Assembly (NCBI GenBank): GCA_001800285.1
Contig: MGVC01000016.1
Coordinates: 1 to 64,000, forward strand
Direction: 5' to 3'
Source: Elusimicrobia bacterium RIFOXYA2_FULL_39_19
GTDB lineage: Bacteria > Elusimicrobiota > Endomicrobiia > CG1-02-37-114 > XYA2-FULL-39-19
DNA: 64,000 nucleotides
Numbering within the stretch: the stretch's first letter is position 1; each line of letters starts with the position of its first letter. The notes beneath the pieces were generated by a model, which saw nothing but the letters and a program-made list of their open reading frames with translations, was not told the DNA's origin and did not search any database. Shown piece by piece: positions 1-64,000 of the stretch. The translations under genes were made by a program, and so were the position numbers.

Positions 1-220
1 ACAAATGCGTTTAAATGTGGTAAAAAAGAACAACTTCGGATAGGGTCAAAATTCAATGCAAATATAGGGTCAAATATGCATGCTAATTTACACCGAGATA
101 CTGGCACAAAAAATAACGGGTCCGAAATTGCTGAAACCAGTTAAAACTAGCTTCAAAAATTTAGAACCCGCTATTTGTGGACGGACAGACACCCTTAAAA
201 AGGGTGAATTTGAAACTAAA
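1..220. other. Intergenic sequence, no gene seen
   Basis: No convincing reading frame. Two direct copies of the short string ATAGGGTCAAA lie near positions 42 and 65. A small palindrome (CACCCTT / AAGGGTG) lies at about 190-206, just downstream of the minus-strand tRNA. It could help end the tRNA transcript, but no T-run follows it. Nothing else is recognised. Confidence 0.5.
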
Positions 221-292
221 CTCCCCGGGTTGGACTCGAACCAACAGCCTAGCGGTTAACAGCCGCTCACTCCACCATTGAGCTACCGGGGA
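221..292 (-). tRNA. tRNA-Asn (GTT)
   Basis: Read on the minus strand, the 72-nt sequence folds as a cloverleaf. The acceptor stem TCCCCGG pairs with CCGGGGA, the anticodon stem AGCGG/CCGCT encloses the loop CTGTTAA with anticodon GTT, and the T arm carries GGTTCGAGTCC. The 3' CCA is not encoded. A partial copy of its 5' end lies at 409-446. The assignment rests on stem pairing and the anticodon read directly from sequence. Confidence 0.95.
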
Positions 293-408
293 ATCATAAA
301 ATCTATAAGAACATATTGTTGCTCAATGTTGGAGCTTGCTCCTCCTGCCGCCTCACCATCTCGGCGGCGTCGCTTTTCTTGTTCGTATTTATTCATCCGA
401 ACAGCGAC

Positions 409-446
409 CCATTGAGCTACCGGGGAATCATAAAATCTATAAGAAC
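409..446 (-). repeat. Duplicated 5' end of tRNA-Asn plus its upstream flank
   Basis: Positions 409-446 repeat positions 275-312 exactly (38 bp). The copy covers the first 18 nt of the tRNA-Asn gene (acceptor 5' strand and start of the D arm) and about 20 bp upstream of it. The two copies are separated by 96 bp of unrelated sequence. The copy cannot make a tRNA. It is either a tandem duplication scar or a direct repeat left by an insertion at the tRNA. The neighbouring frame at 336-659 runs across this repeat, has no ribosome-binding site and is not believable as a gene. Confidence 0.8.
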
Positions 447-619
447 TGCGGAAATCATTATATCAAATTAATTGCGATTTTTTCAACAAAAATACCTTGT
501 TCTTTTTATATAATCAATAACTCAGTTACTACCAATATTACACCTATTCCTGCCCAACGCCTTGAAATCTTGGCCTTATCAACCGAGTTTTCAGTGATGT
601 ACCGATTGTTTGAATTACC

Positions 620-646
620 ATATGCAATAGTACTTGCATATAGTAA
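620..646. repeat. 27-bp palindromic element, copy A (upstream of the Fic gene)
   Basis: The sequence matches, in reverse-complement orientation, a 27-bp element at 8089-8115 with no mismatch. The core is TATGCAA and TTGCATA half-sites around a 6-bp centre. Outer arms TACCAT (617-622) and ATGGTA (645-650) extend the symmetry imperfectly. It lies about 85 bp before the Fic start codon. A promoter-like TTGCAT ... TATAGT pair (634-660) follows but leads to no gene, so this copy may be the leftover control region of a lost gene. Confidence 0.75.
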
Positions 647-694
647 TGGTACAATATAGTCTAGTAATTCGGCATTAGCAGAAAAAGTTTGCCA

Positions 695-730
695 TTGACA
701 ATCGTCTAAAATACGTCTATAATATGTCTA
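695..730 (+). promoter_or_regulatory. Consensus sigma-70 promoter of the Fic gene with three GTCTA direct repeats
   Basis: TTGACA at 695-700 and TATAAT at 718-723 are perfect consensus hexamers 17 bp apart. The ATG follows 7 bp after the -10 box, so transcription should start at or next to the start codon and the mRNA would be leaderless. GTCTA occurs at 704-708, 715-719 and 726-730 with an exact 11-bp period, placing three sites on one helix face across the promoter. This is a plausible operator. Confidence 0.8.
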
Positions 731-1789
731 ATGAAAAACAGACCCGTTTCATTCAACCCGGCATATACCATAACACCAAAACTACTCAATCTAATCAAGA
801 AGATATCTGCTGAAATAGCGCTTCTTAATACACGCCGGTTTACGGAAGTTGTCATGGTGGAATTTGAGAGGCACGCAAGGGAAATATCCGCTTTTTCATC
901 CACAAGCATAGAGGGTAACCCTCTTCCGCTAACCGCCGTAAAACAGATCCTAAAAAATCTGCCGCAAAACATAACTGACAGCCAAAAAGAAGTTGTTAAT
1001 TACAATGACGCGCTCGTAATGCTTAATGAACAATTAGAAAAGCAAAAAGCATTATCTATGAACTTGCCGTTAATACTGCGTATTCATGAAATTGTTGTTA
1101 AGGGATTGCTGTCAAAAGATAAGCGCGGGGCATTACGCAATGAACCCGTATTTGTCAATGACCCGCATCTGCGTAAAACAATATATTGGCCGCCGGATCA
1201 TGGAGATGTACCAGTACTAATGAACGAACTTATCAATTTTGTGAAACAAAACGTCTCACGGCTTGATTCAATAGTGCTTGCAGGTATTTTTCACAAGCAG
1301 TTTGTTGTAATTCATCCGTTTATTGACGGCAACGGAAGGACGGTACGCCTTGCCACAAAGGTGCTTTTGGCCGGCATGGGGCTCAATACTTTTAACCTTT
1401 TTAGTTTTGAGAATTATTACAACAGGAATGTTACCCGGTATTTCCAAAACGTTGGTGTAACAGGCAATTATTATAATATTGCAAATAAATTGGATTTCAC
1501 CGCATGGCTGGAATACTTTGCAGAAGGAATTTTAGATGAACTAAACCGGGTTTCAAAGGAACTGGACACGGCAGTGATTGACCCATCCAGTGAATTGAAA
1601 GAATATCATAAAGCAATGCTGGCGCACATAGAAAAAAAGGGATTCATAACTGACCGGGAATATGCCCGGATAACTGCCCGCGCCAGACCAACCCGTGCGC
1701 TTGATTTTAATAAAATGAGAACCCTGGGACACATAGAACGATTCGGCAAAGGCAAGGCAACCTATTACAAGCTAAAAAAGAATGAGTGA
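731..1789 (+). CDS. Fic family protein (probable AMP-transferase) with C-terminal winged-helix-like region
   Basis: This 352-aa protein carries the full Fic motif HPFIDGNGRTVR (catalytic His195), which in this family transfers AMP from ATP to a hydroxyl of a target protein. An inhibitory-helix motif STSIEGN at residues 57-63 marks the class in which an N-terminal helix blocks ATP binding. The last 60 residues look like a winged helix, as in Fic proteins that bind DNA, which fits autoregulation at the GTCTA repeats. No ribosome-binding site is present. The -10 box lies 7 bp before ATG, so the transcript is probably leaderless. No antitoxin gene is adjacent. The target is unknown. Confidence 0.9.
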   Translation: MKNRPVSFNPAYTITPKLLNLIKKISAEIALLNTRRFTEVVMVEFERHAREISAFSSTSIEGNPLPLTAVKQILKNLPQNITDSQKEVVNYNDALVMLNEQLEKQKALSMNLPLILRIHEIVVKGLLSKDKRGALRNEPVFVNDPHLRKTIYWPPDHGDVPVLMNELINFVKQNVSRLDSIVLAGIFHKQFVVIHPFIDGNGRTVRLATKVLLAGMGLNTFNLFSFENYYNRNVTRYFQNVGVTGNYYNIANKLDFTAWLEYFAEGILDELNRVSKELDTAVIDPSSELKEYHKAMLAHIEKKGFITDREYARITARARPTRALDFNKMRTLGHIERFGKGKATYYKLKKNE

Positions 1790-1812
1790 AAAACTGATTC
1801 TAATTTAGCTAA

Positions 1813-1879
1813 AAAAGCCCTGTAATTTCCAAAAATCAGCAATAAAATATATTCTAAGCACATTTAGCCCGGAGAGTTT
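1813..1879. repeat. 67-bp dispersed intergenic repeat, copy 1 (after Fic)
   Basis: Aligns without gaps to 9312-9378 with 14 mismatches by my count (about 79 percent identity). It starts AAAAGCCCTGTAATT and ends in a CATYYAGYCCGG-like block. Shorter matches to the end block occur near 3440-3470 and 8022-8036. Each of the four lies downstream of a gene and just before a terminator-like hairpin. Confidence 0.7.
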
Positions 1880-1888
1880 GACCATACT

Positions 1889-2023
1889 CGTATCAAAACA
1901 TATAGGTTTTTGATGTTCAAGATAACCCGATGTCAGGTAACTGGCGGAGGGTTATTTTTATTTCCCGCCAAAGGCATACTATACCAAGGTACAATTGTTT
2001 GTATTTGGGACTACTTGTATACT
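1889..2023 (+). promoter_or_regulatory. Terminator-like hairpin followed by promoter of the entericidin-like gene; part of a duplicated segment
   Basis: A stem AACCC (1924-1928) / GGGTT (1949-1953) followed by a T-rich run resembles an intrinsic terminator. Downstream, TTGTTT (1995-2000) and TATACT (2018-2023), 17 bp apart, form a good promoter for the small lipoprotein gene at 2069. The segment has a diverged copy at 3481-3640 that shares CGTATCAAAACATAT, TGTCAGGTAACTGG and the hairpin. Confidence 0.6.
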
Positions 2024-2068
2024 GCATGTAGGCAGATAAAGGTTACAAAAACCTAAAGGAGGTACGAT

Positions 2069-2209
2069 ATGAAAAGGAACTATATTTTGATCCTTATCGT
2101 TTTATTTGCAACGATAGCGGTCACGGGCTGCAACACAATGAAAGGCGCGGGAAAGGATGTAGAGGACGCAGGTCAAAATATCCAGAAGAGCGCGGATCAG
2201 AATAAGTGA
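2069..2209 (+). CDS. Entericidin-like small lipoprotein
   Basis: A 46-aa product read directly from sequence, starting MKRNYILILI, with a hydrophobic signal segment and a lipobox ending in Cys21 (AVTGC). The mature part is short, charged and helical (KDVEDAGQNIQKSADQ), which matches the entericidin A/B family of small envelope lipoproteins linked to stress and stationary-phase lysis. A strong AAAGGAGG (2055-2062) sits 6 nt before the ATG, and a promoter lies at 1995-2023. It precedes a CsbD-like gene and an outer-membrane barrel, suggesting an envelope stress group. Family assignment is by size, lipobox and residue pattern. Confidence 0.8.
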   Translation: MKRNYILILIVLFATIAVTGCNTMKGAGKDVEDAGQNIQKSADQNK

Positions 2210-2367
2210 AGCACATCCCCCTGCGCTAACCGTCCGCCAATGATTCGTTGCGGACAGTATCAGCGGATACCCTACAACGCATTCACGCTCCTGGTTTACA
2301 CTCGGGGCATTCTGCGAAGACGGTAAGGGTATGTCAATAAAATAATAGCTACTAAAGGAGAAATACC

Positions 2368-2547
2368 ATGAAATTCAGTACGCAAAATCAGATAGAAGGC
2401 AAGTTGCACAAAATAAAGGGTGAACTCAAAGAAATGGCCGGAAAAATAATTGATAATCCCAAGTTGGAAGTTAAAGGAAAAGTCGAAAAGATAGTTGGCA
2501 AGGTCCAGGAGAAGCTTGGCCAGGTCAAGAAAGTTTTTGGAAAGTAA
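2368..2547 (+). CDS. CsbD-like (UPF0337) small stress protein
   Basis: A 59-aa, very charged, Lys-rich helical protein starting MKFSTQNQIEGK. Repeated G-K-x-x-x-I/L-K/V-G units (EGKLHKIKGELKE, KGKVEKIVGKV) are typical of the CsbD family, which is induced by general stress and has no known enzymatic role. AAAGGAG (2354-2360) lies 7 nt upstream of the ATG. It sits between the entericidin-like gene and an outer-membrane barrel, a grouping common in stress regulons. No signal peptide is visible, so it should stay in the cytoplasm. Confidence 0.8.
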   Translation: MKFSTQNQIEGKLHKIKGELKEMAGKIIDNPKLEVKGKVEKIVGKVQEKLGQVKKVFGK

Positions 2548-2623
2548 TGCTGGTTGTGTTTATTGACCAAAACAGAAAAAGATAGATCAGTGTCTTAAAA
2601 ATACAACAAAACAGGGAGTAAAA

Positions 2624-3238
2624 ATGAAAAAAATAATGGGTATGTTTTTAGCAGTAGTACTTTTTGGCGTAAGTTCAGCGATCGGCCAGGATGACAATAG
2701 CGGGTCAAACAAGTTGTTCCTCAAAGCAGGCTTTGACAATACAGGCACAAATAAGGCAGATTGGTCCGGCACTCTATTTGACTCCAACGACGACGTTGAA
2801 ACGGGTTATTCCGCTACGGTGGAATATATGCATTTTTATAACCAAATCCTGGGCGTCGGATTGGGCATAAATTATCAGGTCCTGAGAGGAATAAAAGATT
2901 CTGATGCGAAGTTTGGTTTTATGCCTGTCTATGGCACCCTTATGCTAAGCCCTTTTAGCAATTCAGTGCCTTTATCTCCTTACGTTAAATTTGACGCAGG
3001 CTACAATGTGGCTTATAACGGCAACAGCAGTTACACTTCATCTATCCTTGGAGATGTTACGTTAGCCGGAGGCCTTTACTGGGGAGCAGGATTCGGAGTA
3101 CAGCTTGGAAATGCTATTTTTGCTGATCTGATGATGACAACTAACCAGGGAAAATACAAGCTCTCAAACTTTCTTGGAAGCGCTGAAGCTGATATAACTT
3201 ATCAAAAGTTCAGCCTGAATGTAGGAATCGGCCTTTAA
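2624..3238 (+). CDS. Small outer-membrane beta-barrel protein
   Basis: A 204-aa protein with an N-terminal signal peptide (MKKIMGMFLAVVLFGVSSAIG, cleavage likely near residue 21). The rest alternates hydrophobic and polar residues in strand-sized segments, with aromatic girdles and Gly-rich turns, and ends in a strand (FSLNVGIGL). This fits an 8-stranded OmpA/OmpW-like barrel. GGGAG precedes the ATG. It follows the entericidin-like and CsbD-like genes on the same strand and may share their envelope-stress role. No ligand or partner can be named. Confidence 0.7.
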   Translation: MKKIMGMFLAVVLFGVSSAIGQDDNSGSNKLFLKAGFDNTGTNKADWSGTLFDSNDDVETGYSATVEYMHFYNQILGVGLGINYQVLRGIKDSDAKFGFMPVYGTLMLSPFSNSVPLSPYVKFDAGYNVAYNGNSSYTSSILGDVTLAGGLYWGAGFGVQLGNAIFADLMMTTNQGKYKLSNFLGSAEADITYQKFSLNVGIGL

Positions 3239-3517
3239 TCCTTTTGCTCGTTTGTTTTCCTACGGAGACGCTCAGGGCAAGAATATCAATACAAACACTA
3301 AAACAAGAAAAACCATATTAATTTCCATTTTTTCCCTGCTTTTGCTTCTTATTGCCTTTAGAATTTAGTTACCCGTGCTGCTTCTGCATTTTGTTAATAA
3401 CGAGTTAAACAAGATCCCGGGTTATGAAAGCCGGATTGACAGGATCTAAGGGCATCCAGTTCGCGCAGAGACATCATCCCCGTATCAAAACATATATAGT
3501 TTCAATAGTTTAGAGTT

Positions 3518-3553
3518 AACCCTTTGTCAGGTAACTGGTGGAGGGTTTTTTTT
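3518..3553 (+). terminator. Intrinsic terminator (copy in duplicated segment)
   Basis: Stem AACCCT (3518-3523) pairs with AGGGTT (3542-3547) around an 18-nt loop containing TGTCAGGTAACTGG, followed by a run of eight T. It probably ends the transcript of the outer-membrane barrel gene. The loop string is identical in the copy at 1931-1944, which is unusual for a plain terminator. Confidence 0.65.
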
Positions 3554-3804
3554 ATTTACAGCCAAACACCGCCAAAAGTATGTTATACCAAAGTACAATG
3601 TGTTCCTTCCCGAATACCCCTTATAATACAAGTATATGCCTCAGTTTTCCGGGAAACACATGCAAAAATGCTAATAGGAATGGTTTTGTAATTTTTGATC
3701 TGAAATTTTCCAGATTGATGCGGTGCTCAACCCGTTCGACAAGCTCAGGGCTGACTTCGCTTGAACACTAAGAAACATTATTCTTTGAGTGAGTAAAACG
3801 AATA

Positions 3805-3896
3805 GAGATTACGGGCAGTATCTCGATGTCCTATGATAAATGAGCGAATCGAGATTACGAGCAGTATCTCGATGTCCTATGATAAATGAGCGAATC
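3805..3896. repeat. Two 46-bp tandem repeats
   Basis: Units 3805-3850 and 3851-3896 differ only by a G/A change near the start. Each begins GAGATTACG and ends GAGCGAATC. A third unit starts at 3897 and breaks off after GAGA. The unit contains the inverted pair GAGAT / ATCTC, so each could form a small hairpin. No coding meaning is seen. Confidence 0.8.
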
Positions 3897-4022
3897 GAGA
3901 AGATTGTTTCACGTAACTATAAAATGAAATCTAAAACAAAAGAAATCGTCACAAACTAAACGCTAAATTGGACATTAGTGAAGCAGAAACAATATTAAAT
4001 AAACAAGGCAGGAGATACCAGT

Positions 4023-6881
4023 ATGAAAGCTATGCCATTGGAAAGACGTACACAAAAAGCAATAAACATTTCTGAAACCAGGTACCGAAGACTATTTGAG
4101 GCTGCAAGGGATGGAATATTAATTCTTGACGCAGTTACGGGAAACATACTGGATGTTAATCCTTACCTGATTGAAATGCTCGGGTATTCCAAGGATGAGT
4201 TTTTAGGCAAAAAACTCTGGGAAATAGGTGTTTTCAAGGATGTTTTGGAAAGCAAGATATCGTTTAAAGAATTACAGGAAAAGGAATATATCCGCTATGA
4301 TGACCTCCCTCTGGAAGCAAAAAGCGGAAAATCTCTGGAATTTGAATTTGTAAGCAATGCCTATCAGGAAGGTGATAGAAAGGTAATTCAATGTAATATA
4401 CGGGATAATTCAGAACGTAAGCTGATTCATGTTAAGGAACTATTAACACATGATGTGCTTGTACTATTGAATAAATCTGATGCCAATGCTGAGATTATTA
4501 AAGATATTGTGAATGTAATTAAACAAAGCACGGGTTTTGAAGCGGTAGGTATCCGTTTGCAAGACGGATGCGATTTTCCGTACTATGAGACAAACGGATT
4601 CCCTGACAGTTTTGTGGAGAAAGAGCGTTATCTTTGCAAGCGGGATAACGAGGGTAATCTTGTAAAAGGTGAAAACGGAAACCCCGTGCTGGAATGCATG
4701 TGTGGAAATGTCATAAGCGGCAGAACAAATCCGGAACTGCCATTTTTTACAAAAGGGGGCAGTTTCTGGAGCAACTGCACAACAGATCTTTTAGCCTCTA
4801 CTACGGAAGAGGAGAGGCAATTGCACACGCGCAATCATTGTAATGGTCAAGGTTATGAATCCGTGGCATTGATTCCCCTGCGGTCAGATGATAAGGTAAT
4901 AGGGTTGCTTCAGTTTAACGACCATCGGAAAAACCGATTCAACACTAAGATGATAGAATTTCTTGAGGTGATAGGAACCAGCATAGGAATTGCCCTTGCG
5001 CGCAGAAAAATAGAAGACGCACTCCTGATTTCTAAAAATTATTTGGACAAAGTAATAAATACCACCGGTGACCCAATCTTTGTAAAAGACGATAAATTCC
5101 GGTTCACTCTTGTCAACGATGCCTTGTGTAATATGCTTGGCATTGCACGGGAAAATATAATCGGTAAAACACTTGGCGAATCACTGCCGGAAGACCAAAT
5201 GGACCATTTTCTGAAAATAGACAAAATGGTTCTGGATTCCGGGCAGGAAAATATATGTGAAGAACCTCTAACCCGACCCGATGGAATAATCCTTACCATA
5301 GTCACAAGGAAAACACGGTTTGTAAACGAACAAGGAAACAGATTTCTGGTTGGCCTGATACACGATATTACCGAACGCAAAAAGTCGGAAACAGAAATAA
5401 TGTCCTGGGCAAGCATTGCATCGGAAAGCCCCAACATAATAATACGTATCAACCGGGATGGAAGGATAATGTATGCTAATGAATCGGCATATCTGTTGCT
5501 GCCGGATTGGAACATTAAAGCAGCAGCAGCAGCAGCAGATTCTCTTCCATCCGAAGTCAGGAATGCAGCCTCCGAAGCCATGAAAACAAGACTGGCTAAA
5601 CAGCATGAATTCCATCATCGTGACCGAATATTCCTGTTTGATACCGCGCCTGTGGCGGATACTGATTATGTAAATCTGTATGGACATGACATTACAGACC
5701 AAAATAAACTGGAAAAGGAAAAAAAGGAAATACAGGGCCAGCTTTTGCAGTCGCAGAAAATGGAATCCATAGGCACGCTTGCGGGGGGAATTGCCCATGA
5801 TTTTAATAACTTATTGACTATAATCAAAGGATATTCCAACATATCAATGAAAAGCCTGGATAAAGGGAATGATTTATATAATAATTTTAGCGAGATTAAC
5901 ATTGCTGTTGACAGAGCGGCAGAACTTACAAAACAGATGCTTCTTTTCAGCAGGAAACAACCCATGAATACTATAAACCTGAGTTTAAACAGGATTATGG
6001 AAAACATGTCAAAAATGCTGAAGCGGCTCATTGGTGAAGATATTAAAATAAAAACAACTTTGCAGACTGATCTATGGAATACTAACGCGGATGAATCAAA
6101 AATTGAACAGATTATTATGAATCTTGCGGTAAATGCCCGTGACGCAATGCCTAAAGGAGGAATCCTTACCATAAAAACGGAGAATGTTACATTAAATGAA
6201 GAGGATTCCATGAAAATTATAGACGCACATCCAGGCAAATATGTTAAATTATCTATCCAGGATAACGGAACAGGAATGAACAAAGAAGTTGTTGGGCGTA
6301 TATTTGAACCATTTTTTACTACAAAGGGCGTGGGGAAAGGCACGGGGCTCGGCATGCCTGTAGTTTATGGTATTGTAAAACAGCATAATGGATGGGTAAA
6401 TGTTTACAGCGAACCAGGTGAGGGAACCATTTTTAAAATATACCTGCCTGCTTCCTTTGAAAAGACCGAAATTAAAGATAAAGATAAAGATAAAAAAACA
6501 TTAGCAGGACATGGAGAAAGGATATTAATTGTTGAAGACGAGGAAGGAATAAGAAAATATGCAGACAGGGTTCTTTCAATGAACGATTATGTAGTATTTA
6601 CCGCCGAAAATGTGAAAGAAGCGCTTGAACTGTATGAAAAGGAAAAGGGAAATTTCGGCCTGGTTTTAACCGATGTTATACTACCTGACAGAACAGGCAT
6701 TGAATTGGTCACGCAGCTTTTGTCAGGCAACCCCGAACTGAAAGTTATTTTTACCAGCGGTTATCTTGACGATAAATCCCAATGGGGGATGATTAAGGAA
6801 AAAGGGCACAAATTCCTCCAAAAACCTTTTGAGTTAAATGAATTACTCGCTGCTGTTAAAGAAGTATTGGAAAAGAAATAA
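4023..6881 (+). CDS. Hybrid sensor histidine kinase (PAS-GAF-PAS-PAS-HisKA-HATPase-REC)
   Basis: A 952-aa soluble kinase. PAS about 17-130; GAF-like domain about 140-330 with a Cys-rich insert (ECMCGN, SNCTTD, RNHCNG); PAS about 340-455; degenerate PAS about 460-565 containing six Ala encoded by (GCA)6. The phosphoacceptor motif AHDFNNLLT has His592. N, G1, F and G2 boxes of the ATPase are intact (NLAVNARDAMP, DNGTGM, FEPFFTTK, GKGTGLGM). A C-terminal receiver has phosphoacceptor Asp884 (LTDVILPD). No membrane segment is seen, so it should sense an intracellular or diffusible signal. It ends 1 nt before the HD-GYP regulator, its likely partner. The spacing of ATG to GGAG is good. Confidence 0.93.
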   Translation: MKAMPLERRTQKAINISETRYRRLFEAARDGILILDAVTGNILDVNPYLIEMLGYSKDEFLGKKLWEIGVFKDVLESKISFKELQEKEYIRYDDLPLEAKSGKSLEFEFVSNAYQEGDRKVIQCNIRDNSERKLIHVKELLTHDVLVLLNKSDANAEIIKDIVNVIKQSTGFEAVGIRLQDGCDFPYYETNGFPDSFVEKERYLCKRDNEGNLVKGENGNPVLECMCGNVISGRTNPELPFFTKGGSFWSNCTTDLLASTTEEERQLHTRNHCNGQGYESVALIPLRSDDKVIGLLQFNDHRKNRFNTKMIEFLEVIGTSIGIALARRKIEDALLISKNYLDKVINTTGDPIFVKDDKFRFTLVNDALCNMLGIARENIIGKTLGESLPEDQMDHFLKIDKMVLDSGQENICEEPLTRPDGIILTIVTRKTRFVNEQGNRFLVGLIHDITERKKSETEIMSWASIASESPNIIIRINRDGRIMYANESAYLLLPDWNIKAAAAAADSLPSEVRNAASEAMKTRLAKQHEFHHRDRIFLFDTAPVADTDYVNLYGHDITDQNKLEKEKKEIQGQLLQSQKMESIGTLAGGIAHDFNNLLTIIKGYSNISMKSLDKGNDLYNNFSEINIAVDRAAELTKQMLLFSRKQPMNTINLSLNRIMENMSKMLKRLIGEDIKIKTTLQTDLWNTNADESKIEQIIMNLAVNARDAMPKGGILTIKTENVTLNEEDSMKIIDAHPGKYVKLSIQDNGTGMNKEVVGRIFEPFFTTKGVGKGTGLGMPVVYGIVKQHNGWVNVYSEPGEGTIFKIYLPASFEKTEIKDKDKDKKTLAGHGERILIVEDEEGIRKYADRVLSMNDYVVFTAENVKEALELYEKEKGNFGLVLTDVILPDRTGIELVTQLLSGNPELKVIFTSGYLDDKSQWGMIKEKGHKFLQKPFELNELLAAVKEVLEKK

Positions 6882-6882
6882 C

Positions 6883-7845
6883 ATGACCAAATATAAAATA
6901 CTTGTTGTGGATGATGACGAATATGTCAGGAATATGATAGTGAGATACCTTCAGATGAAGGGCTACGAAGTGACGTCTGCTGTAAACGGGAAAGAAGCTG
7001 TACTCAAAGAAGAAAAAATATACCCGGATTTGGTTATTTTGGATGTGGAAATGCCGGAGATGAACGGTTTTGAAGCATGTAAAATTATCAGAGAGAAGCG
7101 CTATGGACTTAATTATGTTCCGATTATATTTTTAAGCGGGTCGCTAACAGAAGGCAGTGTCATAACAGGGTTGGAATTAGGCGCTGATGATTTTGTTAAA
7201 AAACCTTTTGAACCCCTGGAACTTCTGACAAGAATAAAGAACCTGTTAAAAATGAAGGATTTTATTGCGCAGGTTGACCTGCTGGAAAGCATGGTTTTTA
7301 CGTTGGTCACATCAATAGAAGCAAGGGATTTTTATACAGCCAGCCATTCCCGCCGTGTCTCTCTGCTTTCCGGCGAAATAGGCAGGGAACTTGGGTTGCA
7401 GGAAGAAGAAATAGAGATTCTTAAGAAAAGCGCATTACTGCACGACATTGGTAAAATTGGCATACCTGACCGGATATTGAACAAAAAAGGAAAGTTGATG
7501 GAAGAGGAGTTTAACCTGATAAAGGAACATCCGGGTAAAGGCACTGAAATATGCAAAAGTCTTAAGTTAGACCCGGAAGTCATGGGTATAATCAGGCACC
7601 ACCATGAAAAGATTGACGGCAGCGGATATCCCGACGGCTTAAAAGGGGATGAAATCAGCAAACTCATAAGAATTGTCACGATAGCGGATATTTTTGATGC
7701 AGTGACTACCAACCGGCCTTACCATCCGGCAAAAAGTTCCTGCGAAGCAATGTCAATACTGACGCAGGAAGCAAATGAAGGAAAACTTGACGCGCTAATT
7801 GTAAAGAAATTTAATGAATATTTTAAGGTAGCTATGCCTTCCTGA
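6883..7845 (+). CDS. Response regulator with HD-GYP domain (probable c-di-GMP phosphodiesterase)
   Basis: A receiver domain (residues 1-120, phosphoacceptor Asp54 in LDVEMPEMNG, Lys in VKKPFEP) is joined to an HD-GYP domain with HDIGKIGIPD (His187) and a downstream HH pair (about 239) followed by GSGYPDGL. HD-GYP proteins hydrolyse cyclic di-GMP. I place the start at 6883 (MTKYKILVVDD) rather than an in-frame ATG at 6838 inside the kinase gene, because the receiver fold begins here. GGAAAAG lies upstream. It is translationally coupled to the hybrid kinase. Confidence 0.92.
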   Translation: MTKYKILVVDDDEYVRNMIVRYLQMKGYEVTSAVNGKEAVLKEEKIYPDLVILDVEMPEMNGFEACKIIREKRYGLNYVPIIFLSGSLTEGSVITGLELGADDFVKKPFEPLELLTRIKNLLKMKDFIAQVDLLESMVFTLVTSIEARDFYTASHSRRVSLLSGEIGRELGLQEEEIEILKKSALLHDIGKIGIPDRILNKKGKLMEEEFNLIKEHPGKGTEICKSLKLDPEVMGIIRHHHEKIDGSGYPDGLKGDEISKLIRIVTIADIFDAVTTNRPYHPAKSSCEAMSILTQEANEGKLDALIVKKFNEYFKVAMPS

Positions 7846-8035
7846 GCCGTAACTTTCTTATCCTAAACCCAAAAGATTGAGATTGGCGCGAAAAGCTTGT
7901 TGTTTATGGGAAAATATTAAAATTGGTATTTCAGTATTAATAATTCAGCAGCATTTTAATGTTATTTAATGTAGTTTTCAAGTATTTGAGAAAATCGATC
8001 CAGGCGATGGTGCGAAAATCATCCAGCCCGGGAAA

Positions 8036-8068
8036 TAAAAAAACCCTCTTTAAAGCAGGGTTTTTTTT
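8036..8068 (+). terminator. Intrinsic terminator after the HD-GYP gene
   Basis: AAAAACCCT pairs with AGGGTTTTT around the loop CTTTAAAGC, followed by eight T (8061-8068). It ends the kinase and response-regulator transcript. The A-run before the stem makes it potentially usable on both strands. Confidence 0.85.
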
Positions 8069-8088
8069 ATTTTGTTTTATTGTTTGAT

Positions 8089-8136
8089 TTACTATATGCA
8101 AGTACTATTGCATATAGTAAATATATTTAATATAGT
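8089..8136 (+). promoter_or_regulatory. Palindromic operator (27-bp element, copy B) overlapping the ATPase promoter
   Basis: TACTATATGCAA and TTGCATATAGTA form a perfect 12-bp inverted repeat around GTACTA (8090-8119). The right arm contains the -35-like TTGCAT (8108-8113). TATAGT (8131-8136) is the -10, 17 bp away, and the ATG at 8143 follows after 6 bp, so the mRNA is probably leaderless. The palindrome over the -35 box suggests repression by a dimeric regulator. The same 27 bp occur inverted at 620-646. Confidence 0.75.
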
Positions 8137-8142
8137 ATTTTT

Positions 8143-9291
8143 ATGATAAAGAGGAAATATTGGATTAAAAAGATTGAGTCATTGTGGAAGGAGCGTTCGA
8201 TATTGTGGCTTTCCGGAGTCCGCAGGTCCGGAAAGACAGTTTTATCGCAAACATTACCGCACATTGATTATTATGACTGTGAGTTGCCCAGAATAAGGGG
8301 GTTAATGGCGGATCCGGAAAAGTTTTTGAAGGATAGGATTGGAACCCGCATAATTCTTGATGAAATTCATCGGCTGGATAACCCTTCGGAATTACTAAAA
8401 ATTGCAGCAGACCATTACCCTGAAACAAAAATCCTTGCAACTGGTTCTTCATCTCTCAGTGCTTCTTCAAAATTCAGGGATACATTAGCGGGGAGGAAAG
8501 CTGAGCTCTGGCTTGCCCCTCTTGTGTCTGAAGACTTGAAAGATTTTGGCAGTCATGACCTTAAACACAGATTTCTTTTTGGCGGGTTGCCTCCTTTTTT
8601 TCTTAGTAAAAAACTTCCGGAAAAGTATTTTCAGGAATGGGTGGATGCTTACTGGGCAAAAGACATACAAGAACTCTTCAGATTAGAACGCCGCAGCTCA
8701 TTCCAGAAATTTCTAGAACTCCTAATGATTCAAAGCGGCGGGATATTTGAAGCCAGTAAATTTTCAGCTCCGTGCGGTGTAAGCCATACAACAATTGCAA
8801 ATTATCTAAGTGTGTTGGAAGAAACATATACCGTTAATGTTCTTCGCCCGTTCAATACATATAAGAAGACGGAGATTGTAGCCGCTCCTAAGGTGTATGC
8901 GTTTGATACAGGATTTATATGCTATTACCGTGGATTGCATGATATAAAATCAAGTGAATGGGGACAAATGTGGGAACATTTTGTGCTTAATGAACTTCAG
9001 GCTCATCTGCAATCAAGGAAAATACGTTATTGGAGGGACAAACAGGGGCATGAGGTTGACTTTATTGTTGAAAGAAGAGGGCAGGCCCCATTTGCCATAG
9101 AAGCAAAATGGTCAAGCAATAATTGTGACTTCACGGGATTGCGGGTATTTTTGCGCAGATATCCAAATGCGAAGGCATTTCTAGTAAGCAATGATTTGTC
9201 GAAACCGATAAAAAGAAATATTGACGGTATTTCGGTGGTATATACCGGGCTCAAAGGCCTTTTACACTATAGTACACAAAACAGTATTTAA
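8143..9291 (+). CDS. AAA-type ATPase with C-terminal nuclease-like DUF4143 domain
   Basis: A 382-aa protein of the large ATPase/DUF4143 family found in accessory DNA. Walker A GVRRSGKT (residues 25-32), Walker B RIILDEIH, and the sensor-like ATGSSS are intact. The C-terminal half includes a winged-helix-like part and a PD-(D/E)XK-like core (Glu in EHFVLNEL, Asp in GHEVDFIVE, EAKW). The cellular role of this family is not settled. No ribosome-binding site is visible and the -10 box is 6 bp from the ATG. The upstream palindrome and downstream 67-bp repeat both have copies around the Fic gene, hinting that both belong to mobile or duplicated cassettes. Confidence 0.88.
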   Translation: MIKRKYWIKKIESLWKERSILWLSGVRRSGKTVLSQTLPHIDYYDCELPRIRGLMADPEKFLKDRIGTRIILDEIHRLDNPSELLKIAADHYPETKILATGSSSLSASSKFRDTLAGRKAELWLAPLVSEDLKDFGSHDLKHRFLFGGLPPFFLSKKLPEKYFQEWVDAYWAKDIQELFRLERRSSFQKFLELLMIQSGGIFEASKFSAPCGVSHTTIANYLSVLEETYTVNVLRPFNTYKKTEIVAAPKVYAFDTGFICYYRGLHDIKSSEWGQMWEHFVLNELQAHLQSRKIRYWRDKQGHEVDFIVERRGQAPFAIEAKWSSNNCDFTGLRVFLRRYPNAKAFLVSNDLSKPIKRNIDGISVVYTGLKGLLHYSTQNSI

Positions 9292-9311
9292 AAGACTTGC
9301 AATTCTTACTG

Positions 9312-9378
9312 AAAAGCCCTGTAATTCCTTGAAATTCTCAATAAAATAGATTCTAAGCGCATCCAGTCCGGGAAGTTT
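9312..9378. repeat. 67-bp dispersed intergenic repeat, copy 2 (after the ATPase gene)
   Basis: Gap-free match to 1813-1879. Strong blocks are AAAAGCCCTGTAATT, CAATAAAATA and ATTCTAAGC, then CATCCAGTCCGGGAAGTTT. A terminator follows directly. Confidence 0.7.
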
Positions 9379-9387
9379 AAAAATAAG

Positions 9388-9417
9388 AAAAGGCTATCAG
9401 AAATGGTAGCCTTTTTT
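9388..9417 (+). terminator. Intrinsic terminator after the ATPase gene
   Basis: AAAAGGCTA (9388-9396) pairs with TAGCCTTTT (9407-9415) around a 10-nt loop, and the T-run continues to 9417. It separates the ATPase gene from the MFS gene promoter. Confidence 0.88.
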
Positions 9418-9443
9418 GTTTTATTATGGGTTTGTTAAGGGAG

Positions 9444-9473
9444 TTGACATTGCTGTGCAGCAAGCAGTATAAT
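9444..9473 (+). promoter_or_regulatory. Consensus promoter of the MFS gene, leaderless
   Basis: TTGACA (9444-9449) and TATAAT (9468-9473) are 18 bp apart. The ATG at 9480 follows 6 bp after the -10 box, so the transcript should begin at the start codon. This decides the start: an upstream in-frame ATG at 9426 lies before the promoter. Confidence 0.8.
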
Positions 9474-9479
9474 TTAGCC

Positions 9480-10673
9480 ATGAAAGCCTGGAAAAATAAT
9501 TTAATTACCCTGACAATATTAATATTTATATCCAATGCCGGAATAACAAGCGTCCTGGCGTTCCTTCCTTTTTATATAAGGGAAGTAGGTGTACCGGCCG
9601 GGCAGAGCCTTGAGTTCTGGTCAAGCATGATTTATTCAATTAGTTTTGTATTTATCTGCCTGATGGGCCCGGTATGGGGAATGGTTGGCGACAGGTATGG
9701 GCATAAGATAAATATAAACCGCGCGCTGGTGGGAATTACCATTGTTTTTATATTGATGGCTTTTGCGCGCAGTGTCTATGACCTGTTTTTTTTAAGACTT
9801 TTATTCGGAATATTAGTAGGTTATTATCCTGCCAGCATGGCGTTAATGTCTAATATGTCGCCAAAGGACAAATTAGGAGTAACTCTGGGAACTCTTCAGA
9901 CTTCGGCAGTTGCCGGAGGGATAGCAGGGCCGTTTATAGGCGGCATTTTAGCAGACACGGTCGGGTATCGCACAGTATTTTTAGTTATCGGTGGAGCGCA
10001 TTTAGTCTGCCTAATGATAAGCATGTTGTTTATTACAGAAAATAAAATAGTTGTATCAAATGAAGAAAAGGCAAATATTTTTGATAATTTAAAATACGTT
10101 TTTAAATCAGGGCTTTTGCGGACTATGTTTATTTCTATTCTGGCAATGCAGGTTTCCTTATTTATAGTTCAACCGGTATTTTCGCTGTTTATAGAACAAC
10201 TGGATAAAGGAGCAACCCAGCATATATCAAGCCTGACGGGTATAATATTTGCATCTACCGCTGTAAGCCAGTTTTTATTTACGCCGTTCTGGGGTAAAAA
10301 AGGGGACAAGGAAGGTTATAATAACATTTTAGTCAAATCGCTTTTATATGCAGGTGTATTTTCTCTTCTTCAGGTTATAGTACAGACTACAAATCAGCTG
10401 CTGTTGATTAGAATTATGTTTGGAATTTTTGTAGCCGGCGTAATACCAAGCGCCTATACCATAATGGCTAAAAATACTCCGCTGAAAAAGAAAGGTGTTG
10501 TTTTCGGGTTGTCGTCAAGCGCCGGGGCCATAGGCGGAGCGATTGGGTCTCTTAGCGGAGGATTGGTAGCTGTTATGTTCGGGCTGCGGTCTGTTTTTGT
10601 ATTATCAGGCGCGTTCTTAATAGTAACCTCAATATTTATCTTGCAAAAAAAGCAAGAACAGCCAAAAGATTAG
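9480..10673 (+). CDS. Major facilitator superfamily transporter, drug-efflux type
   Basis: A 397-aa protein with about twelve hydrophobic segments in two six-helix halves. The loop between helices 2 and 3 has the MFS motif A form GMVGDRYGHK; a related loop in the second half reads FWGKKGDKEGY. The stretch GGIAGPFIGG resembles motif C of drug:H+ antiporters, so export of small compounds is likely, though the substrate is unknown. I start at 9480 (MKAWKNN), because a consensus promoter immediately precedes it. The metallo-beta-lactamase-fold gene follows 74 bp later on the same strand. Confidence 0.88.
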   Translation: MKAWKNNLITLTILIFISNAGITSVLAFLPFYIREVGVPAGQSLEFWSSMIYSISFVFICLMGPVWGMVGDRYGHKININRALVGITIVFILMAFARSVYDLFFLRLLFGILVGYYPASMALMSNMSPKDKLGVTLGTLQTSAVAGGIAGPFIGGILADTVGYRTVFLVIGGAHLVCLMISMLFITENKIVVSNEEKANIFDNLKYVFKSGLLRTMFISILAMQVSLFIVQPVFSLFIEQLDKGATQHISSLTGIIFASTAVSQFLFTPFWGKKGDKEGYNNILVKSLLYAGVFSLLQVIVQTTNQLLLIRIMFGIFVAGVIPSAYTIMAKNTPLKKKGVVFGLSSSAGAIGGAIGSLSGGLVAVMFGLRSVFVLSGAFLIVTSIFILQKKQEQPKD

Positions 10674-10747
10674 AACTTCGGAGAATTTATTAAGGACCTG
10701 AAACAAAAAAAAAGGTCTGATGGACATATATTATAAGGAGGCAGTAA

Positions 10748-11488
10748 ATGTTTAAAAAAGTAATTAAAGTATCTGTTTATGTTGTTTGTTTTTTAGCGTT
10801 AATTGCAGGCGGTTTTTTTGTTTGGTTTACTTATCAAATGCGTGAAATGCATGTTTTGGAAACGGCAAAAATATCAGATTCGGTATTTGTGATCAAAAGC
10901 GGTATCTGCAATGTATATCTTGTAAAAAATAAAAATGCATATGTTGCGTTTGATGCCGGTGCTGATCCTAAAAAAATCATAGAAGGATGTAAAGTTCTTT
11001 CAATTGACCCTTCTTCTGTCCGTGCTGTATTTTTAACCCATTCAGATGCTGACCATGTTGACGGATTGCCGGCATTTCCTTCCGCCAGGGTTTATCTTTC
11101 AGATAAAGAAGTGCCCCTGTTAAAGGAAAAAACGCACCGTCATTTTATGGGGATGGAACATATGAATAAGCTGCCTGTTTCCAGCTACGATACTATAGCA
11201 GACGGGAAATCAGTGAATGTTAATGGAATTATTGTAAATGTTGTTGCTACTCCCGGCCATACGTTAGGTTCTATGAGTTACAGGGTAGGCGGGGCACTAT
11301 TTACCGGAGATTTGTGTATTATTGTAAACGGGCAGGTACGCCCCATGATAAAAATATTTACAGAAGATATGGAAATGGATAAGGCATCAATCCGGAAAAT
11401 TGCCGGGTTAACTAACATTAACCAGATTTATACAGCACATTCGGGATATACCGCTGATATTAAAAAGGCATTTGAAATGTGGCGCTGA
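10748..11488 (+). CDS. Membrane-anchored metallo-beta-lactamase-fold hydrolase
   Basis: A 246-aa protein with one N-terminal membrane helix (residues about 5-27, KVIKVSVYVVCFLALIAGG) and a metallo-beta-lactamase fold. The metal site reads HSDADHVDG (from residue 98), a form in which Asp replaces the second His of HxHxDH; further ligands are in TPGHTLGS, TGDL and the final TAHSGY. Such proteins hydrolyse esters, thioesters or phosphodiesters; the substrate here cannot be told. AAGGAGG lies 7 nt before ATG. The helix should hold the catalytic domain on one face of the inner membrane. Confidence 0.85.
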   Translation: MFKKVIKVSVYVVCFLALIAGGFFVWFTYQMREMHVLETAKISDSVFVIKSGICNVYLVKNKNAYVAFDAGADPKKIIEGCKVLSIDPSSVRAVFLTHSDADHVDGLPAFPSARVYLSDKEVPLLKEKTHRHFMGMEHMNKLPVSSYDTIADGKSVNVNGIIVNVVATPGHTLGSMSYRVGGALFTGDLCIIVNGQVRPMIKIFTEDMEMDKASIRKIAGLTNINQIYTAHSGYTADIKKAFEMWR

Positions 11489-11623
11489 AACCTGCGGTTT
11501 AATTAGCAGAATCTAAATTATGAAATTTTAGTAAAAAGCACTCTAGATGAGTGCCTACGGTTATTTGTAAGAAAAAATAAGAAGCGGCAGAATAAAACGA
11601 ATAAACAACACAGGAGAAAATAA

Positions 11624-12499
11624 ATGAACGTAAACGAAATGCTTAAAAACAAAAAAGTACTAATTTCAGACGGAGCATTGGGCACGGAGCTTATTAAAAA
11701 AGGTTTGCCGCCAGGGTATTGCCCGGAACTGTGGAACGTTGAAAACCCGTCAGCCATACAGGCTGTAGCTGTGGCCTATGCGCAGGCAGGCAGTAATATT
11801 GTGCTTACAAACACTTTTGGCGGCACCGATATTAAACTGCAGAAATATGCTTTAGAAAACCGCACAGAGGAATTAAATAAATCCGGAGTAGAAATAGTTA
11901 AACAGGCGCTGAAAAATACCGGCGTTTTGGTGTTTGGCTCTATCGGGCCGTCAGGTGAGTTTATGGAACCTCTCGGCACTATAACAGAAGAACAGATGGC
12001 CCAGTCCTTCGCCCGGCAGGTAAAAGCCATGGTGCAGGCAGGAGTTGACGGGTTAGTTTTTGAAACATTTATGGATTTAAGTGAAGCTTTATGCGGGCTT
12101 AAGGCAGCAAAAAAAATTACAAACCTTCCGGTAGTGGTATCCCTTACCTATAATAAGTCAGATAAAGGCTTTGCCACCATGATGGGTGTTACCCCGGAAA
12201 GAGCAGTAAAAGAACTTACAGAAAACGGCGCAGATATGATAGGCGCAAACTGCGGCTTAAAAGCTGATGTAATGATTGAATTAACTAAAATTTTCAGAAG
12301 CCATACCAACCTGCCTCTCTGGATAAAACCAAACGCGGGCGCGCCGGAAAATGAAGCCGGCCGGACCGTTTACAAAGAAACACCCGAAACAATGGCAAAA
12401 TCCATACAGGAAGTAATTAAAGCAGGGGCAAATGTAGTAGGCGGGTGCTGCGGCTCTACCCCGGAACATATAAAAGCAATTTCAAAAATAGCGAAGTAA
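11624..12499 (+). CDS. Homocysteine S-methyltransferase family protein
   Basis: A 291-aa single-domain (beta/alpha)8 protein like the N-terminal domain of MetH and BHMT. It begins ISDGALGTELIKKGL and carries the zinc ligands in GANCG and the C-terminal GGCCGSTPEHI. The family transfers a methyl group to homocysteine, from a corrinoid, betaine or S-methylmethionine. No cobalamin-binding or pterin domain is fused, so the methyl donor module must be elsewhere. AGGAG precedes the ATG. It faces the convergent RNB ribonuclease gene. Confidence 0.88.
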   Translation: MNVNEMLKNKKVLISDGALGTELIKKGLPPGYCPELWNVENPSAIQAVAVAYAQAGSNIVLTNTFGGTDIKLQKYALENRTEELNKSGVEIVKQALKNTGVLVFGSIGPSGEFMEPLGTITEEQMAQSFARQVKAMVQAGVDGLVFETFMDLSEALCGLKAAKKITNLPVVVSLTYNKSDKGFATMMGVTPERAVKELTENGADMIGANCGLKADVMIELTKIFRSHTNLPLWIKPNAGAPENEAGRTVYKETPETMAKSIQEVIKAGANVVGGCCGSTPEHIKAISKIAK

Positions 12500-12507
12500 C
12501 TATTAAA

Positions 12508-12577
12508 ATGGCATTGGTCTTGAGAATATTTATTAAAACTACGGGAAATATGCTTTCCAGCTTGTAAGGATAGCCCT
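12508..12577 (-). pseudogene. Fragment of a pseudopilin-like gene
   Basis: Read on the minus strand, this stretch encodes GYPYKLESIFP followed by a decayed match to DLNNIHRTN, closely resembling residues about 155-180 of the intact gene at 14309-15127. The DNA blocks CTACAAGCTGGAAAGCATATT versus CTTACAAGCTGGAAAGCATATT are nearly identical. There is no start or proper frame around it. It sits immediately downstream of the RNB ribonuclease gene and looks like a duplicated and decayed piece. Confidence 0.65.
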
Positions 12578-12597
12578 CAAGGATTTCGGTAATAGTC

Positions 12598-14181
12598 TTA
12601 CCGTCTTTTATAATTGAATTTCCTGCGGTTTTTATTCCAGCGTTTCTTCTGCCATTGTTTTGGTTTTGCTGTTCCTGCCCTGAAATCAATAAATCCGCGC
12701 CAGACATCCGTGCGTTCCAGCCGTACCTTTACCTGATTGCCGATGTCCAGCCCGCCGGAACCGCTTACAAGTTTTCCTTCTATAGGCGGGTTTAGCAGGC
12801 GGACCCAGGTACCTTTGTCCGAAACTCCCGTGACAACAGCTTCAAAGCTTTCGCCGACTCTTTTTTCCAGCAGCAGCGCTGCCGCAGATTTTTCTACCTG
12901 CCGTTCCACTTTTTTTGCCGCATCTTCCTGTTCGGTGCAATGGCTGGCAAGTAATTTTAGTTCTTCTTTTGTGTAGGGCAGCGGGTTTCCTGCTACGGCG
13001 GCTTTTAACAGGCGCTGGGTAATCAGGTCCGGAAAACGGCGGTTGGGCGCAGTGGAATGCGCATAATCTTTTACCGCAAGCCCGAAGTGGCCGATGCTGT
13101 CTCCCGGCCGCATTGAATATCCTGTATTCACATCATGCGGCACCAATGGGGAGTTGGGCATTTCTACAACATATTCTCCGGCACCCATGAGTTTTATAAT
13201 GCTTAGAGATAAGTCAGGGAAAGTCAGCGGGTCAGAGGCGTGCTGTGCAAGCAGAAACTTGTCCAGGGCCTTCGGGTCAGGAATTGCAGGCAGGCTAAAA
13301 TGTTTTTCAGCCGCCAGAGCCACTATTCTGTCCCAGCGTTTTGGTGTGCGCACCACGCGCCGTATAGACGGGAATTTCCGCTGGGCAAGAAAACGCGCGG
13401 TAACTCCATTGGCCGCTATCATGAAATCTTCAATGATGTCTTTGGCCCGGTTTTTTCCTTCGGCCTGCAGTTCGGTTAGTTTATCTCCTAAAAATACGGG
13501 GCGGGTTTCTATGGTTTGCAGTTCCAGTGCTCCGCGCTCGTGCCGCAGTTTTTTTAGTTTTTGGGCTATAGTATCCTGCAGCCGCAGGTTTTCTTCCAGG
13601 CCTTTTACCGCAGAAATTTCACGCAGTACGGGGGCGTTGCCTGTCAGCCAGGCAGAAACCCTGTTATAGGTAAGTTTTGCATGGTTGCGCACCAGCGCTT
13701 CATAAACGCGGGAATCGTATAAGGATCCGTTAGGCCTCAGGTTCATTTCAATAATAATTGCGGGGCGGTCTTCTTCAAAATTAAGCGAGGTGAGCCCGTT
13801 GGAAAGTTTTTCGGGGAGCATGGGAAAGGTTTCTGCCACAGTGTAAACCGAGGTGGTGTTTGTGCAGGCGTGTTCATCAAGCAGGGAATGTTTCTTTACC
13901 AGAGAGTCAACGTTGGCTATGGCTACAAAAGCCGTAAAATTTCCGCCCTGGGTTTTGGCATAAGTGAGCTGGTCTAAATCCAGGGAATCATCATTGTCAA
14001 TAGAGCACCAGGGCACAGCGGTAAGGTCACGGAATTCCGGGTTGATTAGCAGTGCGGGTTTCTGTAATTTATCAAGTTCTGCCAGGGCGCCGGTTGAGAA
14101 ATCAGGGTACAGCCCTTTTTCTACCATAACCCTGCGGGCTATTTTCTGCAATATGGACCTGTCTTTTCCGTTGTTTGCCAT
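12598..14181 (-). CDS. RNB-domain exoribonuclease (RNase II/R family, short form)
   Basis: A 527-aa protein with a central RNB catalytic domain. The metal-binding Asp cluster is in CSIDNDDSLDLDQL, and HSTAPNRRFPDLITQR is the conserved late RNB motif. A C-terminal S1 RNA-binding domain (VGESFEAVVTGVSDKGTWVRL) is followed by a Lys/Arg-rich tail. The N-terminal cold-shock domains of RNase II/R are missing; a short helical segment replaces them. The family degrades RNA processively from the 3' end. TATAAT (14189-14194, minus strand) lies 7 nt before ATG with no ribosome-binding site, so the mRNA is probably leaderless. Confidence 0.9.
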   Translation of the reverse strand: MANNGKDRSILQKIARRVMVEKGLYPDFSTGALAELDKLQKPALLINPEFRDLTAVPWCSIDNDDSLDLDQLTYAKTQGGNFTAFVAIANVDSLVKKHSLLDEHACTNTTSVYTVAETFPMLPEKLSNGLTSLNFEEDRPAIIIEMNLRPNGSLYDSRVYEALVRNHAKLTYNRVSAWLTGNAPVLREISAVKGLEENLRLQDTIAQKLKKLRHERGALELQTIETRPVFLGDKLTELQAEGKNRAKDIIEDFMIAANGVTARFLAQRKFPSIRRVVRTPKRWDRIVALAAEKHFSLPAIPDPKALDKFLLAQHASDPLTFPDLSLSIIKLMGAGEYVVEMPNSPLVPHDVNTGYSMRPGDSIGHFGLAVKDYAHSTAPNRRFPDLITQRLLKAAVAGNPLPYTKEELKLLASHCTEQEDAAKKVERQVEKSAAALLLEKRVGESFEAVVTGVSDKGTWVRLLNPPIEGKLVSGSGGLDIGNQVKVRLERTDVWRGFIDFRAGTAKPKQWQKKRWNKNRRKFNYKRR

Positions 14182-14188
14182 ATACTGG

Positions 14189-14217
14189 ATTATATAATAT
14201 TTGGATGCAGATGTGGA
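14189..14217 (-). promoter_or_regulatory. Promoter of the RNB ribonuclease gene, leaderless
   Basis: On the minus strand a perfect TATAAT occupies 14194 to 14189, with a weak -35 (TCCACA) at 14217-14212, 17 bp away. Only 7 bp separate the -10 box from the ATG, so transcription should start at the initiation codon. No purine-rich ribosome-binding site is present. Confidence 0.6.
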
Positions 14218-14308
14218 ATAATATTTCCCTTGTTTTTAAGGACAATATTTATGAAACTTTGTATAATGAAGTTATAATATCAGTGAGTAGCTTGCGGCAG
14301 GTAAAAAA

Positions 14309-15127
14309 ATGTTAATTAATATTCTGTTTTTCTTTTTGGCGGGATTTGTTGTGTTTGTTTCCCTGGTATTGTACTGGTTTTTTAATGACAATATTAAAAA
14401 AGTCATTGTGCCCAGCGCGCTGTGGATGTTTTTCCTTCTGCTATTAATTGCCAGCGCTTCACTGACGCTTTTTGATTTACCGCAGAGCTTAATCAGGGTA
14501 TCGTTTCACTTGCTGGTGGTGTCATATTTTGTTGCGCTTATTATTTTTTTTGGCATGTCCTTTATTGTGCCGGTACTGCTTATTATTGACCTTATAAAAA
14601 GGCACAGCGAAAAAACCAGTTATTTTGCCTGGGGTGCGCTGTGGATGTATGTTACGCTGATACTTGTTTTTTTCGCTTACGATAAATTACGCATGTATAA
14701 ATTTGAAAAAATAGGCACAGATACCCAGCTGCTTATAACGGCTCTGGAAAATTATAAAACGGATTTTAAGGGCTACCCCTACAAGCTGGAAAGCATATTA
14801 CCTGAAGATTTAAATAATATTCACCGGACCAATATGCCCGGTTACCCGAACTTGAGGTATAAGCCGCTTAACAAAATTTCAGGGAAAAATGTGTATGAGT
14901 CCTATAAACTGGTTTTAGACTGCCCCATAGGTGTTTTAAGCCCGATATTTGAATATATGTCTGAAAGAAGTATTATGCTGGGCAATGTTAAACATTTGGG
15001 TGAATGGAAGTATATTTTTATGTCCGATACTTTTGAATACTGGCCCGGGCAGGACTATCCGGAAAAAATAAAAGATGCCCGGGTGACCAGCCTGGGCAAG
15101 TGGATTTATGTGAGAAATTATGAGTGA
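14309..15127 (+). CDS. Multi-pass membrane protein with C-terminal pseudopilin-like domain
   Basis: A 272-aa protein. Four hydrophobic segments fill residues about 1-125, followed by a soluble domain. That domain begins DTQLLITALENYKTDFKGYPYKLESI, which matches the core of major type II secretion pseudopilins (the A-L-x-x-Y-x-x-D-x-x-x-Y-P pattern). True pseudopilins have one N-terminal methylated helix and no such four-helix part, so this is a fused form of unknown function. A weak purine-rich stretch (GGCAGG) precedes the ATG. A decayed fragment of a close relative lies at 12508-12577. Confidence 0.65.
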   Translation: MLINILFFFLAGFVVFVSLVLYWFFNDNIKKVIVPSALWMFFLLLLIASASLTLFDLPQSLIRVSFHLLVVSYFVALIIFFGMSFIVPVLLIIDLIKRHSEKTSYFAWGALWMYVTLILVFFAYDKLRMYKFEKIGTDTQLLITALENYKTDFKGYPYKLESILPEDLNNIHRTNMPGYPNLRYKPLNKISGKNVYESYKLVLDCPIGVLSPIFEYMSERSIMLGNVKHLGEWKYIFMSDTFEYWPGQDYPEKIKDARVTSLGKWIYVRNYE

Positions 15128-15142
15128 ATTGTTTTGTTTTCG

Positions 15143-15170
15143 TTACAATGCTCTTTAATTAAGGTATAAT
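15143..15170 (+). promoter_or_regulatory. Promoter of the small gene at 15190
   Basis: TTACAA (15143-15148) and TATAAT (15165-15170) are 16 bp apart. An in-frame ATG at 15169 overlaps the -10 box and so cannot be in the transcript. The start at 15190, preceded by CAGGGAG, is the right one. Confidence 0.7.
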
Positions 15171-15189
15171 GGGTTATCAGGGAGTCTAT

Positions 15190-15420
15190 ATGAAAACGAA
15201 AGATGACAGGCTGTGTTACTGGAAATGGAGAAAGACGCATAAAAAGTATTTGGATCAGAAAGTAAATTTTATTGTATGCGGAGTATACAGCGGTGCTTAT
15301 GAATGTAACGGGCTTAAAGTGAATTGCGCTTATTACCGCAAAGTTTCTGTAAAAGATATAGTGCAGGCAGGAAAAGATAAAATAAAAGCAAAGTTAAAAC
15401 CGGCGTATAAGCATTATTGA
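15190..15420 (+). CDS. Small basic protein of unknown function
   Basis: A 76-aa product starting MKTKDDRLCYWKWRK, rich in Lys, Tyr and Trp, with four Cys (in RLCYW, IVCGV, YECNG, NCAYY). There is no signal peptide or membrane segment. It has its own promoter and the ribosome-binding site CAGGGAG. The Cys spacing does not give a clear zinc motif. I do not recognise the family. It stands alone between the pseudopilin-like membrane protein and BipA. Confidence 0.55.
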   Translation: MKTKDDRLCYWKWRKTHKKYLDQKVNFIVCGVYSGAYECNGLKVNCAYYRKVSVKDIVQAGKDKIKAKLKPAYKHY

Positions 15421-15492
15421 AGCTCCATGTCTATATCATTTAGATAACCCTTCCCCGGCATAACAACAAAAAACAAAGGATAAGTTAATTTA

Positions 15493-17316
15493 ATGAAACG
15501 AAACGAAAGCATTAGGAATATTGCTATTATTGCGCACGTGGACCACGGTAAAACCACCCTGGTAGACCACATGCTTAAACAAAGCGGTATGTTCGGCAGA
15601 AAAGAAGGCCAGGAAGAACGCATTATGGATAACCTGGACCTGGAAAAAGAACGGGGTATTACCATAACCGCAAAAAACTGTTCTATACTTTGGAAAGGCG
15701 TGAAAATAAATATTATTGATACGCCCGGCCACGCAGATTTCGGCGGAGAAGTAGAGCGCGGGCTGAAAATGGCTGACGGCGCCATACTGCTGGTAGATGC
15801 CGCAGAAGGCCCTCTGGCGCAGACGCGTTATGTTTTAAAGAAAGCGCTGGAAACCAACAAAAAGATAATTGTTGCCATAAATAAAATTGACCGTAAAGAC
15901 GCCCGGCCCCGTGCCGTGCTGGATGAAATATACCAGCTGTTTATGGATCTGGAATCTGCGGACCACCATATAAATTTTCCTATATTTTACTGCATTGGCA
16001 GAGACGGCATAGCGCAGAAAACTCTGGAAACTCCGGGTACAGGCCTGGATGTGCTTTTTGACGCCGTGCTGGAGCATATTCCCGCGCCGGTTTATGACCC
16101 GGCTGAGCCGTTTCAGATGCTGGTATGCGATTTGAGTTATTCAGATTATTTCGGGCGCCTTGCCATAGGAAAAGTAATAAACGGTACGGCAAAAAACAGT
16201 GACGAACTGGTTTGCCTTAAAAAAGACGGCAAAATAGAACCTTTACAGGTAACAAAAATTCAGGTTTACAGCGGTATAGAATTAAAAGAAGCTCAGGAAG
16301 TAATCCAGGGCGATATTGTCATTATGGCAGGTATTGAAGATGTGGTTATAGGAGATACTATCTGTACAAAAGAAAACCCGAAAGTTCTGGCCAGAATAGA
16401 TGTGGATGAGCCGACGCTATCCATGCTTTTTGGGGTGAATACTTCTCCTTTTGCCGGCAGAGAAGGGAAGTTAGTTCAGTCAAGAAAAATTTATGAAAGA
16501 TTAAAAAAAGAAACTTTGATGAATGTAGCTATTCAAATAGAATCCACCCAGGATTCCAATTCTTTTATAGTAAAGGGCCGCGGCGAATTTCAGATGGAAA
16601 TACTTATTGAAACCATGGTCCGCGAAGGTTTTGAGCTGAGCATAGGCTCTCCCAAAATTATTTTTAAAAAAGAACACGGCAAAGTGTACGAGCCCATAGA
16701 ATGTTTATCCATAGACTGTTCTGATACCTGCATAGGCATCATTACGGAAAAACTTTCCGGCAGGAAGGGCCGTATGGAAAATATGATAAACCACGGTACC
16801 GGCAGGGTGCGAATGGAATTTACCATACCTTCCCGGTCTCTTATAGGCTACCGCAATGAATTTATTGTTGATACTGCAGGTACGGGCGTGATAAATTCCT
16901 ACCTGAAAGGGTATGAAGAATACCGCGGCAATTTTTCAAAGCGTGCTACCGGCTCTCTGGTGGCAGACCGTGAAGGAAAGGCTGTGTCTTATGCCCTGCA
17001 TAACCTTGAGCCCAGGGGTACCATGTTTATAGTGCCCGGGGAAAAGGTTTATGAAGGCATGATAGTAGGCGAACACAGCCGTGACAATGACCTGGATGTA
17101 AATCCCTGCAAAGAAAAAAACCTTACCAACATGAGAAGTTCTACATCGGATTATATCTGCGTGCTGGCGGTAGCAAAAAAAATGAACCTGGGGCAGGCCA
17201 TTGATTTCATTAAGGATGATGAAATAGTGGAAGTTACTCCGCTTTCGGTGAGATTAAGAAAAAGCATTCTTTCTGCGCCGGCAAGAAAAAGAGTCCGCGG
17301 CGAGCAAATAGATTAA
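15493..17316 (+). CDS. typA: Ribosome-associated translational GTPase BipA/TypA
   Basis: A 607-aa protein of normal length for the family. G1 AHVDHGKTTL, the switch region with RGITI, G3 DTPGHADFGGEVERG and G4 NKIDR are all intact. EF-G-like domains III and V and the BipA-specific C-terminal domain follow (GTMFIVPGEKVYEGMIVGEH; C-terminal VRLRKSILSAPARKR). BipA binds the ribosome and assists 50S assembly and growth under cold or other stress. AAAGGA lies about 12 nt before ATG. The gene stands alone; this is the clearest housekeeping marker in the window and would be useful for taxonomy. Confidence 0.97.
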   Translation: MKRNESIRNIAIIAHVDHGKTTLVDHMLKQSGMFGRKEGQEERIMDNLDLEKERGITITAKNCSILWKGVKINIIDTPGHADFGGEVERGLKMADGAILLVDAAEGPLAQTRYVLKKALETNKKIIVAINKIDRKDARPRAVLDEIYQLFMDLESADHHINFPIFYCIGRDGIAQKTLETPGTGLDVLFDAVLEHIPAPVYDPAEPFQMLVCDLSYSDYFGRLAIGKVINGTAKNSDELVCLKKDGKIEPLQVTKIQVYSGIELKEAQEVIQGDIVIMAGIEDVVIGDTICTKENPKVLARIDVDEPTLSMLFGVNTSPFAGREGKLVQSRKIYERLKKETLMNVAIQIESTQDSNSFIVKGRGEFQMEILIETMVREGFELSIGSPKIIFKKEHGKVYEPIECLSIDCSDTCIGIITEKLSGRKGRMENMINHGTGRVRMEFTIPSRSLIGYRNEFIVDTAGTGVINSYLKGYEEYRGNFSKRATGSLVADREGKAVSYALHNLEPRGTMFIVPGEKVYEGMIVGEHSRDNDLDVNPCKEKNLTNMRSSTSDYICVLAVAKKMNLGQAIDFIKDDEIVEVTPLSVRLRKSILSAPARKRVRGEQID

Positions 17317-17353
17317 ATTTTTCTAACCATGTAATTATAGATATTAATAGTTT

Positions 17354-17431
17354 TTAGATGATGTTATTCTGCCGGATATACCTAGTACAGAACTAGTTAA
17401 ACAGCTTCTTTTAGAAAAACCCAGCCCATAA
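17354..17431 (+). pseudogene. Possible remnant of a response-regulator receiver domain
   Basis: A short open stretch reads FLDDVILPDIPSTELVKQLL before a stop at 17429-17431, preceded by an in-frame TAG at 17348. It lines up with the receiver of the hybrid kinase in this window (LTDVILPDRTGIELVTQLL). The match covers only the phosphoacceptor loop and next helix. It is too short for a gene and may be a decayed copy; chance similarity is possible. Confidence 0.4.
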
Positions 17432-17483
17432 GCACACATATTAAAATAAACACCCTATTAAGCCAGAAAGAAGTTACAAAAGG

Positions 17484-17526
17484 TTTACATTTATTTTACT
17501 AAGTTTTTAAAAAGTTGTACTATAAT
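17484..17526 (+). promoter_or_regulatory. Shared surface-operon promoter module, copy 1
   Basis: TTTACAT (17484-17490), AAGTTTTTAAAAA (17501-17513) and TATAAT (17521-17526) occur with gaps of 10 and 7 bp. The same three blocks with the same gaps are at 32416-32458. No standard -35 hexamer stands 17 bp before the -10, suggesting an activator or alternative sigma factor. It drives the operon starting at 17573. Confidence 0.7.
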
Positions 17527-17572
17527 GTTAGTAGAAGATAATAGTTTTTAAAAACTGCACGAGGTGAAATAT

Positions 17573-20500
17573 ATGTCAAACATAAAAAAAGCCCTGATTG
17601 CTTCTACTCTCACAATAAGTTTAATCTGTTCCATGTTAGCCCCTTCCTATGTATATCCTGCAATAGTCAATAACGGCCCCTACATTTCCTGCGTAACTCC
17701 TGATTCTGCAGTAATTACCTGGCAGACAGATACAAATGTAACTACCACAGACAATATAGTGTACTATGGTTTAACTTCAGCCTATGGCAGTTCACAGGCA
17801 GCCTTCAAAACAGAAACAGCTGTGGGTACCGGCAGAACCTGTTATATACACAGCGTAAAACTTTCCGGGCTGGGCTCAAACACTACTTATTTTTACAAGG
17901 TACTATCCAGCACCATAACTGACGATAATGGCGGTTCCGGGTATTATTTCAAAACATTCCCTCCCGCAGGTACTGCTAACTTCAAGTTTGCAGTAATAGG
18001 CGATACGCGCCGGGGAAATGAAAGTGGCGTTACTTCTTCAAATAAATGGGGTGATTCGCTCTGGGCCATCAGAACGCTCCGCGGTTTATATACAACTGAA
18101 TCAGAGGTTCCCTTAGTACTGAATGTTGGCGATGTGGTAGCCAGCGGCCAGGATTTTCTTTACTGGAATTTTGCAAACCAGCTGGGGGCAGACCATACCG
18201 GCACGCTTATACCCACGCCTTCCGGAAACGTGGGCATGTTTAACCGTATATTTAATTCAGCGCCCTATAAACTTTTATCCCAGAAATGGATGCCAGTTGC
18301 CAAAGGCAATCACGAAACTATGGATGGTTCAGATTTTTACGCTAACGTGTTTGAAAACCCCTATACCGGAAATGGTTTAGGAACCAGCACAGACGAAAAA
18401 TATTATGCGTTTGATTACTGTAATGCAAGAATAATTGTATTAAATCATGGAGCTAGCAACACTGATAATAGAATTGGTTGGGCTCATACCTTGGTTACTG
18501 CTCAATATACTTGGCTGGAAAGCGAGCTTGTTGCGGCCAGGGCCGCCAATAAATGGATAATAGTAATGGTCCACCAAGCCCCGTTTCTTCCTTTATTGAG
18601 TTCAAATAAAACAAATGACGGCTATATGTTTTTTCTGGATGCATATGTGCTTCCTCTATTTCAGCAATACCAGGTGGACCTGGTTTTTAGCGGCCATGCG
18701 CACATATTCTGGATGGCAAAAAATCCATTGTTTATTCAGGGAAATGTTTCAGGGGCTCCAAACGGTTCACCAACCCCAGCGGTGGAAGAACGGTCCAGTG
18801 GGACCAGATACATTGTAAATGGAACGAATTTGAAAGCCCTACATGATTTTCTCTCTCCGGTAGTTGGGGATGACCCGCGCACCTTGGTATGTGATGATAA
18901 TGGAAGTGACGGAGAGACAGCCCCATATGACAGCTCTCATACCCATAAAACTAAATACTACGACCTGGATGTAGTAACCAGCGGCGGTGGTTTTACTTCT
19001 CCGGAAATACCTGTCTATAACGGAGTAACTGCCCCCAGCCCTACCTATGTAACTGTAGAAATTAACGGCGACCAGTGCACAGTAACCTGCAAGGGCATGT
19101 ATAACAACAGCTGGTCAGTGGATAACCAGAACCACGCACCGCAGGTATTTTACCAGATGACTTTCAGCAGGACTAACACTTCAAAGACTATTTCAGGCTA
19201 TGTTAAGGAAGGGACAACCGGAATAAATAATGTTACCGTAACCTTAAGCGGTTCAAGCAGTAACAGCTACACCACTGCCAGCGACGGTTTCTATAGTTTT
19301 AGTGTTTCAACCGGCGGCAATTATACAGTAACTCCAGCCAAGACAAATTATAGTTTTACCCCTGCATATAATAGTTATTCAAATCTGTCTGCTGACCAAA
19401 CCAGCCAGAATTTTACCGGCGGTTATACCGGCCCGGTTTACAGTATCAGCGGCACCGTAAGAGACAGCAGTGCTATAGGAATTAATAGCGTAACCATGAC
19501 CGTGTCCGGAGACACAGCTACAGTAACCACAACAGACAGCAGTGGTATATACAATATCTCTAACCTTAGGGCAGGAACTTTTACCCTTACCCCTACAAAA
19601 AGCGCCTATACGTTTGTTCCGTCAAATAAAAGTTACAGCTTAACCAGCGATCAGGCAAACCAGGACTTTACCGGCAGTGTGCAGTCTTCCAGCGTTACGC
19701 TTGTGACAGGTTTTGAAAGCCTAACAGACCTGACAGCCAATTCCGGCGGTGTATCAACAATAAATTTAAATACCAGTAATATAACACAGGGTAATTCATC
19801 AATAAAACTGGATTGTACCGGCGGCAGTTATCCCGGGGTGAGCATAGACGGTACTGCCTTGAGCCTTAAAAATTGGACTAATTCATACACTGCCGGAATG
19901 ACCTGGCTGATGTTTGATGTATATAATCCCGGTTCAAATGTCAGTTTTGATTATTTTATAAGAAATGAGTCATTATGCAGGTATAATAAATATGGCAATG
20001 CATTGGAAAATGGCTGGAATACAATCAGATTGGACCTGACCCAGGCAACCACCTTACAAAGTAATTGGGATATAGACACAATAACTCTTTACCTGGATGC
20101 TTCTGAAGTGACCCTGCCCGTAAGTTTATATTTTGACAATATGCGTATAAGCAACAGCAGTACCACTGTTCAGGAAGCTCCGCCGGCTTATTACAGTATC
20201 AGCGGAACCATAAGAGACGGCAATTCAGCAGGAATTTCCGGTGTAACAGTAGGGCTCAGCGGAAGCGGCAGTGAAAGCAAAACAACAGATGCCGTCGGAG
20301 CTTATTCCTTTGGTTCATTAGTAAGCGGAAATTATACCGTAACACCCGTTAAAACAGGCTATAATTTTAATCCGATAAATATAATTTGCACCGGTATAAG
20401 CAGTAATCAGGCCAACCAGAATTTTACCGGTACTATTATTCCCGGCCCGGTTTATAGTATCAGCGGGACAGTTATAGATACCAATGGAACAGGCCTTGTA

Positions 20501-21286
20501 AATACGGCTATGGTTTTAAGCGGCAGCAGCAGCAGCGGCACCATTTCAACAGATTTAAACGGTGAATACACATTCAGCAATTTATCAGGCGGCAGTTACA
20601 CCATAGTCCCGGCTAAAACCGGCTGGGAATTTACCCCTGTGCAATGGGCCGGCATACTTACAGACAATCTGTGGATAGATTTCATAGGCAACAGCACGGC
20701 TCCAATAAAATATATGATTAGCGGTGCAGTAAAAGATGCAAACAATACAGGTTTAACAGGAGTTTTGCTGACCCTGGTAAGTAATTCCGGTACCAGTTAC
20801 AAGTCAACGGACAGTAATGGTAATTTTTCATTTGTAAACCTGATTAACGGGAATTATACAATTACACCCAGCAAAAACGGCTGGACTTTTGACCCTGCCA
20901 AAAGGGCGTACCAGGACTTAACTTCAACCCAGGCAGCGCAGAACTTTGCGGGCAGTTTAGTGGTTGTTGAGCCTGTTGTGCAGGAAGAAGTACCAGTAGG
21001 TAATATGAAACTTATAGACAACAAAATAGATGTAAAAAAAGAAACTACCACAGGAGTCAGGGTAATCTATAACATCAGCAACGCCGGAAAAATACGGGTA
21101 AACGTGTATGATACCTTTGGCAGGCTGGTAAAAGTAATAACGGATGAAGAGAAAAATGCCGGCAAGTATGAGGCAAACTGGAACGGAAAAGACACAAACG
21201 GAGTAATATTGCCTACAGGGATATATTTAATACATATAACCGGTCCCGGAATAAACCAGACAAGAAAAGTCTGCATTGTGAAGTGA
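17573..21286 (+). CDS. Surface metallophosphoesterase with carboxypeptidase-regulatory repeats and FlgD-like CTD
   Basis: A 1237-aa exported protein with a signal peptide ending near PSYVYPA. Next come a purple-acid-phosphatase-type Fn3 domain (about 35-130) and a calcineurin-like phosphoesterase (about 140-400: GDTRRG, NVGDVV, KGNHET, VMVHQAP, FSGHAHIF; all metal motifs present). Then two carboxypeptidase-regulatory-like domains, a carbohydrate-binding-like beta-sandwich ending YFDNMRISN, three more such repeats, and a C-terminal FlgD-like Ig domain ending KVCIVK. The ATG at 17573 is chosen over GTG at 17564, which lies in the ribosome-binding site GAGGTG. The CTD suggests export by a PorV-dependent route. 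Substrate: a phosphate ester, unknown. Confidence 0.85.
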   Translation: MSNIKKALIASTLTISLICSMLAPSYVYPAIVNNGPYISCVTPDSAVITWQTDTNVTTTDNIVYYGLTSAYGSSQAAFKTETAVGTGRTCYIHSVKLSGLGSNTTYFYKVLSSTITDDNGGSGYYFKTFPPAGTANFKFAVIGDTRRGNESGVTSSNKWGDSLWAIRTLRGLYTTESEVPLVLNVGDVVASGQDFLYWNFANQLGADHTGTLIPTPSGNVGMFNRIFNSAPYKLLSQKWMPVAKGNHETMDGSDFYANVFENPYTGNGLGTSTDEKYYAFDYCNARIIVLNHGASNTDNRIGWAHTLVTAQYTWLESELVAARAANKWIIVMVHQAPFLPLLSSNKTNDGYMFFLDAYVLPLFQQYQVDLVFSGHAHIFWMAKNPLFIQGNVSGAPNGSPTPAVEERSSGTRYIVNGTNLKALHDFLSPVVGDDPRTLVCDDNGSDGETAPYDSSHTHKTKYYDLDVVTSGGGFTSPEIPVYNGVTAPSPTYVTVEINGDQCTVTCKGMYNNSWSVDNQNHAPQVFYQMTFSRTNTSKTISGYVKEGTTGINNVTVTLSGSSSNSYTTASDGFYSFSVSTGGNYTVTPAKTNYSFTPAYNSYSNLSADQTSQNFTGGYTGPVYSISGTVRDSSAIGINSVTMTVSGDTATVTTTDSSGIYNISNLRAGTFTLTPTKSAYTFVPSNKSYSLTSDQANQDFTGSVQSSSVTLVTGFESLTDLTANSGGVSTINLNTSNITQGNSSIKLDCTGGSYPGVSIDGTALSLKNWTNSYTAGMTWLMFDVYNPGSNVSFDYFIRNESLCRYNKYGNALENGWNTIRLDLTQATTLQSNWDIDTITLYLDASEVTLPVSLYFDNMRISNSSTTVQEAPPAYYSISGTIRDGNSAGISGVTVGLSGSGSESKTTDAVGAYSFGSLVSGNYTVTPVKTGYNFNPINIICTGISSNQANQNFTGTIIPGPVYSISGTVIDTNGTGLVNTAMVLSGSSSSGTISTDLNGEYTFSNLSGGSYTIVPAKTGWEFTPVQWAGILTDNLWIDFIGNSTAPIKYMISGAVKDANNTGLTGVLLTLVSNSGTSYKSTDSNGNFSFVNLINGNYTITPSKNGWTFDPAKRAYQDLTSTQAAQNFAGSLVVVEPVVQEEVPVGNMKLIDNKIDVKKETTTGVRVIYNISNAGKIRVNVYDTFGRLVKVITDEEKNAGKYEANWNGKDTNGVILPTGIYLIHITGPGINQTRKVCIVK

Positions 21287-21399
21287 TTTCAGAAACGCTA
21301 AACTATAGATACTAAACGCCAAACTAAACAAAGGCGAAAAGATCCGTCTTGCAGAGACAGACGGGACAAGCGATAAAGTCAAAAGTTAACATTAATAAA

Positions 21400-24300
21400 A
21401 TGAAAAAAATAACCCATCTCTTAATTTTCAGTTTATTTTTTACATTAATTTCAGGGTTTGCCCAGGGGCAGAGCCTGGATCCTTCTTTTTACTGGAACAT
21501 GCAAAGCACCGGCCCGGTACCACCGGCATTAAGCTCAGACCCTTTTACACCTAATGTCGGTGGGGGTACCATAACTACCAGAGGGCAGGTTGGAACTGCC
21601 AACTGGCCTACCGCTGTTGCCGGTTATTCAGGCAATGGCATAATCTTTGATAACAGATATGAAAAGATTGATATCATGACCGCATCCGACACTTACAGGA
21701 ACATAGACCCGGACAAAGGTAAAATTAATTTTTGGTTTAAACCTACCTGGAATGGTGTTTATTCGGATAGTGCTTTGTATTTTTTTGAAGTGAAGCATTC
21801 CTCAAAATTCTTTTCTTACATTGGGGGCACGGGAGTACCTGTTCAATTTGCGGTTAATGGAACAGGTAATGCTGCTTATTATATAGCAACGGCCGCGAAT
21901 ACTTATTGGGACAGCAACCAATGGTATTATTTTGAATACTGGTGGAATAAACCTGCAAATGGATTTGGCATTTCTATCAGCAGTAATGGTGCGGTATTCG
22001 CCAGCGGTACCAGAAGCGGCGTGTGGACCTGGGACATTTTCTTTAGTACAGACCATGTAATGACAATAGGAGGTACCTCGTTAGGAACGGGTTATAACCA
22101 TTGCAGGGGAACTATGGATGAATTTAGTATATCTTTGCCCAGCGCGCCTGCATCAATAAATAATTTATCAGCCCTACCCGGCACTGAAGTAGGAAGTCTC
22201 AGCCTTGCCTGGACAACTTCCGGTAAAGACGGAGCTTCATATGATTTGCCTGCCGGAAGCCAGTTTAAAATTCAGTATAATACAAGCGATTCGGTATTCT
22301 GGTCTACCGCCAGCGCCCAGCTGGCCCTTTCAACCAGTGTGGCTGTAGGTACATCAGTAAATTGGGTTTTAACCGGATTAACAAGAGGCGCTACATATTA
22401 TGCCAGGGCCTGGGTCCGGGATGAAATGAACAACTGGTCCGGAATATCTAATGGGGCAACTTCTTATGCGACACCTGACGGTATAGTTCCAAATCCTATC
22501 ACGGATCTGGCTGCTGCTACCGGAACCAACGGCGGCGAAATTAATTTAAGCTGGACTAGCACTGGTGACGACGGCGCATCCGGCAATTTTGATTCAGGCA
22601 GTGCCTACATATTTAAACTTTCCACTTACGCAATATCATCTGACGCAATTTTCAATATATCCAGCGATGTAGCTAAATTCAGCCCGGTACCTGCGCCGTC
22701 AACAGCGCGGACCGTAACAAATATAACTCTAACCGGGTTAATGTCCGGTGTAACCTATTATTTTTCAATAAAAGCGCAGGATGAACAGCCCAACAATTCA
22801 TCTTTAGGCAATTGCGCTACCGCGTATGCGCAGGTAGATATGACAGCACCGTGGGCAATAACTGACCTTACGGCTGTTCCGGGTTCCGTTGAAAACACTA
22901 TGGTTTTAAGCTGGACCAGTCCCGGTGATGATGGTATAGCGGTAGATTTTACCGGTAACGGAAGTTTCATAATAAAATATACCAGCGGAGCAATCGGCAG
23001 CATTGGAGATACCAACTCCCCGGCCCGGTCTGACACAAATTTCAACAACGCATTTTCAGTTTCAAATTTCAGCCCTATTCCTGCCGCCAACACTGCGTTT
23101 ATAAGAAGAACCATGACTTTAACCGGCTTGCCGGCCGGCACAACATTTTATTTTGCCCTAAAAACCCGGGATGAAGTGCCTAATACTTCCTTATTATCTA
23201 ACGGCACTACGAATTGGTCTATGTATGATGCGTCCGCTCCTTCCTCTGTAACAGCTTTAGCTATTTTCAGCGTAACCTCAACAACAGTCTTATTAACCTG
23301 GCCCAGCCCTGGCGATAACGGCACTACCGGCGCTATAACAAACGGCTGGTACTGGATAAAATATACAACATCAAGCACCGATACCTGGGATACGGCGCCT
23401 TATGGAATAGCGTGGGCAACCAGCGCGCCGGTAAATCAGGCGCAAAACTATTTATTAACAGGCCTGAACTCTGATACGAGTTATTATATTGCGCTAAAAG
23501 TCGGCGACGAAATGCCTAACTGGAGCGATATGAGCAATCCTGTGCTGAGCCGGACCCTGGACATAACAAACCCCTCCGCTACAGCTGATTTTAATGCAGT
23601 TACAGGAAACAATGAAGGTGAAATAAATTTAAGCTGGAGCGCGCCCGGAGATGACGGCACCACAGGCATTTTACAAACCGGTTCAATGTATAAAATCCAA
23701 AGCTCAACCTGGCAGGCAGTAGCCTGGTCTACAGGCAGCACACAAATAAATATTTCAACCACTTCTTTCCCGCTTACTACTAACCACTTACTTCTTACGA
23801 GCTTAGCCGGCGGTGTTACCTATTATTTCCGTATCTGGACTAAAGATGAATGGGACAATTATTCCAATATAAGCAATGGAGCAACAACTTATGCGCAAAC
23901 AGATAAAATAATGCCGGCGTCAATAACAGATTTATCAGCCCAACCGGGAAACAATGAAGGTGAAATAAATTTAAGCTGGACTTCAACCGGTGATGACGTC
24001 CTTACAGGCAATTTTGGCGCAGGCAGTATTTTTGATATCAGGTATTCTACGGATATATTAAACTCGCCGGCAATAGATAACGCCAAATTTGATTCTGCCG
24101 GTTCAGCCAGCATATTCAGCCCTGTGCCCGTACCCAATACTGCAAAAACAAAAGTAAATTTAACCCTGACCGGGCTTACTGCCGGTGTAACCTATTATTT
24201 TGCAATAAAAGTAAAAGATGAAGCCCAGAATATTTCCCTGTTAGAAAACGGTACTACCAGCTGGGCCCAGGCAGACACTGTTGCGCCGTCAGCCGTAGCT

Positions 24301-26064
24301 GATTTAACAGCCGGCCCCGGTTTGGCGGAAAAAGAAATTGTTTTGCGCTGGAGCACACCCGGCGATGACGGTACCTCAGGTCAGTTAATTGCGGGCAGTG
24401 AGTTTAGAATTCAACGTTCAACAAATTCAGGCCAATCCTGGGATATTAATAACGCCCAGCTAATTATTTCAACAGCAGGCCTTAACCCCCAGACTTTGGC
24501 CTCCCGGGTTATTACCGGGTTAAGCGCAAACACAACCTACTATTTCCGTATCTGGTCTAAAGATGAAAGAGGAAATACTTCTGCAATTTCAAATGTTACT
24601 ACAGGATATTCCTGGGTGTTGTTTGAATTAACTGCGCCTAACGCAGTAACAGACCTGTCTTATGATTCGCTGGGCAATAATTCATTACGGTTGCACTGGA
24701 GTGCTCCCGGGGATGACGGTACCCAGGGGACAGCTGTTTCATATCTGGTTAAATATGCCACTTACCAGCTAACTGCCGGCAATTTTAATTCTGCAAACAA
24801 TCCTGCGCAACAGGAACCGGCCCCCCAGGTTTCGGGAACCAAAGAATATATGATAATAAGCGGTTTAACCGAAGGAGCCAGTTATTATTTTGCAATTAAA
24901 ACCGCTGATGATATACCCAACTGGTCGGGCCTGTCAAATGTTTTATCTGTAAAAACCCTGGATTTAGTCAAACCGGTTATTATAAGCTGGGCGCCGGTAA
25001 TTACTTCAGGAATTAATATTTCTACCGCGCCTACCGTACTGTTTAGTGAAAACATGAATTTTGCCAGCATGGACGGCCGGATAATTATGAAAGCAATAAA
25101 AGATAAAGACGGCAATGCAATAAACCAGGCGGTAACGGTAACTCTCAGCTATTCATCAGCGGATAAAAGAGTAACCCTGACTCCTGCCGGTACCGGTTTA
25201 AACAGTAATTATGAATACGAGGTAATAGTAGCCACGGGTATTACGGATACAGGCGGAAATTCAATAGAAAATTCTCTGGAATTTACTTTTTCAACCCTGA
25301 TGGACAGGACAGAAAGCAATACATTTAAAAGCAGTGACGGGAAAATAAAGGTAACCATACCGGCAAATACAATGACCATAAACGGTTACATAAAAATCAG
25401 TACAAATGCATTAACCGGCCCGTTAAGCATTAATCCAACTGTTATTAACACGGCAAATAGTAAAATAGATACGGCTGGTAACAAATTTTCTTATGCCCTG
25501 GAAGGCAGTATAATTGAAATTATTTATTATGATGTAACAGATACTCCTGTAACAACGGCTCAGTCCAGTAATATGGAGGTGTATCTGGCTTACAATGATT
25601 CAGAAAATGACGGTATTGTTGATGCAGTAACCCCGCAGGTGAAAGCTAAAACACTTATAATGTATACCCTGAACGAACAGAGCCAGGCCTGGGAAAAACT
25701 AAGCGGTATAACTTTAGATACGGTCAACAAGCTGGTTAAGGGAGAAACAAGCCATTTTTCCGTATTCTGCCTGATAGGCGGGGCAGATAATGCCTTAGAT
25801 GAGGCTTATGCCTACCCCGTTCCGTTCCGGCCGGATTTGGGGGATACCCAGGTAACCTTTACAAATTTAAGTTCAAAGGCAACTATAAAAATTTATAATG
25901 TTGCCGGAGAATTGGTGAAAACCATAGAAGAAACTGACGGTGATACCAAAGCTTTCTGGGATGGGTTGAATGAAAAAGGAAACAAAATAAGCAGCGGGTT
26001 ATATTTTTACTATATTAGAAATGATATAGAAAGCAAAAAAGGAAAATTGTTAATAGTGAAGTAA
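21400..26064 (+). CDS. Giant surface protein: LamG, eight Fn3 domains, Big_5-like domain and FlgD-like CTD
   Basis: A 1554-aa protein with a signal peptide (MKKITHLLIFSLFFTLISG). A LamG/concanavalin-like domain (residues about 50-230) is followed by eight tandem Fn3 domains of about 110-125 aa, each opening with a D-L-x-A-x-x-G pattern and containing W-x-x-P/T-G-D-D-G and Y-Y/F-x-I/R. A Big_5-like domain (ISWAPVITSG ... VLFSENMN), a further beta domain and a CTD ending KGKLLIVK complete it. I start at 21400, because an upstream ATG at 21349 lies in an intergenic repeat and would spoil the signal peptide. Likely an adhesin or glycan-binding protein; no enzyme domain is seen. Confidence 0.85.
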   Translation: MKKITHLLIFSLFFTLISGFAQGQSLDPSFYWNMQSTGPVPPALSSDPFTPNVGGGTITTRGQVGTANWPTAVAGYSGNGIIFDNRYEKIDIMTASDTYRNIDPDKGKINFWFKPTWNGVYSDSALYFFEVKHSSKFFSYIGGTGVPVQFAVNGTGNAAYYIATAANTYWDSNQWYYFEYWWNKPANGFGISISSNGAVFASGTRSGVWTWDIFFSTDHVMTIGGTSLGTGYNHCRGTMDEFSISLPSAPASINNLSALPGTEVGSLSLAWTTSGKDGASYDLPAGSQFKIQYNTSDSVFWSTASAQLALSTSVAVGTSVNWVLTGLTRGATYYARAWVRDEMNNWSGISNGATSYATPDGIVPNPITDLAAATGTNGGEINLSWTSTGDDGASGNFDSGSAYIFKLSTYAISSDAIFNISSDVAKFSPVPAPSTARTVTNITLTGLMSGVTYYFSIKAQDEQPNNSSLGNCATAYAQVDMTAPWAITDLTAVPGSVENTMVLSWTSPGDDGIAVDFTGNGSFIIKYTSGAIGSIGDTNSPARSDTNFNNAFSVSNFSPIPAANTAFIRRTMTLTGLPAGTTFYFALKTRDEVPNTSLLSNGTTNWSMYDASAPSSVTALAIFSVTSTTVLLTWPSPGDNGTTGAITNGWYWIKYTTSSTDTWDTAPYGIAWATSAPVNQAQNYLLTGLNSDTSYYIALKVGDEMPNWSDMSNPVLSRTLDITNPSATADFNAVTGNNEGEINLSWSAPGDDGTTGILQTGSMYKIQSSTWQAVAWSTGSTQINISTTSFPLTTNHLLLTSLAGGVTYYFRIWTKDEWDNYSNISNGATTYAQTDKIMPASITDLSAQPGNNEGEINLSWTSTGDDVLTGNFGAGSIFDIRYSTDILNSPAIDNAKFDSAGSASIFSPVPVPNTAKTKVNLTLTGLTAGVTYYFAIKVKDEAQNISLLENGTTSWAQADTVAPSAVADLTAGPGLAEKEIVLRWSTPGDDGTSGQLIAGSEFRIQRSTNSGQSWDINNAQLIISTAGLNPQTLASRVITGLSANTTYYFRIWSKDERGNTSAISNVTTGYSWVLFELTAPNAVTDLSYDSLGNNSLRLHWSAPGDDGTQGTAVSYLVKYATYQLTAGNFNSANNPAQQEPAPQVSGTKEYMIISGLTEGASYYFAIKTADDIPNWSGLSNVLSVKTLDLVKPVIISWAPVITSGINISTAPTVLFSENMNFASMDGRIIMKAIKDKDGNAINQAVTVTLSYSSADKRVTLTPAGTGLNSNYEYEVIVATGITDTGGNSIENSLEFTFSTLMDRTESNTFKSSDGKIKVTIPANTMTINGYIKISTNALTGPLSINPTVINTANSKIDTAGNKFSYALEGSIIEIIYYDVTDTPVTTAQSSNMEVYLAYNDSENDGIVDAVTPQVKAKTLIMYTLNEQSQAWEKLSGITLDTVNKLVKGETSHFSVFCLIGGADNALDEAYAYPVPFRPDLGDTQVTFTNLSSKATIKIYNVAGELVKTIEETDGDTKAFWDGLNEKGNKISSGLYFYYIRNDIESKKGKLLIVK

Positions 26065-26139
26065 TAAGGCAGCGATTAAGCGATGAAGCGATGAAGTGGA
26101 AGGCAGTAAAGGAAAAGACGAACAAAGTAAGAAAAAAAT

Positions 26140-27267
26140 ATGGAAATAAAACCGCATAAAATATTATTAGTCTGGCAAAAATCCGTTGAACTAGCGGGAA
26201 AAGTTTATATGTTTACTAAACAATTTCCTGTTGAAGAAAAATATGGTTTAGTTCAGCTATCTTTTTTATTTGTATTTTTTATCCTCATTGCTTCATCGCT
26301 ATGCTATGCCGGAGAGGGAACCAGCGGGGCGCAGTTTCTAAAAATTGATATGGGCGTACGCGCTACAGGAATGGGCGGGGCTTATGCCGGAATAAGCGAT
26401 GACGGTATAGGTATTAACTGGAATCCTGCCGGCCTGGTTCAAAACAATTTTAAAGAAATAAACTTTATTTATAACAGGTATATTCAGGAGACTAACTGCC
26501 AGTATTTAAGTTATTTCCAGCCGGTAAAAAAAGGCAGCAGAATAATTTATTTTGGAGGCAGTGTTTATTCTCTGTCAAACAGTGAAATACAGGGCTATAA
26601 TAATTCAGGCGCCCGGACAACCAAATTGAATTACTCAGACACCCTGGTTGCGTTAACTTATGCGCAGGAAATAACAAAACAAATAAGTTTTGGTATTAAT
26701 ATGAAATATATCAGTGAAGGCATAGCCAGCGTAAGCGCGGCCGCAGTTTGCGGTGATTTAGGGTTATTATACAGGCCTGTTAATGCAAATAAACTTAGTT
26801 TAGGGTTAAATATCCAGAATTTAGGTTCAGGTATTAAATTTATAAACGATAGTGCCAGCCTGCCGATGAACATAAAATTAGGTATGGGTTATAAACTGCT
26901 GAAGGATAACCTGGTAATGGGCCTGGATTATAACCAGCCCAATGACAATCAGGGCCATATTAGCCTGGGCCTGGAGTATTGGATTACTAAATTGATTGGT
27001 TTCAGGGTGGGTTATAAAGGAGCTTCCGGTGGAGATTTGGGAAGCGGTTTAAGGTTTGGTTTTGGATTTTTAAATAAAAATATAGGTGTAGATTATGCGT
27101 TTACCCCCTACAGTGTACTGGGGGATGCTCACCAGCTGGGATTAAAAATCAGGTTTGAGGGAGTATCAAAATTCCCCACTCCGCCCCAAAAGAAGGCTGT
27201 AAAATTCCCAACGCCCCAGAAAAAACCCAAATTTCCCGTACCTCCTCAGTTTAAAGATAAATATTAA
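26140..27267 (+). CDS. PorV/UPF0164-like outer-membrane protein with foreign N-terminal fusion and KFPTP tail
   Basis: A 375-aa frame. The core (residues about 60-339) is a PorV/UPF0164-like barrel: DMGVRATGMGGAYAGISDD and NWNPAGL are the family's signature, and the barrel ends with a beta-signal LGLKIRF (Phe339). Two oddities stand out. Residues 1-37 (WQKSVELAG ... FPVEEKYGL) match the start of four-helix-bundle (23S intervening-sequence) proteins and run straight into a signal-like hydrophobic segment at 40-57. After the barrel, a 35-residue tail repeats KFPTP/KFPVP. Translation might begin at ATG 26206 instead. In the family, PorV shuttles CTD cargo to the type IX attachment machinery. Confidence 0.75.
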   Translation: MEIKPHKILLVWQKSVELAGKVYMFTKQFPVEEKYGLVQLSFLFVFFILIASSLCYAGEGTSGAQFLKIDMGVRATGMGGAYAGISDDGIGINWNPAGLVQNNFKEINFIYNRYIQETNCQYLSYFQPVKKGSRIIYFGGSVYSLSNSEIQGYNNSGARTTKLNYSDTLVALTYAQEITKQISFGINMKYISEGIASVSAAAVCGDLGLLYRPVNANKLSLGLNIQNLGSGIKFINDSASLPMNIKLGMGYKLLKDNLVMGLDYNQPNDNQGHISLGLEYWITKLIGFRVGYKGASGGDLGSGLRFGFGFLNKNIGVDYAFTPYSVLGDAHQLGLKIRFEGVSKFPTPPQKKAVKFPTPQKKPKFPVPPQFKDKY

Positions 27268-27341
27268 GTATGCTGTCCGTCTTGCACAAGCAACCGGGAT
27301 AAGCGATGAAGTTAAGAAGTATTATTTAAAAGGATAATAAG

Positions 27342-28268
27342 ATGTTTAAATTTAAAATAAGTTTTTTCTTTTTATTTCTGTTTATCACTTACTATTTACC
27401 ATTTCCGGTTTCTTTTACTTATGCCAGTTCCATCCTTGAACAACCCATAGGCGTGCGTTGCCTTGGGTTAGGGGAAACTTTTTCAGGGCTTAACAGCGAC
27501 CTGTCTGACATTTTCTGGAATCCTGCCGGCTTATACAACATAAAAAACAAAGAAATAAACCTTAACTATTACAATAGTTTTATGGATACAGCCCTTACCG
27601 GTGTTCTTTTTGGAACAAAGCTAAAAAATAATGCAGGCAGTATAGGCGCCGGGTTTGTTTCCTATGACGGCGGCTCAATGGAAATTGTTGATGAAAATGA
27701 TAATGCCGTAACTGTAAAAGCCTTATCGGAAAGTCTGGGCATAGTCAGTTACAGTAATAGGGTTATTGAGATAAGTGATGAAAAAAGTTTGATTATGGGC
27801 GCTAATTTTAAAACGCTTCAATCCAAACTTGTAGAGCAATATTCTGCCCAGGCTTATGCGGTTGATTTGGGCCTGCTTTACCGTTATGTAAATGATAAGA
27901 ATTTTTCTTTCGGAATAGCAGTTCAGAATATTGGTTCCCAGCTAAAATATTTTGAAACTGCCGAGCAACTGCCCGTAAAATTAAGAATAAGTATCGGCTA
28001 TAACATTATTCAAATGTTGTTATATAATCTTCAGGTTCTTGCTGAAACAACAAATAACATGCAGGACAGGCAGCAGGAAACCAGCCTGGGTGCTGAATAT
28101 ACTTATGCAAGGCTGGTTTCTTTCAGGGTCGGCTATAAAACCGGAAATATGGATAAACTGACTTATGGAATGGGTATAAATATAAAAGGTTATGTGTTTG
28201 ATTATGGTAAAGTATTGCTTGGCAGTATTGAAAATATGGACCAGCTGTCTCTGGGAATAAAGTTTTAA
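27342..28268 (+). CDS. PorV/UPF0164-like outer-membrane protein
   Basis: A 308-aa protein with a signal peptide ending near SFTYAS. The family signature is clear: QPIGVRCLGLGETFSGLNSD, then FWNPAGLYN. The C-terminal strand ends in Phe (LSLGIKF), as expected for a beta-barrel inserted by the BAM machinery. It is one of four such paralogs in the window. It lies 41 bp before the BNR-propeller CTD protein and probably serves the same operon. AAGGATAATAAG precedes the ATG. Confidence 0.82.
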   Translation: MFKFKISFFFLFLFITYYLPFPVSFTYASSILEQPIGVRCLGLGETFSGLNSDLSDIFWNPAGLYNIKNKEINLNYYNSFMDTALTGVLFGTKLKNNAGSIGAGFVSYDGGSMEIVDENDNAVTVKALSESLGIVSYSNRVIEISDEKSLIMGANFKTLQSKLVEQYSAQAYAVDLGLLYRYVNDKNFSFGIAVQNIGSQLKYFETAEQLPVKLRISIGYNIIQMLLYNLQVLAETTNNMQDRQQETSLGAEYTYARLVSFRVGYKTGNMDKLTYGMGINIKGYVFDYGKVLLGSIENMDQLSLGIKF

Positions 28269-28308
28269 ACGGCAAATTGTAAGCTGGAAGAGAGGAGTAG
28301 TTAATAAA

Positions 28309-31300
28309 ATGAAAATAAGAAAATTTAAAATGAAAATATTTAATTTTGTTTTTTTATTTCTTTTGTTTCTTACTGCTAACTATTTACAATTTATGGTTTC
28401 TATTGCTCATGCAGACTGGTCCTCTATCGGCACGGGCGGCGGCGGAGCTATGTTTCTTCCGCATATAAGCCCTTATAATCCGGACATAATGACAGTTACC
28501 TGCGATATGGGCGGATATTATATAACCACAGATGGCGGGGTCAGCTGGAAAATGATAAATCTGGGCAGTCTGGTATATGCTACTGATTTTGATTATAGTT
28601 CGGACACAATCTATGCCGGAGTAAGCGGAAACAGCAGAGGTGTTTATAAAACTTCGGATGGCGGCGCTAATTGGCAAAGTGTTATGACAGGAAGCGCTTT
28701 AAGCGGTTATGAACCGGTATTTATAGCGGTGGACCCTAGTGATTCAAATTATATCTGGGTAGCATTAGGTTATAACAGCGGGTTTACTTATGGAGGCGGA
28801 GGAGAGGCAAAGGGGACAATTTATAAACTGAAATATACAACAAACGGCGGAACTTCCTGGACAGACGGCGGAACAGGCCTTTCGTTGGGCAGCAGCAGAA
28901 GAATAAGAAAAATATTTATTGACAGAAACAGTTCCGTAAGCTCCAGGACCGTATATGTAGGTATCGGCGGTGGAAGTTATGGGGTTTACAAATCTGTTGA
29001 CGGCGGTGCAACTTTTTCTTCAGCTAACGGCAGTGGCCTGCCCAGTACAAATATAACTGATTTTGCAGGCGGGTGTAATACGACAGCAGGAACTTCGGCA
29101 TTATATGTTTCAATTGACGGACAGGGTGTATATAAAAGCACAAACGGCGGAGCTGTCTGGGCAAAAAGTTCAGCCTTAAGCATTACAAGCCTTAATGGGA
29201 TAGAGGTTTCGGGAGCAGATTCTGAAACAGTTTATGTAATGGTTTGGGATGGTTATGGTATTTATAAAACATCAAACGGCGGAGCCAGCTGGGCAGGTAC
29301 TGTTTTTCAGAGTAATTTTACAGATGGCTGGGTGTCTGATAAAGGCGGCTGGCAGCAGGGATATCCACAGCACGGTTTTAGTGTATCGCAGAGTAATCCG
29401 GCTAATATTGTCTGGACAGATTACTCAAGATTTGCAAAAAGTTTAAATAGTGGAACATCCTGGACCCAGCACTATACCAATTATCTTGGAGATTGGGAAA
29501 CAACCGGCGTAAGAAGCAGGGGCTTGGAAGTAAATGTTTTTCATGACATAGTGTTTAACAGCGATAAAAGTAAAATATTTTTTCCAATGACAGACCAGGG
29601 ATTATGGATGTCCGAAGACGGCGGTGCTACATTAAAATTCAGGGGTGACGGCACTAACTGGAACTGGTATTCTTTAGTAATAGACGCTGATAACAGCGAT
29701 AAAGTATATGCCGGTGTAGGTGTGAGTAATGATATTCCGGTTCAGCTTCCGGAAGTGGGCACCCAGAGCACCGGAAAATTGATGGTAAGCACAAATTACG
29801 GAAGCAGCTGGTCTGATGCAAACAGCGGGTTGCCTAATGATGCGGTAATGGACATATTGATTGACCCGACAAGCGCTGCCGGTTCAAGAACTATGTATGT
29901 TGCAACAATGGGCAGCGGGGTATATAAAAGTACAAACGGAGGTGCTTCCTGGAGTGCAGTAAATACAGGAATTGGTACCAATAAATGCGCTTATAAACTT
30001 ACAAGAACAAGTGATGGAACCATATATCTTGTAGTAGTTATGAACAGTGACTCAACTATAGGCGCATTGTATAAAACAACTGACGACGGGGCTAATTGGC
30101 AGAGCGTAAGTATTGCTTCCACAAATTTAAAAAGAATATTAGATGTTAAAGTGCATCCTACGGATTTAAACACAATTTATATATGCGGATTTGCTACAAA
30201 TGGTACCGGCGGTGTGTTCAGGTCAATTAATGGAGGTACCAGCTGGACCCGGGTTTTAAGTAAAAGTTATGTATACCAGTTAACTGTAGACAGCCGCCAG
30301 CCTGACCTTATATATGCAACTATTTGCGAAGACAGTGACTATCCTTCAGATGGCGGGGTTTATTGCAGTACAAACAAAGGCGACAGCTGGAATCAGCTTA
30401 GTGATGTACCTTTCAGGAATATTAAAAAAGTAATACTTGACCCCGATGATATAAATAAAATATATTTAGCTACCTGGGGCGGCGGAGTATTAACAAATAG
30501 CGCAGTGGTTATGACTTATAGTATAAGTGGGTATGTAAAAGACGGCAGTGGCACAGCCATAAGTGGTGCAACCGTTGGTTTAAGCGGAACCGGCAATAAC
30601 AGTACAACTACGGATGCTTCCGGGTATTACCAGTTTTTATCTTTAAGTACCGGCACGTACACCGTAACACCGTCAAAAACCAACTGGGGTTTTAGCCCTG
30701 TCAATTTAAGTATAAATGTTACAAACAGTAACAAAACAAATCAGAATTTTACAGGTACTTATTTAAAATACATTGTTAGCGGATATGTAAAAGACGGCAG
30801 TAATCTGCCGATAAGCGGAGCAACTGTAAATTTATCCGGTTCTGTAAGTACCAATACCACAACCAGCGCGCTGGGTTTTTATTCATTTACTGATTTAAGC
30901 AGCGGTACTTATACTGTTGCCCCTTCAAAACAGAATTATATTTTCACGCCTTCAAATATAGTTTTTAACCCTCTGAATGCAACTCAGTCAAACCAGAATT
31001 TTACAGCAACCTATACGCTTTATTATATCAGCGGTTATATTTTAGACCAATACGGCAACAGCCTGCCCGATATTAATGTGGATTTATCCGGGGCGGATAA
31101 TCAGAGCTCCACAACAAATGGCAGCGGTTATTATAGCTTTGTTGACTTAAGCTCAGGTGTTTATACTGTAACTCCCGGTAAAACTGACTGGACAATTACA
31201 CCCAGTACAAAAATTTATAATCCTTTGGCAGCTGACCAGGCAAATCAGGATTTTACCGGACAATACAGCGGTTCAAATCCGTTGTATAATATCAGCGGTT

Positions 31301-32361
31301 ATATAAGAAATTCAAGCAGCACAGCTTTGGAAAATGTAACTATAACCATAAGCGGCAGCACTAATTATACTAAGTCTACCAGTTCCAGCGGTTATTTTTC
31401 ATTTATGTATTTGCCGGCAGGGTCCTATGTAATTTCTCCGGCAAAAACTAATTATAGTTTTTCGCCTTCCAGCCTAAACTATACCTCTTTAAATGCAGAC
31501 CAGCCTGGACAGAATTTTACCGGGGCCTTCCTTATATATAGTATCAGCGGTTATGTTAGAGACGGCAGCGCCAGTCCGATAATAGGAGCTTTGCTTACTC
31601 TTAGCGGTGATGATAATTATGGCATAACAACAGATACGGGCGGTTATTATTCATTTACAAATTTAAATACCGGTACTTATACAATCACACCTTCAAAAAC
31701 AAACTATTCTTTCAGCCCAGATGAACTTACTTACAGCCCGTTAAATGCTTCCCGGTCAGATCAAAACTATGAAGGAACTTATATTGAACCGGCTCAGAAA
31801 TACAGCATAGACGGATACATAAAGGACAGCTCAAACACTTCTATAGAGGGAGTAACTTTGATGCTAAGCGGTACAGTAAACATTACAGCTGTAAGCGACA
31901 GTTCCGGTTATTATGAATTTTCAAACCTTAACAGCGGTGATTATTTACTGATGCCAGTGAAAACGGACTGGAGTTTTACCCCATCCAGCAAAACTTATAC
32001 AATAACCAGCAGTAATTATACAAACCAGTATTTTATTGCAAAATATACAGTAGACAGCACTACGGTTATCGCGGTTAATTCTTTGAAGCTACGAAAGAAT
32101 TTATTTAATCCGCTTAAAAACGAGAAAGTCCAGATTATTTTTAATCTTGAGGAAAATGCGCAGGTTGATATGGAAATTTATAAATTATCAGGAATCCTGG
32201 TTAATAAATTAATGGAAGGTAAATCTTATACTTCAGGCCAGCATACTTTTCAATGGGACGGAACAGACACAAACGGAGAAATAGTCCCTGCCGGCATCTA
32301 TGCTGTTTCTATCAGGCATGGCAGCTATGCCCAAAAGAAAAAAATCTGCGTAATCAAATAA
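28309..32361 (+). CDS. Surface BNR/VPS10-type propeller protein with six carboxypeptidase-regulatory repeats and FlgD-like CTD
   Basis: A 1350-aa protein. A signal peptide (cleavage near IAHA) is followed by BNR/VPS10-like repeats to about residue 740 (many Y-K-S/T-x-D/N-G-G-x-S/T-W motifs, as in sialidase and GH74 propellers), six carboxypeptidase-regulatory-like repeats of about 80 aa (each starting with I-S-G-Y-V/I, residues about 742-1240), and a CTD ending KKKICVIK. The propeller part is paralogous to the whole protein at 56922-59039, which stops just where the repeats begin here. AGAGGAG lies 11 nt before ATG. Glycan binding or hydrolysis is possible; no catalytic residue can be named. 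Confidence 0.85.
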   Translation: MKIRKFKMKIFNFVFLFLLFLTANYLQFMVSIAHADWSSIGTGGGGAMFLPHISPYNPDIMTVTCDMGGYYITTDGGVSWKMINLGSLVYATDFDYSSDTIYAGVSGNSRGVYKTSDGGANWQSVMTGSALSGYEPVFIAVDPSDSNYIWVALGYNSGFTYGGGGEAKGTIYKLKYTTNGGTSWTDGGTGLSLGSSRRIRKIFIDRNSSVSSRTVYVGIGGGSYGVYKSVDGGATFSSANGSGLPSTNITDFAGGCNTTAGTSALYVSIDGQGVYKSTNGGAVWAKSSALSITSLNGIEVSGADSETVYVMVWDGYGIYKTSNGGASWAGTVFQSNFTDGWVSDKGGWQQGYPQHGFSVSQSNPANIVWTDYSRFAKSLNSGTSWTQHYTNYLGDWETTGVRSRGLEVNVFHDIVFNSDKSKIFFPMTDQGLWMSEDGGATLKFRGDGTNWNWYSLVIDADNSDKVYAGVGVSNDIPVQLPEVGTQSTGKLMVSTNYGSSWSDANSGLPNDAVMDILIDPTSAAGSRTMYVATMGSGVYKSTNGGASWSAVNTGIGTNKCAYKLTRTSDGTIYLVVVMNSDSTIGALYKTTDDGANWQSVSIASTNLKRILDVKVHPTDLNTIYICGFATNGTGGVFRSINGGTSWTRVLSKSYVYQLTVDSRQPDLIYATICEDSDYPSDGGVYCSTNKGDSWNQLSDVPFRNIKKVILDPDDINKIYLATWGGGVLTNSAVVMTYSISGYVKDGSGTAISGATVGLSGTGNNSTTTDASGYYQFLSLSTGTYTVTPSKTNWGFSPVNLSINVTNSNKTNQNFTGTYLKYIVSGYVKDGSNLPISGATVNLSGSVSTNTTTSALGFYSFTDLSSGTYTVAPSKQNYIFTPSNIVFNPLNATQSNQNFTATYTLYYISGYILDQYGNSLPDINVDLSGADNQSSTTNGSGYYSFVDLSSGVYTVTPGKTDWTITPSTKIYNPLAADQANQDFTGQYSGSNPLYNISGYIRNSSSTALENVTITISGSTNYTKSTSSSGYFSFMYLPAGSYVISPAKTNYSFSPSSLNYTSLNADQPGQNFTGAFLIYSISGYVRDGSASPIIGALLTLSGDDNYGITTDTGGYYSFTNLNTGTYTITPSKTNYSFSPDELTYSPLNASRSDQNYEGTYIEPAQKYSIDGYIKDSSNTSIEGVTLMLSGTVNITAVSDSSGYYEFSNLNSGDYLLMPVKTDWSFTPSSKTYTITSSNYTNQYFIAKYTVDSTTVIAVNSLKLRKNLFNPLKNEKVQIIFNLEENAQVDMEIYKLSGILVNKLMEGKSYTSGQHTFQWDGTDTNGEIVPAGIYAVSIRHGSYAQKKKICVIK

Positions 32362-32415
32362 GCGCTGTTATTATCTTCCGACGAAAACCCCCTGAAAAAT
32401 AAAATTTACAAAGAG

Positions 32416-32458
32416 TTTACATGGCGTTTATCAAGTTTTTAAAAAAATATACCATAAT
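32416..32458 (+). promoter_or_regulatory. Shared surface-operon promoter module, copy 2
   Basis: TTTACAT (32416-32422), AAGTTTTTAAAAA (32433-32445) and CATAAT (32453-32458) repeat the module at 17484-17526 with the same 10-bp and 7-bp gaps, while the gap sequences differ. It lies 46 bp before the start codon at 32504 and opens the second surface operon. Confidence 0.7.
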
Positions 32459-32503
32459 ATTATTGAGAGAAGAAAAAAAGCTGCAGCGGAGGTAAGCGTT
32501 AAA

Positions 32504-35500
32504 ATGAAAAAAATTTATCTGTCACTTTTACTGGTTGCCTGTTTTTTTAGTTCTGTTTTTGGAACAGGTGAGTTTTTAGGTACCTGGGCCGTTCCTAACG
32601 GCCCGATGGATATTGCCATAGACAGCAGCGGCAATAAGTACGTCTGTAATAATTGGGAAATAATGATTAAGTATAATTCAAGCGATGTGCTGGTTAGCAG
32701 CTGGAATGTGGTTGGCAGCGGCAACGGCGTAGCCGTGGACAGCAGTTATGTGTATAATGGCCAGCAAAGAGGCCCGTCTGCCGGAAATTTCAGCCAGGTT
32801 GTCAGTTATTCTCTTTCAGGTACCACCACTACAACCTGGGGAACTACTCCGGGGTCAGGCGCCGGGCAGTTTAACGGCCCTTACAATGGATTGGCGTTAG
32901 ACAGTACCTATATTTATGTTACGGATACCGGCAATAATAGAATACAGAAACTAAATAAAAACGGCACGTTTGATACCGGCTGGGGCACGGGTTTAGATAT
33001 ACCGCAGGGAATTGCAGTAGACAGCAATTATGTATATGTGTGTAATACCGGTAATAATGCGGTTATGAAGTATAATAAAACAGGTACAGCCCAAACCTTC
33101 AGTGTAGCTGGTGACAGCATTGCTGTTACTAATCCGATTGATGTAGTTGTTGACAGTTCCGGCAGGATATATGTTTTAAGTGCTACCGTAACTGATGTTA
33201 AGGTAATAGTTTATGACCCTAATACCGGGTCCTCATTAGGGCAATGGGGAAGTGTAGGGACCGCTACGGGAGAGTTTAATTTAACCGATACTACCACTAC
33301 AGTTGAAGGCGGCCTGGGTATAGACAGTTCAGACAGAATCTATGTGGCGGATTTCGCTAACAACAGAATTCAGTTTTTCCAGGGGTACACAACCGGCAAT
33401 ACCTATTCTATAAGCGGTTATGTGCGCGATGTTACGGCTACAGGTTTAGCAAATGTTACGGTAGTATTATCCGGTTCAGCAAATTCAAATACCGCAACAG
33501 ATAATTCCGGATATTATATATTTACCAGTTTAACCAGCGGGGCTTACACAATAACATCCAAGAAAAACGGTTATAGTTTCAGCCCGCCCAACAGACCCTT
33601 CAGCTCTTTAGCAGCTAACCAGACAGCCCAGGATTTTACAGGAACAAGTTTACTTAATCAGTATGTAACCCAGTGGGCCGTAGGCACGTCTACAGATAAT
33701 GGGCCCATAGATGTGGCTGTAGATTCCAGCGAAAATATTTTTGTATGTGACTACTGGGACCAGCTTTTAAGGTTTGACAGCAGCAAAGTGATTATTACCA
33801 GCTGGACTTCGCCTGCAAATGCCTATCCGTATGAATTACAGGCAGATAACAGTTACGTATATGTCTGCCAGACTGATACCATGAGAAAGTATTCCAAAGA
33901 CGGCGCAACAGTGGTAACTGTCTGGGGAACAACCAGAGGAAGCGGAAATGAACAGTTTGACCGGGCGCGTGATTTGGATATAGATGGAAGTTATATTTAT
34001 GTATTGGATGCTTTTACCAATAACAGGGTTCAAATACTAACCCCGGCAGGCGGTTTTTATGGCAGATGGAGCTATACAGGCTTAACGCAACCGGAAGCCC
34101 TGGCAGTAGATTCTGATTATGTATACATAGGGGCTACCTGGGATAATGTAGTTAAAAAATATGCAAAATTAACCGGTGTGGAAGCCGCCGGATTTACTGC
34201 TCCCGCAATAATCCGTCCGAAAGATTTGGAAACGGATAATAACGGGCATTTATATGTGCTTCAATCTTCCCACGTAGTAGTGCTGGATGCCGCTACGGGC
34301 ACGCAGTTAGCAAAATTCGGCGAAGCCGGAACCGGCAACAGCCAGTTTAATAATGCCAGCGGCATAGGCGTAGATTCAAACGGCAATCTTTATGTATCCG
34401 ATTATGGCAACGCCAGAGTTCAGGTATTTACTGCTTACAGCGATTATTATTCAATCAGCGGCTATGTAAAAAACGCCAGCAGTGCAGCTCTTTCAGGAGT
34501 GACAGTAACCTTAAGCGGAGCCGGCAGCGGCAGTTATACAACCGGCAGTGACGGTTATTATATTTTTGTTAATTTAAGCACCGGTACTTATACAGTAGCA
34601 CCAACAAAAACCAACTGGAGTTTTTCCAGCTGGACAGGTTCTTTCAGCGGCAATGTTACACAAAATTTCTTTGGAACGTCTACGGTTCAGCTATATACCT
34701 TAACTGGTTATACGCGTGACGGTACCGGAGCCGCCATAGGCAGTGTAGCTATTGCTTTGACAGGGCCGGAGAACATTAATACAGTTTCTGGAGCAGACGG
34801 TTCTTATTCCATTCCTGATTTACCTTCCGGTACTTACAATGTTACGGCAACCAAAACCAACTGGTCTTTTTCGGCCTGGTCAGCCGCCAGTATAACCAGC
34901 AATGCAACTCATGATTTTACAGGTACGGCGCTGGTAACATTTTATTCCATCAGCGGCTATATTAGGACAGCCAGCAGTGTGGCAATAAACGCAGTAACTC
35001 TGACTCTGGCAGGAGCCGAAGCCAGCAGTACCACCACCAACAGTAACGGTTTATATACATTTTCAAATTTACCCGCCGGCGGCTATACTATAACACCTGC
35101 AAAAACAAGCTACTCATTTTCACCTGCCATCTGGACAGGTACAGTCAGCAACGCCGACTTAACACAAAATTTTACAGGTACGGCTCAGGCTTCAACCGCA
35201 ACCGTAACCTATACCTTAAGCGGGTATGTAAAAGACGGCAGTAATGTTGCGGCCGTGGGCGTAACCTTAACTTTAACTGGAAGAGCCAGCGGCACCACAA
35301 CTACAGACAGTAACGGCTATTATGAGCTGACAAGTTTAAGTACCGGTACTTATACTCTTGTACCAACTAAAACCAGCTGGACTTTTATTCCTGAAAACTG
35401 GACCGGTACTTTGACCGGCAATTTATCTACGGATTTTATAGGAACTAACAATACTACAACTGCACCTGCTACAGCAGAGGTTCCTTTCAAATTAGTTAAT

Positions 35501-35761
35501 AATATGATTGATCCTAACAATAACGAAAAAATAACCATTCAATATATGGTAAACCAGGGCGGCAGATTAAAAATAGAAATATATGATTTAAAAGGCCGGC
35601 TGGTAAAAAGAGTTTTTAATGATAATGTAAGTGCTGGCGCCGGCAGCGTAGACTGGGACGGCAAAGACAAAAAAGACTTAGTTCCTTCTTCAGGCATCTA
35701 TCTGGTATATATTGAAGGGCCGGGAATAAAACAATATAAGAAGATGTGTATATTGAAGTAA
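32504..35761 (+). CDS. Surface NHL-propeller protein with carboxypeptidase-regulatory repeats and FlgD-like CTD
   Basis: A 1085-aa protein with a signal peptide (MKKIYLSLLLVACFFSSVFG). Two NHL-type beta-propellers (about 25-300 and 385-645) show repeated GIAVDS and YVTDTGNNRIQ/YVSDYGNARVQ motifs. One carboxypeptidase-regulatory-like repeat separates them and four follow, then a CTD (IEIYDLKGRLVKR ... GIYLVYIEGPG) ending KKMCILK. NHL propellers bind proteins or polymers; no enzyme motif is seen. GGAGG precedes the ATG. It is the first gene of the second operon and pairs with the PorV-like gene at 35962. Confidence 0.85.
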   Translation: MKKIYLSLLLVACFFSSVFGTGEFLGTWAVPNGPMDIAIDSSGNKYVCNNWEIMIKYNSSDVLVSSWNVVGSGNGVAVDSSYVYNGQQRGPSAGNFSQVVSYSLSGTTTTTWGTTPGSGAGQFNGPYNGLALDSTYIYVTDTGNNRIQKLNKNGTFDTGWGTGLDIPQGIAVDSNYVYVCNTGNNAVMKYNKTGTAQTFSVAGDSIAVTNPIDVVVDSSGRIYVLSATVTDVKVIVYDPNTGSSLGQWGSVGTATGEFNLTDTTTTVEGGLGIDSSDRIYVADFANNRIQFFQGYTTGNTYSISGYVRDVTATGLANVTVVLSGSANSNTATDNSGYYIFTSLTSGAYTITSKKNGYSFSPPNRPFSSLAANQTAQDFTGTSLLNQYVTQWAVGTSTDNGPIDVAVDSSENIFVCDYWDQLLRFDSSKVIITSWTSPANAYPYELQADNSYVYVCQTDTMRKYSKDGATVVTVWGTTRGSGNEQFDRARDLDIDGSYIYVLDAFTNNRVQILTPAGGFYGRWSYTGLTQPEALAVDSDYVYIGATWDNVVKKYAKLTGVEAAGFTAPAIIRPKDLETDNNGHLYVLQSSHVVVLDAATGTQLAKFGEAGTGNSQFNNASGIGVDSNGNLYVSDYGNARVQVFTAYSDYYSISGYVKNASSAALSGVTVTLSGAGSGSYTTGSDGYYIFVNLSTGTYTVAPTKTNWSFSSWTGSFSGNVTQNFFGTSTVQLYTLTGYTRDGTGAAIGSVAIALTGPENINTVSGADGSYSIPDLPSGTYNVTATKTNWSFSAWSAASITSNATHDFTGTALVTFYSISGYIRTASSVAINAVTLTLAGAEASSTTTNSNGLYTFSNLPAGGYTITPAKTSYSFSPAIWTGTVSNADLTQNFTGTAQASTATVTYTLSGYVKDGSNVAAVGVTLTLTGRASGTTTTDSNGYYELTSLSTGTYTLVPTKTSWTFIPENWTGTLTGNLSTDFIGTNNTTTAPATAEVPFKLVNNMIDPNNNEKITIQYMVNQGGRLKIEIYDLKGRLVKRVFNDNVSAGAGSVDWDGKDKKDLVPSSGIYLVYIEGPGIKQYKKMCILK

Positions 35762-35786
35762 GCGCTAAACGCCAAACAAAAAACAA

Positions 35787-35894
35787 CGATGAAGTCCGTC
35801 TTGTAAAAGCAGACGGGACAAGCGATGAAGTCCGTCTTGTAAAAGCAGACGGGACAAGCGATGAAGTCCGTCTTGTAAAAGCAGACGAGACAAG
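35787..35894. repeat. Three 36-bp tandem repeats with hairpin potential
   Basis: Units 35787-35822, 35823-35858 and 35859-35894 are almost identical, differing by one G/A change in unit 3, and a fourth starts at 35895. Each unit holds TCCGTCT ... AGACGGGA, which can form a hairpin. The unit is 12 codons long and open in one frame, but the true gene start lies downstream at 35962. Diverged single copies occur at about 21346-21378 and 27275-27315, always just before a gene of this locus. Confidence 0.85.
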
Positions 35895-35961
35895 CGATGA
35901 AGTAACAGCGGGAGTAGCAATGAAAAAAATAAATAATAATATTGGAAGCGGAGGGAAATTT

Positions 35962-36867
35962 ATGAAAAGAATAATTCTGCTGATTTCATGTTTAATTTTA
36001 ACTGCAACATCCGTTTACAGCCAGGCCGCAAGAAGCAGTAACGTGTTCAACCAGCCTATGGGTGCAAGAGTGCTGGGTATGGGGGACGCTTTTGTAAGCG
36101 TTTCTGATGACATTAACTCTATTTGCTGGAACCCGGCAGGGTTAGGCCAGTTAAAACAGGCTGAGTTAAGCGCCACCTACGCTCCCTGGCTGATAGATAT
36201 TACCAATACATTCATCGGATTCGGCGCCCCCGGCTCAGGCGGTATGGCTTACGGAGCCGCTGTATCTATCTATGACCTTGGCAGTTTTGATCTGGTTACA
36301 GCCAACGAAGCAAAAACCATAAAAGCTGAAGTGGACCAGACCGCTATAGTTACTTTAGCCAAGAGCAATTTTATAAAAACCAATAATATGAGCTGGAATG
36401 CGGGCATAAACCTGAAATATTTATCTTCAACACTGCTGGAAGAATATAAGGCAACTACTTTCGGTGTTGATGTGGGTGTTTTGGGTTCCAGCGGAAAAAA
36501 TACGCGGGTTGGACTGGTAGTACAGAATATCGGAGGCGGTATAAAATATAAAGAAGAAACAGACCCTCTGCCTATGACTATCCGGGCCGGTGTTTCCTAT
36601 CACTTGATGAATAATGTTATACACAGAGTTACAGCTATCGGTGAAATTGCAAGGTATTACGAAGGCGATTCAAAAATGCATCTTGGTTTTGAGTACTGGT
36701 ACGCCAGATTAATAGCGTTTCGGGTTGGCTATAAGAGCGGATATGATTTGGAATCAATTACTTACGGGTTAGGAATAAATGTAAAAGGTTATCAGTTTGA
36801 TTATGGCTTTGGCGCCATGAGTGCGCTGGGCAACGTAACAAGAATGTCCTTTACTGCAAGATTTTAA
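35962..36867 (+). CDS. PorV/UPF0164-like outer-membrane protein
   Basis: A 301-aa protein; start at 35962 (MKRIILLIS) preceded by GGAGGG, giving a clean signal peptide ending SVYSQA. An in-frame upstream ATG reads through the 36-bp tandem repeats and is rejected. Signature QPMGARVLGMGDAFVSVSDD and CWNPAGLGQ; final strand VTRMSFTARF ends in Phe. It is a close paralog of the 38053 gene (shared FRVGYKSGYDL, VKGYQFDYGF). It follows the NHL CTD protein and probably helps move it to the surface. Confidence 0.82.
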   Translation: MKRIILLISCLILTATSVYSQAARSSNVFNQPMGARVLGMGDAFVSVSDDINSICWNPAGLGQLKQAELSATYAPWLIDITNTFIGFGAPGSGGMAYGAAVSIYDLGSFDLVTANEAKTIKAEVDQTAIVTLAKSNFIKTNNMSWNAGINLKYLSSTLLEEYKATTFGVDVGVLGSSGKNTRVGLVVQNIGGGIKYKEETDPLPMTIRAGVSYHLMNNVIHRVTAIGEIARYYEGDSKMHLGFEYWYARLIAFRVGYKSGYDLESITYGLGINVKGYQFDYGFGAMSALGNVTRMSFTARF

Positions 36868-36962
36868 TTTCTCACTTGATATTATATAATTACAGGCAGC
36901 AGCTTTATAATTAAAAATATACACCGGCAGGACATTTACTTTACAACAAACGGGAGGGAAGT

Positions 36963-37985
36963 ATGTTAAAAAAGAAAGAATTTATAGGTTTGACAGCAGG
37001 TTTTATGATTTGCATTTTTTTAGCTGGTTGTGCTGATTTGGAAAGAATAAATATTCCTGAATCAGAATTGCAGGCAGTTAAAGGCGGCAAGGGCGGCAGC
37101 AGTGTAAAAGACCCCTGCCCTGACTGCGGCAAATCTCTGGCTTATGCAGAGGAATATAAATTATGGTTCTGCGAAAAAGAAGGAAAATATATGGCGGAAG
37201 GTTTTGATCCGGCAAAAGCTGCCAAAAAGTTTCCTACGCCTCCGGCTAAAAAATTCCCGGTACCGGCAGCGGCGGCAAAAAAGTTTCCCACGCCTGCTTC
37301 TAAAAAAGCAACAGTTGAAAATCCCTGCCCTGACTGCGGCAAATCCCTGGCTTATGCAGAAGAATTTAAATTATGGTTTTGTGAAGGTGAACAGAAATAT
37401 ATGCCGGAAGGTTACAACCCAGCTGCTGCCCAGCCGGCAGCAGCTGTTGCGGCGCCCGTGGCAGTAGTTCCGGCCGTAGCTGCTCCAGTAATAACACCTA
37501 AAGCCTCAGCTGGCGGAGTATTGGTTTTTGGTTTTGAAGATACAGAAGGCACGGAAGCGTCTGAAAACCAGAATTGTGATTATAGTTTAAGCAGCGAATA
37601 TGTAACCCAGGGCAATAAGTGTTTTAAAGCTGAACACGGAAACAGCGCTTATCCCGGGTTTGTAGTTTTTGAGTTTGAAAAAAATGTTTTCTCAGGTTAC
37701 AAATACCTTGTTGTAGATGTTTATAATCCGGGCCCGCAGATTAAAAATTTTGCTTTTACCTTTGATAATGACAAAAACTATGGAAACGGCAGGTATACCA
37801 TGGATGATATGGTTTTAAAACCTGGAGCCAATACTATTAAACTGGACCTGACAAGAGCCCGTTCAAAACTTAAAGAAGGCCCGGAAGAAGTGGGTTTAGC
37901 TTTATTTTTTATGGACGCAGCAAATGATTCAAGCGTTACCTATCCTTTTACGCTTTATTATGACAATCTGAGGCTGGAAAACTAA
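36963..37985 (+). CDS. Lipoprotein with duplicated three-Cys motif, KFPTP linkers and carbohydrate-binding-like domain
   Basis: A 340-aa lipoprotein with lipobox LAGC (Cys23). Two copies of CPDCGKSLAYAEE...LWFC (Cys52/55/70 and 122/125/140) repeat with an exact 70-residue period, also near-identical in DNA. Between them lies AAKKFPTPPAKKFPVP and AAKKFPTPASKK. An Ala/Pro/Val linker (about 151-180) leads to a beta-sandwich (about 185-340) homologous to the carbohydrate-binding-like domain of the 17573 protein (VDVYNPG, YYDNLRLEN). The KFPTP motif also forms the tail of the PorV-like protein at 26140, suggesting a shared binding partner. GGGAGG precedes the ATG. Confidence 0.75.
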   Translation: MLKKKEFIGLTAGFMICIFLAGCADLERINIPESELQAVKGGKGGSSVKDPCPDCGKSLAYAEEYKLWFCEKEGKYMAEGFDPAKAAKKFPTPPAKKFPVPAAAAKKFPTPASKKATVENPCPDCGKSLAYAEEFKLWFCEGEQKYMPEGYNPAAAQPAAAVAAPVAVVPAVAAPVITPKASAGGVLVFGFEDTEGTEASENQNCDYSLSSEYVTQGNKCFKAEHGNSAYPGFVVFEFEKNVFSGYKYLVVDVYNPGPQIKNFAFTFDNDKNYGNGRYTMDDMVLKPGANTIKLDLTRARSKLKEGPEEVGLALFFMDAANDSSVTYPFTLYYDNLRLEN

Positions 37986-38052
37986 AATTGCCTGCCCTTG
38001 AACTACGGCTCTTCTTTTTGGAGGTCAGTTTGGAGGATTTAAGGTAAAGCAT

Positions 38053-38997
38053 ATGAAAAAAATTACTACTAAAAATATTTTCTGTCTGTTTACCATTTAC
38101 TGTTGCCTGTTTACGGTAGTTTATGCCGGAGGCCCGGGAACAACAGGCGGTATAATGCTGGCGCAGCCTGTAAGCGCCAGAGCTTCAGGTATGGGAGATG
38201 TTTTTACGGCAGTCAGTGATGATGTAAATGCTGTTTATTGGAACCCTGCCGGTTTATGCAATCTCAGCAAAACAGAATTCAGTGCAATGTACAATGACAG
38301 CTTAATGGATACAGCTTATACTAATTTAAGTTATGCAAAACCTGTAAAACTATGGGGCAGCGCTTTCGGGGCCAGTATATCTATTTTTGATGGCGGCGCA
38401 TTGGCGGTTAATTCACCTACAGGTTTTACAGAAAATGTTAAAGCACAGTATGATTATTCTGCAAGTATAGCTTATGGTAAAAAAATATTTACCAAATGGT
38501 TTAAGCAAAATGCAAATAAATGGAAACTTAATTTTGGGGTTGGTTTTAAAACATATTCTTCAACTTTGGCCCAGCAATACACGGCAGGCAGCCTGGCTCT
38601 GGATTTGGGCCTGCTTTTACAAAATAAATCAGGATTCTCTGCAGGACTGACAGTTCAGAATATAGGAAGAAATGTTGTTTATATTTATGATGAATACCCT
38701 TTACCGCAGGCAACAAAAATAGGAGCAGCCTATAAGTTTGGAAATATTTTACACAGTTATCTGGCAGGCATAGAAGCGGTTAATACGATTGATAGCGGCA
38801 CAAAGTTTCATTTGGGGGCAGAGTATTGGTATGCAAAACTTCTTGCCCTGCGAGTTGGTTATAAGAGCGGATATGACCTAGGTTCAGTGACCTTGGGTGC
38901 AGGTATTTATGTTAAAGGTTATCAGATAGATTATGCTTTTGGTGATATGGGAATACTGGGCAATACCCAAAAAATATCTTATACAATGAGATACTAA
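38053..38997 (+). CDS. PorV/UPF0164-like outer-membrane protein
   Basis: A 314-aa protein with a signal peptide ending VYAGG. Signature QPVSARASGMGDVFTAVSDD and YWNPAGLCN; last strand QKISYTMRY ends in Tyr, a valid beta-barrel C-terminus. It is most like the 35962 paralog (LLALRVGYKSGYDLGS, VKGYQIDYAFGDM). The stop is 3 nt before the next barrel gene's ATG, so the two are translationally coupled. Confidence 0.82.
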   Translation: MKKITTKNIFCLFTIYCCLFTVVYAGGPGTTGGIMLAQPVSARASGMGDVFTAVSDDVNAVYWNPAGLCNLSKTEFSAMYNDSLMDTAYTNLSYAKPVKLWGSAFGASISIFDGGALAVNSPTGFTENVKAQYDYSASIAYGKKIFTKWFKQNANKWKLNFGVGFKTYSSTLAQQYTAGSLALDLGLLLQNKSGFSAGLTVQNIGRNVVYIYDEYPLPQATKIGAAYKFGNILHSYLAGIEAVNTIDSGTKFHLGAEYWYAKLLALRVGYKSGYDLGSVTLGAGIYVKGYQIDYAFGDMGILGNTQKISYTMRY

Positions 38998-39000
38998 ATC

Positions 39001-40161
39001 ATGAAAAAAATAAAATATTTAATTATTGCTGTTTTATGTCTTTTTAGTTTTTCATCAGTAGTGAAAACCGAACTTCGCAACCCTGTATCAAATACCGGTA
39101 GCGAATCAAATTATTTAGTTGTTGAATATGGGTATGGTGAAAGCAAAACCGGTTATACTATGACAAACATAGATAAAACAGCTGATGAATGGGAAAAATG
39201 GGAGAAGGTTTATAATAAATCAGGTACAGAATCTTTTGCTATTGGCGGAAAATATCTTGATATTTTCAAGCAAAAAGGAGAACCTTTTTCTACTGGGTTA
39301 TGGTATCAATATGAAAAGCTTGACCCCCAGGAGAAAATCGGCGGTTCTACGGATGTAGATGATGTAATAAACCTTACGTTTACCAATGGATTGGGTTACA
39401 TTGCAGAAAAAAGATTTTCTGAGAATTTCAGAATAACTTTTCAGGGTGAACACAAACAATATAGTTTTGAAAAAGTACAGACCAGCGGCATAGACAGGAA
39501 AAATGTTATGAAGCTGGATTTTTTTAAAGGGTATCAGGGTGAAGCAAAAAGGTTAACCCTGGATTATACATATACAAATTATTTTGGAGAGAGCACGTAT
39601 AGTGATTCATACTATTATTCTGTTTTTACGTTTTGGAGAAGAAGCCTAAACGAACGCTGGTCCCTGGGCCTGAATATGAGAAGGAATGAATATATTTATA
39701 TTAACAAAGACCAATCTTCCTCTACAGTGAATAAATATAATAAAGAAAATTCGTATATCATGGACCTTTTATGGCCCAGTATAGAATTATCATTTCCTGA
39801 AAAAGGCATTTTAAAAGCAGTATATACATCATTCCAGCCTTATAAACTAAAAGAAAAGCTGTGTATGGACCCTAAAAAGAGTTTTAACGGTTTTTCTACA
39901 TCATTCTGGGTAGGCACAGGATTCTACATTGTTGATTTCCCTTCCTTGAGTTTTAGCGCTTCAGTGGAGTATTCACAGCATAATTTTAAAAACATTGACA
40001 GGAAAGACAATACGCTTTGGGTAGGTGCGGATTTTAGTGTGAGTCTCTTTGAGCATTGTTCAGTCGGTTTTAACGCAGGCAGAGAATATGGCGACAGCAG
40101 TATTGATACGGAAGACGAGGTTTATGATTCTCTTGGTTTCTCCACAAAGGTATGGTTCTAA
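39001..40161 (+). CDS. Outer-membrane beta-barrel protein of unknown family
   Basis: A 386-aa protein with a signal peptide (MKKIKYLIIAVLCLFSFSSV) and long runs of amphipathic strands rich in Tyr, Phe and Trp (LTLDYTYTNYFGES, WSLGLNMRRNEYIYI). The final residues GFSTKVWF form a typical beta-signal ending in Phe. Size and strand count suggest a 14-18 stranded barrel. The gene starts 3 nt after the PorV-like gene and ends 3 nt before the last CTD protein, so all three are tightly coupled. It could be a cargo-specific channel or anchor; I cannot name a family. Confidence 0.65.
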   Translation: MKKIKYLIIAVLCLFSFSSVVKTELRNPVSNTGSESNYLVVEYGYGESKTGYTMTNIDKTADEWEKWEKVYNKSGTESFAIGGKYLDIFKQKGEPFSTGLWYQYEKLDPQEKIGGSTDVDDVINLTFTNGLGYIAEKRFSENFRITFQGEHKQYSFEKVQTSGIDRKNVMKLDFFKGYQGEAKRLTLDYTYTNYFGESTYSDSYYYSVFTFWRRSLNERWSLGLNMRRNEYIYINKDQSSSTVNKYNKENSYIMDLLWPSIELSFPEKGILKAVYTSFQPYKLKEKLCMDPKKSFNGFSTSFWVGTGFYIVDFPSLSFSASVEYSQHNFKNIDRKDNTLWVGADFSVSLFEHCSVGFNAGREYGDSSIDTEDEVYDSLGFSTKVWF

Positions 40162-40164
40162 CTT

Positions 40165-41331
40165 ATGAATAAAAAAATAAAACTTATTTTTATTATTTTG
40201 TTATGGTGCTGCGCTTCAGTTTCTGCCGGTTATGAGTTCCTTTTTGAATGGAAAACAGCTGTTAAACCAAATGATATAGTCATTGACTCAGAACGGTCCA
40301 TCTGGGTGGCAGATGCGGGCCCTGAAACGCTTATTAAATATGATGGAACGGGTAATGAAGTTAAAAGATGGCCTGCTATAGGCGAACCTATGGGGATTGC
40401 CTGTGACAATGATAATTTCTATGTTGTTAAATATAGTTCCACAAATAATATTGTATGTAAATATGACAAATCAGGAAATGAGCTTGTAAGGTGGGGTACA
40501 GGGCTGGCAGGTGAAGCAACTGGCTATTTTTTCTGGCCCTGGGGTATTACAGTAGATGACAATTATGTGTATGTAGCGGACTGTTGTAATAACAGAATCC
40601 GGTTATTAAATAAAACAGGCGGTTATGCTTCTGACTGGAATATTACCGATTCCTGGCCGGTAGGCGTGGCTTTGGATAATAATTACGTTTATATTGCCGG
40701 GGTAGGCGGAACTTCAGGAGTTGTATATGTTTGCAATAAAAATGACGGATCTATTGTAACACAATGGAATACACCCTCAAAACCGTTTGATATAGACATA
40801 AATGGTGACAGCAGTAAAATATTTGTTCTCTGCGGTTCTACTGAGGGAGTAATTGTATATAATAACAGCGGTGTTCAACTGGAAAAATTTGGAGGCCCCA
40901 GAGGAACCGGAGAGGGTGAATTTACCCTGCCAAAAGAAGGTGCGGGTATATATGTAGACAAAGTACTTGGAAATATTTATGTAGCGGATAAACTAAACGG
41001 CAGGGTTCAGGTTTTTGGCAGTAAAACAGGTTTTCTTGACACTTCAAAAGGTATGCTTAAAGTTGTAAATAATGTTTTTAATCCAAATGCCGGGAAAAGC
41101 GCCTGGGTAATGTATAACATTCTTACGGCAGGTACGGTAAAAATAGAAATATATACTGTATCCGGCACTAAAGTAAAGACTCTGGTGAATGAACTTACAA
41201 GTATAGGTAATAATATTAAATATTGGACAGGCGATAATGTAAACGGAGAACCGGTCGCTCCGGGTATTTACTTTGTACACATTGAAGCTCCCGGATTTAC
41301 AGATACCCAAAAAGTGTGTGTCATTAGATGA
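40165..41331 (+). CDS. Small surface NHL-propeller protein with FlgD-like CTD
   Basis: A 388-aa protein: signal peptide (to about VSAGY), one NHL-like propeller (residues about 22-290; VADCCNNRIRLL, IYVADKLNGRVQVF) and a CTD (VKIEIYTVSGTKVK ... GIYFVHIEAPG) ending QKVCVIR. It is the minimal form of the cargo design seen in this locus, with no carboxypeptidase-regulatory spacer repeats. It is the last gene of the operon and is followed by a strong terminator. Confidence 0.85.
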   Translation: MNKKIKLIFIILLWCCASVSAGYEFLFEWKTAVKPNDIVIDSERSIWVADAGPETLIKYDGTGNEVKRWPAIGEPMGIACDNDNFYVVKYSSTNNIVCKYDKSGNELVRWGTGLAGEATGYFFWPWGITVDDNYVYVADCCNNRIRLLNKTGGYASDWNITDSWPVGVALDNNYVYIAGVGGTSGVVYVCNKNDGSIVTQWNTPSKPFDIDINGDSSKIFVLCGSTEGVIVYNNSGVQLEKFGGPRGTGEGEFTLPKEGAGIYVDKVLGNIYVADKLNGRVQVFGSKTGFLDTSKGMLKVVNNVFNPNAGKSAWVMYNILTAGTVKIEIYTVSGTKVKTLVNELTSIGNNIKYWTGDNVNGEPVAPGIYFVHIEAPGFTDTQKVCVIR

Positions 41332-41344
41332 GTTTCCTTTTTAT

Positions 41345-41366
41345 CCCCTCTTTTTTAAAAGAGGGG
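41345..41366 (+). terminator. Perfect hairpin after the surface operon
   Basis: CCCCTCTTTT pairs with AAAAGAGGGG around two T. It has no T-run after it, so it may act as an mRNA-stabilising or weak termination hairpin ahead of the main terminator at 41409. Confidence 0.5.
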
Positions 41367-41408
41367 TTAGGGGAGTTAATTAAATATAAATTAATTGCAA
41401 AGGAATTT

Positions 41409-41437
41409 AGCTTCATATTGATTATGAAGCTTTTTTT
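41409..41437 (+). terminator. Intrinsic terminator ending the surface operon
   Basis: AGCTTCATA (41409-41417) pairs perfectly with TATGAAGCT (41423-41431) around a 5-nt loop, followed by seven T. It separates the surface-protein locus from the carbohydrate locus. Confidence 0.9.
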
Positions 41438-41469
41438 ATAAGCTTTAGTTTTTACTGAGGATTATTAAA

Positions 41470-43200
41470 GTGAATAAAACAAATAACAATTTTGAAAAAA
41501 AACGGTGTCTTTTCGGTTCCTTTTCAATTGATACGGATATAGAGGCCTGGTTTGAATCAATAAGTAACTGGGGTGTCAACCGATGGGTTCATTTTTCCCC
41601 GCATTACCGTGGGAAAAACCTTATGAAGGGTCGGCTTGAAGGCATATGCCGGCCTGAAGGCACAACCATCGGGTTATTGGATGAACATTTAAAGAGCCTT
41701 CCTTTTATTATTGAAACCAATCCGGAGTTTGTGCCATACTGGAAAAAAGAAGATTCTGAATTTCAGGAAAAACAGCTCATAAGAGCTTATAATTGCTGTA
41801 AAAAATATAATATAGATTTTTTTTATGGAGTGCCTTTCCCGTGGTTTCCTGTAATGGAACAGGATATAATTGAGAAAATTTATCCTGAACTTTTTGATTC
41901 AGAAAAAATGATGCATCTGGAACACCCGTTATTGCTGGAAGTTATGGAAAAAAATATCAGGTCCTTACATAAAGCTTTGCCGGAGTTGAAAGGTATAGAG
42001 TTCTGGTTTGCAGAAGGCTGCGCGGAAGCCATAAGTTTTTACGAAAAAGACCTTCTTTCAAATGAAAAATGGCTTCCGGGCTGGCTTGAGGTTTTTGAAA
42101 AAACTTGCAGGGAACTGAGTATTGAAGCTACAGTTTTTGCTCATCACTATCTAAACACTGCCGAAACAAAGAAAAAAAGCTATGAAATATTAAGTCGTTT
42201 TCCCGGGATATCGGTTATGGAAGATATTACCTGGCCTGAAGAAAACACGCTTACTCCTTTCCTGGGATATTTTACGGATGATAATAAGCGGAATTTGTTT
42301 AAGAATAACCCGGTTGAATTATTTTTTCTTCTTGATACTGAATATATCGGACAAGGCGTGCTTCCTTGTGTTTTACCCCGCTGGCTGCAGCATACCGTTG
42401 AGGCCGCTACCGTGCTGGGTACAAAGGTTCTCAAAGGCCGGGTATTTTTCTGGGACGGGGCATCAACCGATATAAATTTTAACAGGATGAATGCTTATAT
42501 GTTTTCTCATTTAGTAAAAAATCCGGAAGGGAACCTGAAAAATATTTTCAAGGAAGCAGTTTATGAATCAGCCGGTAGAGATATTCCTGATGAATTGATA
42601 AATATTTTATGGGAGACCGAACCATATTTAAAAAAGATTATAGGCATAAACGGGATTTGCCCGTTGGATCACTCCTGGTTTCCTTCACCGGTTAATATTG
42701 ATAAAAAATATAAACTGAATGACAGCCAACGCAGCATGAAGTCAGTTGATGACCTATTTCAAGCGCCGGGAACAATTTGTTATCCGCAATACGGCGGCAC
42801 GTTGAATGCCGGAAAGCAGTGGAGGTGGCAGAATAAAACTGTCTCAAAACCCATACAAGAGTATATTGATGAAAAAGTGGAAGCTGTTAAATGGATTGAA
42901 AAAGTATTGCCACAGGTTGAGTCACTTGCTGTTAAATTATCAAAAGAAAATGCTAAACTTTGGATAAAGGGATATAAAGCCCTGCTTTATCTTGCCAGGG
43001 GCATGAAAATATTTGTTGAACTTGCAGATTTGCACTATCAGTGGGAACACGGCAGAAAATCAGAAAAATTCAAAGAGATGCAAAATAAGGCTGAGGAACT
43101 AAATAATTTGATTCCTGCAGAAGAATTACCTTTATCATTGTCAAAAGATATGCGTGCTATGAGCAGTTTTATTAAGGAGCTGAAAAATGGGAAAAACTAA
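41470..43200 (+). CDS. Uncharacterised protein, possibly a TIM-barrel glycoside hydrolase
   Basis: A 576-aa cytoplasmic protein starting with GTG (GAGG 9 nt upstream). It has no signal peptide. The first 350 residues have the rhythm of a TIM barrel (NWGVNRWVHFSP, IDFFYGVPFPWFP, GIEFWFAEG, ISVMEDITWPEEN), and the strand-end acidic residues in EFWFAEG and EDITWPEE would be candidate catalytic groups. The last 200 residues are mostly helical. I do not recognise the family; families such as GH20 or GH67 with similar layout are only analogies. It overlaps the following CehA-like gene by 14 bp and opens the carbohydrate locus. Confidence 0.5.
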   Translation: MNKTNNNFEKKRCLFGSFSIDTDIEAWFESISNWGVNRWVHFSPHYRGKNLMKGRLEGICRPEGTTIGLLDEHLKSLPFIIETNPEFVPYWKKEDSEFQEKQLIRAYNCCKKYNIDFFYGVPFPWFPVMEQDIIEKIYPELFDSEKMMHLEHPLLLEVMEKNIRSLHKALPELKGIEFWFAEGCAEAISFYEKDLLSNEKWLPGWLEVFEKTCRELSIEATVFAHHYLNTAETKKKSYEILSRFPGISVMEDITWPEENTLTPFLGYFTDDNKRNLFKNNPVELFFLLDTEYIGQGVLPCVLPRWLQHTVEAATVLGTKVLKGRVFFWDGASTDINFNRMNAYMFSHLVKNPEGNLKNIFKEAVYESAGRDIPDELINILWETEPYLKKIIGINGICPLDHSWFPSPVNIDKKYKLNDSQRSMKSVDDLFQAPGTICYPQYGGTLNAGKQWRWQNKTVSKPIQEYIDEKVEAVKWIEKVLPQVESLAVKLSKENAKLWIKGYKALLYLARGMKIFVELADLHYQWEHGRKSEKFKEMQNKAEELNNLIPAEELPLSLSKDMRAMSSFIKELKNGKN

Positions 43201-45226
43201 AGAAAGTATTGAAAAGGTAAACGTGAAAACCGGTGAGAAATTGGAGGGAATAGTAGATGCTCGCGCTAAAGAAAGCCGTATGTATTTTATCAGGGGCACA
43301 GAGTACGGCAAAGCGTCAATTTCGCCTTCTGAACCTGTTGAAGCGGGCTCTTGTGGTGAATGGACTATTACTTACACAGTTGGCAAAGAATCTATTGAAC
43401 CGGAGGACGGTGTTTTGTTTTTGATCCCTCAGGGTTTTAGTATACCTAAATATTTTGAAAAGCCCCCGGCATTTATAGGACAGAGAGGTTTGATGAAGCA
43501 GCACAGCGGCCCTGATAAAATAGTTGACCCTACAGCACCCGGTTATGTCCAGGCTTATGTTTCAAGAGAAGAAACACAGTGCGAAGTTTTTGTTGATGCT
43601 CTTAAAGATAACAGCCGCCTAGGTGAGGCTTATCACGTATTTGTAACCATAAAAGGAAAACCGCTGATAAAAGGCGATACAGTGTCGCTTGTATATGGAA
43701 AAAAAATTTATGCAAGTCCGGGTGCACTGACACCGTATTTTTCTCACAAGGCTCCATTTTTATTTAAAGTTTTTGTTTATAAACAGATGGATTGGAAAAC
43801 GGTGGAAAAAGAACTTGTATTTCCTGATTTTTTTGCAGTAATGGAAAAAGCAAAAGATTTTTACGGGATTTCAAACCCGCCATCGCTGAGGGTTTTTTCA
43901 AAAAAAGCGGCAAGGCTTATTATTAACGCCCCCTCAATAGTAAAAATTAACGAACCATTTACCGTGAAAGTTACAGCCCGTGATAAATATGAAAATGTTG
44001 CGGAAAATTATAAAGGCAAAATACAATTTGAAAATAACAAAGGTATAAAACTTCCCGCAAATCATACATTCACAAATGTAAATCAGGGCATAAAACATTT
44101 TTCCAATAAATGTTTTATAAGTGAATCAGGCGTATACAGGATAACTGCTTATGACAAAAAAAATAATATTATCGGCGAGAGCAATCCGGTTGAATGTATG
44201 TCAGAAAACCCCGGTTATAAGATTTTTTGGGGAGATATTCACTGCCATAGCTCTGAATCTGACGGATTAGGTACCCTGGATCAGTATTTTGAATATGGCA
44301 AGTATGCTGCAGCTCTGGATTTTTGTGCCTCCGGAGACCACAAGGAAAACGGAGCCAGCCTGGAAATGCAGTCTGCGGCCCGGAAACATCATATTGAAGG
44401 CAAATTTGTAACCATTAATGCTTTTGAAAAGCGTATGGATGACGGCGGCGACGCCGTCATATATTTAAAGGATTTTTCTGAAAAATATTCAACCCTAACC
44501 CGGGAGGCAAAAACCTGCGCAGAAACTATAAAAGCTTTGTCTACTGTCAAAGAAGGAAATGTTATCCTGGTGCCGCACCAGCATGATGAGCCTATTGACT
44601 GTGTTGCCTTCAATCATCCTCTAGTGCGGCTGGTTGAGGTTTATTCCTGCTGGGGAAATTCTGAGAAAAGAGGAACCAGCCAGAAACCGCTCATTCATCC
44701 CGGGGAGGCTGACATGGCGTATGTGCAGGAATATCTTGCAAAAGGATTGCGCCTGGGTATGATAGGCAGCGGTGATGAACATGCCGGACACGTTGGTTAC
44801 GGCGACTGGTTAAGAATAAACAGCTCTCAGCATAACGGGCTGGTAGCAGTTTATGCCAAAGAACTTACCCGCGAAGCTATTTGGGATGCCCTTTGGAACC
44901 GGAGAGTTTATGCGACAACCAGAGAAAGAATAATTCTGCATTTTGAATTAAACGGCCATATTATGGGAGAACAGGTAACAATCAATTCAAATAAAACAGA
45001 AAGAAAGATTTCGGCCAGCATTGAAGGAACGGATATAATAGAAGAGGTTGTATTAATAAAAAATAATGAAAATTATTTTGTTAAGAAAGGCAATGGCAAA
45101 AAAGCTGTGTCTTTTAACTATACCGATACTAAAACTGCAAATAAGGGAGATTACTATTATATAAGAGTTGTACAAAAAAACGGTGAACTGGCGTGGTCCA
45201 GCCCGGTTTGGATAGATGTAAAGTAA
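43187..45226 (+). CDS. CehA/McbA-like PHP metallohydrolase with N-terminal beta-sandwich domains
   Basis: A 679-aa protein, no signal peptide. Residues about 40-230 form a beta-sandwich (PVEAGSCGEWTITYTVGK, a motif shared by all three paralogs here), 240-340 an Ig-like domain, and 345-590 a PHP-type metal centre: DIHCHSSESDG, ASGDHKENG, VPHQHDE, IGSGDEHAGH. The CehA/McbA family hydrolyses ester or carbamate bonds, but members in glycan loci have no known substrate. The C-terminal domain ends LAWSSPVWIDVK. The start overlaps the upstream gene's end, and AAGGAG is present. Paralogs are at 49441 and 59236. Confidence 0.8.
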   Translation: MGKTKESIEKVNVKTGEKLEGIVDARAKESRMYFIRGTEYGKASISPSEPVEAGSCGEWTITYTVGKESIEPEDGVLFLIPQGFSIPKYFEKPPAFIGQRGLMKQHSGPDKIVDPTAPGYVQAYVSREETQCEVFVDALKDNSRLGEAYHVFVTIKGKPLIKGDTVSLVYGKKIYASPGALTPYFSHKAPFLFKVFVYKQMDWKTVEKELVFPDFFAVMEKAKDFYGISNPPSLRVFSKKAARLIINAPSIVKINEPFTVKVTARDKYENVAENYKGKIQFENNKGIKLPANHTFTNVNQGIKHFSNKCFISESGVYRITAYDKKNNIIGESNPVECMSENPGYKIFWGDIHCHSSESDGLGTLDQYFEYGKYAAALDFCASGDHKENGASLEMQSAARKHHIEGKFVTINAFEKRMDDGGDAVIYLKDFSEKYSTLTREAKTCAETIKALSTVKEGNVILVPHQHDEPIDCVAFNHPLVRLVEVYSCWGNSEKRGTSQKPLIHPGEADMAYVQEYLAKGLRLGMIGSGDEHAGHVGYGDWLRINSSQHNGLVAVYAKELTREAIWDALWNRRVYATTRERIILHFELNGHIMGEQVTINSNKTERKISASIEGTDIIEEVVLIKNNENYFVKKGNGKKAVSFNYTDTKTANKGDYYYIRVVQKNGELAWSSPVWIDVK

Positions 45227-45303
45227 GCAGGATGGATGTTTTGCAGGAACAACTGAGATATGTAATGAAGTTAGATATATGAATTAACAAGGAGAGTGAT
45301 GCT

Positions 45304-46302
45304 ATGGAAACAAGAGCTGTTGTGTTTAAAAATCCTTTGGAAGTTGATTTAGAAACAATCAATGTCCCTGAACCCAAAGAAGGCGAAGTATTGGTTAAAA
45401 CTCTTTATTCAGGTATCAGTACAGGGACAGAATTGCGGATGCTCAAGGGCAGTGTTTCAGAAGCAGAAAACATGTTCCCATTTGTTCCGGGATACTCCAC
45501 TTGTGGTTGTGTGGAAAAAACTGGGCCTGGTGTAAACATCAAAATTGGCAAGCTTGTATATTTGATAGGTAGCGATTATTTCAAAGAGTTTAATTCAGGC
45601 TGGGGTGGACATGTGGGGATGGTTGTCGCAAAAGCGGATAAAGCCATTATTCTGCCGGATAATATTAAGCCAGCCGATGCAACCTTTATAGCTGTTGCCG
45701 GGATAGCCTGTCACGGAGTGTTAAGATGCGGGAATGTTAAAGATAAAACAGTTGCAATCGTAGGCCAGGGATTAATCGGCCAATTAGCGGGCCAGTTTTT
45801 TAAGAAAGAAGAAGCAAAGGTGATAGCGATAGATTTGCAGGACAATAGGCTTGAAACGGCAAAAAAATTGGGCGCAGATTATGTTATTAATTCGGGAAAA
45901 AATAATATGCTTGAAGAAATCAGGAAAATATTTCCCGAAGGTGTTGATGTTGCAGTTGATGTTACGGGTCATGCCCCTACAATAAAGGAAACAGTAAAAC
46001 TTCTTCGTGCAAAAACGGTGTTGGGGCAGGATCCTAATCCTATTTTTTTGCTTTTGGGAAGTTATAACGGTGATATAGCATTTAACTATTTTGATATATA
46101 CCCTAAGGAGCCTAATGTATTAATCAGCCGGAATACGAATAACAGGGAAATGGAATTGATGAGTAAAATGATTGCAAACAAAGAAATAAGAGTTGAAGAA
46201 TTGGTTTCAAAAATATTTAAGCCTGAGCAAGCGGTTAGTGCTTATAAATCGCTCCTTGAAAAACCTGGGGAAATTCTTTCGGCATTGTTTGATTGGAGAT
46301 AA
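45304..46302 (+). CDS. MDR-family (zinc-type alcohol dehydrogenase-like) oxidoreductase
   Basis: A 332-aa protein with an MDR N-terminal domain and a Rossmann domain (VGQGLIGQLAGQ; acidic residue in IAIDLQ selects NAD). The catalytic zinc Cys/His set is not in its usual place: the expected Cys after the first strands is replaced in YSGISTGTELRM, as in the sugar-acting and bacteriochlorophyllide a dehydrogenase (BchC)-like branch. It likely oxidises or reduces a sugar derivative. It has AAGGAG upstream and lies 18 bp before a Gfo/Idh/MocA gene, forming pair one of two dehydrogenase pairs. Confidence 0.8.
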   Translation: METRAVVFKNPLEVDLETINVPEPKEGEVLVKTLYSGISTGTELRMLKGSVSEAENMFPFVPGYSTCGCVEKTGPGVNIKIGKLVYLIGSDYFKEFNSGWGGHVGMVVAKADKAIILPDNIKPADATFIAVAGIACHGVLRCGNVKDKTVAIVGQGLIGQLAGQFFKKEEAKVIAIDLQDNRLETAKKLGADYVINSGKNNMLEEIRKIFPEGVDVAVDVTGHAPTIKETVKLLRAKTVLGQDPNPIFLLLGSYNGDIAFNYFDIYPKEPNVLISRNTNNREMELMSKMIANKEIRVEELVSKIFKPEQAVSAYKSLLEKPGEILSALFDWR

Positions 46303-46309
46303 ATTTAAT

Positions 46310-46318
46310 GGGGGGGGG
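46310..46318 (+). promoter_or_regulatory. Nine-G tract in the ribosome-binding site
   Basis: Nine consecutive G lie 2 nt before the ATG at 46321 and replace a normal Shine-Dalgarno sequence. The tract follows the MDR gene stop. Length changes by slippage would alter the spacing and strength of translation initiation. Confidence 0.7.
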
Positions 46319-46320
46319 AT

Positions 46321-47388
46321 ATGGTAAAAAAAATTATAATCGGATATGCAGGGGGTGGTTATCCTGCAATTGAGCAGTTGAAAGGTTGTAAGAAAATAGA
46401 AGGCCTGGAAGTCGCGGCATTATGTGACGTAAACCCAGAGAATCTGAAAAAAGTTGCGGATGAATTTAATATACCCAAAAGATTCACAAACTTTGATGAG
46501 ATGCTTGCTCTAAAAGAACTGGATGCAGTTAGTATATGTACCCCGAACTTTCTCCATGTGTCTCAGATTATAAAAGCTTTAAATGCTGGGAAACATGTTT
46601 TGTGCGAGAAACCATTGAGTGTAAATGCGGCTGAGGCAAAGAAAATTATTGAACCACTGAAAAAAAGCAGAAAAATATTCATGATTGCCCAGTTAAGAAG
46701 GTTTTCAAATGAAGCAAAATATTTGAAATCACTGATAGAAAATAACGAATTGGGGAAAATATATTATACAAAAGCACGCATAGTGTTAAGGTCAGGCATA
46801 CCGGGGTTGGGTGGCTGGTTTACTAATAAAAAATTATCTGGTGGCGGGGCGTTGATTGATGTTGGAGTACATCTGCTGGATTTGACCTGGTGGCTCATGG
46901 GGTGTCCTGAACCTGAAACCGTTTATGGTTGCGCGTATGCAGAATTTGGCCCTAGAAAATTAAGAAGTTTTGAATGGGGAGTATCAAAAATAACTAGTAC
47001 ACATTTTGATGTTGAAGATCTTGTTGTGGGAATGATAAAATTTAAGAATAAGGCTACTTTGCATTTTGAAGCTGCCTGGGCCTTGAATATTGATAAAAGC
47101 AATTATGTGCATACAAGTATATTTGGAACTGAAGCCGGAGCGGAATTGTCTCTTACTTATCCGCTGGGGAGTTTAACTCTAAGCAAGTTCAAGGAAGGGT
47201 GTCCGGTAGTAATAAAGCCTGAAATAACACAGAATGACTGGTTTGAAGAGGAAGTGAGGCATTTTGTTAATTGTGTAAGGGATAATAAACAGCCCTTAGT
47301 TACCTCCCGGCAGGGTGTTACCGTAATGAAAATGATAGATGCAGTTTATGAATCTGCAAAAAAAGGCGTAAGTATAAGAATTAATTGA
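46321..47388 (+). CDS. Gfo/Idh/MocA family NAD-dependent sugar oxidoreductase
   Basis: A 355-aa protein with an N-terminal Rossmann domain (GYAGGGYPAIEQL), the family motif CEKPLS preceded by VSICTPNFLHVSQII, and a C-terminal alpha/beta domain with GGGALIDVGVHLLDLTWWLMG carrying the catalytic His. Members oxidise or reduce a ring hydroxyl of sugars and inositols or release sugars through keto intermediates. It is next to MDR dehydrogenases and followed by a second Gfo/Idh/MocA gene 28 bp downstream. Exact substrate unknown. Confidence 0.88.
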   Translation: MVKKIIIGYAGGGYPAIEQLKGCKKIEGLEVAALCDVNPENLKKVADEFNIPKRFTNFDEMLALKELDAVSICTPNFLHVSQIIKALNAGKHVLCEKPLSVNAAEAKKIIEPLKKSRKIFMIAQLRRFSNEAKYLKSLIENNELGKIYYTKARIVLRSGIPGLGGWFTNKKLSGGGALIDVGVHLLDLTWWLMGCPEPETVYGCAYAEFGPRKLRSFEWGVSKITSTHFDVEDLVVGMIKFKNKATLHFEAAWALNIDKSNYVHTSIFGTEAGAELSLTYPLGSLTLSKFKEGCPVVIKPEITQNDWFEEEVRHFVNCVRDNKQPLVTSRQGVTVMKMIDAVYESAKKGVSIRIN

Positions 47389-47416
47389 AGATTTAGTAAA
47401 CTCAGGAGGTTTTAAT

Positions 47417-48445
47417 ATGGGGTTAATTCAGAGAAGGGTTGGTGTTGGTTTGATTGGAGTCGGCAGTATTGGTGGAACGCACGCCAAAGAAATAAAAGCA
47501 ATTAAAGAAGCGGAACTTATTGCAGTTGCGGATTATGACAAAGAAAAAGTCAAAGACTTTGCTGAAAAGTTTGGGATAGAAAATTACTATACAGATTACA
47601 AAGAGTTATTGAGAAGAAGCGATATTGAAATAGTAAACATCTGTACTCCAAGCAGTACGCATAGTAATATTGCTATAGATGCCGCAAACCACAAAAAACA
47701 TGTCATAACTGAGAAACCAATAGATATAACGCTGGAAAATGCTGATAAAATGATAGAAGCTTGCAAAAAAAACGATGTAAAATTGAGCATAATATTTCAA
47801 CTGAGATTTGCTGATGATTGTATCAGAGCAAAAAATATGATTGACGAAGGCAGATTAGGCAAGATAATATTAGCTGACCTTTATATGAAATTTTACAGGC
47901 CTCTGGACTATTATAAGAAATCTAATTGGAAAGGTACAAAAAAAGGCGATGGCGGCGGAGCATTAATGAATCAGGGAATTCATGGAATTGATTTGCTGCA
48001 GTGGTTAATTGGTTCCGTTAAAAGTATACAGGGCTTGACGGGGGCCTTGAGGCATGATATAGAAGTGGAAGATACGGCAGTCGCTTTACTGGAATTTAAA
48101 AATGGAGCATTTGGAGTCATTGAGGGTACGACTTCTGTTTACCCCGATCTGTCCCAGAAAATTGAGATTCATGGAACCAATGGGACTTTAATACTTAAAG
48201 GCGGTGAATGGCCTACAATAGAATTTTGTGAGTTCCTTGATAAAAAAGAAGTGTGTGAACTAAAAAAATATCCTTCGGAAGATGAAATGTGGGGTGTTGC
48301 GCACAGGTCTCAGATTATGGATATGATTTCTGCTGTCAGAGAAAACAGGGAACCCATAATAAATGGTTTGGAAGGAAGAAAGTCGCTTGAGATAGTTTTG
48401 GGTATTTATAAATCATCGGAAAGAGGGAGGATGGTGGAACTATGA
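47417..48445 (+). CDS. Gfo/Idh/MocA family NAD-dependent sugar oxidoreductase
   Basis: A 342-aa paralog of the preceding gene. Rossmann motif GLIGVGSIGGTHAKE, NICTPSSTHSNIAIDA, TEKPIDI (Lys of the family motif), and GGGALMNQGIHGIDLLQWLIG with the catalytic His. GGAGG lies 7 nt before ATG. The stop overlaps the next ATG (ATGA), coupling it to the second MDR dehydrogenase. The two Gfo/Idh/MocA proteins differ enough that they probably act on successive intermediates. Confidence 0.88.
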   Translation: MGLIQRRVGVGLIGVGSIGGTHAKEIKAIKEAELIAVADYDKEKVKDFAEKFGIENYYTDYKELLRRSDIEIVNICTPSSTHSNIAIDAANHKKHVITEKPIDITLENADKMIEACKKNDVKLSIIFQLRFADDCIRAKNMIDEGRLGKIILADLYMKFYRPLDYYKKSNWKGTKKGDGGGALMNQGIHGIDLLQWLIGSVKSIQGLTGALRHDIEVEDTAVALLEFKNGAFGVIEGTTSVYPDLSQKIEIHGTNGTLILKGGEWPTIEFCEFLDKKEVCELKKYPSEDEMWGVAHRSQIMDMISAVRENREPIINGLEGRKSLEIVLGIYKSSERGRMVEL

Positions 48446-49425
48446 AAATGTTACAGGCAATAATAAGTAGTCCAAAAATAATTGAGTTGAAGCAGGTAGA
48501 AGTACCAAGGCCGAAAGATGGGGAAGTTTTAATTAAAATGAAATGCAATGCTGTCTGTGGTTCTGAATTTTCGGCTTTTTTAGGCCATGCAACAGCAAAT
48601 CCCTACTACCTTGGAATAGCAAAATATCCTTACGGGCCTTTTGGCCACGAAGGAACTGGAGAGATAGTTGAATTGGGCCAGGGAGTGAATGGGTTTCATA
48701 TTGGCGACAGAATAGCAGGAATGGATATTGGATCTTATGCGGGATACTGTATTGTTCCGGTCGAAAGCATGATAAAAATACCAGACGGAATTACCTATCA
48801 GGAAGCGTCATTGGTGACGACTGTTGGAGAAACCTATTGGGTTATCAACGAGCTGTTAAAAATTAATTCAGAAGACACAGTTTTTATTTCAGGCATGGGC
48901 TCTACGGGATTACTGCTTCTGGAGCAAGCAAGAAATGCCGGAGTTAAAAAAATAATTTGCGCTGATTTGAATGAATACAGGATTAAACTCGCAAAGGAGC
49001 TGGGATCAACTCTATCGGTTAATCCTGCCGGTGAAGATGTGCAGGCAGTAGTTAAAAGTTTAGCAGACAATGGAGTCAGTGTTTCAATAGATACTACGGG
49101 TGTTGAGCAGTCAATAGTAAATGCGGTAAAAGCGGCTGCCAAATTCGCAAAAGTAGGATTGTTCGGAAGGCCCATAAAACCAATAAAAGATTTTATGATT
49201 GAAGATTTATTTCATAACATGTTGACGGTATACGGGGCAAAATGCAGGCCGGAAGTCTATGATGTCAAGTATGCTAAAAAAGCAATTGAATTAATCGGGA
49301 AGAAGAAAATACATTCGGATAAGATTATCTCTCATGAATTCACCCTGGAAAAGATACAGGAAGCTTTTGAATCGGCGGCGATTAAAAAAGAAGGAATAAA
49401 AGTTCTGGTGAAATGTTCTGATTAA
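48442..49425 (+). CDS. MDR-family alcohol/sugar dehydrogenase
   Basis: A 327-aa MDR protein: KCNAVCGSEFSAFLGH gives a Cys in the catalytic zinc position, FGHEGTGEIVELG carries the His-Glu pair, and GMGSTGLLLLEQARNAG is the Rossmann motif. The structural-zinc four-Cys loop is missing. It is translationally coupled (ATGA overlap) to the Gfo/Idh/MocA gene before it and followed 15 bp later by a CehA-like gene. It probably interconverts a sugar hydroxyl and ketone with NAD(P). Confidence 0.85.
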   Translation: MKMLQAIISSPKIIELKQVEVPRPKDGEVLIKMKCNAVCGSEFSAFLGHATANPYYLGIAKYPYGPFGHEGTGEIVELGQGVNGFHIGDRIAGMDIGSYAGYCIVPVESMIKIPDGITYQEASLVTTVGETYWVINELLKINSEDTVFISGMGSTGLLLLEQARNAGVKKIICADLNEYRIKLAKELGSTLSVNPAGEDVQAVVKSLADNGVSVSIDTTGVEQSIVNAVKAAAKFAKVGLFGRPIKPIKDFMIEDLFHNMLTVYGAKCRPEVYDVKYAKKAIELIGKKKIHSDKIISHEFTLEKIQEAFESAAIKKEGIKVLVKCSD

Positions 49426-49440
49426 AGGCGGTTTATTAAA

Positions 49441-51429
49441 ATGATAACAGGAAAAATAAATTTAAAGACGGCTGATAAACATGTAGTAAATGGTGCAGAC
49501 AGTTTTGTTTTTGTTTACACCGTAGGAAAAGAGGAGTGGATGTTAGGCGGGCATATTTTTATCTGTGACAGGCATATCTCTGATTTTGCCTGGATCCAGC
49601 CCGGTGACGGAACAGGAACTATATTAAATAACTCTGAATCCGCAGGGTATGCTACTGTAAAATCAACATCAAAGGCTGTTTTTGAGATTAAATATGATTT
49701 TTATTATAACACCTGGCATCCCTGGGAACACATATTTCAAATTACGCTGAAAAAAGGTTCCCTTAAGGAAGGTGACAGAGTAACGATTGTTTTTGGAGAT
49801 AAGTCAGGCGGTGCTCCGGCCTTGAGGATACAGAGTTTTAAAGAGAAAGAGTTTAAATTCAGGGTATTTATAGATCCGGAAAGAAAAAATGAATTTACAG
49901 AATTGAAAGACAAGTCTCTTTCGTTTGAGATTCTGCCGGCAAAGTGGTCGGATATTGAAGTCGTAATGCCCTCACAGGTAATGCCGGACAAGGCAGGCAG
50001 GGTTGTTGTGCGGGCCATTGATCAATACGGCAACACAACAGCTCTTCCTGAAGGAGAAATGTTTCTTCTGGTAGATGACAGGTATAAAGTGAGTGTTCCG
50101 AAAAATGGAAGGAAGAAAGGATATGTTGAAATTGGTGTTGATAAAATAAAACCGTATTTGAAGAACATGGTTTTTCTGGATACATATGTGCCTACAGAAG
50201 TCCATTTATACTATCCCAAAAATAAATATGAAATCATAGGCAATCCTATTCTTCAGGAATCTTTAATTAAAGAGAAGAAATTATTTTGGGGAGAAATTCA
50301 CGGTCAGTCCTATTTATGCGACGGAACTTATTATCCAGACGAAATATTAAAATTTGCCCGGGATGAGTCCCGGCTTGATTTTGCCGCGATCACAAGCCAT
50401 GACTGCGCCATGGAAAACGGCGAAAAAGATTATCAGAAATGTGTAGATGCAGCAAATAAACTCAACAAACCGAAAGATTTTACCGCTTTTATAGGCATGG
50501 AATGGTCAGGTGCTACACCAAAAGGTGGAGATCATAATATATATTTTAAGGGGGACAAAGGTAATTTTTTTACATCAGGCCATTATTTAAGTAAGGTGAA
50601 AGCTTATAAGCCAGAAGTCCTGAAGGAACTCACTCTTCCTCCGTGGACTAAAGAATGGATGCTGGAAGTGCCTGTGCATGCTGACCTGGCAAAAGTTTAT
50701 TCTGATGCTGATCCAAATGAAACAATGATAATACCGCACGGTGGAGGTAGAATCTGTAATATGGAATACCACGACCCTATGCTTGAACCGGTGATGGAAA
50801 TACAATCCGGCCATGCTGTGTTTGAATTCCTGGCATGTGAAGCTTTACAGAAAGGGTATAGAATGGGATTTATTGCAGGTAGTGATGATCACAGAGGTTC
50901 ATTAGGAGACAGCCATACTCAAATGAGGAAAAGCCCTTTGGGTTATACCGAGCACAGTGGTTTGGTAGCTGCTTATGCACAGGATTGCACCCGGGAATCA
51001 ATATGGAAAGCATTTCAGGAAAAATCCGTTTATGCCACAACCGGCGCAAGGATAATTCTAAATTTTAAACTCAATGATAATATAATGGGCAAATCAGTAA
51101 AAATGGATAATCCAAAAGAATCAAGACAATTCAAAATAGAAGTTTTCGGCACAACTTATATACGGCAGGTTGAGCTTTGGAGAAATGCGCAGGTGTTAAA
51201 AATATGGCGCCCTGAGTGGTTTGAACATGTAATAGAATTCACAGATACAGAGCCGATTGATAAGATTGTTTGGCCTGAAAAAACAATATTTGGAAAAGAA
51301 GTGAAAAATGTTAACAAAACTATTTCCGGACGCGAAATAAAACGGGCACAAGCGGCATATTTTGTAAAAGTTATTCAGAGTGACGGGCATATGGCGTGGT
51401 CCAGCCCGGTTTGGATAGATGTAAAGTAA
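49441..51429 (+). CDS. CehA/McbA-like PHP metallohydrolase, variant active site
   Basis: A 662-aa paralog of the proteins at 43187 and 59236: beta-sandwich (about 15-130, FVYTVGKEEWMLGG), Ig-like domain (about 165-250), PHP core (about 275-480) and a C-terminal domain ending MAWSSPVWIDVK. The first metal motif reads GEIHGQSYLCDG, with Gln where the paralogs have the second His (HxH). Other ligands remain: ITSHDC, IIPHGGG, AGSDDHRG. The change could alter metal number or chemistry. The last 39 nt of coding region plus stop are identical to those of the 43187 gene. Confidence 0.78.
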   Translation: MITGKINLKTADKHVVNGADSFVFVYTVGKEEWMLGGHIFICDRHISDFAWIQPGDGTGTILNNSESAGYATVKSTSKAVFEIKYDFYYNTWHPWEHIFQITLKKGSLKEGDRVTIVFGDKSGGAPALRIQSFKEKEFKFRVFIDPERKNEFTELKDKSLSFEILPAKWSDIEVVMPSQVMPDKAGRVVVRAIDQYGNTTALPEGEMFLLVDDRYKVSVPKNGRKKGYVEIGVDKIKPYLKNMVFLDTYVPTEVHLYYPKNKYEIIGNPILQESLIKEKKLFWGEIHGQSYLCDGTYYPDEILKFARDESRLDFAAITSHDCAMENGEKDYQKCVDAANKLNKPKDFTAFIGMEWSGATPKGGDHNIYFKGDKGNFFTSGHYLSKVKAYKPEVLKELTLPPWTKEWMLEVPVHADLAKVYSDADPNETMIIPHGGGRICNMEYHDPMLEPVMEIQSGHAVFEFLACEALQKGYRMGFIAGSDDHRGSLGDSHTQMRKSPLGYTEHSGLVAAYAQDCTRESIWKAFQEKSVYATTGARIILNFKLNDNIMGKSVKMDNPKESRQFKIEVFGTTYIRQVELWRNAQVLKIWRPEWFEHVIEFTDTEPIDKIVWPEKTIFGKEVKNVNKTISGREIKRAQAAYFVKVIQSDGHMAWSSPVWIDVK

Positions 51430-51485
51430 GAAGTAGGCATTAAGTCCGAGATGCAATGATTGATAGGGCAGGCAGGAGTGAATAA

Positions 51486-54425
51486 TTGAAAAAGATAAGA
51501 AATAATTTCATAAATCCAGGCATAGAATACAGAAGCGCTCCTTTCTGGAGCTGGAATGATAACCTTGAAACCGAAGAGTTAAACCGCCAGCTGGACCTGA
51601 TGAAAGAGGGCGGTTTCGGCGGAAGTTTTATGCATTCCAGGATGGGGCTGATAACCCCTTATTTTTCCAGGCAATGGATGGATTGCGTTAAATCAACTGT
51701 TGAACATTCAAAAAAAATAGGGCTGCTGGCCTATCTGTATGATGAAGACCGCTGGCCCAGCGGGTTTGCGGGCGGTGTTGCGACAAAAAACAAAAACAAC
51801 AGAATGTTATCGCTGATTGTGAGAAAAATAAACGGTAAATTGAATTTTTCAAAAGAGATAAACCCGCCGAGCCCTGATTACAATAATTCCGCCTATCTGG
51901 ATACGGCAAACAAAAAGGCAGTAAAGGCGTTTATTGATTCCACTTATGAGCCGTACAAAAAACATTTTAAAAATGATTTCAAAAAAACTATTCCTGCAAT
52001 ATTTACAGATGAACCGAATTACAATACCCGTTATTATGATAAATTCGGAGATAAACAAATTATCGCTTTGCTGCCCTGGACCTCAGGGTTTGATGAGATT
52101 TTCAAAAAAACATACAGTTATGATTTGAATAGCAATCTTAAGGCCTTGATTGAAGATGAGGGAAACTTTACAAAAATCCGCTATGATTACTGGAAACTTA
52201 TTCACGAGTTATTTCTTGAGCATTTTGCCAAACAAATCTACGACTGGTGCGGAAAAAACGGAATAGATTTTACGGGGCATTATCTGGGTGAAAATGACCT
52301 CACTTCTCAGATAAGCTGCACGGGCAGCAGTATGGCTTTTTATGAATACATGCACATTCCGGGGATTGACCATCTCTGCAAACAAATAGAGCCAATGTGG
52401 CTTTGTGCAAAGCAATGTGTGTCGGTAGCGAATCAAACCGGCAGAAAAAGAGTTATCTCGGAAATATTCGGGGCCAGCGGGCAGGATTTTTCATTGGCAG
52501 ACAGGAAATGGATAGGGGACTGGGATATGGTTATGGGAGTAAATTTGTTCTGCCCCCACCTCTGGCTCTATTCTATGAGAGGCTGCAGGAAGAGAGATTA
52601 TCCTCCGACAATATCTTACCAACAGCCCTACTGGAAATACAATAAACCCATTGAAGATTATTTTGCGCGCGTGAATTATATAATGAGCCAGGGTAAACCG
52701 GTTTCCGATATACTTGTGATACATCCCATTGAAAGCGGTTATGCGTTATTTAAACCCGGGCCCAAAAGAATAACTAAAAATGAAGTAATTGACAAAATAA
52801 ATAATAAATTTTCAGAGTTAACTAAACAAATTCTTGCTAATCATTATAGCCTTGATTTTGGCGACGAAAGCCAGCTGGCAAAATACGCAAAAGTGGAAAG
52901 AATAAACGGGAAAACATATTTTACTTTGGGGAAAATGAGCTATTCTCTTATAATCCTTCCGGGATTGTTAAATATAAGGAAATCAACACTTGAACTTCTG
53001 AAAAAGTTTCTGGATTTTGGCGGTAAGGTTGTTAGTATTGCAAGCCTGCCCGATTTAGTTGATGGTGAGCAAAATAAACAAGTTGTCAGGGAATATCTTT
53101 CAAAGATGCTAATAACAGAAGAAAAAAACATTATTAAAATAATTGAAGAATTAGCCCCTGGAAAGATATTAATCAAAAATAAAGGCGGAGAAGAGCTTGC
53201 TGAAATATTATGTAACAGGAAAATTATAAATGAAAACACGGAAGTTTATTTTCTTGCAAATACAAACAGGAATAAAGATTACAAGGCAGATATCAAAATC
53301 AAAGGAGAGGGCCACCTTGAATGCTGGGATGGTTTTTCCGGTAAAATGTATGCGGTTCCTGTAAAAAAGGAAAAAGGCTGTCTCCTGACAAATATGGATT
53401 TTTCTGCGGCGGGTTCGCGGCTTCTTGTGCTGACAAAAGAAAAAAGGAATTTAGAAATAGTTAAATCAGGTGAAAGCAGCAAGCTTTTAACCGGATTGAA
53501 AAATAACTGGCGCCTTGAGCGCAAAGAGCCTAACAGCCTAAGTCTTGATATGTGCAGCTATAAACTGGATAATGACAAAAACTGGAGTAAGGCAACTCCT
53601 GTTATAACTCTCCAGCACCAGCTGGAAAAAGAAGCAAGGGTGAGAAAAGTTGTTTTGAGATATTCCTTTAAAACAGATTTTACCCGCCTGCCGGATAATT
53701 TGGCCCTTGTTTTTGAACAGCCGGAAATATTCGGGATTAAAATTAATGACAAACCGGCCCATTATAAAGACACGGGTTGGTGGATTGATAAAAGTTTTAA
53801 AAAATTGGCTGTAGCAGGTTACATAAAACCCAGGGGTACAAATATCATTGAATTAAACTGTAAGTTTATTCCTCCTGTGAAACCAAAAACAATAATATAT
53901 ATTAAGGAAGGGGTTGAGCTGGAATCGGTTTACATTACAGGGGATTTTGCGGTAAAAGGAAAATTTAAAACTGCGCAGGACGGTTATCTTGGTGAAGGTT
54001 TTGTCCTTGAAAATGAAAAAAACGCAGTTAACAAAAAAGATTTTGTTTTAAGCGGGTACCCGTTTTACGCGGGGTCCATGAAGCTACGGCAGGATTTTGA
54101 TATAAAATCTTTAAACGGCAAAAGAATTATTTTAAAAATTGTTAAATTTAACGCTGCGGTAGCAGGAGTAAAAATAAATAACAGGGAAGCCGGTTTTGTG
54201 TTTTTGCCTCCCTATGAAATAGATATAACGAAACTGGTTGAAAAGGGAAGCAACAGTATTGAAATTGAGCTGGTTAATACGCTGAGAAACCTGCTGGGCC
54301 CGCACCATCACAGCTCGGTTACTTCAGAATGGGTAGGCCCGGATGAATTTGAGCAGAATGAATACTGGATTGATAAATATACTTTTGTTCCTTTTGGTTT
54401 CGGAAAAGTAGAATTGAGGACATAG
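51486..54425 (+). CDS. Large glycoside-hydrolase-like protein (GH106-like)
   Basis: A 979-aa cytoplasmic protein starting with TTG after AGGAGTG. It opens with IEYRSAPFWSWNDNLETEEL and GGFGGSFMHSRMGL, then LLAYLYDEDRWPSGFAGG, features of the large GH106 alpha-L-rhamnosidase-like group. Acidic candidates are in YDEDRWPSG and FTDEPNY. The C-terminal quarter contains jelly-roll domains typical of glycan-binding modules (VKINNREAGFVFLPPYEIDITK). No signal peptide is seen, so it would act on imported oligosaccharides. The family call rests on the N-terminal motifs; exact specificity is unknown. Confidence 0.7.
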   Translation: MKKIRNNFINPGIEYRSAPFWSWNDNLETEELNRQLDLMKEGGFGGSFMHSRMGLITPYFSRQWMDCVKSTVEHSKKIGLLAYLYDEDRWPSGFAGGVATKNKNNRMLSLIVRKINGKLNFSKEINPPSPDYNNSAYLDTANKKAVKAFIDSTYEPYKKHFKNDFKKTIPAIFTDEPNYNTRYYDKFGDKQIIALLPWTSGFDEIFKKTYSYDLNSNLKALIEDEGNFTKIRYDYWKLIHELFLEHFAKQIYDWCGKNGIDFTGHYLGENDLTSQISCTGSSMAFYEYMHIPGIDHLCKQIEPMWLCAKQCVSVANQTGRKRVISEIFGASGQDFSLADRKWIGDWDMVMGVNLFCPHLWLYSMRGCRKRDYPPTISYQQPYWKYNKPIEDYFARVNYIMSQGKPVSDILVIHPIESGYALFKPGPKRITKNEVIDKINNKFSELTKQILANHYSLDFGDESQLAKYAKVERINGKTYFTLGKMSYSLIILPGLLNIRKSTLELLKKFLDFGGKVVSIASLPDLVDGEQNKQVVREYLSKMLITEEKNIIKIIEELAPGKILIKNKGGEELAEILCNRKIINENTEVYFLANTNRNKDYKADIKIKGEGHLECWDGFSGKMYAVPVKKEKGCLLTNMDFSAAGSRLLVLTKEKRNLEIVKSGESSKLLTGLKNNWRLERKEPNSLSLDMCSYKLDNDKNWSKATPVITLQHQLEKEARVRKVVLRYSFKTDFTRLPDNLALVFEQPEIFGIKINDKPAHYKDTGWWIDKSFKKLAVAGYIKPRGTNIIELNCKFIPPVKPKTIIYIKEGVELESVYITGDFAVKGKFKTAQDGYLGEGFVLENEKNAVNKKDFVLSGYPFYAGSMKLRQDFDIKSLNGKRIILKIVKFNAAVAGVKINNREAGFVFLPPYEIDITKLVEKGSNSIEIELVNTLRNLLGPHHHSSVTSEWVGPDEFEQNEYWIDKYTFVPFGFGKVELRT

Positions 54426-54536
54426 TATTTCCAGGGTTTTCAAATCCTGCATTAATTACATAATTGTGCAGGAATTGTTTAAACGGCATAGGCCTACGGT
54501 TGTAAAAACACCAGGGTTCAATAAAAATAAATAAAA

Positions 54537-56816
54537 ATGTATAAACGTGAAAAACACATACCTTCCATCAGAAAAGTAAACAGCATCCCGCGTATTTTTG
54601 TGGATGATACAGAACTGCCTACCATCCTATACCGCAACCGCCAGCATGATGATTTTGTCTATATGAAAAAGTTTGTTGAAACAGGCCATAAATTATTTTT
54701 TATGACAAAAATTATGCCCTCAGACGGTTCTTTATCCAGAAAAGAGTATGAGAGGGATGTTAAAAAACGAATTTGCAGAATGTTAAATATGGCTCCTGAC
54801 ATTTTTGTAATTCTTGGGTATTATTTTTCTCTTTCATCAGAATTCATGAAAAAGAATCCCCAGGAGGCTCCCTGGGATTGTGCCAACACTCCGGATTTAG
54901 GTTCTCATATTGAAGTAGCAGGCATTCCCGAGACAGCCCATTATTCCCTCTATAGCGATAAAGTCAGGGAAGAGCAGAAGAAACAGGCTGATTTTCATGT
55001 AGATATAATAGAATCACTGCCGGATCCCGACAGGATTATTGGAATGTTTTTTGAGGGCGGAAGAGCCCAGGAATGGTATAATTTTAATTCAGAACGCCAT
55101 TCACCCGCAATGCTGAAAAAATATCAGGGGTGGCTGAAAAAACGTTACATTACAGATAATAATTTTGCGCAAGCTTATGGAAAACCAGGCCTTAGCATAG
55201 CACAAGCAGAGATGCCGGAAGAAGCGCTTTCTATGCCTGAAAGGGGCTGGCTTCATGACCCTGCTTTACCTAACGGCAGGGCTTCAGTGGACTGGTCTGA
55301 ATTTATTTCAGAAGAAAAACTGGGTATGGTTTTAACGGGGCCCAGGGCTGTTAAGCAGCGGCGGCCGGACCTTTTGTGCGGTTTTTTTTCGGAACACCTT
55401 CTGGATTGTGATCATTTTACAGACCCATTTAAAAGAGTTGTGGAATCGCCTTATGTTGATTTTATTGCAGGCCCTACCGGCGGCAAGTGGAGCCGGGAAC
55501 ATCCAAAAGTCAATCATTCGCTTGTGGCATCTATTCATTTACACGGCAAACTATGGTTTCAGGAAGAAGACTCCAGGCCTATGAAAGAAGAATCCCGGGA
55601 AGAAATGTCAGCTAAAGGCGATATTTCAAGGCCTGAACATTACGTAGAAGTGTTCACTCATGTTTCCTGTAAGAATTTTACGGAAGGCAATTATGCCTGG
55701 TGGTGGGATTTTCAGAAACGTTGGTTTAAAAGCGCTGTTTACTGGCCCCGGTTAAAAAAGTTACAGGAAATAGATAAACGGCACCGCTGCCAAAAACCTC
55801 AGCCAGTATATGAAACAGCTGTTTTTATAAGCGAAAGCTCGGAATATTATGCGCCGTATTGGGCAAGGAATATTGGTATCAGCAATGCCCAGGGCCTGCA
55901 TTATACTTTTCCCAGAATGGGGGCTCCATACGGAGTTTATCTGCTGGAAGATGTTTTGCACCCTGATTTTCCGATTGAAAGAATTAAGGTTGCATTTTTT
56001 GTTGATTGTGTTGTTTTAAGCGATAAAGAACGGGAAGCGGCGGAGCGGTTGAAAAGTAATAACCGCACGCTGGTTTTTTACTGGGCCAGCGGGTTTGGAT
56101 TGCCAAAATCCAGGGGCTCAATATATAGCACAGAAAATATGATGTCTTTAACAGGAATAAATTTTTTGGAAAGATGCGGGCAGTATACGCCGATGCTAAT
56201 GTCTCTGCCGGGAGAACACGCTATTTGCAAGCTTTACGGCCCTGGCAGATTTTTTGGAATGGTAAACGAACAAGACATTAATTTTTTTAAAAAAGCCCGT
56301 ACCCCCAACATAGAAAAATACGATTTTTTCCCATTTATAAGTATTAATCCTGTTTTTACCGCAGATGATGAAGCTGTAATTCCGCTGGCCTATTATGCGG
56401 CGGAAATACTGCCGCTTCCTAAGGAAGATGACAGGAAGCGTATAAATTCTCAGGAATTACTGCCCCCTTCCCAGTTTGATAAGCCGAGCCCTGTTTTTTT
56501 AGGAGGAATGATAAAAAAGTTCAAGGATTGGACCAGTGTATATATAGGCGCAAATTATATACAATGGGAATTACTAAACTGTATTTTAAGAGCGTCGGGT
56601 GTTCATACTTATCTGGACTCCGGTGATCTAATTTTTGCTGACAGCCGGATGGTAGCTGTGTATGGTAATGATAAAAAAGGAATTCGTAAGATACGCCTGC
56701 CTTCACCGCGCAAGGTAACCAATGCTCTTATTAAAGATGCGGCCACCTCTAGCCCGGTTAGTGAATTTAAAATCAGAATGTCAGCTTATGAAGCAAAATG
56801 TTATTTTTTAAGCTGA
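54537..56816 (+). CDS. Beta-galactosidase-like protein (GH42/GH-A-like TIM barrel)
   Basis: A 759-aa protein without signal peptide. The first 390 residues look like a TIM barrel: LFFMTKIMP, IIGMFFEGGRAQEWYNF (Glu/Gln acid-base region), HGKLWFQEEDSRP (Glu candidate nucleophile). Residues about 430-560 resemble the flavodoxin-like middle domain of GH42 enzymes (VAFFVDCVVLSDKEREA, LVFYWASGFG). No ribosome-binding site is clear before the ATG at 54537. It follows the GH106-like gene and fits glycan breakdown. The family is inferred from layout, not from a full match. Confidence 0.6.
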   Translation: MYKREKHIPSIRKVNSIPRIFVDDTELPTILYRNRQHDDFVYMKKFVETGHKLFFMTKIMPSDGSLSRKEYERDVKKRICRMLNMAPDIFVILGYYFSLSSEFMKKNPQEAPWDCANTPDLGSHIEVAGIPETAHYSLYSDKVREEQKKQADFHVDIIESLPDPDRIIGMFFEGGRAQEWYNFNSERHSPAMLKKYQGWLKKRYITDNNFAQAYGKPGLSIAQAEMPEEALSMPERGWLHDPALPNGRASVDWSEFISEEKLGMVLTGPRAVKQRRPDLLCGFFSEHLLDCDHFTDPFKRVVESPYVDFIAGPTGGKWSREHPKVNHSLVASIHLHGKLWFQEEDSRPMKEESREEMSAKGDISRPEHYVEVFTHVSCKNFTEGNYAWWWDFQKRWFKSAVYWPRLKKLQEIDKRHRCQKPQPVYETAVFISESSEYYAPYWARNIGISNAQGLHYTFPRMGAPYGVYLLEDVLHPDFPIERIKVAFFVDCVVLSDKEREAAERLKSNNRTLVFYWASGFGLPKSRGSIYSTENMMSLTGINFLERCGQYTPMLMSLPGEHAICKLYGPGRFFGMVNEQDINFFKKARTPNIEKYDFFPFISINPVFTADDEAVIPLAYYAAEILPLPKEDDRKRINSQELLPPSQFDKPSPVFLGGMIKKFKDWTSVYIGANYIQWELLNCILRASGVHTYLDSGDLIFADSRMVAVYGNDKKGIRKIRLPSPRKVTNALIKDAATSSPVSEFKIRMSAYEAKCYFLS

Positions 56817-56921
56817 GTCTTTTCAACTGCGCTGGTTCTGTTTAAGGAGCAATTATTATTCGAGTTTGTCGGGATTTATTTTCTAGAAGACAGCGAAATG
56901 TATTTTAATTTAGGAGGCAAT

Positions 56922-59039
56922 GTGATTAAGTTATCCAGTAAGCGTTCTTTTTTGTTTGTTTTATTTTTAGCTGCCTACTTCCTATTTCATACTTCTTTTG
57001 TGCAGGCACAGTGGCGCTCCATCGGGATGGGCGGAGGCGGCGGGTTATTTAATCCTGTTCTTAACCCGCTTAACCCAAACATAATGTCGGTTGCCTGTGA
57101 TATGGGTGGGTGGTATCTTACGGCAGATGGCGGAAAAAGCTGGAAAATGTCTGACTTAAACAGCCATGGATATTTTACAATATTTGATTACAAAGACTCT
57201 AATGTAATTTATGTTGGCAGTGATAATGTTTATAAAACCAGGGATTTGGGGAAAAAATGGGAAAAAATTATAAATAAAGATACTCTGGGGGCTGATTATC
57301 CGGTTGCTATGGCTATTGATCCTGATGATACCGGCAGAATGTATGTTGCTTTAGGTATGAGGGAAGTGCTCAAAGAAAATACTTTTAAAAGGTTTCTAAT
57401 GACAACAGACGGCGGAAAAACCTGGTCTTCGGCGGGTTTGGGGTTGCCGTCTGATAAAGGAAATGTATCAATAATATTAGGAGGCAATAGTAATATTATA
57501 TACGTAGGAACTAATGAAGGAGTTTATAAATCAATGGATGCCGGAAAAACATTTTCTGATATTAGCGGCAATTTACCCAAAGAAAAATGTTATTTAAAAG
57601 GCGGCAGCTCTAAAGATACTAAAGAAGCAATATTATACGTTATGGTTGAAGAAGACGGCCTTTACAGGAATAAGGGCGGGAGTGAAAATTGGGAAAAATT
57701 AAGCGGCATTCCTTTTAACAGGGAAAAAAATTCAAATATTGCTTATCCTCCCTTTGATGTATGTTTGTTTAATCCAAAAATAATTTACGTACTTGACTAC
57801 GATTCAATATATAAGAGTATAGATAGCGGCGAAACCTGGGACAGTGTTATGAACGAATCAAATACCAGAGACGGCTGGAAAGGCGAATTGCAGGATTTTT
57901 ACTGGCCTTTCCCGGGCAGAGGTATTGGTGTTTCACCCTCTGATTCAAATGCAGTGATGTTTACAGATGACAGCAGGGCTATAAAAAGTACTGATGGCGG
58001 CACGAATTGGGAACAGGTTTATACCGAAATCAAAGGAAACAAACTATATGGCAGTACGGGTTTGGAAGTAACTAATGTTCACAGGGTTATTGTTGACCCT
58101 AAAAACACAAATATCATATATATTGCCTATACTGACCAGGGGTTGTGGAAATCAACAGATACCGGCAGGAGCTGGGATTTACTTGACCTTAAGGTTAGCA
58201 GAAATATTTATGCCCTGGAAATTGACCCTGATGATTCCAATGTGCTTTATGCCGGAGCAGGGGCTCCCAATGATATACCAATACAGCTTCAGGATACTAA
58301 CCCGGAAAAAGCCACGGGTGCTTTTTTAATTAGTAAGGATGCGGGAAAAAGCTGGAAAAATATCAGCGGGGTTCCGAATAAACCAATAACAGATATACTT
58401 ATAGACGGCAAAAGCCCGGTAAACTCAAGAGTGATTTATATTGCAGCCATAGGCGGCGGCGTGTATAAAACAGTAAATGGCGGTAATAGCTGGGAAAAAA
58501 TCAATAACGGGCTGGGAGGCAATTTGTGCGCCTATCGCCTTAAATTAGCCGGTGATGGAACCTTATATCTGGCAGTAACCATGGATAATAAAAGAACTAA
58601 GGGCGGATTATATAAATCTGAAAACCAGGGAAAATCCTGGGAAAATACCAATATGGATAAAATAGACAGAATACTGGATGTTGCAGTACACCCAAAAAAT
58701 CCGGCCATAGTTTATGTATGCGGGTTCCCTCCGGGCGGAGAGCCGGGGGTTTACAGGTCTATGGATGCGGGTATAAACTGGAAAAAAGTATTGGATAAAA
58801 GGTTTGTTTTTCAGCTGACAACAGATGAAAGACAGCCGGATTTAATATATGCAGCTATTTGCCAGGACAGCGATTTTCAAAAAGAAAAGGGTGTTTATGT
58901 CAGCCAGGACAAGGGTGATACGTGGAAAAACGTAGAGGGCATTCCGTTTAGAAATATAAATAAAGTTTTTATAAATCCACAGAATATCAATCATTTATAC
59001 CTGGCTACTTTTGGCGGCGGAGTGCTGACCAATAAGTGA
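56922..59039 (+). CDS. Exported BNR/VPS10-type propeller protein, CTD-less paralog
   Basis: A 705-aa protein with a signal peptide ending FVQAQ and BNR-type repeats throughout. I place the start at GTG 56922, preceded by GGAGG, rather than the ATG at 56898. It is paralogous over its whole length to the first 740 residues of the 28309 protein: both open with SIG-G-GGGG and end with PFRNI-K ... YLAT-GGGVLTN. This one then stops, with no carboxypeptidase-regulatory repeats and no CTD. It should reach the periplasm but not use the CTD route. Possibly a glycan-acting propeller of the sialidase/GH74 type. Confidence 0.82.
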   Translation: MIKLSSKRSFLFVLFLAAYFLFHTSFVQAQWRSIGMGGGGGLFNPVLNPLNPNIMSVACDMGGWYLTADGGKSWKMSDLNSHGYFTIFDYKDSNVIYVGSDNVYKTRDLGKKWEKIINKDTLGADYPVAMAIDPDDTGRMYVALGMREVLKENTFKRFLMTTDGGKTWSSAGLGLPSDKGNVSIILGGNSNIIYVGTNEGVYKSMDAGKTFSDISGNLPKEKCYLKGGSSKDTKEAILYVMVEEDGLYRNKGGSENWEKLSGIPFNREKNSNIAYPPFDVCLFNPKIIYVLDYDSIYKSIDSGETWDSVMNESNTRDGWKGELQDFYWPFPGRGIGVSPSDSNAVMFTDDSRAIKSTDGGTNWEQVYTEIKGNKLYGSTGLEVTNVHRVIVDPKNTNIIYIAYTDQGLWKSTDTGRSWDLLDLKVSRNIYALEIDPDDSNVLYAGAGAPNDIPIQLQDTNPEKATGAFLISKDAGKSWKNISGVPNKPITDILIDGKSPVNSRVIYIAAIGGGVYKTVNGGNSWEKINNGLGGNLCAYRLKLAGDGTLYLAVTMDNKRTKGGLYKSENQGKSWENTNMDKIDRILDVAVHPKNPAIVYVCGFPPGGEPGVYRSMDAGINWKKVLDKRFVFQLTTDERQPDLIYAAICQDSDFQKEKGVYVSQDKGDTWKNVEGIPFRNINKVFINPQNINHLYLATFGGGVLTNK

Positions 59040-59054
59040 TTAACACCCTCCGCG

Positions 59055-59182
59055 GAAATCCACGATTATAAAGCCGTGGATGGATAGCGTTTGTCCGCTT
59101 CGGGTATTTCAGCGTAGAGCTTGTTCCTGCGCTGTAGATAAGGCTTGAATCCACGCCTGTGAAGGCGTGGAGATTCAATCGG
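59055..59182. mobile_element. Cluster of hairpins resembling an IS200/IS605 end or PATE
   Basis: Three hairpins lie in about 125 bp with no gene: ATCCACG/CGTGGAT at 59058-59081, CAGCG/CGCTG at about 59111-59135, and a strong one at 59145-59178 (TTGAA, then TCCACGCCT/AGGCGTGGA with loop GTGA, then TTCAA). The last has the shape of right ends of IS200/IS605 elements and of the 3' part of TnpB guide RNAs. No transposase or tnpB is present, so it would be a decayed end or a non-autonomous element. This is a structural resemblance only. Confidence 0.45.
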
Positions 59183-59235
59183 GATATTCTAAAACGCAAA
59201 ATTCAGGTTAATATTTACAAAAGGGAGAAACTGCA

Positions 59236-61161
59236 ATGAGTAAAACAAATAAATCAGGGACGATTATTATTTTACCCAAAAAAGTTGTGGCCGGCACGGT
59301 GAATACTTATACTTTCATTTATACTGCCGGTAAAGGCGGTATAAAAGAAAACGGCAGTATAAGGATATTTTTTCACGGTGAACACAGCTGGGCCAAACCA
59401 CAGGTATTTCATGTAGGCCATTACCCGGGATACGTCAGTGTTACTTGCAGTAACGGCAAAGTAGCAGTAACCCCGCGGCTTATTTCCACGTCTCTTGCAG
59501 AATACGGAAAACCTGTGGATTATCAAAGATATATAAATTCCGGCTACAGCGGGTATTCACTGCAAATAAGCATAACCGGAGCCTCTTTAGCAGAAGGCGA
59601 CCGGATAAAAATAGTATTCGGCGACATACAAAACGGAAAAGGTTTCGGAGCTGTCTGCGGCCATAAAGTAAATCCGTATATAAAAAGAAATGAACAAGCA
59701 GTGTTTGTAACAGCGGTAGATAACACAGGTACCGGCAAATTTATTGAGCTGGAAAATTCACCGGAACTGGAAATAATACCTGATAAGACAGCTGGTTTTG
59801 AAGTTATAGGGCCTTCTGTTGCAGAAGTTGGAGAAATGTTTACGTTGCATATCAAAGCGCGGGACAGATTTTACAATGCAACTCCGGATTATAGCGGAGT
59901 ATTGAAACTGACAATTGCTAAAAAAGGCCTTATATTGCCGGTAAAAGTTCAATTCATAAAGAACAGTCTGGGAACTTTACTAATCAAAGATATAAAAGCT
60001 GTTGAAGCAGGTGTATACCGTATAAGTGTAATTGATGAAAAAACAGGGATAGCCGGTGAGAGTTACCCGGTAAAAGTTGTAAAAGAAAAACAATATGGAA
60101 TTTATTGGGGAGACCTGCACCACCACACAGGCTGGTCTTATGATGTTGTAGGGCCTACGGGAAGAATAACTGCTCCGCCTGTAGACACCTGCCGTTATGC
60201 GCGCGATATTGCGGCTTCAGACTTTATAGCAATAACCGACCACCATACAGTGCTTGACTGCCAATGGACCAGCCCGGAAGAAAAGAAATATGCGCCGCTT
60301 GCCTGGGCGCCCGGAGTGGAAGCGGTAAAAAAATTGAATAAAGATGGTAAGTTTATTGTTTATATGGGTATGGAATTTGAAGATGGCAGAGGGCATACAA
60401 ATGTAATATTTCTTAATGATAACCCGCCGTATTGCAAAGATAAAATCCAGACTATAGAAGATGTATGGAAGTTTTATAATTACAAAGATATTATTTCAAT
60501 TCCGCATTTCCATGCAGACTGGGGCGTGCCAAAAAGGTGGAAAGCTCCTGTAAATGAAAAAATAGAATGCCTGGCAGAAATAGCTTCTGTATTTGGCAGG
60601 TTTGAACATATGGGTAATGTACCGCGGTACCCGCGCTGGATGAAAAACAAATATTGTAATGTACAGCATCATTTAGGTGAAGGTAAAAAAATAGGTATTT
60701 GCTGCGGCAGTGACAACCATATGCGCCAGCCTGGAGATCTGCACCTTACGGCAGTTATTGCAAAAGACAAAACAAAAAAATCAATATTTGAAGCTTTACA
60801 AAACAGGCATTGCTATGGTACAACCCACCCCAGGATATTTATTGATTTTAAATTAAACGGGCATATAATGGGAGATGTGATTAAATCAGATGAAAACAGT
60901 AATATCCGTGAAATAGAAGCAGAGGTACTGGGAAGTTCAAAAATTCTCCGGTTGGATATTATTAAAAACAACAAAGAAATATATTCGCTGTTTAATCAGG
61001 GCCGGGATATTAAATTTAAATTAACGGATGCCGGCGCAAAAAAAGACACAAAAAGCGATTTTTATTATCTGCGAATTTTGCAGGATGATAATGAAATGGC
61101 GTGGACCAGCCCGATTTGGGTAGATGTGAAGAACAACGCCAAGCGCCAAACTAAAATCTAA
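59236..61161 (+). CDS. CehA/McbA-like PHP metallohydrolase with N-terminal beta-sandwich domains
   Basis: A 641-aa third paralog: beta-sandwich (NTYTFIYTAGKGGIKENGSI), Ig-like domain (about 190-285) and PHP core with GDLHHHTGWSYDVVG, AITDHHTVLD, IPHFHADWG and CCGSDNHMRQPGD, so the HxH motif and further ligands are complete. The C-terminal domain reaches MAWTSPIWVDVK, where the paralogs stop, then runs nine residues further (NNAKRQTKI) through an intergenic repeat-like sequence. GGGAG precedes ATG. Likely hydrolyses an ester or similar bond in a sugar derivative; unproven. Confidence 0.78.
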   Translation: MSKTNKSGTIIILPKKVVAGTVNTYTFIYTAGKGGIKENGSIRIFFHGEHSWAKPQVFHVGHYPGYVSVTCSNGKVAVTPRLISTSLAEYGKPVDYQRYINSGYSGYSLQISITGASLAEGDRIKIVFGDIQNGKGFGAVCGHKVNPYIKRNEQAVFVTAVDNTGTGKFIELENSPELEIIPDKTAGFEVIGPSVAEVGEMFTLHIKARDRFYNATPDYSGVLKLTIAKKGLILPVKVQFIKNSLGTLLIKDIKAVEAGVYRISVIDEKTGIAGESYPVKVVKEKQYGIYWGDLHHHTGWSYDVVGPTGRITAPPVDTCRYARDIAASDFIAITDHHTVLDCQWTSPEEKKYAPLAWAPGVEAVKKLNKDGKFIVYMGMEFEDGRGHTNVIFLNDNPPYCKDKIQTIEDVWKFYNYKDIISIPHFHADWGVPKRWKAPVNEKIECLAEIASVFGRFEHMGNVPRYPRWMKNKYCNVQHHLGEGKKIGICCGSDNHMRQPGDLHLTAVIAKDKTKKSIFEALQNRHCYGTTHPRIFIDFKLNGHIMGDVIKSDENSNIREIEAEVLGSSKILRLDIIKNNKEIYSLFNQGRDIKFKLTDAGAKKDTKSDFYYLRILQDDNEMAWTSPIWVDVKNNAKRQTKI

Positions 61162-61173
61162 AGGCCAAAGATA

Positions 61174-62400
61174 ATGAACAACAAAATAAAATATTTATTT
61201 GTCCCTGTGTTAATGCTGGCCCTTGCGGCAAATTTGTTTTCCAAAGAAACCCAGATTCAGAATGAATTTAATGAAGGATATAAGGCTTTTCAGGCAAAAG
61301 ATTATAATGCCTCATTGCAAAAATTCAGAGATGTGATTTTTTCAAAAGCTGATATAAAATTAAAAGGCAAAGCCCAGTATTATCTGGCGGCTACCTTTGA
61401 TATGCGCAAAGATATGAATCAGGCGCTGGCAGAATACGGAAACTTTATTGAGAAGTATAATTTGCCGGAATTGGAAGCCTTAAACCAAACAGCTCAAAAC
61501 AGGGTGTCTGAGTTATTGTCAGGTATATATAACAGCTCCCTGGGCCCGGATGAAATGCTGAAAATAATTGCAAACAGGTATGCAGTATCCATAGAAATAA
61601 AAAAACAAATTGATATTCTTGAAGGTATTGCCGGCAAACATCCAGATTTTTCAGATATGGGTACAGTTTATATGAGGCTGGGCGACCGGTACTTGCGTTT
61701 TGGCAAAAGAAAAGAGGCAGTAAAAGCTTATGAGCTGGCGCTAATCAAGGATCCGGTAAAATATGATAATGCGTTTATAAAAAAAGTTATATATTTTAAT
61801 AAAAGAATTCTTATGAAAGAGAAAATAAAGTTTGTTTCATTTTTGTTTTTGGCGCTTTCTTTTATTTTTAGTTTGTTTGGAAAACCGTGGAAAGCCATAA
61901 GTATAAAACAATTAATAACGATGTGCGGTATTATTGTTGCCTGGTTCCTGGTTTATTTGGCCGCCTTAGCCGCATATTATTATAAGGGCATTCCTAAAAT
62001 TGATGAAAATTCTGTAATGGTATTATTTGAATATTTAAACCGGAGGGATTGTTCTCCGCCGGTTTTTTCTTTCTACTGGCTGAGCTTTTTTAAAGAAACC
62101 GGTATCTGGATGTTTTTCTGGTTTAGTACTTCTGTTTTAGTATTCGTAATGTTTACGACTCTGGGTTATAGAAACATTTTTGTAAAAAGAATAAACAACC
62201 TGGCAGTGATTTTTATAAATGCTGTAATAATAAATATTTCAGCGCTGGGTTTGTATTATTCCATAATATATTTTGATAATGCTTTTTATTATAAGGGGTA
62301 TTTGTTTTTCAGGGGGGACATAGAAACAAGTTATGCCAGGTACCCGGAAAAGTTTCCGGAGTTGAATATGAATGGTTATAACGGCAACGGGGATGAATAA
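61174..62400 (+). CDS. TPR-containing membrane protein of unknown function
   Basis: A 408-aa protein: signal peptide or anchor (KYLFVPVLMLALAANLFS), TPR-like helices (residues about 25-215; EGYKAFQAKDYNASLQKF, YMRLGDRYLRFGKRKEAVKAYELAL), then about four membrane helices in residues 220-375. It sits 12 bp after the CehA-like gene and 21 bp before the sugar-binding lipoprotein, so it probably belongs to the same transcript. TPR domains facing the periplasm often scaffold protein complexes. I do not recognise the family. Confidence 0.6.
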   Translation: MNNKIKYLFVPVLMLALAANLFSKETQIQNEFNEGYKAFQAKDYNASLQKFRDVIFSKADIKLKGKAQYYLAATFDMRKDMNQALAEYGNFIEKYNLPELEALNQTAQNRVSELLSGIYNSSLGPDEMLKIIANRYAVSIEIKKQIDILEGIAGKHPDFSDMGTVYMRLGDRYLRFGKRKEAVKAYELALIKDPVKYDNAFIKKVIYFNKRILMKEKIKFVSFLFLALSFIFSLFGKPWKAISIKQLITMCGIIVAWFLVYLAALAAYYYKGIPKIDENSVMVLFEYLNRRDCSPPVFSFYWLSFFKETGIWMFFWFSTSVLVFVMFTTLGYRNIFVKRINNLAVIFINAVIINISALGLYYSIIYFDNAFYYKGYLFFRGDIETSYARYPEKFPELNMNGYNGNGDE

Positions 62401-62421
62401 AATATAGAATTGGAGGTATTA

Positions 62422-63723
62422 ATGTTTAAAAGAAATGTTTGTTTGGTTGTTTCAGTGTTTGTTTTATGTTTGGGAATGTTCGGCTGCGGTAAAAAAGAGG
62501 CGGAAAGAACAGACGGAAAAGTACAGATCTGGTTTTCTACCGGCGGAGGGGACCTTGTTTATAACAAAATTCTTAAAGAGTTATGTTTAAAATTTGAAGC
62601 AACCCATCCGAATATAAAAATCAAGTTTGAGCCTGTTAGCGGGCAGGGCTATATGCAAAAGATACTTACTATGATTGCTTCGGATACCGCGCCAGATGTG
62701 TTTTCACTGGATGCAACGCAAGTCCCGATATTTGTAAATAAAAATGCTATATTGCCTTTTAACTCGTTTATAGAAAAGGATAAATCATTTGATATAAATA
62801 AATATTATCCGGTAATTATTGACGGGTTTACCTGGAACAATAAACTCTATGGCTTGACGGAAAGTATGACCCCCTATATTGTTTATTACAATAAAGATAT
62901 TTTTGATAAAGCCGGCGTTGCTTATCCTAAAAATAACTGGGACTGGAATGATTTGTTAAGCACAGCAAAAAAGCTTACCATTAAAGATTCAAGAGGCGCA
63001 ATAAGCCAGTTTGGAATAGTATTTGACGGAGAAGATATTCCTTATTTTGTTAAAGCCTGGGGAGGGAGTATCTGGAACAAAGATAAAACGAAATGTACCA
63101 TAGACAGCCCGGAAAGCAGGGAAGGACTGCAGTTTATGGTAGATATTATCACAAAGCATAAAGTAGCCCCTGACTTAAAAGACAGGGCTGATCAGGGAAA
63201 TTATCAGATATTTGAAGGCGGCAGAGCGGCCATGATTACGCTTGCCGGCAGATGGTATACTCCAACCTTTAGAAAAGCAAAAAACCTGAAATGGAGAATC
63301 TGCGGCCTCCCGAAGGGAAAAGTAAGAGTCAACCAGTTAGTAAGCCACGCCTGGGTAATACCTGCAAAAAGCAGGCATCCGGAACAGGCGTTTGAGTTTA
63401 TAAAGTATTTATGCGGAGAGGAAGGGGTAAAATTCATGATGCAGATGGGAGATTGCGTGCCCCCGATTATAAAGCTGGCAGAAGGAGAATTTTTAGCAAA
63501 AGATTCCCAGTACCCGGATGAAAATAATGCGCCGTATATTGAAGAGATGAAATATGCCGGCTCCTGGAAGGAATACGTTCACCCAAAAATAATCTGGTCT
63601 GAAATGGGCCAGGTAATCTACAGCAAAAATATTGACGGCGTATTACTGGGTAAATGGGATGTGCCCACCTATACAAAAAATGTCCAGAAAAAACTCAATG
63701 AGCTGTTGGAGGAAAATAAGTAA
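62422..63723 (+). CDS. ABC transporter sugar-binding lipoprotein (family 1 solute-binding)
   Basis: A 433-aa lipoprotein with lipobox LGMFGC followed by GKKEAERTDGKVQIWFSTGGG. The fold of family 1 extracellular solute-binding proteins is clear: VYNKILKELCLKFEATHPNIKIKF pattern, APDVFSLDATQVPIF, YGLTESMTPYIVYYNKDIFDKAG, FEGGRAAMITLAGRW. It captures an oligosaccharide for an ABC importer whose permease genes are not in the window. The start at 62422 follows TTGGAGG; an in-frame TTG at 62410 lies in the ribosome-binding site. Confidence 0.9.
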   Translation: MFKRNVCLVVSVFVLCLGMFGCGKKEAERTDGKVQIWFSTGGGDLVYNKILKELCLKFEATHPNIKIKFEPVSGQGYMQKILTMIASDTAPDVFSLDATQVPIFVNKNAILPFNSFIEKDKSFDINKYYPVIIDGFTWNNKLYGLTESMTPYIVYYNKDIFDKAGVAYPKNNWDWNDLLSTAKKLTIKDSRGAISQFGIVFDGEDIPYFVKAWGGSIWNKDKTKCTIDSPESREGLQFMVDIITKHKVAPDLKDRADQGNYQIFEGGRAAMITLAGRWYTPTFRKAKNLKWRICGLPKGKVRVNQLVSHAWVIPAKSRHPEQAFEFIKYLCGEEGVKFMMQMGDCVPPIIKLAEGEFLAKDSQYPDENNAPYIEEMKYAGSWKEYVHPKIIWSEMGQVIYSKNIDGVLLGKWDVPTYTKNVQKKLNELLEENK

Positions 63724-63727
63724 TTCC

Positions 63728-64000
63728 ATGAAAAAATATTCCGAAAGAAAAAAAATAACATTTATGGGTGCAGGAAGCACGATATTTGCCAGAAATATTT
63801 TAGGCGACTGTATGCTTTCCGAGCCATTAAAAGATGCAGAAATTGCGCTTTATGATATTGACTCAGTACGTTTGAAGGAATCAAAAAATTTGCTTGACCG
63901 TACCAATGGCCAGGTTAATAATAACCGGTCAAAAATCAGTGCCTACCTTGGTGTAAAAGAAAGAAAAGAAGCTTTAAGGGGCTCAAATTTTGTTGTAAAT
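63728..64000 (+). CDS. GH4-family NAD-dependent glycosidase, 5' part only
   Basis: The first 91 residues (MKKYSERKKITFMGAGSTIF ...) run off the window end. The Rossmann opening FMGAGSTIFARN, then ALYDIDSVRLKES and NFVVN are typical of GH4 alpha-galactosidases, alpha-glucosidases and alpha-galacturonidases. GH4 enzymes oxidise C3 of the sugar with NAD, eliminate the glycosidic bond and reduce the product back. The ATG is 4 nt after the binding-protein stop, so it is co-transcribed with sugar uptake. Confidence 0.85.
   Translation, partial: MKKYSERKKITFMGAGSTIFARNILGDCMLSEPLKDAEIALYDIDSVRLKESKNLLDRTNGQVNNNRSKISAYLGVKERKEALRGSNFVVN

Follow-up and report, generated by a model that had tools for sequence, protein, structure and literature searches.

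Genes of the locus

The window, a stretch of 64,000 nucleotides, is part of contig C16 in a 3.09 Mb genome (98% complete) from an uncultivated member of the class Endomicrobiia, phylum Elusimicrobiota. Five of its genes encode candidate cargo proteins with a C-terminal sorting domain (CTD) and four encode barrels of the PorV family, all on the forward strand, as are the other two features described here; open reading frame positions and Pfam and NCBIfam scans agree with the places at which a first-pass annotation of this DNA had put these nine proteins. The first cargo (17564..21286, likely start 17573) combines a purple-acid-phosphatase-like metallophosphoesterase and CarboxypepD_reg repeats with a C-terminal CTD of the Cys class, ends in RKVCIVK and is without an adjacent PorV gene. 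The second (21349..26064, likely start 21400) consists of Fn3 repeats and a CTD ending in KGKLLIVK, and lies directly upstream of the first PorV-family shuttle gene (26140..27267). The product of the latter scores 172 bits against NF033709, has a C-terminal KFPTP tail, and has the PorV-TPR protein of L044 as its closest kin in the PorV tree. The second shuttle gene (27342..28268; 137 bits), placed by the tree in the clade of Cys-class CTDs as sister of L240_16369, precedes the third cargo (28309..32361), in which a BNR/sortilin-fold front, with a sub-threshold match to the NCBIfam F510_1955 glycosylhydrolase model, is followed by six CarboxypepD_reg repeats and a Cys-class CTD.

The fourth cargo (32504..35761), with an NHL propeller, CarboxypepD_reg repeats and a Cys-class CTD, is directly upstream of the third shuttle (35962..36867; 149 bits; sister of L241_6883), whose reading frame opens at 35746 with a likely start at 35962. 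The protein encoded next (36963..37985) has no Pfam family over cut-off, and carries two CxxC-type motifs, KKFPTP repeats and a lipobox-like start, in line with the lipoprotein previously proposed to lie between the cargos. The fourth shuttle (38053..38997; 143 bits; sister of L241_5744) forms part of the cassette before the fifth cargo, together with a protein (39001..40161) which has no Pfam match and shares 28% identity over its full length with L241:4575-5747 on contig C38; the additional barrel that had been read here is retained as a probable outer-membrane barrel. The fifth cargo itself (40165..41331) has an NHL propeller and a Cys-class CTD that ends in KVCVIR and scores 31.6 bits against TIGR04183. 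After it, sugar-use genes adjoin the cargo locus. A paralogous cassette on C38 (CTD, PorV, PorV, barrel, CTD) mirrors the segment 32504-41331. The cargos resemble proteins that act on polysaccharides or mediate adhesion. As to the interleaving of shuttles with cargos, all four PorV genes are present among them, but just two (26140 and 35962) directly follow a cargo.

Sorting domains and PorV-family barrels

FlgD_ig/Por_Secre_tail domains (Pfam, NCBIfam) form the extreme C-termini of all five cargos, and four of the five CTDs have the K-x-C-x-x-K/R ending of the Cys class. TIGR04183, the model of the type A sorting domain, was matched over cut-off by four of the window cargos in hmmscan and by all five in the genome search. 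The four barrels are likewise over cut-off, with 137-172 bits against NF033709 (PorV_fam, the PorV/PorQ family), for which NCBIfam sets 90 bits. In the whole source genome, profile searches gave about 73 TIGR04183 CTD matches and 48 PorV-family matches. A hydrophobic N-terminal segment was present in 44 of 59 CTD proteins, signal peptides being read by eye. The CTD of the cargo at 28309 is predicted to be a seven-strand Ig sandwich (pLDDT 92, pTM 0.82), which is the architecture of type A CTDs (PMC12618676), and PDB comparison of the CTD also gave matches to the CTDs of PorZ, PorU and NucA. The best PDB matches of the CTD, in sequence and in fold, are nevertheless the Ig domains of FlgD and of C5a-peptidase, so that the Ig fold alone is no proof of a sorting signal; comparison of CTD folds was rejected as a means of separating FlgD from T9SS (type IX secretion system) CTDs, as the fold does not tell them apart.

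These best matches would suit a reading in which the CTDs are generic FlgD-like Ig modules, present for adhesion or folding, the barrels carry small molecules on behalf of sugar-use loci, and nothing is secreted through SprA; so would the sugar-use genes that follow the cargo locus. We nonetheless consider this reading very improbable. Indeed, 95 of 104 CTD-profile matches end within three residues (<=3) of the protein C-terminus, and the profile of the barrels is specific in the PDB, matching PorV (E 4e-33) with no FadL match, even though FadL-type barrels had been named at the outset as a possible identity. The single-copy SprA homologue described below, its co-occurrence with CTD and PorV genes, and the presence of such genes at the SprA loci of relatives also argue against it. 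The window barrels do give weak Pfam matches to UPF0164, TraF_2 and FadL-like proteins, which belong to the same barrel superfamily, but they match NF033709 far more strongly. PorV homologues per se are not new, since a broad PorV/PorQ family is already defined in NCBIfam.

A SprA homologue and its distribution

The first-pass annotation had proposed a type-IX-like cargo and shuttle locus whose translocon would lie outside the window. In accordance with this, the genome that carries these CTD and PorV genes also encodes, on contig C81, a divergent, single-copy homologue of SprA of 1757 aa (G000:C81:59313-64586). With TIGR04189, the SprA model, E-values of 3e-15 and 5e-25 were obtained in the source genome and of up to 4e-22 in relatives, the source-genome protein remaining below NCBI's equivalog cut-off. 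SprA_N (PF14349) had no match in the source genome, but the controls were also silent, and TIGR04189 was used instead together with our own profile. A profile built from six SprA homologues had SprA as its sole PDB match (E 1.2e-23); extended to 59 sequences, it again matched SprA alone (E 1.8e-58), collinearly over about 1060 positions, in an alignment that spans residues 150-1668 of Flavobacterium johnsoniae SprA. By these sequence criteria, the C81 protein is a true SprA homologue. In addition, a 1200-residue fragment of the homologue from a named relative is predicted (pLDDT 82, pTM 0.62) to fold like SprA: in Foldseek the four top-ranking PDB entries are SprA structures (E 8e-55 to 3e-39, TM 0.55-0.64), and the next match has an E-value of 1e-7. 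Gene order at sprA is LptG-LptF / SprA / ComF / GAPDH / PGK, with neighbours named from sequence, and the SprA loci of relatives themselves carry CTD and PorV genes. The named relatives are Elusimicrobia and Endomicrobia bins, among them a genome of the same family, Elusimicrobia bacterium RIFOXYB2_FULL_48_7; more distant homologues occur in bins named Firestonebacteria, Coatesbacteria, Goldiibacteriota, FCPU426 and Zixiibacteriota.

Across the class, our own profile detected SprA in 34 of 40 genomes, nearly always as one gene. Of the six genomes that lack it, four are also devoid of CTDs, a fifth has just one and G026 has six; PorV genes are absent from four, number two in one and twelve in G026. 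The absence of SprA from G026 is likely an assembly gap, since the assembly is in 110 contigs and its genus-mates have SprA. Two genomes (G005 and G035) have SprA but no CTD. Presence of SprA and of CTDs was associated (Fisher p=0.002, 40 genomes, the SprA-less ones being one family and thus not phylogenetically independent). CTD and PorV counts were correlated over the same 40 genomes (Spearman 0.88), contrary to what would be expected if relatives carried such CTDs without any PorV-like gene. In reduced relatives, CTD, PorV and SprA have for the most part been lost jointly.

Probable cognate pairing and a proposed model of export

The link between cargo and shuttle was clearly visible in gene order. 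In the source genome, a CTD gene lies directly upstream of 27 of the 47 PorV genes, on the same strand and at <=700 bp, where about 1.6 would be expected by chance (any arrangement, uniform placement). In a set of 100 distinct PorV genes, drawn from 25 genomes of the class, a CTD gene is the immediate upstream neighbour in 67 cases and the immediate downstream neighbour in 5, and the step from CTD gene to PorV gene is often a 4-base overlap. Divergence followed the same pattern. Over the 67 adjacent pairs, CTD and PorV distances were correlated within genomes (r=0.695; shuffled 0.154±0.054, 0/2000), as they were in the source genome alone (r=0.68, 0/5000 shuffles). The correlation persisted when only pairs without recognisable homology between their cargo fronts were kept (r=0.41; shuffled 0.14±0.06, 0/2000), and duplication of whole cassettes may partly contribute to it. 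The mixture of cargo fronts shows that CTD and PorV are kept together as a unit when the fronts change. In the PorV tree, the six source-genome PorVs linked to Cys-class CTDs fall into one nine-member clade (support 99, 0/500 shuffles), which suggests that the shuttles are class-specific. Gene order (67/100) and co-divergence with the CTD, both read from sequence, point to cognate pairing. The earlier proposal of one shuttle per cargo is only partly right, because many CTDs have no adjacent PorV gene: direct pairing holds for 67 of 100 PorVs, while the source genome has 73 CTDs for 48 PorV matches and the cargo at 17564 has no PorV neighbour.

Taken together, we consider it rather probable that the window locus serves a type-9-like secretion system as a cassette of cargos and shuttles, and that PorVs specific to a class transport their cognate cargo and perhaps also anchor it permanently. 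Homology, gene linkage and co-divergence were computed here, and recognition, export route and anchoring are the parts of the model that we infer. In F. johnsoniae, PorV docks at the lateral gate of SprA, captures the CTD inside the pore and departs together with the cargo (PMC10994853), and one PorV is common to all type A CTDs (PMC12618676). Type B CTDs, by contrast, are served by cognate SprF-like shuttles, whose genes are often immediate neighbours and which are believed to act stoichiometrically (PMC12618676). From a mechanistic point of view, cargo with a signal peptide would cross the inner membrane by Sec, and its C-terminal seven-strand Ig domain would be recognised in the pore of the C81 SprA homologue. 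A PorV-family barrel at the lateral gate would then bind the CTD and leave with the cargo, as in the F. johnsoniae structures. With dozens of PorVs, many of them encoded directly behind a cargo, the shuttles would be cognate to individual cargos or CTD classes. PorV would then most likely double as a surface anchor that keeps hold of its cargo, a role already suggested for SprF-like shuttles with type B CTDs. This is indicated by the co-encoding of shuttle and cargo and by searches that turned up no PorU-type CTD peptidase; such anchoring would make a CTD-cleaving sortase dispensable.

The likeness to the Bacteroidota T9SS (F. johnsoniae structures 6H3I and 8GL6-8GLN; PMC10994853) thus extends to a SprA homologue, supported by sequence and predicted fold, to a PorV homologue, and to cargo that begins with a signal peptide and terminates in a seven-strand Ig CTD. 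The differences concern the phylum, which here is Elusimicrobiota, outside FCB, the length of SprA (about 1760 aa here, 2403 in F. johnsoniae), the dozens of PorVs gene-paired with cargo in place of one, and perhaps the motor and peptidase. For these two, searches of 40 genomes, with a control panel that held no T9SS-positive genome, found no GldM (GldM_4th, 0/40) and no PorU catalytic domain (Peptidase_C25, 0/40, with controls also silent), and gave three weak partial matches to GldL, none of them in the source genome. Matches to NF033707 were rejected as PorU: among the matches listed, coverage was confined to the C-terminal part of the model. With the F. johnsoniae pairs of type B CTD and PorP-like SprF (PMC12618676), the system shares a shuttle gene directly downstream of the cargo and cognate pairing and, by analogy, a likely stoichiometric, anchoring use. 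It differs from them in its CTDs, which are type-A-like (TIGR04183/FlgD_ig, not TIGR04131), and in its shuttles, which NCBIfam and Pfam scans assign to the PorV family and not to PorP/SprF. By this analogy, type-A-like CTDs may here follow type B logic, with shuttles of the PorV family.

Two other readings of these results have to be weighed. A canonical T9SS, in which a single PorV or a few handle every type A CTD, any further PorVs are ordinary FadL-type transporters clustered here by coincidence, and motor and PorU are too diverged to be detected, would be in line with a SprA that itself falls under the curated cut-off, so that other parts could be diverged too, and with CTDs that outnumber PorVs and often have no PorV neighbour. 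The gene linkage, the co-divergence and the class-specific PorV clade would, however, be unexpected of bystander transporters, and the PorV profile finds PorV and not FadL in the PDB; we therefore hold this reading to be unlikely. Possible, though less likely than not, is a type-9-like exporter of Elusimicrobiota that has no motor or another source of power, with each PorV as the permanent surface anchor of its co-encoded cargo and no need for GldLM or PorU. The TPR modules fused to some shuttles could then take over the role of SprE, and that of PorU could fall, in other lineages, to an M6 metalloprotease whose gene adjoins sprA. This CTD-bearing metalloprotease was rejected as a universal PorU substitute, as it is absent from the source genome and its order.

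T9SS genes were stated in 2024 to be absent from phyla outside the FCB group (PMC11285876), a survey placed the system in Bacteroidetes only (PMC4793230), and no report of it in Elusimicrobiota was found in the literature searched, which left most subscription papers and preprints outside its reach. For the cargo-and-shuttle reading favoured here, the expanded CTD-PorV set offers dozens of natural cognate pairs for learning how shuttles recognise cargo. If motor and sortase are truly missing, the system would test which T9SS parts transport needs. The conserved SprA/PorV/CTD core across Endomicrobiia, together with SprA homologues in further phyla, argues for a system of greater age or mobility than has been assumed.

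Surroundings of sprA

Close 5' of sprA, a Peptidase_M6 metalloprotease carrying the C-terminal sorting domain (CTD) was found at 18 of the 59 Elusimicrobiota-type sprA loci (within the set L087-L166), for example at L098:5578-7221, L132:5793-7460 and L094:3677-5539 in relatives, where a PorV-like gene often adjoins it. This metalloprotease is a candidate for the CTD peptidase; such a gene by sprA was found neither in the window's own genome nor in its order. In the own genome, a FecR-domain protein, a probable barrel and a TraF_2/PorV-like protein of 544 aa with a large insert lie 5' of sprA (L071:3586-9013, on contig C81). Elusimicrobiota-type sprA was also present in bins named Sumerlaeota or Clostridia (L120, L122, L141, L162), which are probably mislabelled or contaminated.

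Cargo proteins and sugar-use neighbours

The cargos at 17564-21286, 28309-32361, 32504-35761 and 40165-41331 have CTDs of one class, with a near-terminal cysteine in a K-x-C-x-x-K/R ending. The protein at 56898-59039 is paralogous to the BNR front of cargo 28309, with 41% identity over its length, and lacks both the repeats and the CTD present in that cargo, the two constituting a natural with/without-CTD pair. Three DUF3604-related proteins (43187-45226, 49441-51429 and 59236-61161), interspersed with a GH106-like rhamnosidase and a sugar-binding protein, have in common an SSPVWIDVK-like C-terminus.

Repeats, and extensions of PorV-family proteins

A 36-bp tandem repeat (35783-35903; 3.4 copies, 97% match) lies directly 5' of the PorV gene at 35962 and in open frame with it; a second, of 46-bp unit, occupies 3799-3900 (2.2 copies, 96% match). 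KFPTP/KFPVP repeats are common to the tail of the PorV protein at 26140-27267 and the lipoprotein (36963-37985), and no further protein of the loci examined has at least two copies. The lipoprotein also contains two near-identical CPDCGKSLAYAEE...LWFCE motifs. Among 100 PorV-family proteins, 30 extend more than 100 aa beyond the barrel (L044, L230, L190, L204 and others). Several of these extensions are made up of TPR repeats, possibly representing a fused SprE-like module.
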